A DNA stretch of 64,000 bases from a virus, in IMG/VR virus record IMGVR_UViG_3300042340_000507, positions 113,045-177,044 of that record. One strand, given 5' to 3'. Both the position numbers and the translations under genes were made by a program. The notes beneath the pieces are model-generated. The model was given only the letters and a program-made list of their open reading frames with translations, ran no database searches and was not told the DNA's origin. Of the stretch, positions 1-64,000 are shown piece by piece (the stretch's first letter is position 1; each line of letters opens with the position of its first letter).

Positions 1-41
1 AGATCCCCAACCGGACAAATCGAAGTTTCTAGTAAAACTGC

Positions 42-302
42 TCACTGGGCCAGGGTATTTTGAAGGGTTTTGTTAACTTGAAAAAAGAGGTGATCTACTC
101 CTAGATCTCGGGCTTCGAATCCAGTTGCAGCCAAAACTTCGGCCAGCTTCTCTTCCCCGAAATTCTCAGCTAGGACCTGTCTTCTGACTTCGGCCTGAAT
201 TTCTAAATCTGGAGTGTACTTGACACGGGGAACTTCAAGTTGGAGAATTTCTTGCTCAAATTCCTGGAATTTTTGGAGGTCTATTGGTTCTATTTTTTTC
301 AT
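42..302 (-). CDS. Small hypothetical protein (86 aa)
   Basis: I do not recognise this protein. It is 86 residues, charged and probably all helical, with an acidic N-terminal half (several Glu/Gln runs around residues 10-25) and no signal peptide or membrane segment. The ATG start (300-302) is the first in frame. It lies 35 bp downstream of the UV endonuclease gene on the same strand, so it is probably the last gene of a minus-strand operon that begins with the topoisomerase gene. The 41 bases to the left of its stop codon are too short to judge. Confidence 0.6.
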   Translation of the reverse strand: MKKIEPIDLQKFQEFEQEILQLEVPRVKYTPDLEIQAEVRRQVLAENFGEEKLAEVLAATGFEARDLGVDHLFFQVNKTLQNTLAQ

Positions 303-337
303 AAGTGCATTTTATATGACAGGTTGACTAAAAAATT

Positions 338-1264
338 TCATGGGAGAATGAAAGGAAAATCTCTGAGGTAGGCTAAGAGAGCAAGTTCTTTCATTTTGAC
401 CTCGAATTCTATATCTATCTCTAATCCGTAATGAGCCACACTTTCATAGATCCAATCTGAGTGGGCAACCTCTCTTGCCTGGGCATCTTCGTACTTCTTT
501 TTGGAAGAAGAGAAGTGAACTACGGGCACTGTTCCAGCCGGCCAGGTAGAGAAGCAGAGCTTAAGGGCTTCTTCTTCGGAGAGAGCAGAGGGGTGACATT
601 GATTATGAAGAAAGTCGAAGGTAATGGGAATCCCTACTCTCTGATGAACCAGCCTAAAAAGATCCTCGGCGTGAAAGCCAGACTTCTTGTCATCCACCTC
701 CACTACCAATCTTTTTCTGACATTAGGAGGAGTGAGCTCTACCTGTCGGCAGAATCTCTCTGCTGCTTCTTCTTTCGTAGGCTGGGAAGTGTTGACGTGG
801 ATGTTAATGGGGTAGAAATATGACTGATCTAAACCCATCAAATCCATAATTTCTGCGTGTTGCCTAAGATCTTTTTGGGCAGCCCGAACCACTGAGTCTT
901 GTTTGGATGCCAGAACTGCGAAGTGGGAAGGGTGGAAAGTTAGTCTTTGATCCCCCATTTTGGCCTCTTCTCCCGCCATTTGCAAAAAAGATTTGATCTC
1001 GGCAAACCCAGGTAGATCTGAAAACTCGTATTCACTACACCAGGGAAAAATATCAGAGGACATTCGATACATTCTTACCCCCTGCTGATTGTTCCATTTA
1101 ATGATTTGAATTAGATCTCTGCAATTGGCCAAAGCCAGTTCAGACACATAGTCCAGTCCTTTGGCCAGAAATGTTTTTTTCACCATTGACCTGTTGGTGG
1201 TAATCCGGGGTTGGCCCTGAGTTTCACCCAGAGTTAGATTGATGCAGCAGTAGCCGTGTCTCAA
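338..1264 (-). CDS. uvsE: UV-damage endonuclease, UvdE/UvsE family
   Basis: Predicted ATP-independent endonuclease that nicks DNA immediately 5' of UV photoproducts, starting alternative excision repair. Seen: a 308-residue TIM-barrel-type protein with family landmarks in order: RHGYCCINL at the N-terminus, RMYRMSSDIFPW near residue 65, FHPSHFAVLAS near 111, INIHVN near 152 and VVEVDDKK near 185. These His/Glu/Asp positions supply the metal-binding site in UVDE enzymes. The length is normal for the bacterial family. The only start that keeps the N-terminal RxGYxxIN motif is TTG (1262-1264), 11 bp after the topoisomerase stop, implying translational coupling. T4 uses DenV instead, so this phage has a different UV-repair enzyme. 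Confidence 0.9.
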   Translation of the reverse strand: MRHGYCCINLTLGETQGQPRITTNRSMVKKTFLAKGLDYVSELALANCRDLIQIIKWNNQQGVRMYRMSSDIFPWCSEYEFSDLPGFAEIKSFLQMAGEEAKMGDQRLTFHPSHFAVLASKQDSVVRAAQKDLRQHAEIMDLMGLDQSYFYPINIHVNTSQPTKEEAAERFCRQVELTPPNVRKRLVVEVDDKKSGFHAEDLFRLVHQRVGIPITFDFLHNQCHPSALSEEEALKLCFSTWPAGTVPVVHFSSSKKKYEDAQAREVAHSDWIYESVAHYGLEIDIEFEVKMKELALLAYLRDFPFILP

Positions 1265-1275
1265 GATAGAAGGTT

Positions 1276-3063
1276 TTAGATTTTATTTTGCAACCAGTTC
1301 TTACGAAGCTCTGAAGAATTACCGAAAGCCATTTCGAGCATTTGTTTAGATTTCTTATCTCCCACAATGGCAACTATTCTTTTATTTTTCATGACATAAT
1401 CCCAATCGTCCAAAGATAGAGAACCTAAACCTTTAAGATATCTGATGTTGGACATTTTCTTCTTGGAGCTAGCCTCTTTATACTCCGCCAGAGAATAGAA
1501 ATACTCTTTCTGCTTGTCACCAGAGGTAACCAAGGGTGTTTCTAGAATATAAAGCATACGTTTGGCAATAACCCAGGGAAACCAGTTGTGAAAGAGGGAG
1601 ATGAGAAGGGAAGTAATGTGGGATCCATCAGGATCCTGATCGGTGGCGATAATGATTTTTTGGTAGGGGCATTGGCCTGAGTCTAATCCTGGGTCCAGAT
1701 TCAGGATGTGCATCAATTCCAATATCTCTTTGTTATCTGAGAGGTCGGACAGATTTCTGGCGTTTTTGATCTTGCCTTTCAGTGCATAAACACCGTCCCG
1801 GGCAGGGCTTCTTTTCTGAAGAATACTGCCCATGGCCGATAGACCTTCAACAATAAAAATATTTTCTGCTACTCTAGAGTTAGGCGGAAAATACTTATGA
1901 GAGAATTTGATATTAATTGATTTTTTCTCTTTCCTGATTTTTTTGAGGGCCGTGTCTTTTTTTCTTTCTTCAACCTTATCTCTGATTTTTTTGAAAAGAG
2001 GTGTGGAAAAAAATTTTTTGATTTGAGGTTCAAACGAATCAGTAATAAGCCTTTCAATCTCTTCCCGCTTTGTCACATATTTGGTTTTGTTCTGGTCCCC
2101 GAACTTTACTAAGGCGGGGGGTAGGTTCAGAATTAAGCAAAAATCGTAGAAGTGATGACCCAAAGAATCCTCGAGTTCTCCGTTGATGAGATCCAGAATA
2201 ATCTTCTGGTGGATCCCTGTACACATGGCACTGTTTACAAAAGCTAACGACCCCGAATTCTCCGTTTTTTCCCAGATTAAAATTTCCCCCAGTGAATTCT
2301 TATAAGATAACTGGTGGAGAACATCGGTTGTAATATAAATTCTTTCGGGTCCCCAGTGAAACTCAATGTCGATTTTTCGGGTGTGAGCTTCAGATTCTAA
2401 GACTCTTTTCTTCAGAATCAGGATGGAATGAAGAATTTGGCGATCCCATCGGCACCCATCAAAAATTGTTTCTAAAGGCACAAAAGACACTGAAGTACCT
2501 AATTCTTCCGTCTGCCTGGGCAGAACCTCAGGTTTGCTGGATTTAAAATTCTTCCATTCCTGACGGTAGGATTCTTTAGTGTTAGTGGTGTGAATTGAAA
2601 AGAAAGATGACAGAGCATTGACTAAACTAACCCCCATTCCGTTGGTACCAATCAGAGTTTCAGAGGTGCCCTCATTGTCAAAATTAGAACCAGCTCTGAG
2701 CATAGAAACAGCAGTCTGGATGTTGCTCATTTTGCTCTTTTCGTTAATTTGAGATCCATCAACAAAACCTCCTCCGCTGTCAGTAATAGTCACTGAGTTT
2801 CGAATTGGATCCACAAAAACTTTTATCCAGGGCATGGATTTTTTCATGCGTTTGGCTTCATCCACACAGTTGGAAAAGACTTCGTCAAAGAGTTTGTACA
2901 TCCCAACTGAAATTTGTTTAGGGACCAGACAAATTTTATCGCTTTCTACCGAAGGAATCATTTCCTCCGATAACTTAACGGAGCCAACGTAGATAGTAGG
3001 CCTTTTTAATATGTGCTCGAAGTCGCTAAGGACCTGGATTTTTTTGCTGGGTTGGATAGTCAT
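1276..3063 (-). CDS. 39: Type II DNA topoisomerase large subunit (T4 gp39-like, GyrB/ParE-type ATPase and TOPRIM)
   Basis: ATPase/TOPRIM subunit of a phage type II topoisomerase, expected to pair with a gp52-like DNA-cleavage subunit that is not in this window. Seen: a GHKL ATPase domain with NCVDEA (65-70; Glu is the general base), DSGGGF (95-100) and the GTNGMGVSLV ATP-lid motif (139-148). A transducer region follows, then a TOPRIM domain with VEGLSAMGS near residue 405 and ATDQDPDGSHI near 472 (acidic metal ligands). At 595 aa it is close to T4 gp39 and lacks the C-terminal wrapping domain of GyrA. The ATG is at 3061-3063. It is the first gene of a minus-strand operon with the UV endonuclease and diverges from the repeat genes. 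Confidence 0.92.
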   Translation of the reverse strand: MTIQPSKKIQVLSDFEHILKRPTIYVGSVKLSEEMIPSVESDKICLVPKQISVGMYKLFDEVFSNCVDEAKRMKKSMPWIKVFVDPIRNSVTITDSGGGFVDGSQINEKSKMSNIQTAVSMLRAGSNFDNEGTSETLIGTNGMGVSLVNALSSFFSIHTTNTKESYRQEWKNFKSSKPEVLPRQTEELGTSVSFVPLETIFDGCRWDRQILHSILILKKRVLESEAHTRKIDIEFHWGPERIYITTDVLHQLSYKNSLGEILIWEKTENSGSLAFVNSAMCTGIHQKIILDLINGELEDSLGHHFYDFCLILNLPPALVKFGDQNKTKYVTKREEIERLITDSFEPQIKKFFSTPLFKKIRDKVEERKKDTALKKIRKEKKSINIKFSHKYFPPNSRVAENIFIVEGLSAMGSILQKRSPARDGVYALKGKIKNARNLSDLSDNKEILELMHILNLDPGLDSGQCPYQKIIIATDQDPDGSHITSLLISLFHNWFPWVIAKRMLYILETPLVTSGDKQKEYFYSLAEYKEASSKKKMSNIRYLKGLGSLSLDDWDYVMKNKRIVAIVGDKKSKQMLEMAFGNSSELRKNWLQNKI

Positions 3064-3161
3064 GGTGTAGAAGTGTAAATGTAAAACATAAATGCAATTG
3101 AAAGTCTTCTATGACAGAATTTTTTAAGGTTTCGAGGTGGTGCTATTCAGGGAGGTATAAC

Positions 3162-3171
3162 AGATATATAA
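3162..3171 (+). promoter_or_regulatory. Late-type promoter motif AGATATATAA
   Basis: AGATATATAA stands 3 nt before the GTG start of the first repeat gene. The same block followed by GG(G)CGTGAAACACC recurs before the second and third paralogues. It resembles the T4 late -10 box TATAAATA. The function is inferred from recurrence and strand orientation. Confidence 0.6.
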
Positions 3172-3174
3172 GGC

Positions 3175-4158
3175 GTGAAACACCTCCAATCCTTTTCCCT
3201 GTTCGAAGCTCGGAAGACTTCAGATCTGACCCAAAAGCAAAAGACTTTCCTGACCAAATACACGCAAGGGACCTGGTCGGTCAACCGACAGACCGGTCTG
3301 GTCGATGTGGAAGGAGATTTTGACTGTAGTTACAGCGGACTGAGGTCTCTATCGGGCATCTCGTTCGGACATGTCAGTGGGAATTTCTCCTGTGCCGGCA
3401 ACGATCTGACCTCCCTGGCCGGGGCACCCCAGACGGTGGGTGGGTATTTCTCCTGCGACAACAACCAGCTGACCTCCCTGGTCGGGGCACCCCAGACGGT
3501 GTGTGGGAGTTTCTTCTGTCAAGGCAACCATCTGACCTCCCTGGCAGGGGCACCTCAGACGGTGGGTGGGGTTTTCGACTGTTCCGGCAACCAGCTGACG
3601 ACCCTGGCCGGGGCACCTCAGAAGGTAAATAGGAGTTTCGGCTGTTCCGGCAATCGACTGATCTCTCTGGCCGGGGCACCTCAGACGGTGGGTGGGAATT
3701 TCTACTGCGACAACAACCAGCTGACCTCCCTGGTCGGGGCACCTCAGACGGTGGGTCGGGATTTCTGGTGTTCCCACAACCGGCTGACGACCCTGGTCGG
3801 GGCACCTCAGACGGTGGGTGGGTATTTCTTCTGCGACTCTTTCAAACTCCGGAGTGGGGAATGGAATCCCCAGGGCTGGTTGGCCATTCTGGCCACTGGA
3901 GATAGAAAAGCCCGGAGGCTGATTGTGACCCTGCCCATGTTCGATGCCGGCTTCTGGCTGCAGAAACTGAAGGGAGACTTGAAGAAAGACGGTCAGGTGC
4001 TTCTGCAGCTGGCAGACCTCTGGGATAAGTCAGGCTGGGAGGAGCAGAGACAGGAGATCGAACAGAGACTCAGTCCTGAGCAGCTTCGGGTCATCAAGGC
4101 CCTAAAGACCAAATTGGGCTACGTCAATCCCTGGAAAGACTTTGACGGGATTGTCTAG
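3175..4158 (+). CDS. Phage repeat protein, 7 x 20-residue LxSLxGAPQ repeats, leader-bearing (paralogue 1)
   Basis: Hypothetical protein of 327 aa. Residues 1-13 form the leader (V/M)KHLQSFSLFEA, which resembles a T4 capsid-targeting sequence ending in an LxE-type site. A conserved N-domain (KQKTFLTKYTQGTWSVN, then GLVDVxGDFDCSY) is followed by seven copies of a 20-residue leucine-rich-like repeat (core LTSLAGAPQTVGG-x-F-x-C) at about 70-220. The C-terminal domain of about 100 aa (FDAGFWLQKLKGDLKKDG to LGYVNPWKD) is almost identical in the two following paralogues. The GTG start is chosen because the leader and its 5' flank are conserved in all three copies. The gene is visibly more GC-rich than its neighbours. 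Similar repeats occur in other phages and metagenomes; the function is unknown, and a head-packaged protein is my inference. Confidence 0.85.
   Translation: MKHLQSFSLFEARKTSDLTQKQKTFLTKYTQGTWSVNRQTGLVDVEGDFDCSYSGLRSLSGISFGHVSGNFSCAGNDLTSLAGAPQTVGGYFSCDNNQLTSLVGAPQTVCGSFFCQGNHLTSLAGAPQTVGGVFDCSGNQLTTLAGAPQKVNRSFGCSGNRLISLAGAPQTVGGNFYCDNNQLTSLVGAPQTVGRDFWCSHNRLTTLVGAPQTVGGYFFCDSFKLRSGEWNPQGWLAILATGDRKARRLIVTLPMFDAGFWLQKLKGDLKKDGQVLLQLADLWDKSGWEEQRQEIEQRLSPEQLRVIKALKTKLGYVNPWKDFDGIV
3385..3837 (+). repeat. 60-bp tandem repeats, 7 units
   Basis: In-frame 60-bp direct repeats, each with a CTGGCC/CTGGTC-GGGGCACC-CAGACGGTG core, encode the 20-residue units of paralogue 1. Units are very similar at the DNA level and share blocks with the arrays in the next two genes, a good substrate for unequal recombination. 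Confidence 0.85.
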
Positions 4159-4167
4159 AGATATATA
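4159..4167 (+). promoter_or_regulatory. Late-type promoter motif AGATATATA
   Basis: Located 4 nt before the GTG start of paralogue 2 and just after the TAG stop of paralogue 1 (TAGAGATATATAAGG). Identical in sequence and spacing to the block before paralogue 1. Confidence 0.6.
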
Positions 4168-4171
4168 AGGC

Positions 4172-4954
4172 GTGAAACACCTCCAATCCTTTTCCCTGTT
4201 CGAAGCCCGGAAGACTTCAGGCCTGACCCAAAAGCAAAAGACTTTCCTGACCAAATACACGCAAGGGACCTGGTCGGTCAACCAGCAGACCGGTCTGGTC
4301 GATGTGAAAGGAGATTTTGACTGTAGTTACAAAAGACTGAAGTCTCTGCGGGGAATCTCGTTCGGACATGTCAGTGGGGATTTCTGGTGTTTCAGAAACC
4401 AGCTGACGACCCTGGCCGGGGCACCCCAGACGGTGGGTGGGAGTTTCTTCTGTGGCGGCAACCAGCTGAAGACCCTGGCCGGGGCACCCCAGACGGTGGG
4501 TGGGGATTTCTACTGTCAAGGCAACCAGCTGACTTCCCTGGTCGGGGCACCCCAGACGGTAAATGGGGATTTCTACTGTTTCAGAAACCAGCTGACGACC
4601 CTGGCCGGGGCACCCCAGACGGTGAGGGAGGGTTTCTACTGCGACTCTTTCGAAGTCCGAAGTGGGAAATGGAATCCCCAGGGCTGGACCGAGATTCTGG
4701 CCAAAAAAAATAGCAAAGCCCGGAGCCTGATTGTGATCCTGTTCGATGCCGGCTTCTGGCTGCAGAAACTGAAGGGAGATCTGAAGAAAGACGGCCAGGT
4801 GCTCCTGCAGCTGGCAGACCTCTGGGATGAACCAGGCTGGGAGGAGCAGAGACAGAAGATCGAACAGAGACTCAGTCCTGAGCAGCTTCGGGTCATCAAG
4901 GCCCTAAAGACCAAATTGGGCTACGTCGATCCCTGGAAGGACGGGATTGTCTAG
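4172..4954 (+). CDS. Phage repeat protein, 4 x 20-residue repeats, leader-bearing (paralogue 2)
   Basis: A 260-aa paralogue of the preceding gene. It has the same leader (KHLQSFSLFEA), the same N-domain and an almost identical C-terminal domain, but only four LxxLxGAPQ units (about residues 70-155), so it looks like a contracted version of the family. A small deletion in the C-terminal domain (IVILFDAGF against IVTLPMFDAGF in the others) separates it from its siblings. It starts at GTG 4172, 13 bp after the previous stop, with its own copy of the late-type motif. The function is unknown. The tandem arrangement, near-identical flanks and differing repeat numbers indicate recent duplication and recombination. 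Confidence 0.85.
   Translation: MKHLQSFSLFEARKTSGLTQKQKTFLTKYTQGTWSVNQQTGLVDVKGDFDCSYKRLKSLRGISFGHVSGDFWCFRNQLTTLAGAPQTVGGSFFCGGNQLKTLAGAPQTVGGDFYCQGNQLTSLVGAPQTVNGDFYCFRNQLTTLAGAPQTVREGFYCDSFEVRSGKWNPQGWTEILAKKNSKARSLIVILFDAGFWLQKLKGDLKKDGQVLLQLADLWDEPGWEEQRQKIEQRLSPEQLRVIKALKTKLGYVDPWKDGIV
4390..4640 (+). repeat. 60-bp tandem repeats, 4 units
   Basis: The same in-frame 60-bp repeat family as in paralogue 1, here with four LxxLxGAPQ-encoding units. The units keep the GGGGCACCCCAGACGGT core. Confidence 0.8.
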
Positions 4955-4963
4955 AGATATATA
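4955..4963 (+). promoter_or_regulatory. Late-type promoter motif AGATATATA
   Basis: Third copy of the block, 5 nt before the GTG start of paralogue 3 (AGATATATAAGGGCGTG, one extra G compared with the other two). Confidence 0.6.
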
Positions 4964-4968
4964 AGGGC

Positions 4969-6072
4969 GTGAAACACCTCCAATCCTTTTCCCTGTTCGA
5001 AGCCCGGAAGACTTCAGATCTGACCCAAAAGCAAAAGACTTTCCTGACCAAATACACGCAAGGGACCTGGTCGGTCAACCCAGAGACAGGGCTAGTGGAT
5101 GTAAAGGGAAGTTTTGCTTGTGGGGGTAAAAGATTAAAGAGCTTACAGGGCATCTCGTTCGGACATGTCAGTGGGAATTTCTACTGTTCCGTCAACCAGC
5201 TGACCTCCCTGGCAGGGGCACCCCAGAAGGTGAGTGGGGATTTCTCCTGTTTCAGAAACCAGCTGACCTCTCTGGTCGGGGCACCTCAGACGGTGGATGG
5301 GCATTTTTACTGTGGCGGCAACCGGCTGACGACCCTGGTCGGGGCACCCCAGACGGTGGATGGGGATTTAGACTGTTCCTACAACCAGCTGACGACCCTG
5401 GCCGGGGCACCTCAGACGATGGATGGGCATTTCTTCTGTTCCTACAACCAGCTGACGACCCTGGTCGGGGCACCTCAGACGGTGGGTGGGTATTTCTCCT
5501 GTTCCAGAAACCAGCTGACCTCCCTGTCAGGGGCACCCCAGAAGGTGGGTGGGAATTTCTCCTGTTCCGGCAACCAGCTGACCTCCCTGGCAGGGGCACC
5601 CCAGACGGTGGATGGGTATTTCTCCTGTTCCTACAACCAGCTGACGACCCTGGCCGGGGCACCTCAGACGGTGGGTGGGAATTTCTACTGCGACAATAAC
5701 CGGCTGACCTCCCTGGTCGGGGCACCACAGACGGTGGGTGGGATTCTCCGGTGCGACTCTTTCACACTCCAAAGTGGGGCATGGAATCCCCTGGGCTGGA
5801 CCAAGATTCTGGCCACTGGAGATAGCGAAGCCCGGAGCCTGATTGTGACCCTGCCCATGTTCGATGCCGGCTTCTGGCTGCAGAAACTGAAGGGAGACCT
5901 GAAGAAAGACGGCCAGGTGCTCCTGCAGCTGGCAGACCTCTGGGATAAGTCAGGCTGGGAGGAGCAGAGACAGGAGATCGAACAGAGACTCAGTCCTGAG
6001 CAGCTTCGGGTCATTAAGGCCCTGAAGACCAAATTGGGCTACGTCGATCCCTGGAAGGACGGGATTGTCTAG
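4969..6072 (+). CDS. Phage repeat protein, 9 x 20-residue repeats, leader-bearing (paralogue 3)
   Basis: The longest of the three tandem paralogues, 367 aa. It shares the KHLQSFSLFEA leader and N-domain, though residues around 50-60 diverge (SFACGGKRLKSLQG). Nine 20-residue LxxLxGAPQ units follow (about residues 72-255), then the conserved C-terminal domain ending GYVDPWKDGIV. The repeats carry a regular Phe-x-Cys two residues before an Asn/Gly-rich turn, as expected for stacked beta or LRR-like coils. It starts at GTG 4969. A degenerate AGATATAA remnant follows its stop (6073-6080). The function is unknown; an internal head protein or surface-binding role are both possible, and the leader favours the former. 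Confidence 0.85.
   Translation: MKHLQSFSLFEARKTSDLTQKQKTFLTKYTQGTWSVNPETGLVDVKGSFACGGKRLKSLQGISFGHVSGNFYCSVNQLTSLAGAPQKVSGDFSCFRNQLTSLVGAPQTVDGHFYCGGNRLTTLVGAPQTVDGDLDCSYNQLTTLAGAPQTMDGHFFCSYNQLTTLVGAPQTVGGYFSCSRNQLTSLSGAPQKVGGNFSCSGNQLTSLAGAPQTVDGYFSCSYNQLTTLAGAPQTVGGNFYCDNNRLTSLVGAPQTVGGILRCDSFTLQSGAWNPLGWTKILATGDSEARSLIVTLPMFDAGFWLQKLKGDLKKDGQVLLQLADLWDKSGWEEQRQEIEQRLSPEQLRVIKALKTKLGYVDPWKDGIV
5185..5750 (+). repeat. 60-bp tandem repeats, 9 units
   Basis: The largest array of the 60-bp family, nine in-frame units inside paralogue 3. Adjacent units differ by a few substitutions; variation is mostly at the F-x-C-x-x-N positions of the encoded repeat. Confidence 0.85.
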
Positions 6073-6090
6073 AGATATAACATAGGTAAA

Positions 6091-6099
6091 GTATATATA
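6091..6099 (+). promoter_or_regulatory. Late-type promoter motif GTATATATA
   Basis: GTATATATA ends 4 nt before the ATG of the lysozyme gene. It is a variant of the AGATATATA block and keeps the close spacing seen for the three repeat genes. Confidence 0.5.
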
Positions 6100-6103
6100 G
6101 ATA

Positions 6104-6985
6104 ATGAAAGAAAAAATAAGAAGGATTCAAAACTTCAGAGATTTTAGCAACTTGAATAGTTCCTTTAATTTAGATTTAGTTCTGGAAAAAATGGGTCGAA
6201 GAAGCCCAGTTGAATTGGCAAATTTACTGGAAAAATCCATCAAAGGTCTAGGAACGGACGAAGAACTGTTGCTGAAAACTTTATTAGAAATTCCTGATTT
6301 GAAAACTCTGGGGGAAATTGATGCCATTTTTGCTAAATTTCCAGCCGTTTATTCATATAGAAGTGTTGGATCCCTTATTAATTCCGAGTTAGGTTTTTTT
6401 GATCAGAAAATAATCGATGAAATAAAAAAACACACGGATCAATTGAAAGTCACAAATGACTTCTTACAAAAACAAGAAGAATCTCGTTTGAAGGACGAAA
6501 AAGTTAGAAGAACCGCGGAAGAAAGCATTAAATTGCACGAGGGTATTAAATATCAAATTTACCGGGACTCTAGAAAAAATCTATCAATTGGAATTGGAAT
6601 GAATCTAGAAAGATCGGATGCAGATACCAGGTTAAAGGAAATTGGGGCCAATCCAAAATTAATCAGGTCGGGAAAAGAGAAATTGAATGACAGTCAAATT
6701 CAGATTCTGTTTAAAAAAGACGTGGATAAAGCTATCGAAGATGCCAAATCTCTGGTTCCTGATTTGGGTCAACAGCCCTTACCGGTACAATGTGTTTTGA
6801 TAGAAATGGCATTCAACCTCGGAAAGTCGGGCCTGTCCGAATTCAAAAAATTCTTATCTCACATCCAAAACATGAATTACAAATTGGCTTCCCAAGAGAT
6901 GCTCAATTCAACCTGGGCCAAGCAAGTGGGGAACAGAGCAAAAGAGCTGGCCAAAAGAATTGAAACTTACGAAGTAAAAAAATAA
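6104..6985 (+). CDS. T4-type lysozyme (GH24) with annexin-like N-terminal domain
   Basis: Muramidase predicted to cleave peptidoglycan. Seen: 293 aa with a C-terminal GH24 domain (about 138-290) aligning with T4 lysozyme. LHEGIKYQIYRD supplies catalytic Glu146 and Asp155, SIGIG replaces T4's TIGIG (Ser161 for Thr26), and FNLGKSG and NRAKELAKRI match the T4 C-lobe. The N-terminal part contains VELANLLEKSIKGLGTDEEL (residues 36-55), the K-G-x-GTDE signature of annexin repeats, followed by a matching helical stretch to about 110. The N-terminus (KIRRIQNFRDFSNLN) is a weaker version of the leader found on neighbouring genes. The extra domain argues for a virion-associated lysozyme rather than a soluble endolysin; this is inferred. 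Confidence 0.88.
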   Translation: MKEKIRRIQNFRDFSNLNSSFNLDLVLEKMGRRSPVELANLLEKSIKGLGTDEELLLKTLLEIPDLKTLGEIDAIFAKFPAVYSYRSVGSLINSELGFFDQKIIDEIKKHTDQLKVTNDFLQKQEESRLKDEKVRRTAEESIKLHEGIKYQIYRDSRKNLSIGIGMNLERSDADTRLKEIGANPKLIRSGKEKLNDSQIQILFKKDVDKAIEDAKSLVPDLGQQPLPVQCVLIEMAFNLGKSGLSEFKKFLSHIQNMNYKLASQEMLNSTWAKQVGNRAKELAKRIETYEVKK

Positions 6986-6993
6986 AAAAAAAA

Positions 6994-7557
6994 ATGAAAA
7001 TACTGAACTTCGGAGAATTTAGGGATCAGATCAGTGAAAATCTGCAATATCACCTCCAAAATGATCTGACTCTAGCCACTAGCGTCTTTAGAATTGGCTC
7101 CGAAGCCTGGTACGGGGTAATAGATGAGACTAGACGCCTTTGGGAATCAAATTCGATTGAATTAGACGACGACGACACTTTTTTGATTAGCACCGAACTG
7201 GGCCGAAGGGGAATCTTTGAAGGGAAAGAGGTGTGGCTGGATTTACCTCTCCCTGAAGAGGATCTGCACGAGGCAGAATATAAGGGCAGGAAGGTTTCTC
7301 TGAACAAACCTTTCAGAACCCCGGGTGCTCCTAGAAAATTTGGGGTTTACACTAAAAACGAGTCTGGTAACGTCGTTCTAGTTAGATTCGGCCAGCCAGG
7401 TATGAGAATAAGAAATGACGATCCTCAGAGATCAAAATCTTTTAGAGCAAGACACAATTGTGATAACCCAGGTCCCAAATGGAAAGCCAGATACTGGTCC
7501 TGTAACGTGTCAAGATACAGAAAACTACTGGGCATTAAATCTTCAAGTCCATGGTAG
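6994..7557 (+). CDS. Conserved phage protein with KSFRARHNCDNPGPK...ARYWSC C-terminal domain
   Basis: 187 aa, function unknown. The N-terminus MKILNFGEFRDQISEN fits the leader pattern and ends in an I-x-E site. The C-terminal half contains VYTKNESGNVVLVRFGQPG and then KSFRARHNCDNPGPKWKARY-WSC. This block is shared by many T4-like and cyanophage proteins, often as the C-terminal part of larger virion or head-maturation proteins. Two conserved Cys and one His suggest metal binding or a disulfide. The gene follows the lysozyme by 8 bp, and its stop overlaps the next gene's start by 7 bp, so the three are probably one transcript. Confidence 0.75.
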   Translation: MKILNFGEFRDQISENLQYHLQNDLTLATSVFRIGSEAWYGVIDETRRLWESNSIELDDDDTFLISTELGRRGIFEGKEVWLDLPLPEEDLHEAEYKGRKVSLNKPFRTPGAPRKFGVYTKNESGNVVLVRFGQPGMRIRNDDPQRSKSFRARHNCDNPGPKWKARYWSCNVSRYRKLLGIKSSSPW

Positions 7558-7856
7558 AGTCTAGACCTTTTTCAGAAAAACAGATCGAGGAAAGCACCTA
7601 CGAAAGATTCTTTTCTGCTAAAACAGACAGATCCGAACTTCATTGGCACATTGATCTAGAAGATCGATTGGTGAGGGCTCTCGAAGAAAACGACTGGTTG
7701 ATTCAGTTGGACAACGATCTACCTCGGGAAATAGGGGAGCACGAATTACTTATTCCCCAAGGCGTGTGGCACAGACTGATTCAGGGAACTTCCGATCTCA
7801 GGATCTCGGTCAAGAAACTGAATCGGAATTTGACGTCATTAGAGTCTGAATCCTGA
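7551..7856 (+). CDS. Small cupin-like conserved phage protein
   Basis: 101 aa, translationally coupled to the preceding gene (start ATG 7551 lies inside its last codons). It contains ELHWHIDLEDRLVRALE near residues 29-45 and LLIPQGVWHRLIQGTSDL near 66-83. The paired HxHxDxED and PxGxWHRxIxG segments look like the two metal-binding motifs of a single small cupin barrel. Similar short proteins occur beside the KSFRARHNC protein in other T4-like phages, which supports the pairing. No specific reaction can be assigned. Its 3' end runs 47 bp into the convergent thioesterase gene. Confidence 0.65.
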   Translation: MVESRPFSEKQIEESTYERFFSAKTDRSELHWHIDLEDRLVRALEENDWLIQLDNDLPREIGEHELLIPQGVWHRLIQGTSDLRISVKKLNRNLTSLESES

Positions 7857-8250
7857 TTCTAGCTCTTTCTGAAATAGGGATCGAATTACCGTCCTCGTCT
7901 ATTCTAACAAATCTGATGTGGGTTCTTAGAATTAATCTCTGCTCACCCGTATAAACATTGTGGGCTCTAGCTTCAACATAGAGAGTGATAGAGGAGTTTC
8001 CTATTTGTGATGGCAGCCCGTAAATTTTAAGCAACTGACCTTCTCGAGCTGGTTTTTCAAAGAAGCACTTATCAATGGAGACAGTCACCATTCGGGGAGT
8101 GTCGCACAACTGCATGGCGTATCCAGCAGCAGCAGCATCTATCCACTTCAGGAGCTGACCTCCGAACAAATTACCGTGAAATCCTAGATCTGATTTTTTT
8201 ACTGGGTACATGGAAAGCATTTCCATGCTATGTAAAATCTTATCCTGCAT
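7810..8250 (-). CDS. Acyl-CoA thioesterase (hot-dog fold, YciA/4HBT type)
   Basis: Predicted hydrolysis of acyl-CoA to free fatty acid and CoA. Seen: 146 aa with the family signature GFHGNLFGGQLLKWIDAAAA (residues 23-42, catalytic Asp about 38). VTVSIDKCFFEKPAREGQLL and the strand-rich core SSITLYVEARAHNVYTGEQ follow, then a final FVRIDEDGNSIPI, the same order as in YciA-like acyl-CoA hydrolases. ATG 8248-8250 is preferred over the upstream TTG because it overlaps the preceding stop as TGATG. It is an unusual phage gene, and its host counterpart would act on membrane-lipid precursors. Its tail overlaps the convergent gene by 47 bp. Confidence 0.85.
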   Translation of the reverse strand: MQDKILHSMEMLSMYPVKKSDLGFHGNLFGGQLLKWIDAAAAGYAMQLCDTPRMVTVSIDKCFFEKPAREGQLLKIYGLPSQIGNSSITLYVEARAHNVYTGEQRLILRTHIRFVRIDEDGNSIPISERARIRIQTLMTSNSDSVS

Positions 8251-8564
8251 CAAAAAAGGAGCCAGACCAAATTAATCGCGGTAAACTTAGGATCAAAACC
8301 AAAAGCCACCTGTAGAACTACAAGGGATGACAAAATAACAATTCTTTTTTTGTTTAAAAATTTTTCTTTTTTAGGTTGCATATTTATATTCTTAGAAAAA
8401 ATAGAATCGGACGGGACTAATGAACTTGAAGAAATAGTATATGCTAAAAGAGAATCCTCATTCTCTATAGGATTAACAATTTCGCAAGAATCTACCGATT
8501 GTGCATTCGCCGAAAACACACAAGTGAACGCCAATAGGAATAAAGTCACTACAATTTTTTTCAT
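8250..8564 (-). CDS. Small secreted or membrane protein with signal peptide
   Basis: 104 aa, no known family. Residues 1-22 form a clear signal peptide (MKKIVVTLFLLAFTCVFSANAQ) with a Bacteroidota-style cleavage context after NAQ. A polar Ser/Asp-rich stretch and a basic segment (QPKKEKFLNKKR, about 64-75) follow, then a C-terminal hydrophobic helix (IVILSSLVVLQVAFGF) and a short tail ending NLVWLLF. Topology would be periplasmic with a C-terminal membrane anchor. The stop codon overlaps the thioesterase start (TGATG), so the two are probably co-translated and may act together at the envelope (inference). Confidence 0.7.
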   Translation of the reverse strand: MKKIVVTLFLLAFTCVFSANAQSVDSCEIVNPIENEDSLLAYTISSSSLVPSDSIFSKNINMQPKKEKFLNKKRIVILSSLVVLQVAFGFDPKFTAINLVWLLF

Positions 8565-8570
8565 AATTTT

Positions 8571-9815
8571 TTATTTGTTTCTTGCCTGTTCTTGCTGTAT
8601 TTTTAATTTTTGGGCTGCCGCTCCCCTGAAATTATCCAAATTTCTTTTGATCCTTTGCTGTTCTTGGAGATTTAGGCTAGAAAAAGCTGGCATTTCAACC
8701 ACAGCCTTCATTTTCTCGTAGGAGATCTCTGGATTTCCGGTTTGGAAGGCGGCCAATGAATATTCATCCAGCAGTCTCCACTGCCAAACTTCAGGTTCCA
8801 CAAAGAGGATATCTTGGGTGCCTGGATTTTTTAGGGCCATGCTTCCGTAGGTGAAAGATAGAATCCATCTGTTTTGCTCCCTTAATTTTCTCATGCAGTG
8901 AAAAACTGCCTCCAACCTTTCGGGCCGGAATTCCCAGGCTTTAGAATAGGCGGTAATAACTTCTTCAATCGGATGCCCCAGTTTTTCTTTGATCCTGCCT
9001 ATCATGTACATCGAGTAGTAAACCTCTTCAGGCCAGCCTCCGGCGTCAACTCTTTTTTGATACCAGGTCAGAGATTTTTCGTGCTGGGAAGAATCCCGAT
9101 AACTTTGGGCGAGATAAAACATGTACCGGGTGTTGTTGGGATCTTCCTGCAGAGCCTGAAGTAGAATATCCGCATCTTTGGAATATTTTTCTTCCAATGA
9201 AGATGCTCTTTTCAAAGGAGAAATGTTAGCATTGACCAGACACCTATCACCAGGTATTTGAGCTTGAACTAGAGGTGCCTTGCCGGGAAGCTCTAAATAC
9301 TCGTGGAGAACTCCCCGATAAACCCAATCCTGGTCAGATCTGACTATCTGGGCCCTAAAATACTGCAATGAGTTCAATTTATACTGCAGTTGAAAGCAAT
9401 CTATATCGGCAGGCAAATCCATGAAAGGATTGGTGCCAGGTTTAAGGTTTGTAAAGGTGTCGTCGGCATCAATGATCCATCTGTAGTCACAAATTCCTTT
9501 GGAGAGTTCCAGGCTTTCTGTTCTATTCACCTCGAAATTAACCCAAGGCCTGTGGTGGAGCTCCCCTGGAATTCCTAGATCCTGCATGGTAGTTTCGATC
9601 TCTTGAACCGTGTTATCAGAGGAACCTGTGTCACAGATGACCCAATAAGAAATAAAAGGGGCAACGTGTGTAAGACATTTTCTAATGGTGTCCTCCTCGT
9701 CTTTGACGATCATAACCAGACAGAGAGAATATGTTTGGCGGGGGTCTTTAGGTTTGATAGAAGAAGATACTTGTGAAGCTGGAAAAATATCAGTTTCTGG
9801 CAGAATTTCAGGCAT
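8571..9815 (-). CDS. GT2-family glycosyltransferase with TPR-like C-terminal region
   Basis: 414 aa. The N-terminal GT-A domain has YSLCLVMIVKDEEDTIRKCL (about 30-50), WVICDTGSSDNT (nucleotide-binding Asp) and the metal-binding DxD motif in WIIDADDTF (about 113-121). A helical region follows from about 215 with TPR-like spacing (AQSYRDSSQHEKSLTWYQKRV; VITAYSKAWEFRPERLEAVFHCMRKL), a domain pair also seen in bacterial SPINDLY-like and GT2-TPR proteins. The likely role is transfer of a sugar to a protein or surface glycan; it is not of the T4 alpha/beta-glucosyltransferase type. The gene ends 6 bp before the start of the small secreted protein and has an 85-bp upstream gap. Confidence 0.85.
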   Translation of the reverse strand: MPEILPETDIFPASQVSSSIKPKDPRQTYSLCLVMIVKDEEDTIRKCLTHVAPFISYWVICDTGSSDNTVQEIETTMQDLGIPGELHHRPWVNFEVNRTESLELSKGICDYRWIIDADDTFTNLKPGTNPFMDLPADIDCFQLQYKLNSLQYFRAQIVRSDQDWVYRGVLHEYLELPGKAPLVQAQIPGDRCLVNANISPLKRASSLEEKYSKDADILLQALQEDPNNTRYMFYLAQSYRDSSQHEKSLTWYQKRVDAGGWPEEVYYSMYMIGRIKEKLGHPIEEVITAYSKAWEFRPERLEAVFHCMRKLREQNRWILSFTYGSMALKNPGTQDILFVEPEVWQWRLLDEYSLAAFQTGNPEISYEKMKAVVEMPAFSSLNLQEQQRIKRNLDNFRGAAAQKLKIQQEQARNK

Positions 9816-9869
9816 AGAAAATTATTTCTCATTATATTCTAGGAAGAGAAAAAATTTCAGGAATGACGA

Positions 9870-9893
9870 ATAAAAAGTGAGAATTTTTTCTCA
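9870..9893 (-). terminator. Possible weak terminator
   Basis: A 6-bp stem TGAGAA/TTCTCA with a 4-nt loop (9878-9893) is followed on the minus strand by CTTTTTATT. It sits just after the stop of the 229-aa gene. The stem is short and AT-rich, so this is tentative. Confidence 0.35.
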
Positions 9894-9900
9894 AAGAGGT

Positions 9901-10590
9901 TTACACTCGCTTGATATCTCTAATCTTTTGAAGCATGAGGCCTCTACCTGCATAAAAGGTAAAATCCGCCTCCATCTTCCAATTTCCTTCTTTGGTGTGA
10001 GCCATCAACTCTAGATTTTGAACTAGATCCTGCGGTTCAAGTGAAACACACTTCTGGTCGGAAGAAGATTCAAAGTTCATCTTTGCCATTTTATTACCAG
10101 TCCAGATAACAGCCCTCAAGTTGCTGATTTGGACATCCAGAATCTTGACCACTTGATGATCTTGAAGAAGTTCTAATTTAAAACAGGGTTTTCTGGAGTT
10201 GCCATGAGAGGTCAAAGTCAATAAACTGTGGGATTTACTTGCCAGTAAAGAAGGGATGGAGGGATTGTAAAGAGAAAAGATAGGGTAACAACCGGGATAC
10301 TTGTGTCTTTTGAATACAATCCGCTGTCCTTTCAGGATATCCTCCAACTGGGAGAGCATATGGTCGACCGAGGTGAAATTCTTGGACTTGAGGTAGACCA
10401 CGGGATTTCTACTCAAAGAAACCCGATAGGGAGAAATTTCAATCCCCAGAGACAACCACCGTGTTTCTAAAAATTTGGCAATCTCTTCAAGATGATTCCG
10501 ATCCGAGGTGGATGTTTTAGATTTATGGGTCAGAGAATTCTTAAACTTATCGATGAAATCATCAACCAAGGAAAACTTGTAGGCAGACAT
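9901..10590 (-). CDS. Hypothetical protein (229 aa)
   Basis: Not recognised. The protein is soluble, mixed alpha/beta and basic in the first half (LTHKSKTSTSDRN near 20-32; FKRHKYPGCYPIF near 95-107). It has a strand-rich C-terminal half (VVKILDVQISNLRAVIW; WKMEADFTFYAGRG). There is no signal peptide, membrane helix or obvious catalytic motif. It starts at ATG 10588-10590, 23 bp downstream of adenylate kinase on the same strand, and probably shares its late-type promoter. The C-terminal fold could be a phage structural beta-domain, but that is only an impression. Confidence 0.6.
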   Translation of the reverse strand: MSAYKFSLVDDFIDKFKNSLTHKSKTSTSDRNHLEEIAKFLETRWLSLGIEISPYRVSLSRNPVVYLKSKNFTSVDHMLSQLEDILKGQRIVFKRHKYPGCYPIFSLYNPSIPSLLASKSHSLLTLTSHGNSRKPCFKLELLQDHQVVKILDVQISNLRAVIWTGNKMAKMNFESSSDQKCVSLEPQDLVQNLELMAHTKEGNWKMEADFTFYAGRGLMLQKIRDIKRV

Positions 10591-10613
10591 AGAAAAAAAT
10601 TAGAACTGAAAAA

Positions 10614-11246
10614 TTATTCTGAATCAGGGGTCCGGTTTAGTTCTAAGGCCTTCACGATCTTCTTGTAAACGCTCTCGCTACCTTTGGCGGCATTATATTT
10701 TTTCAGTTTTCTGTTTTTTGTGTAGAGATCAATCAGGGGTGCAGTTTTTTCTTCATAGTCTCTGAATCTTTTAGCCACCACCTCTGGATCTTTGTCGTCC
10801 TTCCGGTCTTCTCTTTCCGCCCTGGCAGTAATTCTGCCTTTGGCCGTTTCTTCGTCTATATCCAGATAGATGGTGTGGCTCAGGCCCAAGCCCATTTTTC
10901 CGAGCAAAGAATCTAACAGAGAGGCTTGTTTAACGGTCCGGGGGAATCCGTCAATAATGATCCCATCATCAGGATCAATTTTCTTCAGTTCCCTCCGGAT
11001 CATCTTTACAACTGTCTGATCGTCGATGAAATCACCCCGTTCAACTTTTTTCTTGATCTCCGGGTTTTTTGATTTCCTGAGCAATTCTCCGGTTGAAATG
11101 TGGTGGAAGCCTTGCCTATCTGCCAGTTTTTCGGAAAAAGTTCCTTTACCTGATCCCGGAGGTCCCATCACAACTAGAATTTTTCCTTGAGAATCCGGCA
11201 ATTCTCTTTCTATTAAAAAATCTGAGAAATTCTTAACTAAATCCAT
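10614..11246 (-). CDS. adk: Adenylate kinase with capsid-targeting-like leader
   Basis: Predicted to catalyse ATP + AMP = 2 ADP. Seen: a P-loop GPPGSGKGT at residues 28-36, the AMP-binding segment HHISTGELLR, IIIDGFPRTVKQ near 95-106, and the LID/Arg motifs (TARAEREDRKDDKDPEVVAKRFRDYEEKTAPLI). At 210 aa it is of short adenylate kinase size. The first 15 residues (MDLVKNFSDFLIERE) are absent from ordinary kinases and match the leader on neighbouring unknown proteins, ending in L-I-E. The late-type motif GGATATATA lies 4 nt before its ATG. Nucleotide enzymes are normally early genes, so this one may be packaged and injected (inference). Confidence 0.9.
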   Translation of the reverse strand: MDLVKNFSDFLIERELPDSQGKILVVMGPPGSGKGTFSEKLADRQGFHHISTGELLRKSKNPEIKKKVERGDFIDDQTVVKMIRRELKKIDPDDGIIIDGFPRTVKQASLLDSLLGKMGLGLSHTIYLDIDEETAKGRITARAEREDRKDDKDPEVVAKRFRDYEEKTAPLIDLYTKNRKLKKYNAAKGSESVYKKIVKALELNRTPDSE

Positions 11247-11250
11247 GTGC

Positions 11251-11259
11251 TATATATCC
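11251..11259 (-). promoter_or_regulatory. Late-type promoter motif (GGATATATA on minus strand)
   Basis: The plus strand reads TATATATCC. On the coding strand GGATATATA ends 4 nt before the adenylate kinase ATG, the same close spacing as for the plus-strand repeat genes. Confidence 0.6.
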
Positions 11260-11271
11260 AAACATAACTCG

Positions 11272-12981
11272 TTAAGATTCACAGGCAACACACTGAAGAT
11301 CGTTTAAATTTAATTTTTTTCTGGAAAAAGCCTGGGCAGAGTTCATAGAATGCTGGTAGTACAAAGTTTTAATCCCGAGCTTCCAGGCATCGATCAGAAG
11401 TCTGTTCACGTCTTTGGTTGGCATTTCAGGAGAAATCATCAGATTGAGAGATTGAGCTTGATCGATGTAATCCTGTCTCACAGCCGCCTGGTTGATAATG
11501 GCCGCCTGGTTGATCTCGGAGAAAGTTCTGAACACTTCTTTCTGATGGTCAGTCAACCAATCGAAATGCTGGACAGATCCATCGTGCTTTTTGATGCTGT
11601 CCCAGATGTATTTGGTGTCTTTATCCAGTTCAACTAGCAATTTTCTCAAAACCGGATTCTTGATTGAGACCTTGATCTTGGCGACATCCTTAACAAAACA
11701 ATTGGACCAAATTGGTTCGATAGACTGAGAAACCTGGCCTAGAATAAAGGCAGAAGATGTGGTGGGAGCAATGGCATTCAGAGTCACATTTCTCCGGCCG
11801 TATCCAACGAGCATTTCGGGTTCTCCGAAGATGGTGGCTAGCTGCCTAGAAGCAGCATAGGATTCATCTTTGATGTATTTGAAAACCTCCACGTTCAACT
11901 GGGCACTCTCTTTGCAGTCAAAGGGCAGAGATTTGGATTGAAGCAAGGAATGCCAGCCCAATACACCTAGACCCAGAGCTCTCTGTCTTTTGGCAAAATT
12001 GTAGGCTCTAGACAAATAAAAGAATGCTCTTTGTCCTTCCACTGTGCCGTCCTGCCTCAGATTATCTATTTTGGTCAGAAATTCCGTTACCACGGCATCC
12101 AAGAAATAGACCATGGTTTGAACTGCATCTGTGCCTTTCCATTCGTCGTAATGAAGTAAATTCATCGAGGACAGAACACAAACAAAAGATTCGTCATCAG
12201 AATTGTGCAAGGCAATCTCAGAACAAAGATTAGAATTGGAAATTTTAAGATCTTTATCCCGATAAACATCCGGTGACTTGGAGTTCATGGTATCGCTAAA
12301 CATGATGTAGGGATAACCTATCTCCCCTCTTCTCTGAATGACTTTAGCCCACACCGCTCTTTTTTCCTGATCTCCCAAGGTCATCTTGGTCATGAAGTCG
12401 TCAGAGACCGTCACGGCGTGGGTCAAATCCTGAATGGGAAATCCCTCGGTTCCGATGTCTAAAAACTCCAGAATGTCCGGATGGTCGATGGGCAGATAAG
12501 GTGAAAATCTGCCTCTTCTGGTCGAGCCCTGGGAGATGTTGTCCACCACACTCTGAAAAAGGTTCATGAAGTGGACTGCCCCTGGGGCGTGGCCGTTATC
12601 ACTGACCGTGGCTCCTCGACCTCTGATGTTGCCAAAATAACCTGAAGTTCCTCCTCCCATCTTGCTCATTTCACCTACTTCTCCTTGGGTATACAGGATA
12701 GACTCGATATTGTCCATTAGATGAGAACCAAAGCAAGAAACGGGGAGACCTCTTTTTTTCCCAAAATTAGCCCAAACTGGAGAGGAAAGGGAGTACCATC
12801 CTCTGCCCATATAATCAAAGAATTTGTCGGAAAATCCGGGCATGCCCAGCAATTTTTCTGCATGATCGGCAATGACTTTTACCCGGACCCCGGGATCTTC
12901 ATGCTCGGCTAAATAGCCCCTTTTGAGAAAAGTCATGGATTCCCAATTGATCCAGTCGAAAGGTTTTCTGTCCCCTGTCAT
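11272..12981 (-). CDS. nrdA: Ribonucleotide reductase class I, large (catalytic) subunit
   Basis: Reduces ribonucleoside diphosphates to deoxyribonucleotides. Seen: 569 aa with active-site Cys83 in PVSCFGS, the thiyl-radical Cys in NLCSEI (about 252) and its redox partner in FVCVLSSMNL (about 268). NAIAPTTSSAFILGQ is the nucleotide-binding loop, and the C-terminal CVACES (Cys564, Cys567) is the thioredoxin/glutaredoxin-reducible tail. The N-terminal ATP-cone of E. coli NrdA is missing. The protein starts directly with the ten-helix domain; the ATP-cone is on the partner NrdB instead. It starts at ATG 12979-12981, 15 bp after nrdB on the same transcript. Confidence 0.95.
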   Translation of the reverse strand: MTGDRKPFDWINWESMTFLKRGYLAEHEDPGVRVKVIADHAEKLLGMPGFSDKFFDYMGRGWYSLSSPVWANFGKKRGLPVSCFGSHLMDNIESILYTQGEVGEMSKMGGGTSGYFGNIRGRGATVSDNGHAPGAVHFMNLFQSVVDNISQGSTRRGRFSPYLPIDHPDILEFLDIGTEGFPIQDLTHAVTVSDDFMTKMTLGDQEKRAVWAKVIQRRGEIGYPYIMFSDTMNSKSPDVYRDKDLKISNSNLCSEIALHNSDDESFVCVLSSMNLLHYDEWKGTDAVQTMVYFLDAVVTEFLTKIDNLRQDGTVEGQRAFFYLSRAYNFAKRQRALGLGVLGWHSLLQSKSLPFDCKESAQLNVEVFKYIKDESYAASRQLATIFGEPEMLVGYGRRNVTLNAIAPTTSSAFILGQVSQSIEPIWSNCFVKDVAKIKVSIKNPVLRKLLVELDKDTKYIWDSIKKHDGSVQHFDWLTDHQKEVFRTFSEINQAAIINQAAVRQDYIDQAQSLNLMISPEMPTKDVNRLLIDAWKLGIKTLYYQHSMNSAQAFSRKKLNLNDLQCVACES

Positions 12982-12996
12982 AAATAATTATTTTTT

Positions 12997-14277
12997 TTAG
13001 AATAAGTCGTTAACGGTAATTGATTTAGATTTTTTGCTGTAATTAATGGATCTTTTATTGAAGAAGTCGGTGTGCTTAGTGGTCAAAATTTCATCATTCA
13101 GCCACTCTGTTTTTTCTAGCAGATTCTCTTTGACCTCAAAGATATTTTGAATGCCTATGGCGTTCAGAGAAAGATTAAACCGATGTTTGATAAACTCAAC
13201 AGTTTCGACCGCGCTTAAAAAATCGAGATCTCCTGCTTCGAAAATCCATTCTACAATTTCAAGCTCTGCTTCATAGGCTTCAAAGGTGGCATCAATGAGG
13301 TCCTCAACCAGGTCCTGAGTCCACCAAGAAGGATTCTCTTTTTTAATCAAATTCACCAGATCAAAACCAAATTCTGCGTGGATGTTTTCTTCTTTCGAGG
13401 TTGCCTCTACGGCATTGCTAATTCCTTTCAACATGTTCTTGTGTTTATTGAAAGAAAGAATAACCAGAAACTGGGAGAAGAGAGAGACATTTTCAACAAA
13501 CATCGAAAAAAGGACAATGGATTCAAAATAGTCTCTGTTGTCGACAGATTTTGAATTTGAGATAGATTTCTCCAAATATTTAATTCTTTTTCTGATGGCG
13601 GGTACTTCGAGCAAATTCTCAAATTCGGAGTTTAAGCCGAGAACCTGAATGAGATTGGAATAGGCATCGGCGTGTCTCACCTCAGATTCGGCAAAGGTTG
13701 CACCGACACTCCCAATCTCCGGTTTTGGCATTCTCTTGTATAGATCACCCCAAAAAGTTTTAACTGCAATCTCGATCTGGGAAATGGCCAGCATCGCCCT
13801 CTGCACGGCCGACCTCTCTGGTTCTGACAGGTAAACCTTAAAATCCTGAATATCCGAAGTGAAATTGAATTCTGTGTGAACCCAATAGGAATGCCTGATC
13901 GCATCTACGTATTCCACTAACTCTGGGTACTCGTAAGGTTTAAGATTGATGCGTTTTGAGAAAAGGTTTGGTTGGTGCTTTGCCCTGTAGATGATGTACT
14001 CCTTGGCAACCTCATTCAGATTGTTGTCCATCAGTTTGTTCTCCACCATATCATGAACCTCATCTACGTGAGGAACCCTGTTCTTGTCACCTCTAAAGAG
14101 GCTTTTTTTGGTCAATCTTGCAATTCTGGCCGCCATTTCAGGATCCACTGTATTAACGCTCCGCATTGCCTTGACGACCGCCTGTTCTATTTTCTGGGTT
14201 TCGAAAGGAACTTTGTCCCCACTTCTCTTAATGACGAAGTGACTTTCGCTGGGAAGAATTTCTTCTGAATTGTGCAT
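12997..14277 (-). CDS. nrdB: Ribonucleotide reductase class I, small (radical) subunit with N-terminal ATP-cone
   Basis: Supplies the tyrosyl/metal radical to NrdA. Seen: 426 aa from ATG 14275-14277 (an upstream in-frame GTG at 14304 would add 9 residues). Residues about 12-105 form an ATP-cone (FVIKRSGDKVPFETQKIEQA, DPEMAARIARLTKKSL, DEVHDMVENKLMDNN). The ferritin-like core then has ESEVRHADAY near 197-206 (metal ligands Glu and His, radical Tyr) and ENIHAEFGFD as second-half ligands. An ATP-cone on the small subunit is known from flavobacterial enzymes, such as that of Leeuwenhoekiella, where ATP/dATP control radical-subunit oligomerisation. It lies directly upstream of nrdA. Confidence 0.94.
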   Translation of the reverse strand: MHNSEEILPSESHFVIKRSGDKVPFETQKIEQAVVKAMRSVNTVDPEMAARIARLTKKSLFRGDKNRVPHVDEVHDMVENKLMDNNLNEVAKEYIIYRAKHQPNLFSKRINLKPYEYPELVEYVDAIRHSYWVHTEFNFTSDIQDFKVYLSEPERSAVQRAMLAISQIEIAVKTFWGDLYKRMPKPEIGSVGATFAESEVRHADAYSNLIQVLGLNSEFENLLEVPAIRKRIKYLEKSISNSKSVDNRDYFESIVLFSMFVENVSLFSQFLVILSFNKHKNMLKGISNAVEATSKEENIHAEFGFDLVNLIKKENPSWWTQDLVEDLIDATFEAYEAELEIVEWIFEAGDLDFLSAVETVEFIKHRFNLSLNAIGIQNIFEVKENLLEKTEWLNDEILTTKHTDFFNKRSINYSKKSKSITVNDLF

Positions 14278-14343
14278 GGTGGTTATTTTTTTGGTTTTCT
14301 CCACAGATAGGTCTCCCTAGAGTGAAGTGGATGGTTGTTTTTT

Positions 14344-14826
14344 TTAATAATTATTGGCCTGCCTCTCGATGTTGTGTCTGTTCTTGGCCACGTAATAATT
14401 GGTGATGGATTCCGGAGTTAAACCCAGGGCAATAGCCTCATTCATCATAAAATGGAGTTTATCTATCCATTCGTACCTTAATTCTTTCAGTTCATCTTCG
14501 GTCAAATCAGCCAGAGATCTGGACATTGCTTCCGCGTGTTTGGACTTCCAGGGTTTCCAGCAGGCTGGGTAGGTGTGAATTCCAGTCAAGGCGTTTTGTA
14601 ATTCCCGATCCTCGTCTCTAATGGCTTCTTCATTCCAGTCGATAAACTCTTTTAACTTCTTGATCGAAGATTGAATCTCCTCAAAATTGTACCCGTAGAC
14701 TTCTTCCTGGATTGATTTTTGGAGGTTAAAAATTAGAGCTAGAGCGTCTTCCCCCTGGTCTCTTAATTCCTGATAATTGTTGTTGATCTCTAAATGGGCA
14801 CAAGTCTGAAAATTGAGGTTTGTCAT
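14344..14826 (-). CDS. 56: dCTP/dUTP pyrophosphatase, T4 gp56-like
   Basis: Predicted hydrolysis of dCTP and dUTP to monophosphates. Seen: 160 aa that line up with T4 gp56 along most of their length. CAHL occurs near the N-terminus, then a helix with DEDRELQNAL (metal-binding acidic residues), CWKPWKSKHAEAM, DLTEDELKELRYEWIDKLHF (second acidic helix) and the C-terminal YYVAKNRHNIERQ-x-N-Y. This is the all-alpha dimeric dUTPase/MazG-like fold. It sits upstream of nrdB in a nucleotide-metabolism cluster behind a late-type motif at 14865-14873. In T4 the enzyme keeps dCTP out of the hydroxymethylcytosine-containing genome; here it may serve only dUTP clean-up. Confidence 0.85.
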   Translation of the reverse strand: MTNLNFQTCAHLEINNNYQELRDQGEDALALIFNLQKSIQEEVYGYNFEEIQSSIKKLKEFIDWNEEAIRDEDRELQNALTGIHTYPACWKPWKSKHAEAMSRSLADLTEDELKELRYEWIDKLHFMMNEAIALGLTPESITNYYVAKNRHNIERQANNY

Positions 14827-14864
14827 TATTTAAAAGTTTTTTAGGTCTGTTTGAATGAGTAGAC

Positions 14865-14873
14865 TATATATCT
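14865..14873 (-). promoter_or_regulatory. Late-type promoter motif (AGATATATA on minus strand)
   Basis: TATATATCT on the plus strand, 38 nt before the dCTPase start. It lies inside an inverted repeat, GACTAT (14862-14867) and ATAGTC with 8 bases between, so an operator or hairpin overlaps the motif. Confidence 0.45.
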
Positions 14874-14900
14874 AAATAGTCCCCTGCGGTCTGAAATTTT

Positions 14901-16304
14901 CTACGTTAAGTTTTTTAATTGTTTCTCTATTTTGTCAATTTCAATCTGCAATTGCAACATTTTATCTTTGGTCGATCTTCTCTGGGCATAGAGATCTTTA
15001 ATGATCGATTTCAGAATGGGCTCCTCGTCGTCACCTCCAAAGAACGAACCTGAAGAGGTTTTGGTCCAGGAGTCCTGGGAGTGAGATATGTTCTTACCCT
15101 TGAAAACTTCTGGGGACAGACCCCACTGAACTATTGTGTTCGGATATAGGGAAGCAAAGTCGTAACAGGCAACCCATTCGTGCAGACCCTGGATGGGTTC
15201 TTTGACATAGCCACCCGTGAATTTGATGTGGTTTTCTTCTTTGCGGAGATTTACAAAAACTTGCTTCCGAGCCAAGAATTTTCGGAGCATAATGACTTCC
15301 GTAGACCAAACAGGGGATAAAGCCCTGCCGATCTCGACCCCGTTGAGACAGGCAATCTTAAAATAAGTCAGGAGAGTGCCCAATTTTTTATCGATGTAAT
15401 GGACCAGGGCACAGTCAATGGCGTTGTAAAGAATAAACTTTTTGAAATCTGATTGGTACAAGGTTCGGAGAGAGCCATCATAGTGAATTTTCTTGAGACC
15501 CGTTGCCTTTTCTGCCACATAATCCAGTCGATTACTTTCTTTGATTTTGATAACCCTATCCCATTTTTTGTAGATTTCCAGATAGTCGACCATCTGCAAG
15601 TGAACCGGAATTTGGTTCTGACCGATGAGATATTTAGAGGGTGACATGATCTTGGGATCGATGCCCAGCCTTTTGGCTCGATTAAGCAAATAGGGCCAGT
15701 CGTAACCAAACCAGTTCCAGCCGGTGATCAGAGACATTTTGGCTCCAATGTCTTTGAAAAAAGTGTACATCATATCATACTCGGACTCGAATTTCATGTA
15801 TCTGAAAGACCATTCATCACCCATCTTGCCGAGGTAGGTGTTCACTTCTTCATGAATCTGTGCCTGTGCCTCGGGGGTTAACTCATCCAAACCCAACACA
15901 ATCAGTTTACATCTGTCAGTGGCAATACCGATCGACAAGACCCTATTTTTGGCACTTGAGGTGTCCAAAGAATCACCTAGCTCATCAGTCATCTCGACCT
16001 CAATGTCCACGAAATATTTTTTCGGGGTTTGAGATTCCCAAAGAGGTGCAGTTAGATCCCGATCACTCTCTTCTAACAGTTGAACTATTCGGTATTTGTC
16101 GTACTTTTGATTTTTGACTTTCTTGATGGGCTTGCCGTCCCAATTTTTCCAAACAGTGTCTCTGGCCCTATCGCTAGCTGAACAAATTTCCCACACGAAT
16201 CTTTCTTCCTCAGGAATTTCAATGTTGACAAATTCAACATTCCCCTCCTTTGAAAAAGTAGAGACCGTTAAACCAGTCCCTTTATTTTCTATATCAATGA
16301 TCAT
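14901..16304 (-). CDS. 43: Family B DNA polymerase, N-terminal part only (exonuclease and motif A; split gp43)
   Basis: Replicative polymerase fragment of 467 aa. Seen: 3'-5' exonuclease motifs ExoI FVDIEVE (near 97), ExoII WNWFGYDWPYLL (near 195) and ExoIII YNAIDCALV (near 293), then polymerase motif A YDFASLYPN (near 382). The chain ends after KSIIKDLYAQRRSTKDKM... in the fingers, before motif B (K-x3-NSxYG) and motif C (DTDS). T4 gp43 is about 900 aa. No ORF in the 64 kb carries the missing half. ATG 16302-16304 is preferred to the longer ORF start, which would cover the divergent gene at 16351. The break in the fingers resembles split polymerases (43A/43B) known from some T4-like phages; the second half should lie elsewhere in the genome. 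Confidence 0.88.
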   Translation of the reverse strand: MIIDIENKGTGLTVSTFSKEGNVEFVNIEIPEEERFVWEICSASDRARDTVWKNWDGKPIKKVKNQKYDKYRIVQLLEESDRDLTAPLWESQTPKKYFVDIEVEMTDELGDSLDTSSAKNRVLSIGIATDRCKLIVLGLDELTPEAQAQIHEEVNTYLGKMGDEWSFRYMKFESEYDMMYTFFKDIGAKMSLITGWNWFGYDWPYLLNRAKRLGIDPKIMSPSKYLIGQNQIPVHLQMVDYLEIYKKWDRVIKIKESNRLDYVAEKATGLKKIHYDGSLRTLYQSDFKKFILYNAIDCALVHYIDKKLGTLLTYFKIACLNGVEIGRALSPVWSTEVIMLRKFLARKQVFVNLRKEENHIKFTGGYVKEPIQGLHEWVACYDFASLYPNTIVQWGLSPEVFKGKNISHSQDSWTKTSSGSFFGGDDEEPILKSIIKDLYAQRRSTKDKMLQLQIEIDKIEKQLKNLT

Positions 16305-16336
16305 AATTACGAAGTCAATTTTTGTCTTCTCCAGTT

Positions 16337-16345
16337 GGATATATA
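16337..16345 (+). promoter_or_regulatory. Late-type promoter motif GGATATATA
   Basis: A plus-strand copy lying between the divergent polymerase gene and the small plus-strand gene, ending 5 nt before the latter's ATG. Its orientation follows the gene it precedes, which shows the motif is directional. Confidence 0.6.
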
Positions 16346-16350
16346 CACAT

Positions 16351-16677
16351 ATGACCCCCCGTATTAAAAGTTTCAAAAAATTTTTATCCGAAAGCTGGAG
16401 CGCCTTCGCTCCAGGGAGTGTGGTAGTGCCAGGTGATTGGTATAAAGACAACGTTAACTCCAGAAATTATCGTCCAGCCTACACTCAGATGCCCCAGGTA
16501 GTTGACGATCTCTACAACACAACTGACTTGTATTCGTATCTAGACGAGTTAGCAGAGGAAGAAGAATTTCAAAAAATGCTTTCAAAAGACCACAAAGATT
16601 CTAAGAAAGTGCTAAAGTACGTAAAACAGAGAATTCATGAGACTCTATCTGGCAAGGCCAAAACGGAAAGTAAATAG
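16351..16677 (+). CDS. Small leader-bearing phage protein (108 aa)
   Basis: Unknown function. ATG 16351 is chosen because it follows the GGATATATA motif and starts a perfect leader, MTPRIKSFKKFLSES; the longer ORF would extend back through the polymerase gene. After the leader come an Ala/Gly/Val patch (AFAPGSVVVPGDWYKDN), Asn/Tyr-rich residues and an acidic then basic helix (YLDELAEEEEFQKMLSKDHKDSKKVLKYVKQRI). The first residues resemble those of the 184-aa gene at 27659 (MTPRLKNFSMFSEA), pointing to a shared origin of the leader. It ends 4 bp from the convergent LamG gene. A head-packaged role is inferred from the leader. Confidence 0.75.
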   Translation: MTPRIKSFKKFLSESWSAFAPGSVVVPGDWYKDNVNSRNYRPAYTQMPQVVDDLYNTTDLYSYLDELAEEEEFQKMLSKDHKDSKKVLKYVKQRIHETLSGKAKTESK

Positions 16678-16681
16678 AGAG

Positions 16682-18379
16682 TTATAAGCCATATCTGGCT
16701 TTTGTGGCATTGTAAACTTGTGTAATTTCAGCTGAGCTAAGAGCTCTATTGTAAATCAAGGTCATACCAACCTGTTGATTTAGATATGACGCATACTGTG
16801 AATTGTATGAAATTGTGATCGGCAATGTGTTGTTTACATCTCCGCTAAATGTTCCTAAAGTTGTAACTGTGGTGTTGTTGATTTGATTCCAATTGGTTCC
16901 ACTTCTTTGGACACCAATTAATTTATATCCACTCCAGCCGTTCAAACCACCATTTGGACTTGTTCTTCCTTCCAGTCTTGCCGTAGAACTGCTGATAATA
17001 AAATACAAATCCTGAGGACTTCCCGCCCATACAATAGACCATCCCGCCACGTTACCGTCGAATCTGCTTCCCTTTCTAATTATAGTTTTAGCGGAACCAG
17101 GATAAGAAGGTATTCCACCCACCCACATAAGAATTGTAAAACCTCCGGTTCCAAAATTCAAACTTGTCGCGTCCGCTATTTCCACGTAGTCATTGATCCC
17201 ATCGAATGTGATTATTCCTCCTTCATTCGAAGAATAAGTTGGAGAGTTAACTAAAGTGCCATTAAATCCATTCCCACTCAGATCGTACCAGGTTGTTCCA
17301 GTCGTGGGATAAGAAGGGGTAAATCCCGCATCTAGATTTAGTACCAAACCGGAAGTAACTATCGGCTCGTATTCTCGGTTAACGATCAGAATGTCGTTCT
17401 GAGGAGCAGCCCAGCTCAATACGTCGCTGGCTGAACTAAAAGTATTTCTGAACACAACGCCAGACACAGTCACTAAATCATTACCGCTTGATGCAGTGTA
17501 AATAACAGGGGGTGAGGCAGAAGCCCCCGCTGTGGCAGGATTACCCAGATAAATCGTGTAACCACCGGAAGCCGGAAGGATACCGTTCCAATACCCACCC
17601 TGTGATGTTTCATAATAGGAAACAGTATCCGAAGGGCCTAATAAAAAATTGCTTTTTTGGAGAGAGACAGAAGACAAAGCGCCATATCCGCCCAATAATT
17701 GGGCTATGGTAGGCTCGGTTCCATCTACAATATCGACTCTAGGGTAACACCAATATTGTCTAGGTAAGTTGCTCTCTGCATAGTATAGATAAGTTCTGTG
17801 TCTAGCCTGGGTAGATTCTGTTCGCCAGACGAAATCTAGAGAAATACCAGCATATCTACCCAAGCCAATAGTATATCTGCCAGATTCTGGTTTGTTAGCT
17901 CCAGTCCCCGATCCAGATGGCCAAACGTGTCCAACCACTAAAATCCAGGTGCTGTTAGGCATCTCGGCTGTAGTTGGCGGATCAGACGACGTCCAAAAAT
18001 AGGGGTTAGTGTTGTTTGTTCCGGTGGAACGACTTAAAACTCCATTAGTAGAACCAAATCCATTTGTTCCAAAATAGAACCGACCCTCCACATACACTGT
18101 CCTTTTTACCCACACAGAAAAACGATAGAGCTTAGTGTGATCTATAGAAAAATTTGTCGTGTTCCAACCTCCGTCATCATTTCCACCTCCGTCGGGTAGT
18201 GACAACCACAAAACCGTTTCGTTGCCCCAAGGGTCCAGACCGTTTACCAGTAGATTCTCTGCTGCCCCGCCATTTCTGGAGAAACCAGTAGCTGAGCTAT
18301 TCCCAGCTACCCAAGTTGTGTAGTTGAGTAAATTTTTGGTGTCCCTGGTAACTATCTGGGATTTAATGACATTGCCCAC
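16682..18379 (-). CDS. Tail/adhesion protein with carbohydrate-binding-like and LamG domains
   Basis: 565 aa, virion surface protein by composition (Gly/Ser/Thr/Asn-rich, few Cys). Residues 1-240 look like a beta-sandwich carbohydrate-binding module (YRFSVWVKRTVYVEGRFYFG; HRTYLYYAESNLPRQYWCYPRVD). A linker segment ends in ILIVNREYEPIVTSGLVLNLDAG. The C-terminal third is a LamG/concanavalin-like domain (WYDLSGNGFNGTL; ITFDGINDYVEI; QVGMTLIYNRALSSAEITQV) of the type found in tail fibres of T4-like marine phages. The start is GTG 18377-18379, 4 nt after a late-type motif. It stands alone, away from the main tail cluster. Confidence 0.8.
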   Translation of the reverse strand: MGNVIKSQIVTRDTKNLLNYTTWVAGNSSATGFSRNGGAAENLLVNGLDPWGNETVLWLSLPDGGGNDDGGWNTTNFSIDHTKLYRFSVWVKRTVYVEGRFYFGTNGFGSTNGVLSRSTGTNNTNPYFWTSSDPPTTAEMPNSTWILVVGHVWPSGSGTGANKPESGRYTIGLGRYAGISLDFVWRTESTQARHRTYLYYAESNLPRQYWCYPRVDIVDGTEPTIAQLLGGYGALSSVSLQKSNFLLGPSDTVSYYETSQGGYWNGILPASGGYTIYLGNPATAGASASPPVIYTASSGNDLVTVSGVVFRNTFSSASDVLSWAAPQNDILIVNREYEPIVTSGLVLNLDAGFTPSYPTTGTTWYDLSGNGFNGTLVNSPTYSSNEGGIITFDGINDYVEIADATSLNFGTGGFTILMWVGGIPSYPGSAKTIIRKGSRFDGNVAGWSIVWAGSPQDLYFIISSSTARLEGRTSPNGGLNGWSGYKLIGVQRSGTNWNQINNTTVTTLGTFSGDVNNTLPITISYNSQYASYLNQQVGMTLIYNRALSSAEITQVYNATKARYGL

Positions 18380-18382
18380 CTC

Positions 18383-18775
18383 TTATATATCCAACCGAAC
18401 CTCCTCTAAAAACTTGGCCAATTTTTTATCGGTCACCTCTAGATCTCTCATTTTTTGGATGAAAATTTTCCAGGAGTCGTGGGCATATCTGCCCACACCT
18501 GGCAGTTCTGAAACTTGATGAAACCCCTCTAGCCATTTGTGGCTCATCTGAATAATTCTTTGGGCTTTGACCCGAGAAAAGCCGGTGCTTTTGATCAACT
18601 GAATCAGCTGATCAACATCACAATTTACGGCAGTGTCAGGATCGGGCACGAAAGAAAAAACGTCAGGGAGCACTTTTCGGACTTGCTGGTTTGAGGTCTG
18701 GTTAAGAAGAATGCAGCAGACCAGCATTCTCCAGGGTTCTTCTACATAATCTTCTTGAATAAGTCTTTCTCTCAT
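18383..18775 (-). CDS. HhH-GPD DNA glycosylase, MBD4-like
   Basis: Base-excision repair enzyme, predicted to remove mispaired or damaged pyrimidines. Seen: 130 aa from ATG 18773-18775. EEPWRMLVCCILLNQTSNQQ (12-31) is the helix bearing the NQTS/NRTS substrate motif. STGFSRVKAQRIIQMSHKWL is followed by the hairpin and catalytic segment ELPGVGRYAHDSWKIF with catalytic Asp100. This order matches the MBD4 catalytic domain (LHGIGKYGNDSYRIF) more closely than EndoIII, and there is no iron-sulfur cluster. The protein is reduced compared with cellular homologues. A late-type motif overlaps its last codons, so the downstream LamG gene has its own promoter. Confidence 0.82.
   Translation of the reverse strand: MRERLIQEDYVEEPWRMLVCCILLNQTSNQQVRKVLPDVFSFVPDPDTAVNCDVDQLIQLIKSTGFSRVKAQRIIQMSHKWLEGFHQVSELPGVGRYAHDSWKIFIQKMRDLEVTDKKLAKFLEEVRLDI
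18384..18392 (-). promoter_or_regulatory. Late-type promoter motif (GGATATATA on minus strand)
   Basis: TATATATCC on the plus strand; on the coding strand it ends 4 nt before the GTG of the LamG protein and encodes the last residues (LDI-stop) of the glycosylase. Confidence 0.55.
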
Positions 18776-18786
18776 AGAGCAAACAT

Positions 18787-18814
18787 ACAAAAAACCCGGC
18801 TTAGTTCAGCCGGG
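18787..18814 (-). terminator. Rho-independent terminator
   Basis: A 7-bp GC-rich stem CCCGGCT/AGCCGGG (18795-18801 and 18808-18814, loop of 6) is followed on the minus strand by TTTTTTG. It lies just after the small heat-shock gene (ends 18841) and before the glycosylase gene, ending the heat-shock transcript. Confidence 0.85.
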
Positions 18815-18840
18815 CTTGCCTAAAAAGGAACTTCTGAAGG

Positions 18841-19197
18841 CTATAAAATTTCAATTTTTTTAGTCAGAGACTCTTTTCTTTTGGGGATTCTAAGGTGGAG
18901 AATTCCGTCCTGAAGTTTTGCCTCCGTCTTTTGACCTTGAACAGAGTTTGGAAGTTTGAACTTTTTAGAAATTTCAGATGACCAGGGATTGGTGTCAGAT
19001 TTTGCCTGCAGGGTCAGAATATTGTCGCTGACCTCTGCCAGGATTTCGCTCTGTTTATAACCTGGCATTTTGAATTGGGCTTCGAAGGCATCCTCTTGTT
19101 CTGAAACTTTATAGTCCAGATTTTCGACGATCTTAAGATCGTTGCCGAGGATTCTCTCCATCATTTCCAAGGGGTGGTAATAGTACATAGTTTTCAT
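18841..19197 (-). CDS. Small heat-shock protein (Hsp20/alpha-crystallin)
   Basis: ATP-independent holdase chaperone of the type common in T4-like marine phages. Seen: 118 aa with a short N-arm. The alpha-crystallin domain starts at YKVSEQEDAFEAQFKMPGYK (about 29-48), followed by EILAEVSDNILTLQAKSD and FKLPNSVQGQKTEAKLQDGILHLRIPK (the A-x-x-x-n-G-v-L signature). The C-terminal IEIL is an I-x-I/L anchoring motif. It stands as a single gene between a 107-bp upstream gap and a strong terminator. A hairpin abuts its start codon (see that entry), suggesting post-transcriptional control. Confidence 0.9.
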   Translation of the reverse strand: MKTMYYYHPLEMMERILGNDLKIVENLDYKVSEQEDAFEAQFKMPGYKQSEILAEVSDNILTLQAKSDTNPWSSEISKKFKLPNSVQGQKTEAKLQDGILHLRIPKRKESLTKKIEIL

Positions 19198-19217
19198 AGT
19201 GATTTTTTTTAATCACT
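19198..19217 (-). promoter_or_regulatory. Hairpin abutting the heat-shock gene start codon
   Basis: On the coding strand AGTGATT-AAAAAA-AATCACT is immediately followed by the ATG. The 7-bp, A/U-rich stem next to the start could melt with heat and expose the A-rich initiation region. An RNA-thermometer role is inference; what is seen is the inverted repeat. Confidence 0.4.
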
Positions 19218-19304
19218 GCTAATCAATCTTTGTACCAAAAAGAAATTTACGAGGATAATCGAAATTTTGTCACCCTTTCCCAGGTTTTTTAAGACAATTT
19301 GTCG

Positions 19305-19781
19305 TTATTTGCCTTGAAATTTTTTCATGATCTGGATAAAGTCACTGAAGGATTGAATCGGGTTGGACGTTCTTCCAGTTTTTTTCTTTTTCGTGGATTG
19401 GGCGGCTGGAGTTCCAACTTTCAGACTGGGAAATTTATCGCCTGAGCCCTGTTTGGCAGGATCGTAAAAATTTTGGTTCGTACCAGGTCCTTCAGGAGGG
19501 GTGACCGCTCCCATGCCAGGAGTAGCGTTCAAGGTGGCAAAGGCACCCTCACTTTCACTTAGATCGTAGTCGGGATAGCCAGAATCTTGAACAAACTTTT
19601 CGGCTTGCCATGTTTCTGCACAGTATTCATTTTCGTGCATCCAATCGGCCAGTCTCTCTAGAATGCTGTCTGAACCAGAACATTCTGATTCGAAAAAAGG
19701 CATCTCGTCAGAGAGATCTTCTAGACACACAACTGCGTAACCTTGAGTCGAATTGCCTGTTGGAAAATAGGTGTTTTTCAT
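19305..19781 (-). CDS. Phage protein with GSGDKFPSL motif and C-terminal leader-like segment
   Basis: 158 aa, unknown function. The N-terminal half is acidic with three Cys (VVCLEDL, ESECSGSDS, NEYCAETW). The middle has a flexible segment, GMGAVTPPEGPGTNQ, then GSGDKFPSLKVGTPAAQ, a combination I associate with small proteins of T4-like phages. A basic patch (STKKKKTGRTSNP) precedes the C-terminus PIQSFSDFIQIMKKFQGK. That last segment copies the QSFxxFI leader pattern seen at other proteins' N-termini, here at the C-terminal end. It starts at ATG 19779-19781, 4 bp after the next upstream gene. Confidence 0.65.
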   Translation of the reverse strand: MKNTYFPTGNSTQGYAVVCLEDLSDEMPFFESECSGSDSILERLADWMHENEYCAETWQAEKFVQDSGYPDYDLSESEGAFATLNATPGMGAVTPPEGPGTNQNFYDPAKQGSGDKFPSLKVGTPAAQSTKKKKTGRTSNPIQSFSDFIQIMKKFQGK

Positions 19782-19785
19782 GGGT

Positions 19786-20025
19786 TTATGCTAATATTTC
19801 TGAGACGTCTTTGGCGAAAATCCTGACAGTTCGATTTGGATCTTCGATGGCAATATAGCCGATGACCATCCCATTGACATCTTTAATGGGAGATTGGATT
19901 GATAAAATTTTACCACTCGTGTGTCTGACCTTCTTGCCCACATAGGGGTCGTCGCTAGACTGAATCTCTTGTCTTTCGGTCAGAATTTGATTCAAATTTT
20001 GATTGTTGCCGCATCCACAGGACAT
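19786..20025 (-). CDS. Small hypothetical protein (79 aa)
   Basis: Not recognised. The N-terminus MSCGCGNNQN has two Cys close together (CGC), possibly metal- or lipid-linked. The rest reads as a small beta-barrel: VGKKVRHTSGKILSIQSPIKDVNGMVIGYIAIED ending in TVRIFAKDVSEIL. The strand pattern and Gly positions resemble an SH3- or KOW-like fold, but no motif fixes a function. It starts at ATG 20023-20025 behind a late-type motif at 20048-20056 and is co-directional with 19305-19781. Confidence 0.6.
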   Translation of the reverse strand: MSCGCGNNQNLNQILTERQEIQSSDDPYVGKKVRHTSGKILSIQSPIKDVNGMVIGYIAIEDPNRTVRIFAKDVSEILA

Positions 20026-20047
20026 AAAAAAGAGTTTAAATTTTTAG

Positions 20048-20056
20048 TATATATCT
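20048..20056 (-). promoter_or_regulatory. Late-type promoter motif (AGATATATA on minus strand)
   Basis: TATATATCT on the plus strand, 22 nt before the ATG of the 79-aa gene, in the 37-bp gap between it and the next gene. Confidence 0.5.
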
Positions 20057-20062
20057 CAAAAA

Positions 20063-20476
20063 CTATCTAAAGTTTCCTCTCATTTCTTTCCTTTTTAAAT
20101 AATAATACAGGTAATTAAGGGCTCTGAGATAGTCGGCCGGTTTAGTAAAAGGCCCCGGAAATTTTTTGATTTCATTTCCAAATCCCTCGGGAATTGTGTC
20201 GTCAACTTTCGGATTGTATCTTCTAACAATGCCTGTGGGATGGATTGTATAGAAGATTTTCTCCTCACCTGGCTCTAAAGATTCCTGATCAGGACGAAAA
20301 AATTTAAGGGTGTTGTTGAGACCCTGTTGAAGAGAATGCTGCTCAACAAAGCCCAGATCCAGAATTTTTTGATAAATGTCAGATTTCCTGATGCCTCCAA
20401 GAGAAAGACTCCTACGGGTATCGGTTAGATATTCTTCCCGAGGATCGTAGTCTTCATATTCGAGCAGGAATCTCAT
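20063..20476 (-). CDS. Hypothetical protein (137 aa)
   Basis: Unknown. ATG 20474-20476 is chosen, one base after the upstream stop; the longer ORF start lies inside the upstream gene. The N-terminus MRFLLEYEDYDPREEY is acidic and aromatic and may be a divergent leader. The rest is mixed alpha/beta: SDIYQKILDLGFVEQHSLQQGLNN reads like a winged-helix or small DNA-binding helix pair. FYTIHPTGIVRRYNP and a Tyr-rich C-terminal helix (ALNYLYYYLKRKEMRGNF) follow. There are no catalytic motifs. It is translationally coupled to the DUF3008-like gene. Confidence 0.6.
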   Translation of the reverse strand: MRFLLEYEDYDPREEYLTDTRRSLSLGGIRKSDIYQKILDLGFVEQHSLQQGLNNTLKFFRPDQESLEPGEEKIFYTIHPTGIVRRYNPKVDDTIPEGFGNEIKKFPGPFTKPADYLRALNYLYYYLKRKEMRGNFR

Positions 20477-20477
20477 G

Positions 20478-20906
20478 CTATTTTTTCTTCTTCTTGCTCT
20501 TGATGTAATCTCTGTAGTCAACCAAATTAGACATTGTTTTTTTAGTTTTGGTTGCTTCTGGGTTCAGATGCGGAATGATAGGTTTAATGCCTCCCCCGGG
20601 GCTGATACCAGGAGAAAAGCTGGGAACCTTCTTGGATCCAATCAAAGGAGAAGTAGCACCCGCCACTGGAATTCCTTTTTCTGAGATTTCATCCTCGTTT
20701 ACTTCTTCTTCTTTTACATAATGAGGGAGTTTTTTAGATTTAGTGGAGGCAAATTTTTCCAACTCCTTGTTGGTCATTTCTCCGTCTGCTATTTCCTTAA
20801 TGGCTTTTCTGTATCTAGGATCTATATCCTTCAACTTCAGTTGTCCTGTTCTTAAGGCCCAAGCCTGACCCATGAAAGATTGCTGTGCTCTTGAAACTGC
20901 TGGCAT
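20478..20906 (-). CDS. DUF3008-like small phage protein
   Basis: 142 aa. The first 75 residues match the DUF3008 pattern: MPAVSRAQQSFMGQAWALRTGQ, then a helix with YRKAIKEIADGEMTNKELEKF followed by ASTKSKKLPHYV. This small family of unknown function is found in phages and bacteria. The remainder is a low-complexity Gly/Pro/Lys linker (PSFSPGISPGGGIKPIIP) and a C-terminal MSNLVDYRDYIKSKKKKK. That tail looks like a leader-type segment (YRDYI) plus a poly-Lys tail. The start ATG (20904-20906) is unambiguous. Position and tail suggest a DNA-binding or head-associated protein, not proven. Confidence 0.7.
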   Translation of the reverse strand: MPAVSRAQQSFMGQAWALRTGQLKLKDIDPRYRKAIKEIADGEMTNKELEKFASTKSKKLPHYVKEEEVNEDEISEKGIPVAGATSPLIGSKKVPSFSPGISPGGGIKPIIPHLNPEATKTKKTMSNLVDYRDYIKSKKKKK

Positions 20907-20950
20907 TTGTTTTTTTGTTTTTTTGTTATTCGGGAGGTCCCGCGGTGATC

Positions 20951-21268
20951 TTATTTTCTAAATTTATTCGGAAAAAGCATCCTCCACTCGTGGCCTTTAG
21001 GCACCTGGGAAGTTTTGACTCCGAAGATTTTTTCTTCTGGACAAGGATCTTCTCCGTTGATGGTGAAGCCGTTGTTACAAGCCCAGGTTTCTAAACTGCG
21101 ATTGATGTTTTGTCCGACTGACCAGGGAAATCTCATGCCTCTAGGATTGTCGATGCTTTCTATTCTTGAACCTTGAAGAGTCAGAGTGATCTTTGCCCGA
21201 TTCCGGGTGGATTCTAATTCTACTGTTCTCCCCCTGGACCAAGATTCATAAACAGTGATGTGTTTCAT
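20951..21268 (-). CDS. Hypothetical protein (105 aa)
   Basis: Unknown. The N-terminus MKHITVYESWSRG resembles the MKHLQSF leader of the repeat genes only in its first residues. The body is a small beta-rich domain (TVELESTRNRAKITLTLQGSRIESI) with a Trp/Cys-containing middle (LETWACNNGFTINGEDPCPEEKIFG) and a basic C-terminus (GHEWRMLFPNKFRK). Two Cys 15 residues apart could bind metal. It lies between the DUF3008-like and 189-aa genes with 44- and 9-bp gaps on the same strand. Confidence 0.55.
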   Translation of the reverse strand: MKHITVYESWSRGRTVELESTRNRAKITLTLQGSRIESIDNPRGMRFPWSVGQNINRSLETWACNNGFTINGEDPCPEEKIFGVKTSQVPKGHEWRMLFPNKFRK

Positions 21269-21277
21269 AGTCGTTTG

Positions 21278-21847
21278 CTAACCCTCTATTTTTTTTAGTT
21301 TGATGTAGTAGTTTGGATCCTCGTAGAGATGATCCATGGCAATTTCCCTGGCCTGCTGTGGTCTTTGGGTGTGTTCCATCTCGACAAAAACTCCGTCCAC
21401 TAGCTGTTGAGTTAAATGATCTAGAATTTCTGATAAAGATGAAGAATTTTTACCGGAGTGTTTAAGAGCTATATCTAAAATTGTCAGTTTATCCGATTTG
21501 CCTCCTTTCAAAAACTCTAAATTCGTCGCACCTTCTTTAAGATACAGTCCCTTCATTTTTTTCTTGATCTGAGCAGCTGTCATCGGTTTGCTGTTCAAAT
21601 TCCAGTTGGCGGCAGGATTAATGATTTTAGAGGATTTCTTTTTCCACTCTGGAAATGTCCACAACCACTTATTGTAGGCTTTTCCCACTATCTCAAACCC
21701 TTTATCCCCCGGCTGAATAGCAATTGGAGACTGGGGAGGAATATAAGAACCCGTTTCAGCCTCGTGGGTCATCTCCGGATCTCGATTTAATTTTTGATCG
21801 GATTCGTTGAGATATTTTCGAGACTGAAATGGGTTTTGACGTGTCAT
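21278..21847 (-). CDS. Conserved phage protein with EMEHT...DHLYEDPNYY motif (DUF5661-like)
   Basis: 189 aa. The C-terminal 60 residues carry DGVFVEMEHTQRPQQAREIA-MDHLYEDPNYYIKL, a His/Glu-rich helical motif (E-x-E-H-T...D-H-L-x-E-x-x-x-Y-Y) found in many small phage and bacterial proteins. I associate it with DUF5661, with moderate certainty; a metal-binding role is plausible from the residues. The N-terminus NPFQSRKYLNESDQ again resembles the leader pattern (F-x-x-x-x-YL-N-E). The central part (NKWLWTFPEWKKKSSKI) is Trp-rich. It starts at ATG 21845-21847. Confidence 0.65.
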   Translation of the reverse strand: MTRQNPFQSRKYLNESDQKLNRDPEMTHEAETGSYIPPQSPIAIQPGDKGFEIVGKAYNKWLWTFPEWKKKSSKIINPAANWNLNSKPMTAAQIKKKMKGLYLKEGATNLEFLKGGKSDKLTILDIALKHSGKNSSSLSEILDHLTQQLVDGVFVEMEHTQRPQQAREIAMDHLYEDPNYYIKLKKIEG

Positions 21848-21864
21848 GATCTATTGATTCTTTT

Positions 21865-22071
21865 TTAGCCTATCACGGCTTCTATTTTTGATTTGGTGAT
21901 CTGAGTGGTTTCAAAAAAACCGGATATTCCAGAGAGGTGTGAAGCAACTTTGTGCTCCACCTCGAGCACAGACTCTGCCTCTACTAAGAATTCGGATTTA
22001 ATCATAACAGGATCTCCATTTTTTTTGTTATCACCTGACTCAAATTGTACTTTTGCAATGTAGTAAGACAT
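21865..22071 (-). CDS. Small DUF4494-like protein (68 aa)
   Basis: The ATG at 22069-22071 (MSYYIAKVQFES...) is preferred to an upstream in-frame TTG. The protein reads as a two-strand/helix domain: YYIAKVQFESGDNKKNGDPV, then KSEFLVEAESVLEVEHKVASHL and a final TTQITKSKIEAVI. The 'x-EFLVEAxSxxEAE' core and the terminal I-x-K-S-K-x-x-E match the layout of DUF4494, small proteins mostly from Bacteroidota and their phages. The function is unknown. It sits between two genes of the late accessory run. Confidence 0.5.
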   Translation of the reverse strand: MSYYIAKVQFESGDNKKNGDPVMIKSEFLVEAESVLEVEHKVASHLSGISGFFETTQITKSKIEAVIG

Positions 22072-22117
22072 AAGATTTTTTTTCAATTTTTAGCAGATCG
22101 AATGGGCTTTGTTTCTG

Positions 22118-23461
22118 TTATATTCCAAGTTTCTCTCTAGTTTTAGGTCCCACTATTCCATCATCCACCAAACCTTTTTTCCTTTGAAATTCCTTAACAG
22201 CCTGTTCAGTTTTAGGACCAAAATTAGTTCTTTGGGTTCCTAAATTTGTCATGCCCAATGCATCCTGGAGTTTACCGACCTCCTCAGACTTCATTCCTCT
22301 TTTTAAGACTTCTTTTCCTCCGCTGCCTGCTGACTGGACGGATCCAGATCCTCCCGAGTCCTTTCCTTCTGAGTCTTCTTTTTTAACTTCACTAAATCCC
22401 AAGGCACCCAATAGAACTTGTTTTTGATCGGAGCTTAAACTGGAAGCCCATTTTTTCAAATCTTCCTTTGTTTTGATTGACGAAGGAAATTTTATATCTT
22501 TTACTTCTTCTTCTTCTTTATATTTTTGATCTTTTTCTCCTTTATTATCTTCTTCTGAAGTTAAAAGTTTTCTGAATTCTTCTATTTGTTTAACGATTGT
22601 TTCGGCCCAAACTTCTTTTGATGATTTGCCAAGGTCAACATTTTCCAATTCTTGCTGACCCCCTTTAGATTTTTGAGAGGACTTGAAATTGATTTTTGCT
22701 CCTTTTGCATTTAGATCCGTGACCAATTTTCCCATCATTTCTTGGGAAACTTCCACTGCCTTGTCTTTGAAAGTCGTAGAAAAAGCCAAGCCAAAAAGTT
22801 CCAATAAGTTCGATAATTGTTCGGACACAACTTCATTGTATCCTGAGAATTCCTCATCCGATAAAGCCTTACCCACCATTTCTATCAATTGGTCATAGGT
22901 AGTTTCTTCTCTTAAGGAGGTCATACTTTTAACAATCCCCCTTTCTACTGCATTCATTTCTTTCCAGATTTGGGGCCAAACCTGGAGCCAAAATTCTTTA
23001 GGCTCGATTTTAGTTTCTTCAATAATAGGCTTACCATCAAATTTGACAGACGGAATAAAGTACTTAGACACTATAGGAAAAATCTTATTGAGTGACCTTT
23101 CGATTAGAGCCTTAATAGCCACTTTATATTTGGAATCGATGTTGTCTAGGGTTTCAGTTTTGACTTCTTCGATCCAGGTATTCATAACATTGTTTGCTAT
23201 CCCGTATGGTTCAACACTTTGACCGTTAATGTCGATTTTTTGCTCCATAGGTAATTCTTTGCCCTTAATTTGATAAAAGGGCGTACTCAAACGTTTTTGG
23301 CTTTCTTCTTGATCACCCAGGACTGGAGAATCCCCTCCTCTTTTTTTTCCGATTTTATCGAGTTTTTTTTCTAATCTTTCTTCCCTTCTTTGCAGTCTCC
23401 TCTCCTTTCGACTCATTTCTTCTTCTAAAATATAATCAGAGAATTTAATAATAGAGTTCAT
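22118..23461 (-). CDS. Leader-bearing protein with C-terminal peptidoglycan-binding domain
   Basis: 447 aa. Leader MNSIIKFSDYILEEE at the N-terminus, then a basic coiled coil (MSRKERRLQRREERLEKKLDKI), a long helical middle (about 90-330) and an acidic/Lys linker. The C-terminal 70 residues form a PG_binding_1 three-helix domain (LKRGMKSEEVGKLQDALGM; NFGPKTEQAVKEFQRKKGL; DGIVGPKTREKL). This domain binds cell-wall peptidoglycan in hydrolases, but no catalytic domain is visible here. The late-type motif at 23477-23485 precedes it. Leader plus cell-wall-binding tail suggests a virion protein that acts in the envelope after injection (inference). Confidence 0.8.
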   Translation of the reverse strand: MNSIIKFSDYILEEEMSRKERRLQRREERLEKKLDKIGKKRGGDSPVLGDQEESQKRLSTPFYQIKGKELPMEQKIDINGQSVEPYGIANNVMNTWIEEVKTETLDNIDSKYKVAIKALIERSLNKIFPIVSKYFIPSVKFDGKPIIEETKIEPKEFWLQVWPQIWKEMNAVERGIVKSMTSLREETTYDQLIEMVGKALSDEEFSGYNEVVSEQLSNLLELFGLAFSTTFKDKAVEVSQEMMGKLVTDLNAKGAKINFKSSQKSKGGQQELENVDLGKSSKEVWAETIVKQIEEFRKLLTSEEDNKGEKDQKYKEEEEVKDIKFPSSIKTKEDLKKWASSLSSDQKQVLLGALGFSEVKKEDSEGKDSGGSGSVQSAGSGGKEVLKRGMKSEEVGKLQDALGMTNLGTQRTNFGPKTEQAVKEFQRKKGLVDDGIVGPKTREKLGI

Positions 23462-23476
23462 AGAATTTTTTTTTTG

Positions 23477-23485
23477 TATATATCC
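23477..23485 (-). promoter_or_regulatory. Late-type promoter motif (GGATATATA on minus strand)
   Basis: TATATATCC on the plus strand, 15 nt before the ATG of the peptidoglycan-binding protein and just downstream of the H1-like gene's terminator. Confidence 0.6.
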
Positions 23486-23498
23486 AAATGATGTACCA

Positions 23499-23524
23499 CA
23501 AAAAAGCAGTCCGAAGACTGCTTT
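23499..23524 (-). terminator. Rho-independent terminator with UUCG tetraloop
   Basis: On the minus strand GAAAGCAGTC-TTCG-GACTGC is followed by TTTTTTGTGG: a 9-bp stem closed by the very stable C(UUCG)G loop and a T-run. It ends the transcript of the histone H1-like gene, 20 nt after its stop. Confidence 0.88.
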
Positions 23525-23544
23525 CTAAAATAAAGAAGAAAATT

Positions 23545-23724
23545 CTAAGCTGCCTTGGATTTTTGATCTTGTATATCAATTCTGATCTGCTGGGCAAGTT
23601 TTTTCAGTTCTTGCATTGCAACTCTTACCCGAGTACCAGCGGCTTTATTTCCTTTTTCAGTGAATTTCTGGAATTCAGGTTCAATTTGAGAGATGAGATT
23701 TTTAATTTCTTGAAAAGCTTCCAT
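23545..23724 (-). CDS. Histone H1-like (Hc1) DNA-binding protein
   Basis: 59 aa. ATG 23722-23724 to TAG 23545-23547. It reads MEAFQEIKNLISQIEPEF, then KFTEKGNKAAGTRVR, VAMQELKKLAQQIRIDIQ and a Lys/Ala tail. The GNKAAGTRxRxxMQxLKxLAQxIR core is the hallmark of the short histone H1/Hc1-like proteins widespread in Bacteroidota, where they bind DNA non-specifically. It is a single gene closed by a UUCG terminator; the AT-rich upstream region contains TATAATAAATA on the coding strand. It may condense phage DNA or disturb the host nucleoid. Confidence 0.85.
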   Translation of the reverse strand: MEAFQEIKNLISQIEPEFQKFTEKGNKAAGTRVRVAMQELKKLAQQIRIDIQDQKSKAA

Positions 23725-23777
23725 AATAGATAATTTTTATTTATTATAGAATAGTATAAGAAAAAGTTTCATCAAAA

Positions 23778-24311
23778 CTAGCGATTCAAGACGTAAACTC
23801 CTTTTCTAGATCCGGGTTGCAAATGCCATTCATCACCTAGGATCGAAATTAACATAGATCTAGCGTACTCCTCGTAGTTATTCAGAACTAGATTTTGATT
23901 CATCTCATCCACTATTCTGATTGTTTTTGGGTTTTTCTCCAAGTAATTCAAAAGACATTTGCCAATCTGCTTGTAGAGCCTCGCCAATTCTCCTCCCTTA
24001 AGTTTAAATTTATTGGAGTTAGCTTCGGGTAAATTCTTGGTGTTCTCAATTGCAATGTCTTCGATCACCTCGGGCTCGATCTGGTTGAGATTAATGACGG
24101 CATAAGAATTTTTTGGACCCTCCATATTTTCAAATCTGGAGTATTTGCCAATCAAAAAAACATAACCTTGCTGGTCTCCTTTTTCTTTGTCTATCTGGAA
24201 AAAATAGTAACATAGATCCCCGTCTTTCTTAAAGAGAAAGGGCAAGGTTCCAAACCCATCGGCTTCATTTAGCTGGGTAATGAATTGAGAATAAGGAAGA
24301 ATAACTTTCAC
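23778..24311 (-). CDS. Leader-bearing hypothetical protein (177 aa)
   Basis: Unknown. GTG start (24309-24311), 17 nt after a late-type motif. The leader (V/M)KVILPYSQFITQLNEAD fits the pattern with an L-N-E end. The rest is a single alpha/beta domain: LPFLFKKDGDLCYYFFQIDKE and YVFLIGKYSRFENM-EGPKNSYAVINLN form a beta-sheet, then helices with LARLYKQIGKCLLNYLEKNP. The end reads YARSMLISILGDEWHLQPG. No catalytic motif is recognised. The strand-turn pattern is reminiscent of acetyltransferase or barrel folds but gives no firm assignment. Confidence 0.65.
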   Translation of the reverse strand: MKVILPYSQFITQLNEADGFGTLPFLFKKDGDLCYYFFQIDKEKGDQQGYVFLIGKYSRFENMEGPKNSYAVINLNQIEPEVIEDIAIENTKNLPEANSNKFKLKGGELARLYKQIGKCLLNYLEKNPKTIRIVDEMNQNLVLNNYEEYARSMLISILGDEWHLQPGSRKGVYVLNR

Positions 24312-24328
24312 TGTGGATTGTTTTATGT

Positions 24329-24337
24329 TATATATCT
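24329..24337 (-). promoter_or_regulatory. Late-type promoter motif (AGATATATA on minus strand)
   Basis: TATATATCT on the plus strand, 17 nt before the GTG of the 177-aa leader-bearing gene, in the 39-bp gap after the ligase fusion gene. Confidence 0.55.
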
Positions 24338-24350
24338 CTAGAATTTTGTT

Positions 24351-26300
24351 TTATTCTTTCAAAGCGGACTTCAAAATCTCGTAATTGTTTAAAACAGCTT
24401 TAGGTAACATTTTTTTGGCAGCTGTAAAATTGCCTTCCTTCAATTTTGTCCTCACCTCTGTGGCAGACATGGATCTTTTACTGACGTGAAGAGCGAAATC
24501 AGAAGGTAATTTATCGTGCAGCTCTGTTTTTTTAATGTACTCAAACTGTTTACCGTAATCATCCGCCCTGTCTTCTCCAGATCCCACCAGATGAGGGATG
24601 TAGCCCTCTTCGACCAATCTATTAACAACTGAACCCAATAGACCCAATTTGACAATCTTGTAACCGGCAAAGTCTTCTGGATAAGCTTCCATCAAGGAAT
24701 CCATGTACTGCTTGATAATCTCTTCATTAAATGGGGAATTTTTATTTCTGTTGTGACCTGGATAAACGACCACAACAAAAACAGGAAAATCGTTTTTTTT
24801 CTTCATCTCTTGGGCCATCTTCAAATGTCCCAGATGGAAAGGTTGGAATCGTCCGAGCATCACATTGATGTTTTTCTCCTCCTTTTTCCCCGTAGATTTT
24901 TCTTCTGCTTCTTCAACCGTGTTTTCTTCCCGTTGCTCTAGGTATTCTTCGTGTTTTTGATCGATGGTCTCTAACTTGGAAATGAATTCGTCGAAGGAAA
25001 AGAGAGGATTTTCTTCCTCTTCATTGTCATCAAGTTCTTCTCTGAGATAATCTACGGAAGGAGAATTTATTTTCTTGAATTCGAGGAAGCTCGTAAAATC
25101 TTGTTTTTCTTGCTCGTTGATTTTTTTCTTGGCCACATAATTTTTGATTTTCTGAACTAGTAGATTGAATTGTTCTAAAGTACCGGCTTTTACCAGTCCC
25201 GAAGCTCGAGTCTTGATTTTTCTGAATGAATTGAGCATCAACTTGAACAAGGACTCAAAGGCCGGGTCTTCTTCGACCCATTTTAGAACTCTCCTGTCCG
25301 AAATGAGTTGTTTGTTCAATCTGAATTCTTCTTTCTTCAGATAATCAGGTTCATCAAAATCAGTGCCTTTATACTTCTCCGAGTACTGACTCAGAAACTT
25401 GGCAAACACGTCCGACATATAGGAGATGTATCTTTCCTCCTCAGAATCCCCTTCTGTTTCGAAAGATTTTACCCCCTTTTGGAGAATGTAGTTCATAACG
25501 TCCAAAAGGGTCAGACCCAGAAAATCACTGGGTTTTCTTTCCATCTGTTGTTGGGTCTTTTCCTTGGCCAACTCCGTGAAGATGGGATCAACCATCTTGG
25601 CTAAAACTGTTTCGCTTTCTCTATCCGGATGACCAAACCTAAACACGATTCCCTCCACATCTTTATCCAGGTTATCGTTCAGAGCAGTTTTCTCTAAAGC
25701 TGGGTTAAGGACCGAGATGATAAACCTCACGAAACTTTGAGTGGAAAATTTTCGGGTTAGCTCTTTGAAGGGGGTAGACAAAAATTCCATCAAGGCAACT
25801 TTTTGATCGGGCTGAAGCAGGCCCTGAAAAATAATAGGACTTCTTTCCACTCCCAAAAGATCAGCCCATTCGTCCAGCTTTTCTTTCTTTTGAAGGGTTC
25901 TGGCGACTTTGCCTCCCGGCGCCATTTGATGAATGTAAGAAAGAATCAGATTATTTTTGGGCACCCGATCATAGACTATTTCAACTGGCTGGGTGTTGGC
26001 GAAATACTCTAGGCCAAATCTCCAGCCTCTGGGGATTCTCTCTATAATGTGAGGGGGAAGACTCGTGATATAAGAAATAGGTTTCTCATAGTATTTCATC
26101 AAAGTACGGTCAACTAGGGTAATTGGATTCCTTTGATCCCGCCGATAAAATTTGAAATTCCCAGTCTCTTGATCCCTCTCGAAACTAAAGGCAGAACCAT
26201 CCATCTTTTCATTGATGGTAACAAATTCCCTGAAAAGAGAATTGATAAAATTTTCTCCTTTTTTGTGGTAAAGATCGTATAGATGATTAATGCCAGACAT
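24351..26300 (-). CDS. Polynucleotide ligase-like / NMN adenylyltransferase-like fusion protein
   Basis: 649 aa with two nucleotidyl-transfer domains. N-terminal (about 1-260): covalent nucleotidyltransferase (RNA/DNA ligase-type) motifs I EKMDGS with Lys32, III FGLEYFA (near 95), IV EGIVFRFG (near 217) and V VLAKMVDP. Middle (260-470): helical, acidic. C-terminal (about 478-645): HxGH-type nucleotidyltransferase with GRFQPFHLGH (near 482), VVVVYPGHNRN and SATEVRTKL (near 612), as in NadM/bifunctional NMN adenylyltransferases. The ligase side resembles phage RNA-ligase-like proteins. Substrates are not provable here. The fusion may couple ligation with NAD+ synthesis or recycling. It is flanked by leader-bearing genes but has no leader of its own. 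Confidence 0.82.
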   Translation of the reverse strand: MSGINHLYDLYHKKGENFINSLFREFVTINEKMDGSAFSFERDQETGNFKFYRRDQRNPITLVDRTLMKYYEKPISYITSLPPHIIERIPRGWRFGLEYFANTQPVEIVYDRVPKNNLILSYIHQMAPGGKVARTLQKKEKLDEWADLLGVERSPIIFQGLLQPDQKVALMEFLSTPFKELTRKFSTQSFVRFIISVLNPALEKTALNDNLDKDVEGIVFRFGHPDRESETVLAKMVDPIFTELAKEKTQQQMERKPSDFLGLTLLDVMNYILQKGVKSFETEGDSEEERYISYMSDVFAKFLSQYSEKYKGTDFDEPDYLKKEEFRLNKQLISDRRVLKWVEEDPAFESLFKLMLNSFRKIKTRASGLVKAGTLEQFNLLVQKIKNYVAKKKINEQEKQDFTSFLEFKKINSPSVDYLREELDDNEEEENPLFSFDEFISKLETIDQKHEEYLEQREENTVEEAEEKSTGKKEEKNINVMLGRFQPFHLGHLKMAQEMKKKNDFPVFVVVVYPGHNRNKNSPFNEEIIKQYMDSLMEAYPEDFAGYKIVKLGLLGSVVNRLVEEGYIPHLVGSGEDRADDYGKQFEYIKKTELHDKLPSDFALHVSKRSMSATEVRTKLKEGNFTAAKKMLPKAVLNNYEILKSALKE

Positions 26301-26308
26301 GGTATGAA

Positions 26309-26740
26309 TTATTTATGGGGAGGAAAACTTGTTGGAAAATTTGGAAAAAAAGATAAAGGACCGTATTCTTGAAGTTCAAAATCAACATATCCTCTGGACT
26401 CCAAAAAAAGAAGACTATTGAGAATTTTGCCAATAATTAATTTAGATTTATCATGTAATGGTGAGTTCCAGGTCATTAAGAGCAAGGGAACATAAACGGA
26501 TAAAGGAGGAGGAGAAAAACCAAAATTGATCAAATCGTAGACTGATTTTTCCATCGTGTAGATAATTTCATCTCCAATCTGAACTTCGTAATCTCCGGTT
26601 GAATTGGCCATGACAGAACCATTTAAACCCAGCACTGTCCTAAACAAAATGACTTCGGGGTGTTTAAAGATGGATTCTATTCCATCTCCTTCCAGCAAGA
26701 AATCCAAAGTGGTGTAGAAAAGATTAGGGAAAACGTTCAT
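26309..26740 (-). CDS. Hypothetical protein (143 aa)
   Basis: Not recognised. The start ATG (26738-26740) lies inside the last codons of the nucleotidyltransferase gene (17-bp overlap), implying coupled translation. N-terminal MNVFPNLFYTTLDFLLEGDG is hydrophobic and aromatic and could be a divergent leader. The middle (VILFRTVLGLNGSVMANSTGDYEV) and the Pro-rich end (GPLSFFPNFPTSFPPHK) give no family. It is probably soluble and helical. The tight overlap suggests it works with the upstream nucleotidyltransferase, for example as a partner or antidote; that is a guess. Confidence 0.5.
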   Translation of the reverse strand: MNVFPNLFYTTLDFLLEGDGIESIFKHPEVILFRTVLGLNGSVMANSTGDYEVQIGDEIIYTMEKSVYDLINFGFSPPPLSVYVPLLLMTWNSPLHDKSKLIIGKILNSLLFLESRGYVDFELQEYGPLSFFPNFPTSFPPHK

Positions 26741-27656
26741 TACTAACCAGTTTTTTTATTTCCCAAGGAATGTCGTGATTGGTTCTCTCTAAGTATCTGA
26801 CAAAATCTTCCACTATAGATTGTAGTTTATCGGCATGGATAAAAGTCGGTTTTTTTATTAAAGACCAGACATCCTCGAAGGTCTTAACATCACTCGGTCT
26901 AACACCAGAACCAAAAAGTAGATCTAGCATCTTTTGAGGATCCCTGGTGACTAGAAAGGTGCTATCTTCTAAAATTTTAGGTCGGGAGAGTCTTTTTGTT
27001 GCTCCCCGATAGGTCTTACGATTCTTATAAACGCCATCTCCTAGTTTGAGAACATACCCAGTATAATCCATGATTTGCCCTTCTTTATCAACGGAATCTA
27101 CATCCTTCAAGGCCGAAAGAATGGCCTGGAAAAGCCAATTCCTGTGGGCAGATTTATACTTGGATTCTTTTTTTCTCTGGTCCGGGGAGTAAAAAATAAA
27201 TTTAGCCCAATCCATATCCGCAATTGGAATCAGATCAAGTTGAACCGTGCCGTTCTTGATGTTCCCCTCAATGGGCCATTCAACGCTGACTATGTTGATC
27301 CCTTTAAACATTTTGATCTCCGGTTTGTAACCCAAAATGTCGGGGAGTTGGTCCTTCAGTTTCTCGGTCATTACATCCAACACCTTGGATTCAGGAACAC
27401 CCCATTTTTGGGCCAGGAAGGGTTTAGAAACTCCCAAATCCACGTCCCCGGAAGTGTCATCTGGACTTTCTTTTTTTCCAATGCTGCCAATGAGCAAAAA
27501 GTCCCTGTTTAATTTTCCATCGCCCAGCAAGGGAAAAAGGGCTTCCCCTAAGTGGGTCAAAGTTTTGGCCACTTCATCCTCTCGGATCTTTCTAGAACTG
27601 CCAATAGCAGCCCCTCCTTCATTTAATTCCATATATTGTGTGTAGGTATAAATCAT
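26724..27656 (-). CDS. Leader-bearing nucleotidyltransferase (pol beta-like fold)
   Basis: 310 aa from ATG 27654-27656 (an upstream TTG is rejected). Leader MIYTYTQYMELNEGG ends in L-N-E. A catalytic nucleotidyltransferase core follows: DFLLIGSIGKKESPDDTSGDVDLGVS gives the G-S and D-x-D metal-binding signature, and VQLDLIPIADMDW supplies the third acidic strand. A helical C-terminal half follows (FQAILSALKDVD; KLQSIVEDFVRYLERT). The family includes tRNA CCA-adding, aminoglycoside and CD-NTase-like enzymes; the substrate cannot be told. Together with the leader it is a candidate injected enzyme. It overlaps the 143-aa gene by 17 bp and follows the 184-aa leader-bearing gene by 2 bp. Confidence 0.78.
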   Translation of the reverse strand: MIYTYTQYMELNEGGAAIGSSRKIREDEVAKTLTHLGEALFPLLGDGKLNRDFLLIGSIGKKESPDDTSGDVDLGVSKPFLAQKWGVPESKVLDVMTEKLKDQLPDILGYKPEIKMFKGINIVSVEWPIEGNIKNGTVQLDLIPIADMDWAKFIFYSPDQRKKESKYKSAHRNWLFQAILSALKDVDSVDKEGQIMDYTGYVLKLGDGVYKNRKTYRGATKRLSRPKILEDSTFLVTRDPQKMLDLLFGSGVRPSDVKTFEDVWSLIKKPTFIHADKLQSIVEDFVRYLERTNHDIPWEIKKLVSNERFP

Positions 27657-27658
27657 GC

Positions 27659-28213
27659 TCAAATATCGTAAAATCTTCTGGCCCCTTTAATGTAACTTGA
27701 ATACACCCTGCCTTCTTCAGAGCTGGGAGAATCTAGATCAAAATCATCTCCAAATGTTCTTCTGCCACTATCGTAGGCTCTACTATAGAAATCCTCATAG
27801 TCTTCTCTTGTGTTTCTGCCACTTTTTGTAATGGTTTCACCCCATTTTTCTAGCATATCTTTCTTTTGTCTCTTAAGACTCTCCAGAGAATCCCCACCTC
27901 TAAAAGGCATTTTAAAAACATCAACAATAGATTTAGCCACCTTCTGAACAAGGGACAGGCCCATTCGGACCAATCTTAGCGGAGCTCCACTCGGATCTTC
28001 TGCCATAGCTTGAAATCTTGCTCTGGCTCCCGAATCTGAAAATTCACCAATTCCCGTTTCCGATTCTTTTCTTGAATATCGATCCTCTATCCTTCTCTCT
28101 ATTTCTTCGAACTTACTCCAATCGTCCTCTTTATCAAAATTGGATCTAAACCTGCTTCTTTCTCTGTTTATTGCCTCAGAAAACATGGAAAAGTTTTTTA
28201 ATCTGGGAGTCAT
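27659..28213 (-). CDS. Leader-bearing hypothetical protein (184 aa)
   Basis: Unknown. ATG 28211-28213 is chosen because it follows the GGATATATA motif by 18 nt and begins a clear leader (MTPRLKNFSMFSEAI). The longer ORF reads through the motif. The protein is very basic and acidic by turns (RERSRFRSNFDKEDDW, IERRIEDRYSRKE), Arg/Asp/Ser-rich and helical. A short amphipathic helix (LRLVRMGLSLVQKVAKSIVDVFKMPF) could bind membrane, and the C-terminus is Tyr/Arg-rich (YSSYIKGARRFYDI). Such charged sequences fit an internal head protein that binds DNA (inference). It lies 35 bp after uvsW. Confidence 0.7.
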   Translation of the reverse strand: MTPRLKNFSMFSEAINRERSRFRSNFDKEDDWSKFEEIERRIEDRYSRKESETGIGEFSDSGARARFQAMAEDPSGAPLRLVRMGLSLVQKVAKSIVDVFKMPFRGGDSLESLKRQKKDMLEKWGETITKSGRNTREDYEDFYSRAYDSGRRTFGDDFDLDSPSSEEGRVYSSYIKGARRFYDI

Positions 28214-28231
28214 AAATCTGATTTTTTGATT

Positions 28232-28240
28232 TATATATCC
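28232..28240 (-). promoter_or_regulatory. Late-type promoter motif (GGATATATA on minus strand)
   Basis: TATATATCC on the plus strand, just after the uvsW stop and 18 nt before the 184-aa gene. Confidence 0.6.
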
Positions 28241-28248
28241 CAACTTGT

Positions 28249-29772
28249 TCACAATTTAACCTTGAAGACTTTGTATTTGAATTTCTCTTTCTTATAAATT
28301 TGCATTCGAACGTCCCCGTGTTTCATCAGGTAGTTAAGGTATTTAGGAGTAGAAAAGTCATCCACAAAATCGATTACGTTCACTTTCTCCTTGCCCTCCA
28401 TTTTTCTCATACCCCTGCCCAGACTTTGCTTGATCAAAACCTCGCTTTTGTATGATTCAACCAAGAAAATGTTATGAAGATTGTTGATCGAAATTCCAGT
28501 TGAAAATGTACCAAAGGTTGCTACCAGAATCTTATTTTCTCCGTCCTTCATTCTCTCTTTGTATTCCTCCCTTAATTTTTCATCAGTGTCTCCATCCACG
28601 TAGAAAACCTCTTTCGTACTATCTATTTCTCTCAGTCTATTCCAGATTTGCTTTCCGTATTCATCCTTTACGGACTGAAAAAGCACCAGGGAGTTCTTGG
28701 ATGTTTTCGAAATAAAATCAACGATATATGAAATTCTTTTTTCACTCTCTATCACCAATTTTCTTTCGATGTTGTAGATGTCGTTGCCCTCTAAATTCTG
28801 GGCAGAGAATTTCAACTGGGCAAGTTTATCCTTGATCTCCTGATCTAGCCAATCGAGGATCACAACCTTAATAGAAACAGGGGTGGCGTGGTCGTTCCGA
28901 AAAAGAAAATCAGGAGAGATCTCGACCAACACGGGGCCCAGATACTGCTGGATGGTCAGGTGATCGGCAGAAGACCGATTGGTCAAGGTTCCGGTTAGAC
29001 CAAATCTCCACCCCGTGTGCATGCATTTGGATAGAATTTTTTTGATGGAAACTGAATTGGAATGGTGACACTCGTCCACAAAAACAGCATCCACGTCCTC
29101 GAAAAATTCCTTTTCCTGCTTGACCAGAGATTGAAAGGTGCCAATGATCAGATCGCAGCCTTCTCTCATTTTACTGCCTCCTCCTATCTGTTGGATCTTA
29201 ACCCCCAATTCATCGATCCCGTAGTCAATGAAATCGTCATTGCCCTGAAACACAAGGTTAGTACTAGGAACTACAATTAAAAACTTTTTTATCATGCCCC
29301 TCTGCTTGAGAAAGGCAAAAATCATGAAGGCAATCAGTGTCTTACCCGAAGAGGTTGCTATCTCCGACACAGAATACCTAAATTTAACAATCTTCCAGGC
29401 TGCCTCAATCTGGTAGTCCCTGGGTTTCATCTCCTTATTGGCAAAAAATTCATTGACCCAAGAGGTAAATTCCTCCAGTGTCAGGTCTGAAAAAATAAGG
29501 TCCTCCAGTCCCTCAATCTCCACCTCGTAACCGTATTCTTTTCCTAATTTATGAATCTCCATCCAAAGACCCGTTGGAACTTTCCACACCGGTCCTCTTT
29601 TATCGACGAAACTGATGGAACCATCCCACAGTTTTTTCTTTACCAAGGGATGAAAGAACCAATTGTTTACCTTTCGGGTCAGAGAAATCTCAACCTGCTT
29701 TTTTTCGACTTCAGGGGTCAAAGAATTCAGTAACAACCATTGTTTATCATCTGACACTAAAAATTTTAACAT
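28249..29772 (-). CDS. uvsW: UvsW-type DNA/RNA helicase (SF2)
   Basis: ATP-dependent branch-migration and R-loop-unwinding helicase for recombination-dependent replication. Seen: 507 aa with a beta-rich N-domain, Walker A EIATSSGKTLIAF (near 137-148), DEAD-type box VDECHH (near 230), TGTLTN motif III-like, and helicase C-domain motifs (VATFGTFSTGISINNLHN; SLGRGMRKMEGKEKVNVIDFVDD). It is slightly shorter than T4 UvsW (587 aa). It starts at ATG 29770-29772, 9 bp after the UvsY-like gene. In T4 uvsW and uvsY also lie close together, so the order supports both calls. Confidence 0.92.
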   Translation of the reverse strand: MLKFLVSDDKQWLLLNSLTPEVEKKQVEISLTRKVNNWFFHPLVKKKLWDGSISFVDKRGPVWKVPTGLWMEIHKLGKEYGYEVEIEGLEDLIFSDLTLEEFTSWVNEFFANKEMKPRDYQIEAAWKIVKFRYSVSEIATSSGKTLIAFMIFAFLKQRGMIKKFLIVVPSTNLVFQGNDDFIDYGIDELGVKIQQIGGGSKMREGCDLIIGTFQSLVKQEKEFFEDVDAVFVDECHHSNSVSIKKILSKCMHTGWRFGLTGTLTNRSSADHLTIQQYLGPVLVEISPDFLFRNDHATPVSIKVVILDWLDQEIKDKLAQLKFSAQNLEGNDIYNIERKLVIESEKRISYIVDFISKTSKNSLVLFQSVKDEYGKQIWNRLREIDSTKEVFYVDGDTDEKLREEYKERMKDGENKILVATFGTFSTGISINNLHNIFLVESYKSEVLIKQSLGRGMRKMEGKEKVNVIDFVDDFSTPKYLNYLMKHGDVRMQIYKKEKFKYKVFKVKL

Positions 29773-29781
29773 GTCTTTTCC

Positions 29782-30222
29782 TTATTTGATTGTATTACCC
29801 CTGAGGTAATCTTCCAAGGCTATTCTTTGACGGATCCCATATAGCATATGGTCTACAGTTTGAACTGTTTGATCAATATATTTTCTATGGCCCTCAACTA
29901 GTTCAATTTTCTGATTAATCTCGGCCACCTCACCCTCTATCATTGTTTTTAAATCATTAGAACCATACCGAACATCTTTGTTCTCCTGGTAATCCTTCAT
30001 TTTTCTAGCCCTCTCCTGTCTTTCTTTGGAGGACAGTTTGGTAACGATGGTTGCTAACTTAAAGCCATATTCAATCAGGATTTGTCGAGTAGTAAAAAGA
30101 TCGATCTGGGCTTCCGCCACGGTATGAATGTTTTTAAGACTGAACGAAATCCCCTGAATTTTTTCTCTCCAATCGGCTCTTTCCTCTTCGAATAGTTTGA
30201 CAAAATCTTTTTCTGACGACAT
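29782..30222 (-). CDS. uvsY: UvsY-like recombination mediator
   Basis: 146 aa, all-helical. In T4 UvsY loads UvsX recombinase onto gp32-coated DNA. Seen: two long amphipathic helices; the C-terminal half (VRYGSNDLKTMIEGEVAEI, EGHRKYIDQTVQTVDHM, GIRQRIALEDYLRGN) follows the T4 UvsY order (RYxxSEMKT ... I-K-x-R ... I-x-D-M-R-x-F-E-A-G). Length matches (T4 137 aa). It lies immediately upstream of uvsW. Similarity is distant, so the call leans on gene order and pattern. No UvsX is in the window. Confidence 0.6.
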   Translation of the reverse strand: MSSEKDFVKLFEEERADWREKIQGISFSLKNIHTVAEAQIDLFTTRQILIEYGFKLATIVTKLSSKERQERARKMKDYQENKDVRYGSNDLKTMIEGEVAEINQKIELVEGHRKYIDQTVQTVDHMLYGIRQRIALEDYLRGNTIK

Positions 30223-30226
30223 AGTG

Positions 30227-30430
30227 TTAAAATAAGCCTCCTTTGCTCTTTTTATTTTTTCCTAGCTCTACCATCTGGCAGCGATTTACTTTTTTGACAG
30301 GTTTTGGCATTTGAAAGTTTTCTTCAATGTTTTCTAAATTGTCCAGATCTTGAACCTCGTGCAAGGTACAAGGAAATTTTAGTTTGGGAGGTGATTTTGG
30401 TTTCTCCTCTGGTGTGTAGTTGATGAACAT
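30227..30430 (-). CDS. Small hypothetical protein (67 aa)
   Basis: Unknown. Pro/Lys-rich N-terminus (TPEEKPKSPPKLKFPC), an acidic centre (LDNLENIEENF) and a basic tail ending GKNKKSKGGLF, with two Cys. It is probably unstructured until bound. The ATG overlaps the primase stop by one base (TAATG), so the two are coupled and a role as a replisome accessory peptide is possible, though nothing in the sequence shows it. Confidence 0.55.
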   Translation of the reverse strand: MFINYTPEEKPKSPPKLKFPCTLHEVQDLDNLENIEENFQMPKPVKKVNRCQMVELGKNKKSKGGLF

Positions 30431-31494
30431 TAAGTTGTAACGAACGAAACTAGATCTAGTACCTCGGAGGTAAAGTATCCATCGAATCTTTTTATTTTAA
30501 TTGATTTTTCTCTCAAATAATTAACTAGATCATTCAAATCCCATTTTCTATTTTCAGGTATAGAATTTTCTTCCAGAAATTTTTTCCAGTTAAAAACAGA
30601 ATGTCCTTGCGTCAGAAGCTCCGATGTTTTCCTTCTGCCTGCATCATCCCAGTCATACCAATATCGGACATCATCAAACTCGAAAGGAAATTTGTTTTCT
30701 ACGGAGCAAAGGGCAACTGAATTCTTCCAAAGCCAGGCATCCATTGGCCCCTCGAAGATGGTGATGGTGTGGTCAAAAGAAACCTGAAAGAGGTTGAACA
30801 CATGGGAAACTGGATCTATCTTTGTGCATTGTTTCAAGAACTCGACATCTCTAACCCCTAAAAGCTTTTCCCAAATGCCGGACAACTTGTAAGTGTAATA
30901 TTTAGATCCCCCCTTTTGCAGGGACATGTTTCTCAATTGGAGACCCACCACCTCATTATGATTGGTCAAATTAAATAGAAATAATCTCTCCTGTTTAGGG
31001 TCCCAGGCAAATCTGTGATCTGTAGGCTGATTCCTACGGCGTAAATATGATTCGACTTGAGAACCTTCTACTTCCACTAGAGAAAGTCTTTTCATCAATT
31101 CCTTTCGGGAAATGACATATTTCTTGAAATCAAGATTGAAAAGCAGAGAAAAATCAAAAGAACCATATAAAGTTTTTCTTTTTTCTTTATTTTCTCTAAT
31201 GATATCTAGAATATCTTTTTTTTCTTCTTGAGTCAAATCTGAGGCCACTCCAAAATCGCGAAAAAAAGCGTACCCATCTTTGAAAACCCCACATCCTCCG
31301 TTGTAACATTTGTAGGCAAAAGTGTTGGTGTAAAAATTGCCTCTTTTCTTTCTGGCATCGTCACTATCACCACAATAGGGACAAGAAAAATTTAATCTAT
31401 TACCGGCTTGAAAAATTTTCTGTTTTCCACCTTCACCCGGAAAGGCATTATGGAGTGAATGTCCAATCAGAGATTTAATTCTTTCTAGTTCCAT
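30430..31494 (-). CDS. 61: DNA primase (T4 gp61-like)
   Basis: Makes RNA primers for lagging-strand synthesis, normally with the gp41 helicase, which is not in this window. Seen: 354 aa, with an N-terminal zinc ribbon CPYCGDS...CYNGGC (Cys38, Cys41, Cys63, Cys68). A TOPRIM-like core has TIFEGPMDAWLW (near 245) and YDWDDAGRRKTSELL (near 280), the acidic metal ligands of gp61/DnaG. It is close to T4 gp61 (342 aa). It begins at ATG 31492-31494, 13 bp beyond the terminator that closes the gp32 gene, so it must be transcribed by readthrough or from a promoter I cannot pick out. Confidence 0.9.
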   Translation of the reverse strand: MELERIKSLIGHSLHNAFPGEGGKQKIFQAGNRLNFSCPYCGDSDDARKKRGNFYTNTFAYKCYNGGCGVFKDGYAFFRDFGVASDLTQEEKKDILDIIRENKEKRKTLYGSFDFSLLFNLDFKKYVISRKELMKRLSLVEVEGSQVESYLRRRNQPTDHRFAWDPKQERLFLFNLTNHNEVVGLQLRNMSLQKGGSKYYTYKLSGIWEKLLGVRDVEFLKQCTKIDPVSHVFNLFQVSFDHTITIFEGPMDAWLWKNSVALCSVENKFPFEFDDVRYWYDWDDAGRRKTSELLTQGHSVFNWKKFLEENSIPENRKWDLNDLVNYLREKSIKIKRFDGYFTSEVLDLVSFVTT

Positions 31495-31506
31495 AGATCC
31501 TGTAAA

Positions 31507-31543
31507 TTAAAAAAAGAGGAGAACCTCCCCAGGTTCTCCTCTT
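31507..31543 (-). terminator. Strong Rho-independent terminator after gp32
   Basis: A 12-bp perfect stem AGAGGAGAACCT/AGGTTCTCCTCT with loop CCCC (31515-31542) is followed on the minus strand by seven T. It lies 18 bp after the gp32-like stop codon and would insulate the highly expressed gp32 gene from primase. Confidence 0.9.
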
Positions 31544-31561
31544 ACCCCAACACATTAAAAA

Positions 31562-32560
31562 TTAAAGATCTGCGTAAAGATCATCCAAAGTGGAAGCAGA
31601 GACAGGTGAAGATGGTCTCTTGATTCCTGCTTTAGTCTTTTCTTCGGGTTCTGGACTTTTGCCCACCGAGGTTGAAGAAGCTTCTTCAAAAATGTCGTTC
31701 GTCGTAGGCTGGTAAACAGGGGAAGCTGTAGGGACCGAATATCCACCTCCAGAACTTTTAGAATCTGATTTGTTAACACCAGCCAAGATTTCGTTGACTA
31801 ACCTTCCATCGGGTACTGTGTTTTTAATGACATTCATTACCCTTTGAGTTGTGTCCTCGTCCCACTCTCTATAATCGAAGGCGGTAAGATTCTTAGGACC
31901 TGTTTCCAGGTATTCAAGGATCACCCTCATATCTTCCGGTGTTTTCTTCATTTTTCTGCCATTGATTTCAATAGGACATTTATCACCTACAAAAGAACAA
32001 AGATCGTAGTTGTTCCACTCCCCAACTTTTCTAGAGTGAACAGAGAAGAGTTTACCTCCAAACAGATCAAATGGATTACAGGGTTCTCCGTATTCGGGTT
32101 TTAATTGGGCCTCCAGAGTTTCATTTAATTTTTTGCCAAATTTGAAGATCATGATTTTACCTTCAAGATCTGGATTGTTCTTGTCCTGAACAACTTGAAT
32201 CAAGGAATAGTAATCTTCCTTTCGACTGAACCCTTTGGCCAATTCCTGATCGGCTGCAGAATGTGAATTCTTGAGCTTCCAGAAAATATCTTTTAAGATG
32301 GATTTTTTACCCACCGTTGATGGACAGTCAACTGAAAATCCCTCGCCAGTTTTTGGATCGGTCAAATACACATAATATTTGTGGATCTTGGATTTGGCAG
32401 GATCTGCCTGATTGGGTAAAAATCTGATGAGAGATTTGTAGACTCCATCTTTACCTGATTCTGGGTAAGGCTTGTAGAATTCAAGGTCCTTGCCCTCTTT
32501 TTCCTTAGATTTCGTAATAAAATTGTCCAAATCTAAATTAAAAATGTCTAAATTTTCCAT
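31562..32560 (-). CDS. 32: Single-stranded DNA-binding protein (T4 gp32-like)
   Basis: Coats single-stranded DNA in replication and recombination. Seen: 332 aa with an N-terminal basic region. The OB-fold core reads HKYYVYLTDPKTGEGFSVDCPST, then LIQVVQDKNNPDLEGKIMIFKFGKKL, NPFDLFGGKLFSVHSRKVGEWNNYDLCSF; the order corresponds to T4 gp32 (SFAILVN..., VKDPxxPENEGKVFKYRFGKK, F-L-K-V-x-x-V-x-G-F-S-N-Y-D). The C-tail is Ser-rich and ends in LDDLYADL, equivalent to T4's acidic LDDLLNDL. Of the T4 zinc ligands only the first Cys (in DCPST) remains; the C-x2-C pair is replaced, so no zinc site. A late-type motif 66 nt upstream and a strong terminator frame it. Confidence 0.88.
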   Translation of the reverse strand: MENLDIFNLDLDNFITKSKEKEGKDLEFYKPYPESGKDGVYKSLIRFLPNQADPAKSKIHKYYVYLTDPKTGEGFSVDCPSTVGKKSILKDIFWKLKNSHSAADQELAKGFSRKEDYYSLIQVVQDKNNPDLEGKIMIFKFGKKLNETLEAQLKPEYGEPCNPFDLFGGKLFSVHSRKVGEWNNYDLCSFVGDKCPIEINGRKMKKTPEDMRVILEYLETGPKNLTAFDYREWDEDTTQRVMNVIKNTVPDGRLVNEILAGVNKSDSKSSGGGYSVPTASPVYQPTTNDIFEEASSTSVGKSPEPEEKTKAGIKRPSSPVSASTLDDLYADL

Positions 32561-32625
32561 AATTTCTTTAATTTTTTTAAGTTTGATCTTTTAATGGAGA
32601 GAATAATAAAAAGTTTCACCCCTTT

Positions 32626-33312
32626 TTATATATCCTTTGAAAATTTTTTTTCTGATGACATGAGGTATAGACAGATCCAGGTGGCATCGATTAGATCATC
32701 GAGAGGCTTTTGAACTACCTTACTGGATGAGATCCAAGTGGAAGCTCCTGCTCTCAATGTATCTAAGAAATTGTTCAGACCAGTCTCAAGATCTCTTTTT
32801 TCTAACAGGGCATGATAGAGCTCGTCTTTTTTACAGTTTCCCTTATAGGCATATTTTTTAATGGCAGTAGGAGAATAAACATAAAAGTTGTCGAAGCCAG
32901 TCCTCGTGATTATTCTTTCTCTGAGTAGGGCCGTAGCCATAGAAATATCAATTAACGAATTTCCGTTAGAGGCAAAGCTCAAACCCTCCATCGCAATCAC
33001 TAGTTCATCTTCAGGCTCTAACTGAGAAATAAGATGATGCCACAGGGTGTCTACAATTTGGATGTAGTTCTGCATCTTTGCTCTTTCTTTTTCCGGATAA
33101 GAATCAGGAAATGACAATTTATTCAAAAAAAGCAAATGCACATCAGGCATTTGCTCTAAGACAGAATAGGGTTTGATTGCGGATTTAATAAGAGATTGCT
33201 GGGTTCTATCTGATCTAGTAATAGACAGCCAACTGTAGTTGCCATTTTTATACAAACAATAGGCAGGGGAATTAAGAGAAAAATCTATCCCAACGTAAAT
33301 TGGATTGGACAC
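32626..33312 (-). CDS. RuvC-like Holliday-junction resolvase/nuclease
   Basis: 228 aa, RNase H fold. Predicted to cut branched DNA during recombination or packaging. Seen: IYVGIDFSLNSPAYCLY at the N-terminus (catalytic Asp10), LVIAMEGLSFASNGNSL near 105-122 (catalytic Glu) and the C-terminal KPLDDLIDATWICLYL (Asp pair near 203-208). This is the D-E-D(D) set of RuvC-family enzymes. TAIKKYAYKGNCKKDEL is typical of RuvC (P-x-x-I-K-x-x-x-x-G). T4 uses endonuclease VII instead, so this is a non-homologous replacement. GTG start (33310-33312). The gp32 late-type motif lies in its last codons. Confidence 0.82.
   Translation of the reverse strand: MSNPIYVGIDFSLNSPAYCLYKNGNYSWLSITRSDRTQQSLIKSAIKPYSVLEQMPDVHLLFLNKLSFPDSYPEKERAKMQNYIQIVDTLWHHLISQLEPEDELVIAMEGLSFASNGNSLIDISMATALLRERIITRTGFDNFYVYSPTAIKKYAYKGNCKKDELYHALLEKRDLETGLNNFLDTLRAGASTWISSSKVVQKPLDDLIDATWICLYLMSSEKKFSKDI
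32627..32635 (-). promoter_or_regulatory. Late-type promoter motif (GGATATATA on minus strand)
   Basis: TATATATCC on the plus strand, overlapping the end of the RuvC-like gene and 66 nt before the gp32-like start, a longer leader than most copies. Confidence 0.5.
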
Positions 33313-33322
33313 CTAAACAGAT

Positions 33323-33568
33323 TTAAAGGTTTGCTGGGACTGCTTCCCCAACTTTACCCGTGTAATTATAAACTTTCACCAAATTATCGTAGCATTTTTT
33401 CATCTGCTCATCAGTAAGACAATCCACTATATCATTTAAGACCCTTTGATCGTTACCCGAGGCGGCAACTAGAAGATTTTTCATATGCTGCTTCAGGTCA
33501 CTTTCCCCGTACATCGGCTGACCGTATTTCATTTCATTTACTCTGGCTAGTTCTGAGAATTTTTTCAT
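33323..33568 (-). CDS. Leader-bearing small protein (81 aa)
   Basis: Unknown. Leader MKKFSELARVNEMKYG ends in V-N-E. The rest is a small helical domain (DLKQHMKNLLVAASGNDQRVLNDIVDCLTDEQMKKCYDNLVKVYNYTGK) with two Cys. ATG 33566-33568 follows a late-type motif by 18 nt. It lies just after the putative tail-tube gene and before the RuvC-like gene, at the junction of structural and replication genes. Its likely class is an internal virion protein, by leader only. Confidence 0.6.
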   Translation of the reverse strand: MKKFSELARVNEMKYGQPMYGESDLKQHMKNLLVAASGNDQRVLNDIVDCLTDEQMKKCYDNLVKVYNYTGKVGEAVPANL

Positions 33569-33586
33569 GGATGTGTTTGTTTTACT

Positions 33587-33595
33587 TATATATCT
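33587..33595 (-). promoter_or_regulatory. Late-type promoter motif (AGATATATA on minus strand)
   Basis: TATATATCT on the plus strand, overlapping the stop codon of the tail-tube-like gene and 18 nt before the 81-aa leader-bearing gene. Confidence 0.55.
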
Positions 33596-34154
33596 AATTT
33601 GTTTTCTGGACTTCTGAATTCAGTTCCATAAAATTACATTTAAAGCCCACGGTAAAAGTTGAAACTGTAGGGGCATTAGCGGTGTAATTTAAATCAATGT
33701 TGTTGACTGAGGTAAGAGTTACTTCTTTAAAAAGAACTGAAATAACTACTCCCCCCTCATTATCTAAGATTCGAAGAGGTAAGATAGGAGTGAACAGGGC
33801 ATCGTTTTGAAAGGCCAGTTTATCTAAGACAGTTTCCAACATGATAAAGTAATTCACAAATCCTTCACTGATCCTAAAAGAAACAGAGAAATCTCTGGAG
33901 AATAAATCCTGCACAGGGGTTGCACTCTGGTAATTAATCTGTTTGCCGAGATTTCTGGTTTGTGACACTAAATCAATGTTCATGGTCGGAAAAGAGACAG
34001 ATTGAATACTGCTGTTCATATAAGAGGTCAGGGTATCGTAGGGGGTGGGCTGTTTTTTCAGATAATCAACCCACTTGGTCTCTACCGAGCCGGGAAAAAA
34101 TCCTTTCGGGAAATTGAAATAAAAACTATTCGATCTGACATTTAGTATCGCCAT
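33594..34154 (-). CDS. Putative tail tube or baseplate-hub-type structural protein (186 aa)
   Basis: The family is not certain. 186 aa, beta-rich. The pattern SVSFPTMNIDLVSQTRNLGKQINYQ, then FSRDFSVSFRISEGFVNYFIML and ILPLRILDNEGGVVISVLFKEVTLTSV, ending VSTFTVGFKCNFMEL, is typical of gp19-like tail-tube or tube-capping proteins (F-x-V-x-F repeats, closing strand F-x-V-x-F-x-x-N-x-x-E). The size fits T4 gp19 (163 aa). It lies at the downstream end of the 27-kb structural operon. Alternatives are a gp54- or gp48-like baseplate cap. Confidence 0.5.
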   Translation of the reverse strand: MAILNVRSNSFYFNFPKGFFPGSVETKWVDYLKKQPTPYDTLTSYMNSSIQSVSFPTMNIDLVSQTRNLGKQINYQSATPVQDLFSRDFSVSFRISEGFVNYFIMLETVLDKLAFQNDALFTPILPLRILDNEGGVVISVLFKEVTLTSVNNIDLNYTANAPTVSTFTVGFKCNFMELNSEVQKTN

Positions 34155-34163
34155 GTTAATGAA

Positions 34164-36689
34164 TTATAAAGTTCCTAATCCCCTATCGGGTCTGGGCCTA
34201 GGGGATCCGCCGCTCGAAGGAGGAAAGGCAGGAGATGCGCTGCCGCTATCCTGCCCGCTTTGATTGGTGGTACTACCTCCTCCGGAGGCTGGACCTCCGT
34301 TTGTTCTACCCCCTCCTGTATTGCCATATTCATTCAGCAGGGCCAGATCAAAATTGTTGAAAATACCGGTGACCGCATCAGTAAAGATCTGTTTTGTAAT
34401 GCCAGAGTAAATTTGGAATCCAGCTGCTCCGGGGTTGAGGAAATAATCAATAATTTCTGCCGTGGTCCAGCCAAGAGAGATCTTACCCTGAACATCAGAA
34501 GCAATAGCCGATTTAAAAGCTGCCAGGCCCAAGACAGAAAGCGAATTAGCGGAACCAGTGGTGTTTTGCCCTCCTGTGTTAGAAGAAGTTGCTGTGCTTG
34601 AATCGGTCCCTGCCGCAGGGGCAAAGTTTTGCCAAGAACTCTTGCTGTTCTGTACCACTGACGCACTCTCATTTGGATTAGATCCCCCAATTGAAATCTG
34701 AGGGTTCTTTTGCAACAGAATAGAATCTTGAACAACATTTTGACCGGTGATACCTGGGGTTGGAAGTGGTTCACCATCCTTCAGCCAATTGCCATAGTAC
34801 AGGACGGAAGCAGAATTAGCAGAAATCCTGGCGGTACCTAGATTTGTGTTGGCATTCACAACCTCAGTTGCTGCCAGTTGAATATCGGAAATAGAATTGC
34901 CTAGGGCAAGAGATTTTTTGGCCAACTTGTTTTTAATACCTGTCAATTTTGGAACTGCGTTTTGACCTAGCACAGTGTTGGTTTCAGCTTGAATGGGCTG
35001 ATTTGAGATGTAAAATCTTCGATTGCTGAAAGTTAAAACCTGAGTTGCCAGACTTTGATCCAACTTAAATGCCAACTCACCTCTGGCGGAATTGGCCAGA
35101 TTTTTGTCTGAGATGGAAGGAGCAAAAAGTTTATTGTTCTGGTTGTCTATAAAAACAAGTTTAAAAGTGCCCGAGGAGGTGAGATCAATTAGATCAGTTG
35201 TGCCATCGGGATTTTTCTTGAAAAAAGTGAATTTGTAGTAGTTGTCAAAAGGCAGGATGGTAACGTAGGCCTGTCCTAAACCATAGGCTAGACCGTCAGT
35301 GGCACCAGCATCTGCCTGTGTGATGATGTTTCCCTTAACCACCAGATTTGTCAGAGTGGTGTTAACCAGATTCCTTTCAAAAAACACATTCTGATATTTA
35401 ATGATCTCTTGGGGTGCAATAGTATTTGCAGGAACAGCAATATTAGATTGGGTGGCTAGTTTATTGTAGATCTTTTGAGTTTGAGGATAGATCGAAAGTT
35501 GAAGGGGAGCAATATAGGTTCCGTATTTGGCAGGATCGTTAGAAGTGTAGGTTGCTATTCTGACTAGTCTCGTTTGATTTAGACTGTTGACCAGGGTCAT
35601 GGTGTATCTAAGGGTAAAACTGGAAGCAAGGGCTGAGTTTCTGACAATGGGTCTGTAAAGGAGAGGTAGGTCGTAGGCAGTTGTCTGAAGGGTTGAAAAA
35701 TTGTCGGTTATCAGAAGAGCAGCTCCAATTTGTTCAATGGTCTCAATCTTGTGATCGATGTAGTATTGATTGCCAATAGAATTTTGAAAGAGAATAAAAT
35801 TTTCAATGAAGCCTCCATCGTCGGTGGCAAAATACTCGAAGAAATCCCCCGTGTCGGCTGGAGCAATATAGGCACCCACATTTTTAAACGGGTCTTCAGT
35901 TTCAAGAGACAAAGTTGCATAAAGGTTTGAACCAAGTTTATTGTATCCGTTGACCTGGGTTGTGTCTAAAATTTGCCACACGTTGATTCTCATTGGGGCT
36001 CCATTGACATATCCCTGGCCGTTTTTACTGGTTTTTCCTGCCAAAGTGTTGGGTTTATTCTGGGCAGAGGCGACGGAAAACTGATTGTTCATATCCACAA
36101 AAGAGGGGATCTTGATCTCAAAGTACTTGTTGTAAATATTCGAACCGATAGTTAAAGGAACTGGGTTGAAAGTGTAGTTTTGTGCATTACCCGAGCTCAG
36201 TTGAACCTGAGAGAAAGTGACATAGCTACCATCTTGACCTAGATATGCAATACTTAGCACCAGACCATCGATGTTTTCTAGATTGTAACCCTGGAGAATG
36301 TGGTACCTCACAGAGTCATAAACAACCGAGATGTCCGAAGGAAAAACTATAGGCAGGTCGGCAGTAGGTGTTAATTTAGGGTTGAAGTCGTTGTAAGGAA
36401 CAATCAAATTGGGATTCAGAGAAATAAAAGAATTTTCCGATACTTGAACAACACTGTCTAAAGATGTATTCTGGGTCACGCTATAGTTTTCATCCCAGTT
36501 GTAAATCTGAACATCGTTCATGGGTGATCCCTTGTACTCCAAAATACCGTTAATTAACTTGTTGAAAGAAACTGTCGGGTTACCACTGTTAACATTGTAG
36601 GTTTCCGGATTAGGTTGGTCAGCATACATGTATTCCAGCACCAAATAAGGGGTGAGCTGAACGTACTTAGAAGTTGTGGTAAAGGCCAT
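34164..36689 (-). CDS. Large virion structural (baseplate-type) protein, 841 aa
   Basis: ATG 36687-36689 (MAFTTTSKYVQLTPYLVLEYMY) is chosen; the longer ORF start would overlap the upstream membrane protein by about 100 bp. Composition is Asn/Ser/Thr/Gln/Tyr-rich with many beta strands, no Cys-rich regions and no enzymatic motif. The C-terminal 50 residues are a Gly/Ser/Pro tail (GNTGGGRTNGGPASGGGS...). The N-terminal domain (residues 1-300) has repeated Y-x-I-x-x-Y strands as in baseplate wedge or neck proteins. The exact T4 counterpart is not identifiable. GGAGATAAATATAATAATC before the start contains a TAAATATA late-like box. Confidence 0.65.
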   Translation of the reverse strand: MAFTTTSKYVQLTPYLVLEYMYADQPNPETYNVNSGNPTVSFNKLINGILEYKGSPMNDVQIYNWDENYSVTQNTSLDSVVQVSENSFISLNPNLIVPYNDFNPKLTPTADLPIVFPSDISVVYDSVRYHILQGYNLENIDGLVLSIAYLGQDGSYVTFSQVQLSSGNAQNYTFNPVPLTIGSNIYNKYFEIKIPSFVDMNNQFSVASAQNKPNTLAGKTSKNGQGYVNGAPMRINVWQILDTTQVNGYNKLGSNLYATLSLETEDPFKNVGAYIAPADTGDFFEYFATDDGGFIENFILFQNSIGNQYYIDHKIETIEQIGAALLITDNFSTLQTTAYDLPLLYRPIVRNSALASSFTLRYTMTLVNSLNQTRLVRIATYTSNDPAKYGTYIAPLQLSIYPQTQKIYNKLATQSNIAVPANTIAPQEIIKYQNVFFERNLVNTTLTNLVVKGNIITQADAGATDGLAYGLGQAYVTILPFDNYYKFTFFKKNPDGTTDLIDLTSSGTFKLVFIDNQNNKLFAPSISDKNLANSARGELAFKLDQSLATQVLTFSNRRFYISNQPIQAETNTVLGQNAVPKLTGIKNKLAKKSLALGNSISDIQLAATEVVNANTNLGTARISANSASVLYYGNWLKDGEPLPTPGITGQNVVQDSILLQKNPQISIGGSNPNESASVVQNSKSSWQNFAPAAGTDSSTATSSNTGGQNTTGSANSLSVLGLAAFKSAIASDVQGKISLGWTTAEIIDYFLNPGAAGFQIYSGITKQIFTDAVTGIFNNFDLALLNEYGNTGGGRTNGGPASGGGSTTNQSGQDSGSASPAFPPSSGGSPRPRPDRGLGTL

Positions 36690-36703
36690 GTAGATTATTA
36701 TAT

Positions 36704-37531
36704 TTATCTCCCGAATTGGAGGAAGGTTGGGGTGTAGGTCAGTCCGACAGTGATACCTGGGCCCATGATATAACCGCTTCTTCCTGCTGCTATCGACCAA
36801 CCAAAATTTATCCCCACCCCAAACTTTTTTCTGGCTTTTTTGAGAGCTTGACGAGTAGCAGAATCGTCAATCATCTCCAGAGCTTGTAGATCGGAGAAAC
36901 TGATTCCCGGAAAATCTGTGGTTGCCCTGACATAAACTCTTCCTGTTTTTGGATCAGTATAAAGACCAGTGACTAGATCAATTTTTTGCTCAAAATTCAA
37001 AACAACGGGCTGAGAAACAAGTCTGAAATTCAGTTGATATGAACCATCCGGGTTAAGGACTGAATCTGTCACTATGCGATAAGGGATTTGTCCTGTGAGG
37101 GAGAGAAAGTTATTACCAGGTAATTTCGGTTGGTGTTTGAAGACTAGCTGTTTTGTGCTGTCTCTGATAATTGTTGAAGTGGGTACCGAAATTCCGGTAT
37201 CTCTGTAAACTACTTCCGTTTGAATAATAACGCTTGGCTTTTTATTATTCGCCAGCTCTAGTCTGTCTATCAGATCTTTATTATCCTGAGATAATTCATC
37301 GTATTTCAGTTTGAGAGCAGATTTTTCTGCCAGCACACTCCCGAAAGAAGAGCTGAGAATACGAACCGAATCTTGCTTCGCTAAATAATTATTGTAGTTT
37401 CGGGCAGCTTCTTGTTCTGCTTCTTGGGTCAATTCGTATTGTCTCAGCAAAAAAAGACCTGCTAGAAGAAGCAAAATGAAGAAAAATAAAGATACAACGA
37501 CTGTGTTAGATCCGGATTCTATTTTATTCAC
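36704..37531 (-). CDS. Membrane-anchored spanin-like protein
   Basis: 275 aa. N-terminal transmembrane helix (VVVSLFFFILLLLAGLFLL, about 12-30), then a long coiled coil (QEAEQEAARNYNNYLAKQ; LKLKYDELSQDNKDLIDRLEL). A beta-rich segment (VYRDTGISVPTSTIIRDSTK; YRIVTDSVLNPDGSYQLNF) follows. The C-terminus (FGVGINFGWSIAAGRSGYIMGP then GITVGLTYTPTFLQF) resembles outer-membrane beta-strands. The layout recalls the small Bacteroidota-phage proteins (DUF6549/DUF6808-like) proposed as unimolecular spanins that bridge inner and outer membrane at lysis. GTG start (37529-37531), overlapping the coiled-coil gene by 8 bp. Role inferred. Confidence 0.6.
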   Translation of the reverse strand: MNKIESGSNTVVVSLFFFILLLLAGLFLLRQYELTQEAEQEAARNYNNYLAKQDSVRILSSSFGSVLAEKSALKLKYDELSQDNKDLIDRLELANNKKPSVIIQTEVVYRDTGISVPTSTIIRDSTKQLVFKHQPKLPGNNFLSLTGQIPYRIVTDSVLNPDGSYQLNFRLVSQPVVLNFEQKIDLVTGLYTDPKTGRVYVRATTDFPGISFSDLQALEMIDDSATRQALKKARKKFGVGINFGWSIAAGRSGYIMGPGITVGLTYTPTFLQFGR

Positions 37532-37769
37532 GGTGATAGATTAATTTGAAGGGTTCCAAAGCACCCGATCCATATTTATCGGACAATCTGGTCATAAAAG
37601 CTTTTTCTGAATTTCTTAAATTTTCAAGTTTGGTCAGGAGATGACCCGCCTCTGTTTGAAGATTCTTGATTTTACCATCCACAATAGAGATGTCTTCTAA
37701 CACTCTAGAGAATTGTATTTTTAGATCTTCTGCCGAGATCATTTCATCTTGGGTCAAAGGGGTTTGCAT
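37524..37769 (-). CDS. Small coiled-coil protein (81 aa)
   Basis: 81 aa, mostly one long helix (AEDLKIQFSRVLEDISIVDGKIKNLQ; AGHLLTKLENLRNSEKAFMTRL) ending in SDKYGSGALEPFKL. Similar short coiled coils with an E-x-x-F-x-x-x-L-x-x-K-Y-G-x-G end occur in many phages with no assigned role. The start is ATG 37767-37769 behind a late-type motif. The 3' end overlaps the spanin-like gene by 8 bp, implying coupling. Confidence 0.6.
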   Translation of the reverse strand: MQTPLTQDEMISAEDLKIQFSRVLEDISIVDGKIKNLQTEAGHLLTKLENLRNSEKAFMTRLSDKYGSGALEPFKLIYHRE

Positions 37770-37790
37770 AAAAAAAATTTAAATCCTCTG

Positions 37791-37799
37791 TATATATTC
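37791..37799 (-). promoter_or_regulatory. Late-type promoter motif variant (GAATATATA on minus strand)
   Basis: TATATATTC on the plus strand, 21 nt before the 81-aa coiled-coil gene, in the 56-bp gap after the 237-aa gene. Confidence 0.5.
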
Positions 37800-37825
37800 G
37801 GTCCAGAAAAAAACGAACTACGGGG

Positions 37826-38539
37826 TCAGTAATTCTGGATCTGAATAAATTCTAGTTCGGTTAGACTTAAAAAATCAGAAACTGTCATGAAATTGATCAG
37901 AAGATTTTTTTCAGAATTTGCTATCCTTTTGATGATTTTATCGTGTAAATCAACTTCAGAAAAATCAATCATAACCAGATGTTCACCAAATAAGAGGGAA
38001 GTTTTTTGTGCAGTTCGGGGGGAATCTCTATAATCAAAAACTTGAATTGTGTCCCCTATCTTTTTTTCCATTCTGCTTATTTTTACATATTTATGGGAAT
38101 ATTTTCCCTGCAGGGGCGGGCTAATTCTGGGAAAATTCCATTCAGAAGCTGGTGTGTTTTGATTGTGTTCAACTAGATCGGATTTGGTTGGTAAAAGACA
38201 GGCAACATTGAGATGTGAAACAGTGATATCCACGAGAAGACAGTGTCTATTTAGAGCTAGATTGTAAAGCTTGTGGAGATCTGCAGAAATTCGTGACCAA
38301 TCCGCGATATTAAAATCACAGGCCAAACCCAAATCAAGATCCCACGTCTGAAAATTTTTCCACAGGAAATGCCCGTAAATATAGACGTTTTGATATTTAG
38401 AAAAAATTTGCTGACAATCAGGATCTAATAAAAATTCTCTAGCGGATGCGTAAGTTAGCATGGGCCAAGGCCAAGTGGTGATTACCTCCCCTATTTGATA
38501 CCTGAATTCCTTTCCTTCTTCGTAAAAAATTTTTTCCAC
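37826..38539 (-). CDS. Putative nucleotidyltransferase-fold protein (237 aa)
   Basis: Tentative. The segment NVYIYGHFLWKNFQTWDLDLGLACD (about 50-75) has the G-x-x-x...D-x-D arrangement of minimal nucleotidyltransferases, and CLLVDITVSHLNVACL about 30 residues later could give the third acidic strand. The rest (KYSHKYVKISRMEKKIGDTIQVFDYRD; MIDFSEVDLHDKIIKRIANS) is not recognised. GTG start (38537-38539), 10 bp after the collagen-like fibre gene. Its place amid tail genes suggests it may modify a tail component or be a moron gene. It could also be an unrelated fold. Confidence 0.45.
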   Translation of the reverse strand: MEKIFYEEGKEFRYQIGEVITTWPWPMLTYASAREFLLDPDCQQIFSKYQNVYIYGHFLWKNFQTWDLDLGLACDFNIADWSRISADLHKLYNLALNRHCLLVDITVSHLNVACLLPTKSDLVEHNQNTPASEWNFPRISPPLQGKYSHKYVKISRMEKKIGDTIQVFDYRDSPRTAQKTSLLFGEHLVMIDFSEVDLHDKIIKRIANSEKNLLINFMTVSDFLSLTELEFIQIQNY

Positions 38540-38548
38540 AACAAAAAA

Positions 38549-40657
38549 TTAGCTACCAATTCCGCCCCCTCCAGAAACTGGATTGGTATAAACATAAGGG
38601 ATATAACCGCATCTATTGGCAGTGCCCGAATAGTTAAACTGATAAAAGATAGACTCGTTGTTTATAAAAATTAATCTAATATGGTAGCATCTGAAAGATG
38701 AATTACTAATAGATACAGAGGAACTTCCACCTGCATAAACAGTTCTAATGCCACCAAAAGATATGTAGCCAGACGGCCAAATTCCCGACTCATCCTCTAG
38801 AAAAATGTCGAAAATTCTCCTTGATGTATTAGAAAAAGAAATACCCATACCAGGATTTACAGGATCAACTGTTGTAATATTTTGAAACCCACTTAACTGT
38901 AAATAAATGGAATAGTATTCTCCGTTTGCGGTGGGAGTGTTTGCATCTGGAGTTAACAAGTATGCGTAATAAGCCTTAATACAAATAACATCAGAATTAT
39001 TACCATTTATTTCTAATGAAGCATAATTATTCAAAAATCCATTAGCAGAAAATTGGCTTCCGCTTCTTCCATTCAGACTATATGAATCAACAACATCTAT
39101 TTTCTTCACTAGGCAGCCAGAAGCGGAACCAGAGGGGCCAGTTTCACCAATCATCGTTAGATTGTTGCTTCTACTTTCTAAAATTCTATACCCCGCAGGA
39201 TTTCTAAAAGTATAAATAGGGGTTCCGGTCGAAGAACCTAAAATTTGAATATTCAATCCCTGATTTCCCGAGACGTCGATCAAGGTGCTGGCATCTGCGG
39301 TCAGACCGGATGAATCGGCCAGATTCTGATACGACAAACTGTTACTAGTCAGTATCTTGTTAGCAGAATTCATCAAAATCGTAGAGGGTGTAGCCAGGGT
39401 CAAGCTGCCAGTGGCTCCCGTAGAAGATTCAAAAGTGATTTGATTTTGAGAAGTCAGTTGCACAAAAGTATTGCCGGCTAGTATCACAGATTCCCCAGAT
39501 CCCCCGGTAGCAGAAAAACTACCAGTAGTTCCTAATAAAATTCTAGTTTCTCCCGGATTGCTAAAAGTGATATCATAAGATTCTGCAGTTGGAACAGTCC
39601 AATTAAAAGATGGAATGGAGACAGATCCTACAAAGGTTTTATCGAACCCTAAAATCGGATATTGAACAGTTCCAATGTCATTTAATGTAAAAGTTCTTAC
39701 TGGCCTCACCAGTCTGGAATTTGATTTATTTGAAAATCCTGAGACACCAAAATTTAAAACACTAGCCAGTCCGGGGTTTAACTGTGTACTTGTCCAAAAA
39801 GTACCAGCAAAAGAAGCAGGGTCTAAAGGCTGTAGTTCTTGATACATTAAAAACATTTCATCGTAACTAGGAAGATACCAGTCGGAAAATCCATTAAGAG
39901 AAAGATCTGCACAGACGCTGGCGGCAATAGGTCTAGTAGCACACCCAAATAAAATCAAATTTGTATTTGCTGCTCCTGTACCTAAGGCTGAAGATGTACC
40001 AGAAATATTAGTTCCAGCGCATCCCCAAGCATAAGTAGTATTCAGGTTGTTTGGCGCACAGACCAAACCCCCATTACCAGCAGGATTAACATAAAAAACA
40101 ACCCCTCCTGCCAAAAAAGAACCAACTTTTATATTAACCACAGGAGCCGTACTTACCATTAGTTTCGAGAGGTTCGGATTGACATTGGAGGTAGTTCCAA
40201 CAGCATCAGAAATAACTAGGCTGTAATCAGAGGCCGAAGGTCCTGGGAAGACAATGCTATTATGAGTTGTGCTTCCACCTGGTCCCGATACTCCGGTGAT
40301 TGCTTCAAATTCAGAGTCCTGCAGAATACTTTCTCCAGTATCAACCCAATTGGTGCCATCATAGAAATAGACACTTTGAAATCCAGTGATCCCAATATTA
40401 ACCCAGATGTCATCAGTTGAAGATTCTGTGGATAATGGGGGCTCAGGAGAAAAAAACCACCTTGCTGCAGGCGAACCTGTCGCTCCAGGTAAACCGTCTA
40501 ATCCCACAGGTCCAATCATACCCGTGGGTCCAAATTCTCCCAACGGTCCTGGACTTCCTATCGCATTAAAATAGATTTGGGCAAAATTAGAATTAATCTT
40601 GGACAGGATTTCGTTCTTGTCGTCCCCTGGAAAAATGTATTTTGAATTGAAAGACAT
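38549..40657 (-). CDS. Tail fibre with collagen-like repeats and DUF1566/Lcl-like domain
   Basis: 702 aa. The N-terminal docking segment (DDKNEILSKINSNFAQIYF, about 11-30) is followed by G-x-y collagen-like triplets (GSPGPLGEFGPTGMIGPVG..., about 34-62). A beta-module follows (residues 65-160). A DUF1566-type domain starts at about 185 (SFLAGGVVFYVNPAGNGGLVC; WYLPSYDEMFLMYQEL; FWTSTQLNP...RLVRPVRTF), the C-type-lectin-like fold also found at the end of Legionella collagen-like adhesin. The remaining Ser/Thr/Gly-rich part resembles fibre shafts. It shares its head region with the next gene. Likely a receptor-binding fibre. Confidence 0.8.
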   Translation of the reverse strand: MSFNSKYIFPGDDKNEILSKINSNFAQIYFNAIGSPGPLGEFGPTGMIGPVGLDGLPGATGSPAARWFFSPEPPLSTESSTDDIWVNIGITGFQSVYFYDGTNWVDTGESILQDSEFEAITGVSGPGGSTTHNSIVFPGPSASDYSLVISDAVGTTSNVNPNLSKLMVSTAPVVNIKVGSFLAGGVVFYVNPAGNGGLVCAPNNLNTTYAWGCAGTNISGTSSALGTGAANTNLILFGCATRPIAASVCADLSLNGFSDWYLPSYDEMFLMYQELQPLDPASFAGTFWTSTQLNPGLASVLNFGVSGFSNKSNSRLVRPVRTFTLNDIGTVQYPILGFDKTFVGSVSIPSFNWTVPTAESYDITFSNPGETRILLGTTGSFSATGGSGESVILAGNTFVQLTSQNQITFESSTGATGSLTLATPSTILMNSANKILTSNSLSYQNLADSSGLTADASTLIDVSGNQGLNIQILGSSTGTPIYTFRNPAGYRILESRSNNLTMIGETGPSGSASGCLVKKIDVVDSYSLNGRSGSQFSANGFLNNYASLEINGNNSDVICIKAYYAYLLTPDANTPTANGEYYSIYLQLSGFQNITTVDPVNPGMGISFSNTSRRIFDIFLEDESGIWPSGYISFGGIRTVYAGGSSSVSISNSSFRCYHIRLIFINNESIFYQFNYSGTANRCGYIPYVYTNPVSGGGGIGS

Positions 40658-40658
40658 G

Positions 40659-42143
40659 TTATGCTAATTTACCGCAGAGTCCACCACAGGTTGAATAATA
40701 AACTTGATAATCAGTATCGGAAGAGAGCCTAATGATGGTGAAATCGACAAAACTTTGACCACTGGCAAAAGTAGCCGCCGTGTTAGAACCCGCATTAATG
40801 GTTCCTGAGCCTGTCCACAAAGCAACACTTTTGACCAAATTGTTCGAGTTTGTACTAATAACTCTTAATTGGATAGATTCATAATTTCCTAGATACTGAG
40901 TCCAGCTATTAGAGACGGTACCCCCGACAGGAAGGGCTAGTCCCTTATCTGAAGGAGAGGAAGAAGTATCGAAAAGAAGAAGGTTTCCAGTCTGGATAAT
41001 ATTTGTTCCCAAATACCAATAATAGTAAGTTGTGGCGGAGATAGTCGCAGAATTATCATAGGTAGAGGAAAGAGATCTAAAAGCAGATCCTAATTGAGAC
41101 ACGAAAATCTTTCCATCCGCCCTAACTGAGAATTTACTGGATCCCCCTGAGGCAAAATTGGCCAAAAACTGACTAGTGCTGGTCGATGTTCCTGATAACA
41201 AGAGACCTGATCCTGAACCGGAGTTGTTAAAAGTCATGGCATAGCCACTTGCACTGGAGGTCAAACTCAGAGGCACAGATAAACTCAAAGAGGATGATGA
41301 AAGATTGTAGTTCTGAGAACTGAAATTCATCGGCTGGGAACCTGATGAAAAATTCATGACCGAGGCCGAGGTAACAGTCATAGTTGCAGCCGAGGTTAAA
41401 GACAAAGTATTGGCTGAAGAAAACTGAAGGGAAGAGGCGGAGCTTTGAACTAGCATCGAGCCTCCTGCTCTGAATTCCATGCTGTCTTGAGGAACAGTAA
41501 ACAGCAAATTATAGTTGGAAGAGCTGGGGTTTAACCACCTAAATTGTGGGTGTCTGTTGTAGTCCTGTGGTGTACCAGCTCCAGTGGCGTTGGTTTTCGA
41601 AAATTCCAGGAGAGGGTAATCAGAGGACGAGTTGGTTGAGATCAGAAGTTTCGCATAGGTGGGATTGGTGGTTTGGGGCACCGACACCGCATCGCTTAAA
41701 ACTAGGGTGTTTAAATTAGGAAAAGGGGAGTTGAAAACGACCGCATTCTTAGAACCACTCGGGCCTGAAATTCCGACTAAAGTAGTAAAGACCTCCGTGG
41801 ATTGAAGATCGAACCCTGTATCTGTCCATCCTGCTGCAGTGTACTCAAAAATAGAATTCTGATTGAAAGTGTCTACCCAATAATCACCTTCAATTACGGG
41901 ATCGGAAGTTCCACCCGCCGGAAACGAGGGTTGAACATACCAACGAGTTCCCCTCAGTCCTTGCTGACCAGGATCACCCTGAGGTCCCTGAGGACCTACT
42001 GGACCTTGAGGTCCAATCTCTCCTTGCAGACCTTGGGGTCCACCTCCATTTTGGATCAAGGACTCAAAGTTTGCATTAACCTTGTTCCTGATATCTTCTT
42101 GGGAATCCCCCAGATTTAGATTAAGAATGTTCAAAGTAGGCAT
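40659..42143 (-). CDS. Tail fibre with collagen-like repeats
   Basis: 494 aa. The N-terminal docking segment (GDSQEDIRNKVNANFESLIQ, about 12-31) precedes a collagen-like run of G-P/L-Q triplets (about 34-66: GPQGLQGEIGPQGPVGPQG...) and the same RWYVQPSFP...GDYWVDTFNQ module as the neighbouring fibre, so the two are paralogues. The middle consists of repeated Ser-rich short strands (SLSLSVPLSLTSSASG; SLQFSSANTLSLTSAATM), typical of fibre shafts. The C-terminal 100 residues end in a Cys-containing tip (YQVYYSTCGGLCGKLA). ATG 42141-42143 with a late-type motif at 42162-42170. It is 1 bp from the next fibre. Confidence 0.8.
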   Translation of the reverse strand: MPTLNILNLNLGDSQEDIRNKVNANFESLIQNGGGPQGLQGEIGPQGPVGPQGPQGDPGQQGLRGTRWYVQPSFPAGGTSDPVIEGDYWVDTFNQNSIFEYTAAGWTDTGFDLQSTEVFTTLVGISGPSGSKNAVVFNSPFPNLNTLVLSDAVSVPQTTNPTYAKLLISTNSSSDYPLLEFSKTNATGAGTPQDYNRHPQFRWLNPSSSNYNLLFTVPQDSMEFRAGGSMLVQSSASSLQFSSANTLSLTSAATMTVTSASVMNFSSGSQPMNFSSQNYNLSSSSLSLSVPLSLTSSASGYAMTFNNSGSGSGLLLSGTSTSTSQFLANFASGGSSKFSVRADGKIFVSQLGSAFRSLSSTYDNSATISATTYYYWYLGTNIIQTGNLLLFDTSSSPSDKGLALPVGGTVSNSWTQYLGNYESIQLRVISTNSNNLVKSVALWTGSGTINAGSNTAATFASGQSFVDFTIIRLSSDTDYQVYYSTCGGLCGKLA

Positions 42144-42161
42144 GGGAAGAATGTCTTTCTG

Positions 42162-42170
42162 TATATATTC
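42162..42170 (-). promoter_or_regulatory. Late-type promoter motif variant (GAATATATA on minus strand)
   Basis: TATATATTC on the plus strand, 18 nt before the first collagen-like fibre gene, in the 40-bp gap after the giant gene's stop. Confidence 0.5.
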
Positions 42171-42183
42171 AGACTCTTAAAAA

Positions 42184-45100
42184 TTAAATTTTCTGGATTC
42201 TGAAGGAGAAAGTCAAGGAATAATTTTGACCGACCGTTAGAGGATATTCGAAAGAGTAAATCAAATCGGTGATTTTAGTTAATCTGTAGTTATTTTGTTG
42301 ATAGTAACCATATCTGATCCGATCTGGATTAATAAGATCTCCTCTTACCAATAATTCAGTTGTTGTTAACGCCTCTCCTGTCTTCTTGACAAACAGATCA
42401 AAAGTAATCCCTTCGTAGATAGGAACTATATTCTGGTCAATGTAGGTGTTGATATCGTCGTAGATGCTGTTGGGATTCCCCAATCCAAACTCGCTCACCA
42501 TGTTGTCGACGAAAACCTGGCTAACCCCGGAATTTAACAGATACCTTCTTAAGATCCTATCCAATCTGATAGAACCGATGACGGTGTTGGAAATTTCGTT
42601 CCTTTGCCAGAAGATTTCCACTTGGGGGAAGATGTCTTGATCGAAAACGGGTAAATCAACATTACTGAGATAATTTCCTAATTGTCCTACCCCAGTGTTA
42701 GAAGTGGAGGGGTTTAAATTTTGAATGGCAGGAACCGCGGCAACCGCCTGAGTGTTAATCGCATCGACATTGGTGTTGCCTGATGTTCTCACCAGTTCTA
42801 GAGTGATGAAAGTGTAGATGGTAACAGTGTAGGGGGTCTGCATCATCTTTGAACCCAGAAAACTTTTGTTCTCCTTCATCGATCTAGTTCCGGCAACTGG
42901 ATTCTGGGTTGTAGCCGAGGTCCAAAGATTGTAGTAGCCAGGATCCCAGCTGGAAAGGAAGACTGAGAAATTCTTGTAGGAAATTGGTGATTGACCCACT
43001 AAAGGAAACACCGGTCCTTGTGGCAAATTCTGAGAAGCCTGAAGAATATTTTGATCCAGAGAGACTTTAGAAAAAGCCAGATTTTCTATGAGACCAAATC
43101 CTTCTTGCTCGGGGGCAAAGGTACAGTTTCTGAAAGTAATGTCTGCCCCTGGGTTGCCGGAGATTGAATCCGTTTTATCACCCTTGAATCTGAGCACCTT
43201 CTTAAACAAAGGTTCGTATGCGCCTCCATACCTTAAAATATCACTGGCCAGCTCGGAACCACCGTTTTCAATCTGATAACTGGTAACAACACTAGTGCCT
43301 AGAGTTTGAGGCCCTTCGTAGCTCTTGACTGGATATAAGCCAGTTGGTTTATAGAGAGCAGTTGGCTCAGTAAAAGAAACTTGAAAAGAATTCTGAGAAA
43401 CCAGGGTACTTTCAGCAATCGGATCCCAATCGTAAGTAGTATAACTAATATAGGGGCTTTCGTTATTAACACGCAAATAAATTTGGGATAGGGAAATTCT
43501 TTTTAGAATAAAGTCGAAATAATCTTCTCCCCCGTCTACTTGAAAAACTGGATAATTAGCGTAGGCTGATCTTGGTCCTACTGGGATTGTAACTGGCGAG
43601 GAGAACGCAAAGGGAATTTGGAATTCATAGGCTCCTGGCTCGATAGCTTGAAAATCAACTAAATTTTGGGATCTTCCAACTGGCCAGGGGTAAGTGTAAG
43701 ACTGACTGGGGACGTAGAAACTACCAGGTCCGGTATCGGAGACGGACCCGGTAGATCCTATTGGGTAAAACAAATTGATCTCTTCTCTTAAATCGGTGTC
43801 AAAATCTGGATTTTCAATGGTGAAGATTTTTCCAGAATTAGAAAATAGAGTAACTGAACTGTCTGAAGTAGTGGAGAGATTCAAGGCCGCAGACAACTTG
43901 ATATCAGCAATATCGTAGAGAGGTGATCCAGTAGGACCCGTAGCTCCTGTTGTTCCAACGTCCGTGGCCTCTTTCTTGTCACTCATGCAATACATCAGCA
44001 GATAATCCAGGTAGGGTGTTCCTCCAGTTCCTCCAGTCGACCCCAAAGGTAAAGCTCTGTAATCTTTAATGACGACGTACACTACCAAGAGGACACATTT
44101 TTGTTGCACGTTTTCAATAAACTCATACCTAACTGGACTTTGGATTTCAGAATCATCCTCCGGCACAACTTTGAGGATGGCAGAGAAATTGTAATTTTCA
44201 TACCCTCTGTAGTTGATAATGTATTTTTCAAGCTCTGATTTGGGGTTCGTAACACTGCTTCTTTTCTTCAGTACTATCTTTACTCCCCTAAAGACCGTTT
44301 CATAAAAACCGGTGGCATAATTGAAATTGAGGTTGCTAAAGTATTCGTACCCCTGATATTTCAGGCTGTAGTAGGGAGCTGGATAATCTGCGGTTGAGAC
44401 AGTAAAGAATGAATTAAAGTACAGGGCGTAATTAGGATTGCCACTACGCAATTTCTGAAAATCAACCTCGCCCGGCAGATAACTTTTCTGTTTTGAAATA
44501 TCATCAATTGGGAACTGAGGAGGAACCCCCTGAAGAATCAACCACTCGTGGGTCAGATATCGAGGATCTGGGCTTTCTTTCTGAAAACTAGGGGAAAAAT
44601 TGGTGGGGCTGAATGCAGGAGAAGAATTCAGTCTGTAAACATTGCCCCTGGCGTCGGTGCCACCTAAGAATCCCCATTTGTTCACGAAAGGCACTATTCT
44701 AGAAAAATTGGCCCGGGTCTGGGTGAAGTTTTCCCAGAGATACTGGTATTCTGTTTCAAGCTTACCATATTCAAATAACTCTGCCTTTTCAAGAGGATTT
44801 GGGATCGGCATTTCGTTAGAGATGGATTGAATTCCGTAAAAACCCTCAAACGAGTTCAGATTTTGCTCGGGGACAATTGTTGTAGGGTAGGGGGTCTGAG
44901 GGTCTACCCAACCAACCTGGCTGAAAACTGCTGGATACACGACAGAAAGAGTTCCAGTTTCAGAGAATAATATATCCTGGAAATAGTTGACCGTAGTGCC
45001 AATAAAGGCAGAGCCTGGGCCTAAAATCCTCTCCGTGGGTGAACCTTTATCAACCAGTATTTCACCACTCCTTACGATGTATTTTACACCCTCTACGATT

Positions 45101-48100
45101 TGACCAGGTTGATCAGGAACAAGTTGGAAATATCGATGGAATTCAGGGGTTGGTGTTTCTCCGTATTTAGAGGATAGAAAATCGTAGTCAAAATCTTTCA
45201 GATCGAAGAAACTGAAAGCACCTGAGTAGAGAGTAGCTACATCCCAAACATTGAAATTGCCATCACTACCCAGGCTGATAATAGCTTTAGTATCTTCCAA
45301 ACTTGCGACCAAAAATTCATTGTAGCCCCTGAATTCAGTCACGGTGCCCGAAGTCAAGGAGGGATTATTATTGTAGATTGGACGGTCGACGTATCTGGTA
45401 ACCGAGGAAATTCTAGAAACGGAACCTACCACTCCCCTACCTCCTTCCACTTCGATCCATTTGCCAGGGGTAATTTTATCTTTCTCGTTGATTGAAAAGG
45501 CAACTCTAGATTTAGAGAAATCAGTACCACCAACGAAATTCAGATTTCTATCTAAAGCTGAAACGTCATAGTTCTCAATTTTAATCAGACCTGAAGTTGT
45601 AAAGGTGAAGTAATTTTGCCAAGTGTTATCCTCCGTAGGAGGAGGATTCGTGTTGCCGGAACTTGGGGCTGTAATGGCAGAAGAAGCTGTGTAGTAGACA
45701 TTAAAATAGGAGACAATTTGACCTGCGGAATAGCCGGCCGTGCTGGACCAAATTCCGGCATAAGAAGACTCAAAAGAATCATAGTCAGAAAAGACTGCAA
45801 TCTTAAAATCTGTGTTGTAATTCGCTCCGCTGTTTCTGGCTCTAATGATAGCGTTATTGTCAGAATTAGCAGAATCCCAGATAGTGCTGCTGATGGAGAG
45901 AACACATTGAACAAACGAAGATGCGACTTGGGACGTTTGGCCCTGAGAGAAATTGAAATAGTGGGTGTTGCCGTTGTTATAAGAACTTCCAGCCTGCCAA
46001 TTGAGAACGCTGCCTCCCAATAAGGAAGATTGAATCAGGTCGTATTTTTCATTTAAAGGTCCTCTAGTTCCATTCGGCCAAATGATCTTGAAGGTAACTG
46101 GAGTACTGCTATTAAAAGTTGATAAAAACTGGATATTAATGTTGGCGTGACCGGAAGATTCAGGTAAAAAACCCGAAAAACCACCTATTCTTTCATTGGG
46201 GCCGGTAAAATCAAGTAGATTTAGTTGCCTATTGAACACAACTAAATTACCGGATTTCATTTCCATATTCGACTCAGTTCCGAAATTACCAGAAGGCAAA
46301 AGAGGTCCGAATTGACCACTTACCGGGGTGTTGTTGGACCAAGTTTGGGTGGTGGAATCGTAATTTTCATTTCTGAGGAGGGAATAAAATTTGTCGTTTT
46401 TATCGGTGATATAGAAAAGCTTCTGTGGCTCTAAAACATTTACATCATAGGAGCCAGGAATCCAAGAATTTGCCTCTTGATAGAAAAGTCTGACTCCGGT
46501 CGTGCTACTCAAATAATTAGGGTCAGTACTACTAGCATATCCGACATTATTGGTGGAAGGTTTAGGTAGATTGTTGTTGCCGGACAGGTTACGATATTGA
46601 TAGAAGAAATCTCCATTCAATTTAAAACTTCCTAAATCATTTCTGGAAACATACAGACCAAAATATCTGTTGATGGAATATAAATCAGAATCAGGATCAT
46701 TAAAGAGAAATTCTAAATTCAATAAATTGGGAATTATGATCCCATTTCTCTCAAAACCTCCTGTCACATAATTCTCGAAATCTATCTGGGGGGTGGAGTT
46801 GTTGGAAATCAAGAAATCGTACATCAACTCCCCTTTTTTACTATAACTACCTGTTTTGATATCTACTCCTTGGTAGTAAGTAAAGGCATTAAGCTGATAG
46901 GAGAAATCCAAAGGAGCTGAAGAAAATCCAGGATCGTTAATGATAGATCTAATATATTTACCTATAACGGTGTCCTCTCGAAGATCAAAAGTTGCTATAG
47001 CAGCCGCGTTTGGAAGGATTTTACTGTTGAAGTATGAATTAACGTCATCAACTTCAGGCTGGAAAAGAGTCTCGTTCATTAGCACAACTTTACCAGATCC
47101 TGATACAATTTCGTAGGTTGAGTAAACAGAATTTCCAACCATAAATTCTCCAGCCCTATACAAAATAGGCCGGGCAAAATTATCAACCCCATAAGAGATG
47201 ACAAAAGGATCAGGTGAATTGACGTCTTGAATAATTTTGTACTGGGTCCCGCTCAGAATTTCGGTTTGGTTTGTCGAATACGGATAACTCAAAGGCCCCG
47301 GGATTTTAAAGATGACAAAGAAATCTGGAATCTCATCCCGCAACCACAATGGCTGGAAGTACCGGAAATTCTCGTTGTAATTTCTATCAACAAGTGTAGA
47401 GGCACCAGAGCCATAGAAGAAATCGTACTGAGAGCTAAAGCCTTCCACTGGCCGGTCCTCCCCATCAGTAAGTTTTGCAACTTCAAAAATAACATTTTCT
47501 GGCACGGTTCCGTTCATGAAGAATCTGTACAGATCTTTAGAATAGGCGTTTTGTCCCGAAACTCGGTATTTTTTGAATCTTTGATCGCTAAGAACTGGAT
47601 TTGCATCCATTGAATTCATCCAAACTGAACCATTAGAGTCCAGTGTTAATTTCACATTTCCTGTTAATTTTGGATTTGTTCTTAGAACTCCAAAGGAAGA
47701 ATTGTAATCAAAAAGTTTGGGTAAGAAAGTGCAAAGTCTACCTGTATCGGTTGCTATAACACCCGCAATGGTGGTCACATTTCTGAGGCAGATATTGCAG
47801 ATTTCAGAAAAAGCAGAAAGGGAAAAAGGTTGTGAAGTGCCATCGCATCTGGTAACAGTGATAGTAACGGGATACGAATTTGTGTTTGCGATACACCATC
47901 TGATACAATCGTAAATAATAGGAGTAGGGGTAACACTCGGGGTAACACTCGGGGTCGGGGTGCTAGTAGGGGTGATACTCGGGGTTGGTGTGTTGGTAGG
48001 GGTGATACTCGGGGTTGGTGTGTTGGTAGGGGTGGTACTAGGGGTCGGAGTATTAGTAGGAGTGATACTCGGGGTCGGGGTGTTAGTAGGAGTGATACTC

Positions 48101-51100
48101 GGGGTCGGGGTGTTAGTAGGAGTGATACTCGGAGTCGGGGTGTTAGTAGGGGTGACGCTCGGTGTTACACTAATAGAAGGAGTAATGCTAGGGGTTGGGG
48201 AGTTAGTAGGAGTGATACTAGGTGTCGGGGTGTTAGTAGGGGTGACACTCGGGGTTACAGTGGCAGTAGGGTTTGAGCACTCACAAATATCAAAACCAAC
48301 TCCCGCTGGACTGCTGCTGCCTGGATTAGGTGGCCAAACATTAGTTAAGGTTAGGCTTGAGAAGCCCAAGGGGTTCTTAATTTCCACAACCAGAGAAACC
48401 TCATCGTCATAATTGCCAGGAACGGTTGTTAAGAGATTTTTTATATAGCTACCGTTTACATTGGTTCCTATTTCAAAACTTGATCTATCACCGCACCAAA
48501 TAACTGGTTCTAGACTAGGAGTTCCAGTGTTTGTTGTAAAATAGATAAACTCTGAATTACTGTTTTCATCTACACTAAGGTACAAAATCCTTAAAGTAAT
48601 TGTAGAAATTGGTTGGCTGAAATTCAGGGTATAATTAGCATTAACCGGCGAAGAGTAGAAAGTATCGATCAATCCTGAATATTTGTTATTATAGGAATCG
48701 AAAATAATTTGCTGAATGTCGCAACCGTAAGTAGGTTCGGGTGCCGCGATTCTCAGTGCATTAGGTGTTGTAGTTGAAGCTGTAATAGTAACACCATTCC
48801 AATTAATTGATCTATACAACCAACTTGTACTAGGAAAAACGTTATTAGGAAAGGGTGGAGAAATGAATTTATTAGCAGTTATACAACAAGGGGCAGGACT
48901 AGTAGAAGTTAAAGTAGGGGTAGGAGGAGGTGCGCAAATATACCCAGTTCCTCCAGGATTGGTGCATCCTCCTTGCTGTGAAACTATATCACAAGGATCT
49001 GAAACTATCCACTGGGCACAGAAAGTTCCACTTTCCCCCGGAAGCACAGAAAATGAAACAAAATTTACCGAGGGATCGCAATCGGCATATGAAACCTCGC
49101 AAGGCTCACCTATTAGATGTGCATCACAGGCTTGTTGGCTAGTGATGTACCCGTTACCCCTACCGTATAAGGGATACCAAGTACCAACAGGAGAAAGAGT
49201 AGGGGATACAGTAGGGGTAACCGTTGGGGTAGGGGTTGGAGAAGGAGTTGCAGATTCAGAAGGGGTTAAACTATTAGTTGGAGTTGGAGTCGGGGTACCA
49301 GTTTCGCTCGGGGTTGGAGTTTGAGTAGCAGTTTCACTTGGGGTTGGAGTCGGGGTTCCAGTCTCCGTTGGGGTTGGAGTTAGAGTTGGGGTCTCGCTCG
49401 AAGTTGGGGTTGGAGAAGCGGTGATACTCGGGGTTGGGGTTGAACTAGCGGTTTGAGTAGGTCCTGGTATTTCAGGTTCTCCTGAAAAAGACTCACTCGA
49501 AGCCCCTTCGATATTCATGAACACCGTATACACTCCTAAATTGTCAGATACGGAAGGAGTTGGGGTTGGAGTTGAGGAGGGGGTTGGAGTTGGGGTAACA
49601 TCACAAACACCAGACAGTGAAATTTGTCCCGACGATGCAGTTCCTAGCAAAAGCCAGCGGGGCTCTAAATCACACGGGTCCTGTCCAAAAGCATAAAAAG
49701 AATTGGCAGAGTTGCTAAAAGGATCTGCTAAATTCGGGGTGTTATAAATAAAATCGCCAGGGCCCAGATCAGATAGAGGCTTAGTGGACCAGGCAACTAC
49801 AGGAAGTGGACACGGATCATTATCATTATAGTAATTATAGCAATTACAAATGATTGGTGTGGTAGAAGGAGTTGGGGTGTTTGTCGGGGTTATGCTGGGA
49901 GTTGGTGTTTGTGAGGGAGTCTGAGTGGGGGATGGAACTGGATAAGCACTGGACTCAACCAAGCAAACATTATCTAAAACCGGTCCGAAACAAGTATTTG
50001 GAGAGCTTCCCCTAAATTGGATAGTATTTGAAATTTGGGTAGCAGTAAAAATAACAGATTTAGTTTCCCATCCAAAATCAAAGAAAGGGTTATTGGAAGT
50101 AGTCCCGATTACTGCACTAGGGAGTATGTTATTAGTGGATAACAAAGTCCCATTTAGTCTAACCTGAACAGTTCTCGAAGAATTGTCAGCAAGATTTTGT
50201 TTATTAGCGCCAATGTTATAACTTAAAATATAGACAGTACCAGGAGTGAGTGTTAAAGCTTGTTGAACGGTCCCAAAGGCTGCACAGGAGGATAAATTAA
50301 TAAAGACGTTGTCTGAATTCGGGCCAAAGAAATTAGGAAAATAAGCTGATCTAATGCTTCTAACATCCACGTTGCTAAGGGACCAACCTACTACAGAACC
50401 ACCCGTTTGGGAAGCTACAGAATTTTGAAAATCCCCATTGACGAAAAGATTAGCCTGAGTACAGGGGCTATTGGGGCAGATAAAATTAGTAGCTTGAAGA
50501 GCGGCGTTGTAAATAGTTTGTAGGCCTGGGGTATTGTTATAAAGACTTTGGATGGAAGAAGGACCTGGGCCTGGACCCACCAGGTTGATCATCATTGGAT
50601 TCCCTGTGATTGGGTCATTGGAAGCAACTTGGGAATATAAGGCAGATGAATAGCACAAATCTGTAGGAATTCCTGAAATGCTAACCGAACAAGCAGTAAA
50701 ATTTGGATCATCAGAATTCCCACCAACTCCAATGACAACTATCTCTGAAGTTCCAGGCATGCCATAAAGAGACAACTGTTTGAAAAGTGTAGCTTGCTGT
50801 AAAAGATAAGCATTAGGTGAACTAGGATTTGTACTCGGATTTCCATCAACTATTAAAACAAGAACTTTCTTGGCATTGGGTCTACCATAGGAAGTTGCCA
50901 GGCTAATAGCTGTATTAATCCCCAATCCTGGATTGGTACCACCAGGAAAAGAAACCCCTGAATAGTCCAGACAGGAAGGATAAGAAACCGACTGTTGGCA
51001 GAAATAATTATAGATCTGGTTATAATTAGATGAAAACTGCAAACTGTTCAGAGAAGGCTGAATTTGGGGGTCAGGAGACACATCTGACCAAGAATAAGCT

Positions 51101-53520
51101 GCAACTCTTACTTTACCCGAATTTATTTCATTGATAAAATTATTGACTATCTGGAGAGAAACTAGTCTTTCTGCAATGATTGATCCATTGTATGGGGTGT
51201 TAGTGCCAGCTGAAACTGAAATGTCGTATGCAATAATCAGATCAACTTCACAAGGTGGGGGTTCCTGAGTGCAAATACCCCAAACGAAATTAACAGCCAT
51301 TGCATTAGTTATCGATACACTTATAGATGTGTGAGTACCTGGAAAATAAATAGTTCCAAAACTTTCATTTCCCGTTACTTCGTTAGGACCAGTTTTAGTT
51401 AATGGGAAAGAGAGGGTTGGGTCCTGCAGAACACAGACAATTTCTAAGTTACTGGTGAATTGAGCAACTCCCGTTGTTCCTCCACTTCCAAGAGAGTAAA
51501 TTGCTAGAGAAGGATCCGTAACTGGTCTATCGAAAGTGAAAGTGTATACTTCCGTTCCCGTTACCTGATTTACATTCAGGCCCAAAGCTTCAGTCAGCTG
51601 GGGATTTTTAGGACAAAGTAAAGCAAAATATGGGGTATTTGTAACATTATAATAGGAAGTGTTGGGTTGAGTGGACGAAACGGTAACAGTGGCAATCTGA
51701 CTGTTCCCCGTATTGTTATTTTCATAAAATCTACCTACCCTATCAAATATATTATTTAAATTCCAAAAACTCCAAGAAATGTCTTGAGGAGGACATCCAG
51801 TGGATCCGGCAGGGGAAGGAGAAACAGTTGGAGTATTTGAAGGGGTGGGTGAATTGGTTGGGGTGACGCTTGGTGTTTGTGATGGTGTGTTATTAGGGGT
51901 TTTTGTGGGGGTGTTTGTTGGAGTTTTGGTAGGAGTCTGGGTGTTGGTAGGGGTCTGGGTGTTGGTAGGAGTCTGGGTGTTGGTAGGGGTCTGAGTATTG
52001 GTGGGGGTCTGGGTGTTGGTAGGGGTCTGGGTGTTGGTAGGGGTAACAGTAGGAGTTACGCTGGGCGTAACGCTAGGTGTTTGAGAAGGGGTTGAGTTAG
52101 GAGTCTGGGTGTTGGTAGGAGTCTGGGTGTTGGTAGGAGTCTGGGTGTTGGTAGGAGTCTGGGTGTTGGTAGGGGTCTGAGTATTGGTGGGGGTCTGGGT
52201 GTTGGTAGGAGTCTGGGTGTTGGTAGGGGTCTGGGTGTTGGTAGGGGTCTGGGTGTTGGTAGGAGTCTGGGTGTTGGTAGGGGTAACGCTCGAGGTTGGA
52301 GTGTTGGTAGGAGTCTGAGTGTTGGTAGGAGTCTGAGTGTTGGTAGGAGTCTGGGTGCTGGTAGGAGTCGGGGTGTTGGTAGGGGTCTGAGTATTGGTGG
52401 GGGTCTGAGTGTTGGTAGGAGTCTGGGTGTTGGTAGGAGTCGGGGTGTTGGTAGGGGTCTGAGTATTGGTGGGGGTCTGAGTATTGGTGGGGGTCTGAGT
52501 GTTGGTAGGAGTCTGGGTGGGGGTTGGGGTAGGAGTAGGAGTAGGACAGACTCCTCCTGTACAAAGAGGAGCAGAATTGTTGTATCCGCAAGTAGTGGCA
52601 TTAGTAAAAATAGAAACGTTATCTACAATTGCCCGGGCACACAACCTTCCCGAATCACCTGTGGAAAGATCAATGGCTTGAACTGCACCTTCACAATCAA
52701 TATAATTGACAGCAATAGTATTTCCCGTTGTGTTGTTGTACTCATAACATCTACATTCAAAACCACAAAAACCCCCTGGGGAACATCCTACTACGGTATT
52801 CCAACAACCTGAATTATATCCAGGGACAGGAATTACATTAAAAGCAGCATTGATCCCCTTATAACAAACCTGAATCCTTGTTCTAGGGCTGAGCGTCGTT
52901 GATATTGTCAGATTGTTACAACCCGTATAAGAAATAAATCCTGTTTGGGTGTAAGAGATGTTAACAACTTGCATGCAGTAACATGCATCTTCGGGGACAA
53001 CACTGTTCTGAATGGGTCCCGTGGATCCGATGAAATCGGCCGTTCCTCCTTTTACTTCAGGCTGGGCTACCCCTATAAAAAAACCAAAAGATCCTGTTCC
53101 CCCTGTAAGTCCTTGGTCAGGTCCAAAGCTTAGAACTTCCTGTCGGCAGGAACAACTTTCTAGATCAACTGAAAAATTGTCGAAATTTTCATATTCATAG
53201 ACATAACAAGGAGCCGAAGTAAGACACGGAGTTGGAGTAGGGGTTGGAGTCACGGTACTCGTTACCGATGGTGTAGGCGTAGGGGTGGGAGTAATAGAGG
53301 GGGTGGGAGTTGGGGTAATCGAACCACAAGAGCTTTCTTGTGAGACCCCACCTTCTTCACCAATAATAAATAAAACAGAATTTTCTATAGCACAAATTGA
53401 AGCGGTTGCACCCGCTCCCACATTAAGTTGTTCGGTTGACCCATCAACACAATCTTGGTAATCATAAGTTGCTGCTTGTAAACCTACCTGACTTACTAAG
53501 TAATTATAACAATTTGGCAT
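42184..53520 (-). CDS. Giant modular tail/baseplate-adhesin protein (3778 aa)
   Basis: The largest gene in the window at 11.3 kb, with one uninterrupted frame. N-terminal half (about 1-1940): small Cys-containing modules (C-Y-N-Y...D-C-x-G...I-C-A type, near 4-45, about 257-300 and about 1868-1920), separated by Pro/Thr linkers of TPTPTP and NTQTPT repeats (about 68-100, 325-570, 1190-1215, 1310-1445, 1750-1866). A vWA domain with MIDAS motif DISVS (near 765) and [12 protein letters not shown] is followed by a DUF642-like galactose-binding module ([11 protein letters not shown]..., about 1025-1185). C-terminal half (about 1945-3778): a continuous structural domain beginning [20 protein letters not shown], probably virion/baseplate-anchored. 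No signal peptide. I infer a tail-bound adhesin. Confidence 0.8.
47918..48272 (-). repeat. Pro/Thr-linker minisatellite ([10 protein letters not shown] type)
   Basis: Tandem, nearly perfect short repeats (units built from GTGATACTCGGGGTC/TGG-GGTGTTGGTAGG on the plus strand) encode [10 protein letters not shown]-type linkers in the giant protein. Slippage here would change linker length without shifting frame when units are multiples of 3. Confidence 0.8.
49195..49605 (-). repeat. Pro/Thr/Ser-linker repeats
   Basis: Less regular Pro/Thr/Ser/Glu repeats ([19 protein letters not shown] type) inside the giant gene, flanking a short non-repetitive segment around 49470-49550. They encode a flexible linker between Cys-containing modules. 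Confidence 0.65.
51808..52545 (-). repeat. NTQTPT minisatellite (18-bp period)
   Basis: The longest linker: about 40 units of an 18-bp period (GTTGGTAGGGGTCTGGGT on the plus strand) encode NTQTPT hexapeptides, interrupted by NTPTPT and [11 protein letters not shown] variants. High identity between units suggests recent slippage and possible length variation among relatives. Confidence 0.85.
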
Positions 53521-53566
53521 TTAGATTCTGGTTTAGTAACTCTATCATTCTGTTTAATCTACTCTC

Positions 53567-53575
53567 TATTTATCC
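53567..53575 (-). promoter_or_regulatory. Late-type promoter motif variant (GGATAAATA on minus strand)
   Basis: TATTTATCC on the plus strand. On the coding strand GGATAAATA, even closer to T4's TATAAATA box, lies 46 nt before the giant gene and overlaps the stop region of the 1191-aa gene. Confidence 0.5.
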
Positions 53576-56500
53576 AACGTTCAAACCACCTTGCGAAGAG
53601 AAATTAGGAGAAGAAAGGGTGTCATTCTTGTATTTTCCTGTCGCTTCTAGATCGAAAGAAAAAGGACTTTGATTTTTTACCTGAATATCAATGCCCATTT
53701 TTTTTGTATAAACAATATTGGTTGGATTACCATCTGCCCTAAATCCACCAATATAACCTAACTTATCAGTTGTCCTAAATTGAAAGATAATAGGGATAAT
53801 AATGGCATTATTTGAACCCTGCTGGACTGGCTGGAATGCCAAAGAAGTTGAACCTTGAACCTGAACTACGGATGAAGTTACGGGACCTAAAAAGAAATAA
53901 GAGCCACAACTATATCTGCCAATCAGCCATTCATCAGAACTTTCAAAACCCCACTTTAAAGGAAACATAGAATCTTCTCTAGTAGCAGTAGGTCCCTGTA
54001 CAAAATCATCTGTAACCGGACTGTATGAAATCTGCTTCCAGTAGTTGGGTAGATTCGCATCATAATAGAAATAATCGGATTGTCTGAAGGCCGGGTACAC
54101 TACCACACCACCGGCAAAATTGGGTTTAACTAAATTAGTAAAAGTTTGACCTGTCACCAAAGCTGGGTGATCTTTATGAATACAAAATTCGCTCAGATAG
54201 CCACCGCCAACTCCCGCATAACTACCCGTAGAGCCAGTATAATTACCATTCCAAACCGCCGGACCTGTGCCTGAAGCTGTAGGGACAGTGGACACGGAAG
54301 GGTCATAGGGAATCAAGGATGAGCCATTCTGTGGTAGACCCTGGCCATTTCCTTGGTAATTGTAACCCGCTGAATAGGGCTGCGTGCTAACATACAGATC
54401 CTGATCTAGACCGACACTTTTCCATCTGGGGTAAATAAACTGGCTGTTGGCGTTACCCGACATATAAGGGGCAGCTTGTCTAAGCTGCTGGAAAGACTCA
54501 TCGTTGGCGTTGCCGGTAGATCCAGGAGGAATAATATCGGCTGGAGTTAGTGATGTAATAGAAATACCAATTTCACCGTACCTCAGACTCTGATTGTAAC
54601 CTTCTGGCAGAGAGTAAGTTGTAGAAGAGCCAGCAACTGTGTTAAGTCCACCTGGCACAACCGAAGAAAGTTCTAGAATTCCAGCTGCTGTGTTAATCAA
54701 TTTAAGCTGATAAATAGAAGAAGCGATTTTTCCTGCATCAGAAGTAAGAGGACTAGTAAAAATTTGGTTAGTGTAACCTGCATTAAGTTTGATAGTTTGC
54801 CCACTTGTAATAATTTGGCTGTTTCCTGCAGAATCTACAATTTGAACCTCAAGAACGCCAACACTTCTTTCAATCGTTGCTCTTAGTGAAACGATCTCAT
54901 TCTGGAGATCTGTTAATTTCTGAAACAAGTCGACTGGATTTCCGTTCGAGTCGTAAAATCCACTTGCAATTGCAGGAGTATCCAAAACAAAAACTTTTGA
55001 TCCAGCAGTGAACTGTCTTGACAACAGATTGTCTAGACCTTTAGAAGACAAATCCTGTTGGATTGCCAAAACAGCCTCGTCTTTTAAATTAGTTGTTACC
55101 GCAGCAGCCGTGTTTTGGGTGCTGGCATCGGCAGGAAATCCGATGATAACACTATCTGACCAGTCGGAAGTTAAGGGGTTGTCTGGCCATCCTGCCTCTG
55201 AAACTGATTTAATTCTAATTTCCACTTGTTCTCCGCTGGTGATAGGAATATCCAATTGGTTAATGTTGTTGGCATCTGCATCATCAGTTAATTCAGGAGC
55301 CCAGGTATAAGTGCCAGTGTTAGGATCATAAATTTTTGTTCTTATGTCTGTAATAACTCTGTTCCAATTACTAAAGGAGCCTGTTTTCTGTTGACCGTTG
55401 TTATCTAGGAAATTAATTTGTTGAACAGCCGGAGAAATACCAGAATCTGATAAATAACGGTATTCTATAATAAATTGGATAACTTGTTGAGACCCTGTCG
55501 AAGGATTGATTCTGGGAGGAGGAATAGCCCAAAATCCCCTTACCCTATACTTTGGATCTACAGTTAGTTGAGGGGTACTTGTAGATAGGGTGTTAATGTC
55601 GCTAACAACAGAAGCCAACAGTTGCTGTTTTTGAACTCTTTGTTGGGTTAAAGAGTTTAGGTTGGCTGTTAGAGCTTGAGAATTTTGGGTTGTTGTTCTC
55701 AGACTGGTATCGATTGAGGATGTTAAACTGTTGCCTGAAGTCTTAGAGAATGGAGTTACAGAGGTAGTACTCAAACTATTAATCTGTGCTCGATTGGTGT
55801 TGATCGCCGTATCGAGCTGAGCTATTTCACTTTGGAGGGTTGCTTTTAAAGCCACCTTTTGATTCAGAGTTTGAATATCGGTGCCTTGGGTTAGCTGAGT
55901 GTTAATCTGAACAACTTTGAAATTACTGTTTACAATACTAGGGGGTTCCGGCACGAGGCCGCTCACGGCCGAGATTTTTTTCTCTTTTGCCATCGCCAGT
56001 AGCTGCTGCCCCAGATCTGCCACCGAGGTCAAATAAAATTGTTCGAGAGTCTGAACCCCGCTGGTGGTATTGATTCTGAGTTCATTGCTGAAAAAAACAA
56101 TGCCAGGGGACCAGTTAGAAGCAACTATATTGTAATTGTCGTCGATCTTTTTAAAGAAAACACCTTGCCTCTCATCGTAACCAACGTTGACGTCTACAAA
56201 TCGTGCATTGAACTGGGTAGACAATAGGCTCAAGGAGTTATTACCTATTTGAACAGGCTGATAGCCAGAAATTCTTTTAAGTTGGACCGAAGTTTGACTG
56301 ATGTTAATAGAAGTAATCTCGTATCTAGTGCCATCTGAGGTTAATAAAACATTCCCGACATTTAAAGTTCTACCGTTTTGAACTCCCGTACTGGTATCGG
56401 TGTACTGAACAGAGTTAAGTTTGTAATTCCTTCTCGTTTCTTGTACAGTCTGACCGTTAGCATCTGTTGTACTAACAGTGTCATCGTAAAAAGAAAGAAC

Positions 56501-57145
56501 CCCAAACGAGCCCTGATTTCTAATAGTGCGAAGAGGCAGTGGAATTATGTCCTCGTCCACAAAATAATTGATGCCTGCTCCGGTGAGTTCTGAAATAAAA
56601 TTTTGTTCTGAAATTTCATTTCTTCCTTTCAGATTGGTGTCAAAATAGGCTTTTTTATCATCCGTGTCGGTGTTGGCGATGATTCTCTTCACCAAAATTC
56701 GATCTGCGTCATCGGGTATTTGCCCAGTTACGTCCAGACTGATGTAGAGTAAAGGAGAAAGAAAACTTTCAAAAAACCAGTTGTCCCTGGCAGAAAAAGT
56801 GCTGGGTACTTGTAAGTTTACCAGAGGGGTTGGATCTCTGAGAGGTTCTGATTTGTAGATTTGTGAATAAGTCCCATCAGGGTTTCTGACCGTTGAGAAA
56901 TTATCGCCAAGCCCAGCCAAGGACTGAATGTTGGAATCTAGTCTCTGGATCTGGCTCCTTAAATAACCATAGGCCGGAATTGAAACGTTGCTGGGAAATC
57001 CAGCCTCGTCCAACATTTCTATTTGAACTGTGTCGTTAGTGGAGGTTGCAACCTCGTTAAGACCATTGATGATTTCAATCGAGTTTTTCTGGAGCCTAAG
57101 AAACTGAGCTACCAGAGAACTGACACTATTTTGAGTACCTGCCAT
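53570..57145 (-). CDS. Large baseplate/tail structural protein with Fn3-like domain (1191 aa)
   Basis: 1191 aa, Ser/Thr/Asn/Gln-rich. The N-terminal helix (SSLVAQFLRLQKNSIEIINGLNEVATSTNDT) could be a docking coil. The first 400 residues are mixed. A coiled coil at about 420-530 (NQKVALKATLQSEIAQLDTAI; LTQQRVQKQQLLASVVSDIN) separates them from a fibronectin-III-like module (about 560-680: VIQFIIEYRYLSDSGISPAVQ; SGEQVEIRIKSVSEAGWPDNPLTSDWSD). The C-terminal third is a strand-rich tip (LRYGEIGISITSLTPADIIPPGS). Its place between other structural genes suggests a baseplate or fibre-connector role. No T4 counterpart identified. Confidence 0.65.
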   Translation of the reverse strand: MAGTQNSVSSLVAQFLRLQKNSIEIINGLNEVATSTNDTVQIEMLDEAGFPSNVSIPAYGYLRSQIQRLDSNIQSLAGLGDNFSTVRNPDGTYSQIYKSEPLRDPTPLVNLQVPSTFSARDNWFFESFLSPLLYISLDVTGQIPDDADRILVKRIIANTDTDDKKAYFDTNLKGRNEISEQNFISELTGAGINYFVDEDIIPLPLRTIRNQGSFGVLSFYDDTVSTTDANGQTVQETRRNYKLNSVQYTDTSTGVQNGRTLNVGNVLLTSDGTRYEITSINISQTSVQLKRISGYQPVQIGNNSLSLLSTQFNARFVDVNVGYDERQGVFFKKIDDNYNIVASNWSPGIVFFSNELRINTTSGVQTLEQFYLTSVADLGQQLLAMAKEKKISAVSGLVPEPPSIVNSNFKVVQINTQLTQGTDIQTLNQKVALKATLQSEIAQLDTAINTNRAQINSLSTTSVTPFSKTSGNSLTSSIDTSLRTTTQNSQALTANLNSLTQQRVQKQQLLASVVSDINTLSTSTPQLTVDPKYRVRGFWAIPPPRINPSTGSQQVIQFIIEYRYLSDSGISPAVQQINFLDNNGQQKTGSFSNWNRVITDIRTKIYDPNTGTYTWAPELTDDADANNINQLDIPITSGEQVEIRIKSVSEAGWPDNPLTSDWSDSVIIGFPADASTQNTAAAVTTNLKDEAVLAIQQDLSSKGLDNLLSRQFTAGSKVFVLDTPAIASGFYDSNGNPVDLFQKLTDLQNEIVSLRATIERSVGVLEVQIVDSAGNSQIITSGQTIKLNAGYTNQIFTSPLTSDAGKIASSIYQLKLINTAAGILELSSVVPGGLNTVAGSSTTYSLPEGYNQSLRYGEIGISITSLTPADIIPPGSTGNANDESFQQLRQAAPYMSGNANSQFIYPRWKSVGLDQDLYVSTQPYSAGYNYQGNGQGLPQNGSSLIPYDPSVSTVPTASGTGPAVWNGNYTGSTGSYAGVGGGYLSEFCIHKDHPALVTGQTFTNLVKPNFAGGVVVYPAFRQSDYFYYDANLPNYWKQISYSPVTDDFVQGPTATREDSMFPLKWGFESSDEWLIGRYSCGSYFFLGPVTSSVVQVQGSTSLAFQPVQQGSNNAIIIPIIFQFRTTDKLGYIGGFRADGNPTNIVYTKKMGIDIQVKNQSPFSFDLEATGKYKNDTLSSPNFSSQGGLNVG

Positions 57146-57162
57146 ACTATTTTCTCTGTATT

Positions 57163-59376
57163 TTATGGGTTATTTGTGAAACTTCTACCGACAATGTCCG
57201 CTTGGAAAATCAAATTGTTAGGATCGACACACACTATATCTATGACCGGTTTATAATCTTGACTAGCAAAATCACTATTCACCAGAGAAATGATAAGGGT
57301 CGAATATGGAACCCTAGTTGGATTACTGAGAGGGAAGTTTCCTACCGCATTGGTCAAGAAGGTAACGTTGTAATCGCCAGGAACTATCTGGTCTCCAAAA
57401 GAGAATCTCATGAGCTGACCTCTTTTCCAATTTGTCAGAGTATAATCATCAATTCTGATCACCAAATCTTGAGATAGGTTGATAGGCACGCCGTTGTTAA
57501 CGTGTTTGAGGTAGTTACCGAAGGTCTGAAGCTGAATCGTATTGGGAGATAAATTCTGAAGAGTAACAGTGCCATTTTGAGGACCAACATTGTAATCCTG
57601 ATTATCGTTGATAATTCTGAGTTCGTTTGGAACTGACCGGTCCACAATAATGCCACTACCTTGTCGAATCAAATCTAAATTGTAAGAAATCTCAACGGAG
57701 GTCTCGTTGTTGATTATGGCTCTGATTAACTCGTAGTTCTGATTTATTAAGCCCATGACGGCCTGAGTGTTGTTAAAAAGGGCCTGATTAGCTGCTAGTG
57801 CATTTTCTAGTTGTGAAATTCTGCGATCAAAAGTAAAAGTCGTTTCTGAGGACAACACCAGATTTTCTAGGGCATTGACACGGTCTTCCAGAGAAGCATA
57901 AATAGCTGCCGTGTTGTTAAGGGTGGCAGAAGCGTCTTGAAGGACATTCACCGCATCCATGAACATACTTAGTGAAAAGGGAGAATAATCATTGATTGCT
58001 TGTTCAACCCCGGTTTGGTCTATATCAACGTCAAATTTGATATTCAGCTTTAAACCATAAGAATTACCGTTCAACTTGGTAACAGGGTTGGGCTTGTATT
58101 TTTTGAAACCTGGTATTTCATCGGTTCCAGCCCCCGTGGGCTGAACATCATCTAGAAACAGAACGCCGTAAAGATTGGTAGCAGAATCTGCCGGAAAGGC
58201 AGGATCATAAACATCATAGTATATTAAAACAGCATTAAATGAAAAATCACTAGACAAAGAAGTCGCATTAAATTCTTCTAAAGTCGAAATAGCTGGATCA
58301 TCTACTATCTGTTTATAGGAACTAGGATCAAAATCTATTCCAATCGAATCCAATAAAGTTCTGACATACTTTTGATAGCCATTCCCTGAAGAAGCTCCTT
58401 GATATGATTTTTCAAGAATCTGGGCGGTTGGATCAGTAAAGGTTGCATCAGTGAAATATGTGTCTGCAATTGCCCGAGGTGCATACCAGTTGCCATCTCC
58501 AGTAGCTCCGTTAGAAGTATCAGTATATGTCACTTGGGGTTGACCCAACACATCTTCGTCGAAAATGGCTAGGTTGGTCAATCCGCTGGGATTCAGTTCA
58601 TCATAAGCTCTGCCAGTTAAATATTCATCATTTAAGGGGTCCGCTGGATTATTAGTCCATGAATAATCCATGGGGTAATTACTGTCCACGACGTTCTTAA
58701 ATAGGACCGTAGGAGTGTTACCGTCTCGAGTAGGAACGAGCACATACACTTCTGAATAGGTGTTATTGTTATTTTTAACTGAATTAACTATATCTAAATT
58801 CCCAATGTATTGAACCACCCTATTGTAAGTGGCACCAGTTAAACCGAAAGAACCAGTTCCTCCTGATGGGTCACCTTCTACGTATCTTTTTTGAGTAACT
58901 GGTAAATTGTTGATCGTAACTACTGTGTTTTGATCTAATGATGAAACTACCTGGGAAGAAGCGGCAGGCTGGAATCGAATACCTCCTAGCTCCTTCAACC
59001 ACTTCCAAAAGACCCGTTCAGAAACGTTTTGCTTCAGGGTGGAATCATAATCAGATCCACTTAAAATCGTTGTTTCTAAATTCAAACAATAGGATTGAAA
59101 GCTCTGTGAAAAATTGACATTCTGATTCGTGGTGATTATCTCTTGTGCGTTCGTGGCCTTATCAATGAAGGCACTATCGGGAGCATTCAATTTCAAAGAA
59201 TTACCTAAAGGATCCCCCGAATTTATCTGGGGAATGTTCAGCAGGGCAAATTTCGAAAATTTGAATTTGTTGATTGAATTATTGAAGGTAAAAGAAAGAT
59301 CCTCGGCAGCTGATGAAAAGGCATAGAAGGTTCCACCCTGAGTTTGGAGAGGTCTGATAAATGGGGTTTTGGCCAT
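57163..59376 (-). CDS. Tail/baseplate structural protein (737 aa)
   Basis: 737 aa, hydrophilic, with no enzymatic motif. N-terminal strands and a short conserved-looking start (MAKTPFIRPLQTQGGTFYAFSSAAED), in which GGTFYxFSSAxED is typical of large phage structural proteins. The middle has a mixed domain (residues 150-480; VYVLVPTRDGNTPTVLF). A helical coil near 490-560 (LEDRVNALENLVLSSETTF; RISQLENALAANQALF) suggests trimerisation. The C-terminal beta-domain (about 600-737) ends NLIFQADIVGRSFTNNP. ATG 59374-59376, 21 bp after the 298-aa gene. Likely a baseplate wedge or fibre-socket protein. Confidence 0.6.
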   Translation of the reverse strand: MAKTPFIRPLQTQGGTFYAFSSAAEDLSFTFNNSINKFKFSKFALLNIPQINSGDPLGNSLKLNAPDSAFIDKATNAQEIITTNQNVNFSQSFQSYCLNLETTILSGSDYDSTLKQNVSERVFWKWLKELGGIRFQPAASSQVVSSLDQNTVVTINNLPVTQKRYVEGDPSGGTGSFGLTGATYNRVVQYIGNLDIVNSVKNNNNTYSEVYVLVPTRDGNTPTVLFKNVVDSNYPMDYSWTNNPADPLNDEYLTGRAYDELNPSGLTNLAIFDEDVLGQPQVTYTDTSNGATGDGNWYAPRAIADTYFTDATFTDPTAQILEKSYQGASSGNGYQKYVRTLLDSIGIDFDPSSYKQIVDDPAISTLEEFNATSLSSDFSFNAVLIYYDVYDPAFPADSATNLYGVLFLDDVQPTGAGTDEIPGFKKYKPNPVTKLNGNSYGLKLNIKFDVDIDQTGVEQAINDYSPFSLSMFMDAVNVLQDASATLNNTAAIYASLEDRVNALENLVLSSETTFTFDRRISQLENALAANQALFNNTQAVMGLINQNYELIRAIINNETSVEISYNLDLIRQGSGIIVDRSVPNELRIINDNQDYNVGPQNGTVTLQNLSPNTIQLQTFGNYLKHVNNGVPINLSQDLVIRIDDYTLTNWKRGQLMRFSFGDQIVPGDYNVTFLTNAVGNFPLSNPTRVPYSTLIISLVNSDFASQDYKPVIDIVCVDPNNLIFQADIVGRSFTNNP

Positions 59377-59397
59377 GTTGTTTTTTTAATTCCTTGG

Positions 59398-60294
59398 TTA
59401 CCAGGTCATATTGGTTGCTGACAATACCACCCAAGATCCTTCTTCAGTTCCTGTCCCTTGTGCAATTCTAGGTTCCCATTGTAAAGTGATAGAAGATTGA
59501 TAAGGGTAACCAGCATCGCAGGCTATACCAGAACTAGGACTTGAAACGGGAAACCCGCCGTAACTTGAATCTGTGTTAAATCCAGTATAATAAGCTCCGG
59601 AATTTTGAAGTCCTGTTGCAATAAAACCCCCAGAATTATCAGTATTTACGATAGTGATTCGGGTTCCCGCGGTTAAATTAGAAACAGTGCTACCTGTAGT
59701 ACCTACTGTCATAAACCAACCACTACTGCAATCAGCATAGATAATGTCTTCTGTCCCTGTTATTTGATAAGGAACTGCTAAAGAACTAGATCTTCCACCT
59801 CCTCCAACACTACTTGCTGCGAAAGGAGTTCCTGCAGTAGCTCCAGTGGCATAGGTGGTGTTTTGTCCCACAAAATGACCGCTGCTAAGGATGATAAAGG
59901 CGTTATTCAGTGAGGTCGACCCGAATAGGTTGGTTGTAGAATTAAAAGTGGCTGTGTTTGACGAAGTGAAGGGACCAGAAAATGTAGTGACCCCGCTGGC
60001 TGTCAAAGTAGCTGTAGAAACCCCAACAAATTGTCCAATCCCACTGGAATTGATCTGAGCCAAACCAGTGCCTCCGGCAGGGATGGTCAGTTGATCAAAT
60101 CTTCCTGTTTTGGCGGAAATCCTGCCGGTAGAAGCTGCTGATAAATCTAGGATTCCGTTGGTTGAATCAACCCCAAAAACATTCACATATTGATTAATCC
60201 AATTTTCCAGCAGCAGAAAATTAGAGTTAATGGTGATTCTGGAAGCTGAAATGGAATCAGAACCTAGGATTGAAGTTGTACTTACTGTTGACAT
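59398..60294 (-). CDS. Fibre-like structural protein (298 aa)
   Basis: 298 aa, the first gene of the structural operon on the minus strand, starting 25 nt after the palindromic promoter. The N-terminus has SILGSDSISASRITINSNFLLLENW, resembling the I-x-x-K-I-N-x-N-F docking motif of the collagen-like fibres. The body is Ser/Thr/Gly-rich short strands (LTASGVTTFSGPFTSSNTATF), and the C-terminus is a compact globular tip (CDAGYPYQSSITLQWEPRIAQG). It could be a short fibre, spike or fibre-base protein. Confidence 0.6.
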   Translation of the reverse strand: MSTVSTTSILGSDSISASRITINSNFLLLENWINQYVNVFGVDSTNGILDLSAASTGRISAKTGRFDQLTIPAGGTGLAQINSSGIGQFVGVSTATLTASGVTTFSGPFTSSNTATFNSTTNLFGSTSLNNAFIILSSGHFVGQNTTYATGATAGTPFAASSVGGGGRSSSLAVPYQITGTEDIIYADCSSGWFMTVGTTGSTVSNLTAGTRITIVNTDNSGGFIATGLQNSGAYYTGFNTDSSYGGFPVSSPSSGIACDAGYPYQSSITLQWEPRIAQGTGTEEGSWVVLSATNMTW

Positions 60295-60319
60295 GGTCTT
60301 TTTTTATTGTATTTGTTTT

Positions 60320-60331
60320 GGATATATATCC
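60320..60331. promoter_or_regulatory. Palindromic bidirectional late-type promoter GGATATATATCC
   Basis: A perfect palindrome that reads GGATATATA on both strands, in the 59-bp gap between the structural operon (minus) and phoH (plus). It sits 25 nt before the minus start and 22 nt before the plus start, suiting divergent initiation from one site. Confidence 0.6.
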
Positions 60332-60353
60332 TACTATTTTTTAACACTCAAAA

Positions 60354-61058
60354 ATGCCCATCGGAAAATCAAAACTCGTTAACAAAGATTTTAGAGATAT
60401 TTCTCTTTCTCCTAAGCAAAAACTCTACTCTGACACCATCATCCACAACACCATAACCTTTTGTTGGGGACCTGCAGGAACTTCTAAAACATTTTCTGCC
60501 TGTTACACAGCCTTGAAGCTTTTACAGAAATCTGAGATTGAAAGAATTATTTTCACTAAGCCGATCCAGGAATCAGGGGAAAAACTAGGTTCTTTACCAG
60601 GAGACGTCAACGATAAAATAGGTCCCTACATGGAAAGTTTTCTGATCACCATGGAAAAAATCATTTCCAAAGAAAAATTAGCTCAGCTTTTCATTGAAAA
60701 GCAGATTGAATTTAGACCTCTAGCCTATCTCAGGGGAGCAACCTTTGATAAATCCATGATGATTCTGGATGAGGCTCAAAATTGTGATATGAAGCAACTC
60801 ATGCTTTATGTTTCTAGACTGGGCAACGATTCTAAAGTTCTACTAGCAGGGGACGTAACTCAGCACGACATCTCATACGAGAAAGTTGCTTTGCCCATGT
60901 TCGTAGATATGGTAAGAGATGTAGAGGGGGTAGGAGAATTCGTCTTTACAGATGATGACATCGTCAGAAGTAAAATTCTAAAAGAAATCGTCAAAAGATA
61001 CGAGGAATGGAAGTACCGGGGAACTGGAGGAACCGGAAGTAACAAAGGAAAATTTTAG
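60354..61058 (+). CDS. phoH: PhoH-like P-loop ATPase
   Basis: 234 aa. Seen: Walker A GPAGTSKTFSA (39-49), IIFTKPIQESGEKLGSLPGD (typical PhoH 'TRPxxExGExLGFLPG' strand), Walker B MMILDEAQNCD (near 136-146) and VLLAGDVTQHDI. These define the PhoH family, common in T4-like and marine phages; proposed activities are ATPase, RNA helicase or nuclease-associated. The end is a Gly-rich basic tail (GTGGTGSNKGKF). ATG 60354-60356. The stop overlaps the convergent gene's stop by 4 bp. Confidence 0.92.
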   Translation: MPIGKSKLVNKDFRDISLSPKQKLYSDTIIHNTITFCWGPAGTSKTFSACYTALKLLQKSEIERIIFTKPIQESGEKLGSLPGDVNDKIGPYMESFLITMEKIISKEKLAQLFIEKQIEFRPLAYLRGATFDKSMMILDEAQNCDMKQLMLYVSRLGNDSKVLLAGDVTQHDISYEKVALPMFVDMVRDVEGVGEFVFTDDDIVRSKILKEIVKRYEEWKYRGTGGTGSNKGKF

Positions 61059-64000
61059 GTTTCCCTAAAAGTTGAATTAGCATCACTTTTAATGACCAGT
61101 CCCGAGCCAAAAGGAATGGCGCTTTCTCTTCTGATAACTATCTGTTCTTCTAGAAGATCCTGATTGAGTTCCCAAATCTGGTTTTGTAATTCTTTGGAGG
61201 GTTTAATGTATCCATAGTCGGCGGAATTTACCAGCAAAGGGTTAGGGTCATCGGCTCTAGGAATTGATTGGTTTACAACCTTGATGAAAGCAGGTTTTGA
61301 AATTTCGTAAATGTTGCCGGCAGCATCTTCAACAGTGTTTTGTAAACTGTAGTAGCCCGAGGAGGTAAAGGTGTAAATAAAATAAGGGGTGAATTTAACA
61401 TCCAGAATAACATTCCCATTTCTGGCGTCGGTCAGCACCCATCTGTTATTTTGTTTTCCGAAAATTTGGGATCCGTAGTTTGAAAAGAAAACAGTGGAAA
61501 GCATGGGCACGTATAAATCTCTCTCTGAATTATGAACATCGGCCCAGGTCCAAGCTCCGGACCCAGCTCTAGAAATAATGTTACCTAGATCTATCCCTTT
61601 GGGTGCCTTATAGCTCTCAGAAAAAGAAACAAAAGGAAATCCATCCAGAGGGGGATATGGAAGTCCAGTTGGTCCGGTTTGACCTGTTACGGAACCTGCT
61701 AGGAACAGATCTAAATTTGGATAGACTGAAAAAACAAGAGGAGATTGGACCGTTGAACTATCCAAAGAAACAGTGGAAAATTCATCAACATAAGTTCCTG
61801 AGATAGATCTTTTAAAAATGTGATTTCCCCCTCCCGTTACTCCAGGCACAGTTGGATAAAAAACACTCAGGTAATAACTATCTCCTGTACTGAGACCCTG
61901 AACACCACTCAGAAAAGAGGAATCAACCGCCTGGTAGGAGGAAGGTAGTATTTCATAAGAAGATTCCTGTCTTACTATTCCACCGGGAGAGATGGACAAA
62001 AGACCGACGGAAAGTGCTCCCGAAGCTCCTTCAAAAGTCAAAGAAGTGCTTCCTGAAGTAGTGATTGCATTCCCGGTATAGATAAAACCAGCGTAATAGG
62101 AAGAATCGCTCGAGAATGTGCCTATCGTAGGCCTCCAGCTGGGAAAAGAAGAACCATTAGAAGTATGATTGCTGATGAAAGAACCAGTAATACCAGTGAA
62201 AGAAGGAAGAGACAGAAGTATCCACGGGAAACAAAAACCTGGATTGGGGTGGGTCAAATTGAGATTCCCGTAGCTAACATCGCTGGTTGAAGTTCCTGAC
62301 AGTAGAAAAGTCTGGGCATTGGGAACGGTACTGATAGTATCGGTATAGGAATTAGGACCAGTCATGCCGATCGTTTGAACTCCTCTCAAAGAAAAATCTT
62401 CGTTTAATTCCAAAACAAAAGAGCTGTTAGTATAAGAACCTCCTGAAATACTACTGAAGAAGAAAGAAGGGCAGGATGGAGCATCTAAAATATTTTCATA
62501 GTCCCTTGCCAAAGTTGCAAACCCACCTTGGATATTCCCCATGATTCTAATTGAATTTTCACCCACCGCCAAAGAGGCAGTACCGGGGTAATTAACACCC
62601 GATGGAAAATAACCAGTTGGGCCTCCGGTTTGAGTATCATAATCTGAACTGGCACCAGGAAAATACCTGAATTTTTTGAGACAAAAAACTTCGGATGCAG
62701 TTTCAGAGGAAAAATCAATGCCGCCATAGCTAATTTGATTGCCTATTTCATAATCGATTTCAGCTATGAAAAAAGCAGTGGTATCATTAACAACAGAAAA
62801 ATCAGGAATGTATAAACCCGAGGTAGCTGAGGTTGGTGCATTCAGGATCCAAGGGTAGCTGTAATCAGAAGTTGCACCGGGTGAGGCCATATTGCTAAAT
62901 CCAATGGGCCCACCAGTGGGACCTGTCACTCCAGTGACTGACATTCCTCCTGCCGTTGGATAAGAAGAGCCCCAAGTAAATTTACCAGCTTCTAAAAAAT
63001 AATTATAGATCCCTAAGGCGTAAACAGTTTTTCCATCAAAAGATCTTTTTACATCTAAGATCTTGGTATTGGCACCCCTAAAAGGAATTGCTCCTTGAAC
63101 CTGTCCACCATCTGTGTAAAAAGATAAAAAACCCATGAATTCATTTCCAGGAAAGAATGAGGTATCATTAGTGTTTTGCAAAACAAAATCTTCAGTGTTA
63201 CTTGAAGCACCCAAGTAGGCATTTTCACCAATCATGAAACCTCCAACTACATTCAAATGGGAATACCTCGTTGTTGCAGTTAAGCTGATAGAGGGCTGAG
63301 TTAAAAAGGGGGATGAGCTCCCTGTTATACCGACAACCCAATCCGAAGAAGGAATTCTTCCGGCCGTCAAACTCTGGTCGTAAGTTGGGACAGATCCCCA
63401 GTTCCAATAATTTTGATTCTCGGCCTGCCCGTTTGCTAGATCCTTAAAGTTTGTCGTCAGGAAGAGACTTCTTGGATCCATTCCAGGATGATTTAAGACA
63501 ATTTTTTGGTTATCATAGCCTTGCCAAGAAGGATAAACCCAATCGTATCTTTGTGTTTTGGGGAGGTTTGCAGCATCGGTTGTTGCTCCGGTTGACCCAG
63601 GAGTGTAGTATAGAAAATTCCAGCCTGTAGTTCCTGTGTAATTGCTGCTGGCGTAGACATGGGGTAAATTATAATCGAAGAGGGTAACGTTATTACCATT
63701 CACTACCCAGAGGTCGTTGGGATAAACCGAGAGCCCGTTTTTTTCAACTTTGTTATGGACCAACAGCAAATCAACTACCCTATCGCTGGGAAGAGCGGAA
63801 TTTCCAGTGTTAAATTGACTGAAACTGTCACCGTTAAAATGAAAAAAGCCATCAGACAAAGAAAGATCAAAGAAGGGATCGCCACATCTAAAAAAAACAT
63901 GACCATAGGGTCTAGAAGTAACTTTAGTCACGGAGTTATTAAGGGGAACCGTCCAGTTATAAAATTTTTCACCATCCCAGTAAGTTAATCCACTGTCTGT
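61055..64000 (-). CDS. Large propeller-like structural protein, 5' end outside the window
   Basis: The frame remains open to the right edge: codons before the in-frame GTG at 63931 encode TDSGLTYWDGEKFYNWTVPL, so the true start lies beyond 64000 and at least 981 residues are present. The N-terminal visible part has short repeats of the type DG-x-F-x-x-x-x-x-x-N-S and DGFFHFNGDSFSQFNTGNS, as in beta-propeller 'two-component regulator propeller' blades. The middle has a YSLxNTVED-type strand and many Gly/Ser/Thr/Tyr strands. The C-terminus (QNQIWELNQDLLEEQIVIRRESA) is a short coil. It is probably a tail or baseplate component upstream of phoH; the product is not identifiable. Confidence 0.75.
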   Translation of the reverse strand, partial: TDSGLTYWDGEKFYNWTVPLNNSVTKVTSRPYGHVFFRCGDPFFDLSLSDGFFHFNGDSFSQFNTGNSALPSDRVVDLLLVHNKVEKNGLSVYPNDLWVVNGNNVTLFDYNLPHVYASSNYTGTTGWNFLYYTPGSTGATTDAANLPKTQRYDWVYPSWQGYDNQKIVLNHPGMDPRSLFLTTNFKDLANGQAENQNYWNWGSVPTYDQSLTAGRIPSSDWVVGITGSSSPFLTQPSISLTATTRYSHLNVVGGFMIGENAYLGASSNTEDFVLQNTNDTSFFPGNEFMGFLSFYTDGGQVQGAIPFRGANTKILDVKRSFDGKTVYALGIYNYFLEAGKFTWGSSYPTAGGMSVTGVTGPTGGPIGFSNMASPGATSDYSYPWILNAPTSATSGLYIPDFSVVNDTTAFFIAEIDYEIGNQISYGGIDFSSETASEVFCLKKFRYFPGASSDYDTQTGGPTGYFPSGVNYPGTASLAVGENSIRIMGNIQGGFATLARDYENILDAPSCPSFFFSSISGGSYTNSSFVLELNEDFSLRGVQTIGMTGPNSYTDTISTVPNAQTFLLSGTSTSDVSYGNLNLTHPNPGFCFPWILLSLPSFTGITGSFISNHTSNGSSFPSWRPTIGTFSSDSSYYAGFIYTGNAITTSGSTSLTFEGASGALSVGLLSISPGGIVRQESSYEILPSSYQAVDSSFLSGVQGLSTGDSYYLSVFYPTVPGVTGGGNHIFKRSISGTYVDEFSTVSLDSSTVQSPLVFSVYPNLDLFLAGSVTGQTGPTGLPYPPLDGFPFVSFSESYKAPKGIDLGNIISRAGSGAWTWADVHNSERDLYVPMLSTVFFSNYGSQIFGKQNNRWVLTDARNGNVILDVKFTPYFIYTFTSSGYYSLQNTVEDAAGNIYEISKPAFIKVVNQSIPRADDPNPLLVNSADYGYIKPSKELQNQIWELNQDLLEEQIVIRRESAIPFGSGLVIKSDANSTFRET

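What the first reader, a model, noticed from the sequence alone, without database searches (positions are those of the whole stretch)
3175..33568. A family of T4-like capsid-targeting leaders on at least ten proteins, including enzymes
The N-termini of many otherwise unrelated genes share the pattern M-K/hydrophobic-x-[FY]-x-x-[FY]-[LIM]-x-x-E: KHLQSFSLFEA (three paralogues), MKILNFGEFRDQISEN, MDLVKNFSDFLIERE (adenylate kinase), MTPRIKSFKKFLSES, MNSIIKFSDYILEEE, (V/M)KVILPYSQFITQLNEAD, MIYTYTQYMELNEGG (nucleotidyltransferase), MTPRLKNFSMFSEA and MKKFSELARVNE; the lysozyme has a weaker form. T4 internal head protein III starts MKTYQEFIAE, and the T4 prohead protease cuts after (L/I)xE. Most of these leaders end in L/I/M-x-E. 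I infer that this phage packages a broad set of proteins into its head, including nucleotide-metabolism and nucleotidyltransferase enzymes, for injection with its DNA.
Basis: partly seen in the sequence, partly recalled or inferred. Interest (0 to 1): 0.86.

Follow-up and report, generated by a model that had tools for sequence, protein, structure and literature searches.

The report
Capsid-entry tags on many phage proteins
A giant bacterial virus and its relatives, including the 735-kb largest phage described in 2020, put the same short removable tag on dozens of unrelated proteins, enzymes included; the tag matches both a known "enter the virus head" signal and a repeat in the phage's own head scaffold, so these viruses probably load a large protein kit into the head and inject it with their DNA.

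Summary
All ten listed leaders are in the window. Across the phage's 312 called genes, [FY]xx[FY] near the N-terminus occurs in 82 (44.5 expected from shuffles, z 7.1); only this spacing is enriched. It matches the T4 capsid-targeting sequence, where residues 4 and 7 (the aromatics) target and 8 and 10 (L/I and E) allow cleavage. The window's record is a fragment. A contig identical over 20.6 kb carries the rest, including the predicted gp21-type prohead protease, fused to a scaffold with 14 copies of YSEYLAE at exact 14-residue steps: the leader pattern itself. Leaders and repeats occur together in one clade, including 636-735 kb huge phages, and are absent or not enriched in Lak, MaF61, pT24, PA5oct-like and T4 phages. 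Tagged proteins include adenylate kinase, a RimK-like ligase (36 of 36 homologous loci keep the tag), LRR proteins, lysozyme-like proteins and, in two huge phages, glutamyl-tRNA synthetase. Packaging and injection remain inferred; no virion proteomics exist here. Scaffold mimicry is a pattern-level resemblance, and the co-occurrence is a single clade. Known in kind (T4 CTS); the scale, cargo and scaffold-repeat match look new.

The parts
3175..4158 (+). Leader (KHLQSFSLFEA) + LRR-like repeat protein, paralogue 1
   Evidence: Sequence; LRRNT weak Pfam 1e-3; PHROG 21719 E 1e-11. A fourth copy lies at G000 355-1287 and a relative at G000 106547-107362.
4172..4954 (+). Leader + LRR-like repeat protein, paralogue 2
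   Evidence: Sequence.
4969..6072 (+). Leader + LRR-like repeat protein, paralogue 3
   Evidence: Sequence.
6104..6985 (+). Lysozyme with weaker leader (QNFRDFSNLNSS)
   Evidence: Phage_lysozyme Pfam 1.6e-6, domain from residue 145; PHROG tail-lysozyme and endolysin matches.
6994..7557 (+). Leader (LNFGEFRDQISEN) on a protein of unknown function
   Evidence: Sequence; PHROG 7595, unknown function, E 2.5e-13.
10614..11246 (-). Adenylate kinase with leader KNFSDFLIE|RE
   Evidence: ADK Pfam 1.9e-36 from residue 26; solved adenylate kinases align from query residue 23 to chain residue 2, so the leader is an extension of about 21 residues; leader kept in G005 and L011; absent from adenylate kinases of LR756504 and LR745206.
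16351..16677 (+). Leader MTPRIKSFKKFLSES on a small protein (start inside ORF 16114-16677)
   Evidence: G005 homologue carries NLKKFHNFVNEW at the same place.
19305..19781 (-). Protein with a capsid-protein N-arm-like segment after LSE|SEGA and a C-terminal leader-like SFSDFI
   Evidence: compare MCP SLNE|SAGAYQSLNVVNGMGAVTPP; homologue in G005 ends SYVDFIKKRKK. C-terminal forms are not statistically enriched genome-wide.
22118..23461 (-). Leader IKFSDYILE|EE + C-terminal peptidoglycan-binding domain
   Evidence: PG_binding_1 Pfam 2.6e-12 at residues 393-445.
23778..24311 (-). Leader LPYSQFITQLNE|AD, unknown function
   Evidence: G005 homologue has ITFGQFINNMNE|SD at the same place.
26724..27656 (-). 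Nucleotidyltransferase-like protein with leader TYTQYMELNE|GG
   Evidence: GSIGKK...SGDVDLG and VQLDLIP acidic motifs conserved between two phages; no Pfam, PHROG or PDB sequence hit.
27659..28213 (-). Leader KNFSMFSE|A, unknown function (start inside ORF 27659-28252)
   Evidence: G005 counterpart starts MNIKSFDDFIAE|N.
33323..33568 (-). Small protein with leader KKFSELARVNE|M
   Evidence: 71% identical in G005 with KKFTDLKQLNE|M.
20063..20476 (-). Possible weak leader (LLEYEDYDPREE); counterpart in G005 has ILSFKDYEPSEE

Best explanation
The leaders are T4-type capsid-targeting sequences used on a genome scale. The aromatic pair [FY]xx[FY] docks the freshly made protein onto the prohead core. 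In this clade the core is a protease-scaffold fusion whose tail repeats the same pattern (YSEYLAE, 14 copies every 14 residues), so each leader probably acts as a single detached copy of the scaffold repeat and co-assembles with it. When the head is complete the gp21-type protease cuts after [LIM]xE in the leaders, in the scaffold repeats and in the major capsid protein (HSLNE|SAG). This frees the cargo inside the capsid and clears the scaffold; the cargo is then ejected with the DNA. Shown: leader family, protease domain with conserved catalytic-type residues, repeat array, conserved cut-site pattern, clade distribution. Inferred: docking on the repeats, cleavage, packaging, injection.
For: Enrichment at exactly spacing 3. 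T4 residues 4/7 target and 8/10 process, and internal proteins co-purify with scaffold gp22 (PMC9026906). Protease in the identical contig with the H-P and S-S-R motifs invariant across relatives. 14 exact-period repeats in the fused scaffold; 13 each in four closer relatives; at least ten in 14-residue register in LR756501, LR756502 and LR756504; none in Lak, MaF61 or the gp22-type scaffolds of T4, P-HM1 and Cassandra. Leaders enriched in the same phages (z 6.0-12.1) and not in Lak, MaF61, pT24, Cassandra, T4 (z -0.1 to 1.5). The MCP pro-segment keeps a matching cut site. Tags are add-ons to enzymes: adenylate kinase, GluRS, RimK-like ligase in 36 of 36 loci.
Against: No virion proteomics. 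A profile made from the scaffold repeats finds only a weak excess of N-termini in the own phage (16 against 7.2 shuffled) and little or none in most others, so mimicry is at the level of the shared pattern, with F preferred in leaders and Y in repeats. Leader/repeat phages form one clade (support 99), so co-occurrence is one event. Several tagged proteins are peptidoglycan hydrolase-like, an odd cargo for a head. LR756500 has leaders but degenerate repeats.
Confidence: 0.75

Rival explanations
1. The leaders are core-assembly elements: tagged proteins are structural prohead core components (gp67/gp68-like) rather than cargo for injection.
For: Several tagged genes sit beside the major capsid protein (h052-h054, h059 in G001) and have no enzyme domain.
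Against: Many tagged proteins are enzymes or repeat proteins far from the head genes (adenylate kinase, RimK-like ligase, GluRS, methyltransferases, LRR) with no obvious structural role.
Confidence: 0.12
2. The leader is a sorting signal for another place (tail, membrane or a phage replication compartment), unrelated to the capsid.
For: Some tagged proteins are lysozyme- or peptidoglycan-binding-like, more usual in tails or lysis.
Against: Position-by-position match to the T4 CTS including the prohead-protease cut site, and occurrence with the repeat-bearing prohead scaffold.
Confidence: 0.07
3. Chance: aromatic pairs in N-termini of phage genes.
For: About 44 of 312 N-termini would carry the pair anyway, so some individual calls are chance.
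Against: Pair plus cut site z 6-12 in six phages, spacing 3 only, no enrichment in control phages; retained in 27 distinct ligase leaders with synonymous codon changes.
Confidence: 0.02
4. The leaders are capsid-targeting, but the scaffold repeats share the pattern only because both are protease substrates: the array is a shredding cassette and docking happens elsewhere on the core.
For: In T4 the gp22 scaffold has none of these repeats and still takes up CTS proteins; processing depends on residues 8 and 10.
Against: The repeats keep both aromatics, which in T4 matter for targeting rather than cutting, at an exact 14-residue period in a region drawn as helix.
Confidence: 0.35

Closest known systems
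T4 capsid-targeting sequence (CTS) of internal proteins IPI, IPII, IPIII
   Same: N-terminal, short, aromatic pair spaced by 3, [LI]xE cut site, gp21-family protease; T4 IPI (MKTFKEFTSTTTPVSTITE|A) also has a spacer between pair and cut site.
   Different: T4 carries a handful of tagged proteins (IPI-III) and shows no enrichment across the 99 kb tested; here roughly 20-50 proteins above chance per genome sample, many of them enzymes; T4 gp22 has no repeat of the motif.
T4 gp21/gp22 protease and scaffold
   Same: Peptidase_S77 domain; scaffold expected to be degraded by cuts after [LI]xE.
   Different: Here protease and scaffold are one chain, with a 14-residue repeat array that repeats the leader pattern.
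phiKZ/SPN3US head ejection proteins
   Same: Large set of head proteins, several cleaved by the phage protease and ejected (PMC5694885).
   Different: Propeptides there are mostly over 100 residues; no short common leader of this form.
P1 DarB capsid-targeting signal
   Same: N-terminal signal sufficient to load a reporter into the head (PMC9024508).
   Different: No consensus shared among the P1 Dar proteins was found by its authors.
Huge phages (735-kb genome; Nature 2020, PMC7162821)
   Same: LR756501, the 735,411-base huge-phage record tested here, carries the leaders and the repeat scaffold.
   Different: Capsid-targeting leaders in such phages did not turn up in the papers found.

Membership tests
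T4-type capsid-targeting sequence | 10-20 residue N-terminal extension on otherwise unrelated proteins | tested here: met
T4-type capsid-targeting sequence | Two targeting residues spaced by three (Y4 and F7 in IPIII) | tested here: met
   Only aromatic spacing 3 enriched; T4 data in PMC9026906.
T4-type capsid-targeting sequence | Processing site L/I-x-E | tested here: met
   Pair plus cut site 27 against 7.7; residue after E most often S, A, E or N. The site is present; cutting was not observed.
T4-type capsid-targeting sequence | gp21-family prohead protease in the same phage | tested here: met
   in the matching contig G001, beyond the end of the window's record.
T4-type capsid-targeting sequence | Leader directs the protein into the head and is removed there | not testable with these tools
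   Needs virion proteomics or reporter fusions.
T4-type capsid-targeting sequence | Leader binds the scaffold core | tested here: inconclusive
   Shared pattern with scaffold repeats, but a scaffold-repeat profile separates N-termini only weakly.
Peptidase_S77 prohead protease (gp21) | Domain above curated cut-off with catalytic-type His and Ser conserved | tested here: met
   H71 and S127 invariant in nine sequences.

The most novel reading that the evidence does not exclude
A clade of giant phages uses one scaffold-derived tag as a general import code for the head: the scaffold is a polymer of the tag, each cargo carries one copy, and tens of host-takeover enzymes, up to a tRNA synthetase, are loaded and injected as a pre-made protein kit.
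Probability: 0.45. Interest if true: 0.9.

Novelty: new variant of a known kind. Interest (0 to 1): 0.78.

Why it matters
It predicts, from sequence alone, which proteins giant phages carry inside their heads, including those of the largest phages described. It offers a testable answer to what a capsid-targeting sequence binds, by pointing to a scaffold that contains the same motif 14 times. It also supplies natural examples of enzymes fitted with a head-entry tag, useful for protein-delivery work in laboratory phages.

Tried and rejected
Unconstrained EM motif search over-fitted and was dropped. A strict cross-phage profile with E fixed at +6 under-counts this phage because its cut site floats (12 found against 1.3 expected). 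A C-terminal version of the tag (several tempting cases) is not enriched. A scaffold-repeat profile as a leader detector worked poorly. AlphaFold2 on the protease-scaffold gave low confidence (mean pLDDT 41), though the repeat region is drawn as helix. Joint loss in Lak, suggested by the capsid tree, was not upheld by the 19-protein tree. One apparent leader in LR756504 (MIPIYKPFLNEK) was set aside as the likely natural start of a DegT-type enzyme, a chance match judged from family knowledge.

Full report
1. Setting. The window is bases 113,045-177,044 of a 177,044-base virus record of a T4-like giant phage; relatives by tail-tube search are phages of Bacteroidota and uncultured huge phages. 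The record is a fragment in which I found no head-assembly genes. A 230,445-base contig (IMGVR_UViG_3300044974_001280, called G001) is 100% identical over 20.6 kb and 99.98% over the last 8.9 kb of the record, in reverse orientation, and extends it by 89 kb. The phage genome is therefore at least about 266 kb. I called 312 genes over both pieces with a simple hexamer-based caller; start sites are approximate.

2. The observation. All quoted leaders exist. A pair of aromatic residues spaced by three in residues 2-20 occurs in 82 of 312 proteins against 44.5 in residue shuffles (z 7.1); no other spacing from 1 to 8 is enriched (z -1.6 to 0.7). Adding a following [LIMVF]xE gives 27 against 7.7 (z 7.7). 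Removing near-identical paralogues leaves z 6.1 and 6.6. So about 20-40 proteins above chance carry the tag, though single weak cases cannot be told from chance.

3. Match to the T4 capsid-targeting sequence. A published suppressor study assigns targeting mainly to residues 4 and 7 and processing to residues 8 and 10 (PMC9026906). Those are the conserved positions here: [FY]xx[FY][LIM]xE. T4 IPI (MKTFKEFTSTTTPVSTITE|A) has the pair and a candidate cut site separated by a spacer, like several leaders here.

4. The protease and scaffold. G001 51490-53493 (+) encodes 667 residues: a Peptidase_S77 domain and then a long tail. The tail holds 14 copies of [FY]xx[FY][LIVM]xE, consensus YSEYLAE, at exact 14-residue steps (residues 286-474; G001 52345-52953 with a fifteenth degenerate copy). 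Four closer relatives have 13 copies each. LR756501, LR756504 and LR756502 (636-735 kb) have at least ten in 14-residue register. LR756500 keeps only two strict copies, 126 residues (nine periods) apart. Lak-A1, MaF61, T4 gp22, P-HM1 gp22 and the Cassandra scaffold have none, pT24 one. AlphaFold2 draws the region as helix at low confidence.

5. Major capsid protein. The next gene (G001 53520-55241 +) is the capsid protein (PHROG 138, E 6.6e-33). Its pro-segment has KYCHYHSLNE|SAG here and in G005; the huge phages have EYAEFHQINE|NAY, EYAEYHQIHE|NVG and EYAEMHQMNE|NVG. The expected cut-site pattern is thus shared by leader, scaffold repeat and capsid protein. The cut itself is predicted, not observed.

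6. Distribution. Leaders (pair plus cut site) are enriched in G005 (z 7.7), LR756501 (12.1), LR756502 (10.0), LR756504 (7.7) and LR756500 (6.0), and not in Lak-A1 (0.5), MaF61 (-0.1), pT24 (1.5), Cassandra (0.6) or T4 (1.0). The huge phages were sampled over their first 390 kb, MaF61, Cassandra and T4 in part. A 19-protein tree puts the leader-bearing phages in one clade (SH-aLRT 99). Repeats and leaders therefore co-occur, but as one evolutionary event.

7. Tags are add-ons. Solved adenylate kinases align from query residue 23 to their residue 2. The tag is kept in two divergent homologues and absent from the adenylate kinases of LR756504 and LR745206. Glutamyl-tRNA synthetases of LR756501 and LR756504 carry tags (FEQFRLLMKE|S, YSDFLKE|S) before catalytic domains starting at residues 27 and 41. 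A RimK-like ATP-grasp protein keeps [FY]xx[FY][LI]NE[AS] in all 36 loci found. Among 27 distinct DNA leaders the core is fixed at protein level with synonymous codon changes, while position +1 and the flanks vary. One of six search patterns lay in the leader, a mild bias. The nucleotidyltransferase-like protein has TYTQYMELNE|GG here and RFSEFVQLNE|GG in G005. Other tagged proteins: LRR-like proteins here and LRR proteins in LR756500, methyltransferases, a DHH-family protein, a ClpB-like ATPase, lysozyme and peptidoglycan-binding proteins, an endolysin-like protein.

8. Mechanism. Most likely the aromatic pair docks cargo onto the scaffold core as a single copy of its repeat, and the protease then frees the cargo inside the head. 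The targeting and cutting steps rest on T4 precedent; docking on the repeats is my inference. Against it: a profile from the repeats detects leaders only weakly, leaders prefer F and N where repeats have Y and A, and T4 manages without such repeats.

9. Novelty. Capsid-targeting sequences, prohead proteases and ejected head proteins are known (T4, P1, phiKZ-like). Three literature searches turned up no report of a genome-wide leader family in huge phages, of tagged tRNA synthetases or nucleotide kinases, or of a scaffold built from the targeting motif; the library holds open-access papers only, and I did not read the huge-phage papers in full.

Noticed in passing
window 14901-16451 (-) and G000 105329-106483 (-): The family B DNA polymerase appears split into two genes about 22 kb apart; both halves have counterparts in G005, and pT24 also has two DNA polymerase genes.
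   Followed up: partly
window 19305-19781 (-): A small protein carries a copy of the capsid protein's predicted cleavage site and N-arm (LSE|SEGAFATLNATPGMGAVTPP...GSGDKFPSL) and ends in a leader-like SFSDFI; a possible capsid-arm mimic or adaptor.
   Followed up: partly
G000 97363-99828 (+): The ClpB-like ATPase has an N-terminal leader and two further leader-like stretches inside (SFSLFES, SFSEFSDRLDEAE, about residue 690-720), as if a second tagged gene were fused on; could be a polyprotein cut by the protease.
   Followed up: no
G001 35507-37111 and 37117-38742 (L014): Two tandem genes both match the portal protein family (PHROG 213, E 5e-59 and 6e-59).
   Followed up: no
window 42184-53520 (-): A 3778-residue protein with a long [12 protein letters not shown] low-complexity stretch; its C-terminal half is conserved in G005.
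   Followed up: no
L160 16267-17895 and L127 9596-11182: Glutamyl-tRNA synthetases in two huge phages, each with a head-entry-type leader.
   Followed up: yes
window 22118-23461, 6104-6985; G000 76286-77203: Peptidoglycan-binding, lysozyme and endolysin-like proteins carry leaders; why a head cargo would act on cell wall is unexplained.
   Followed up: no
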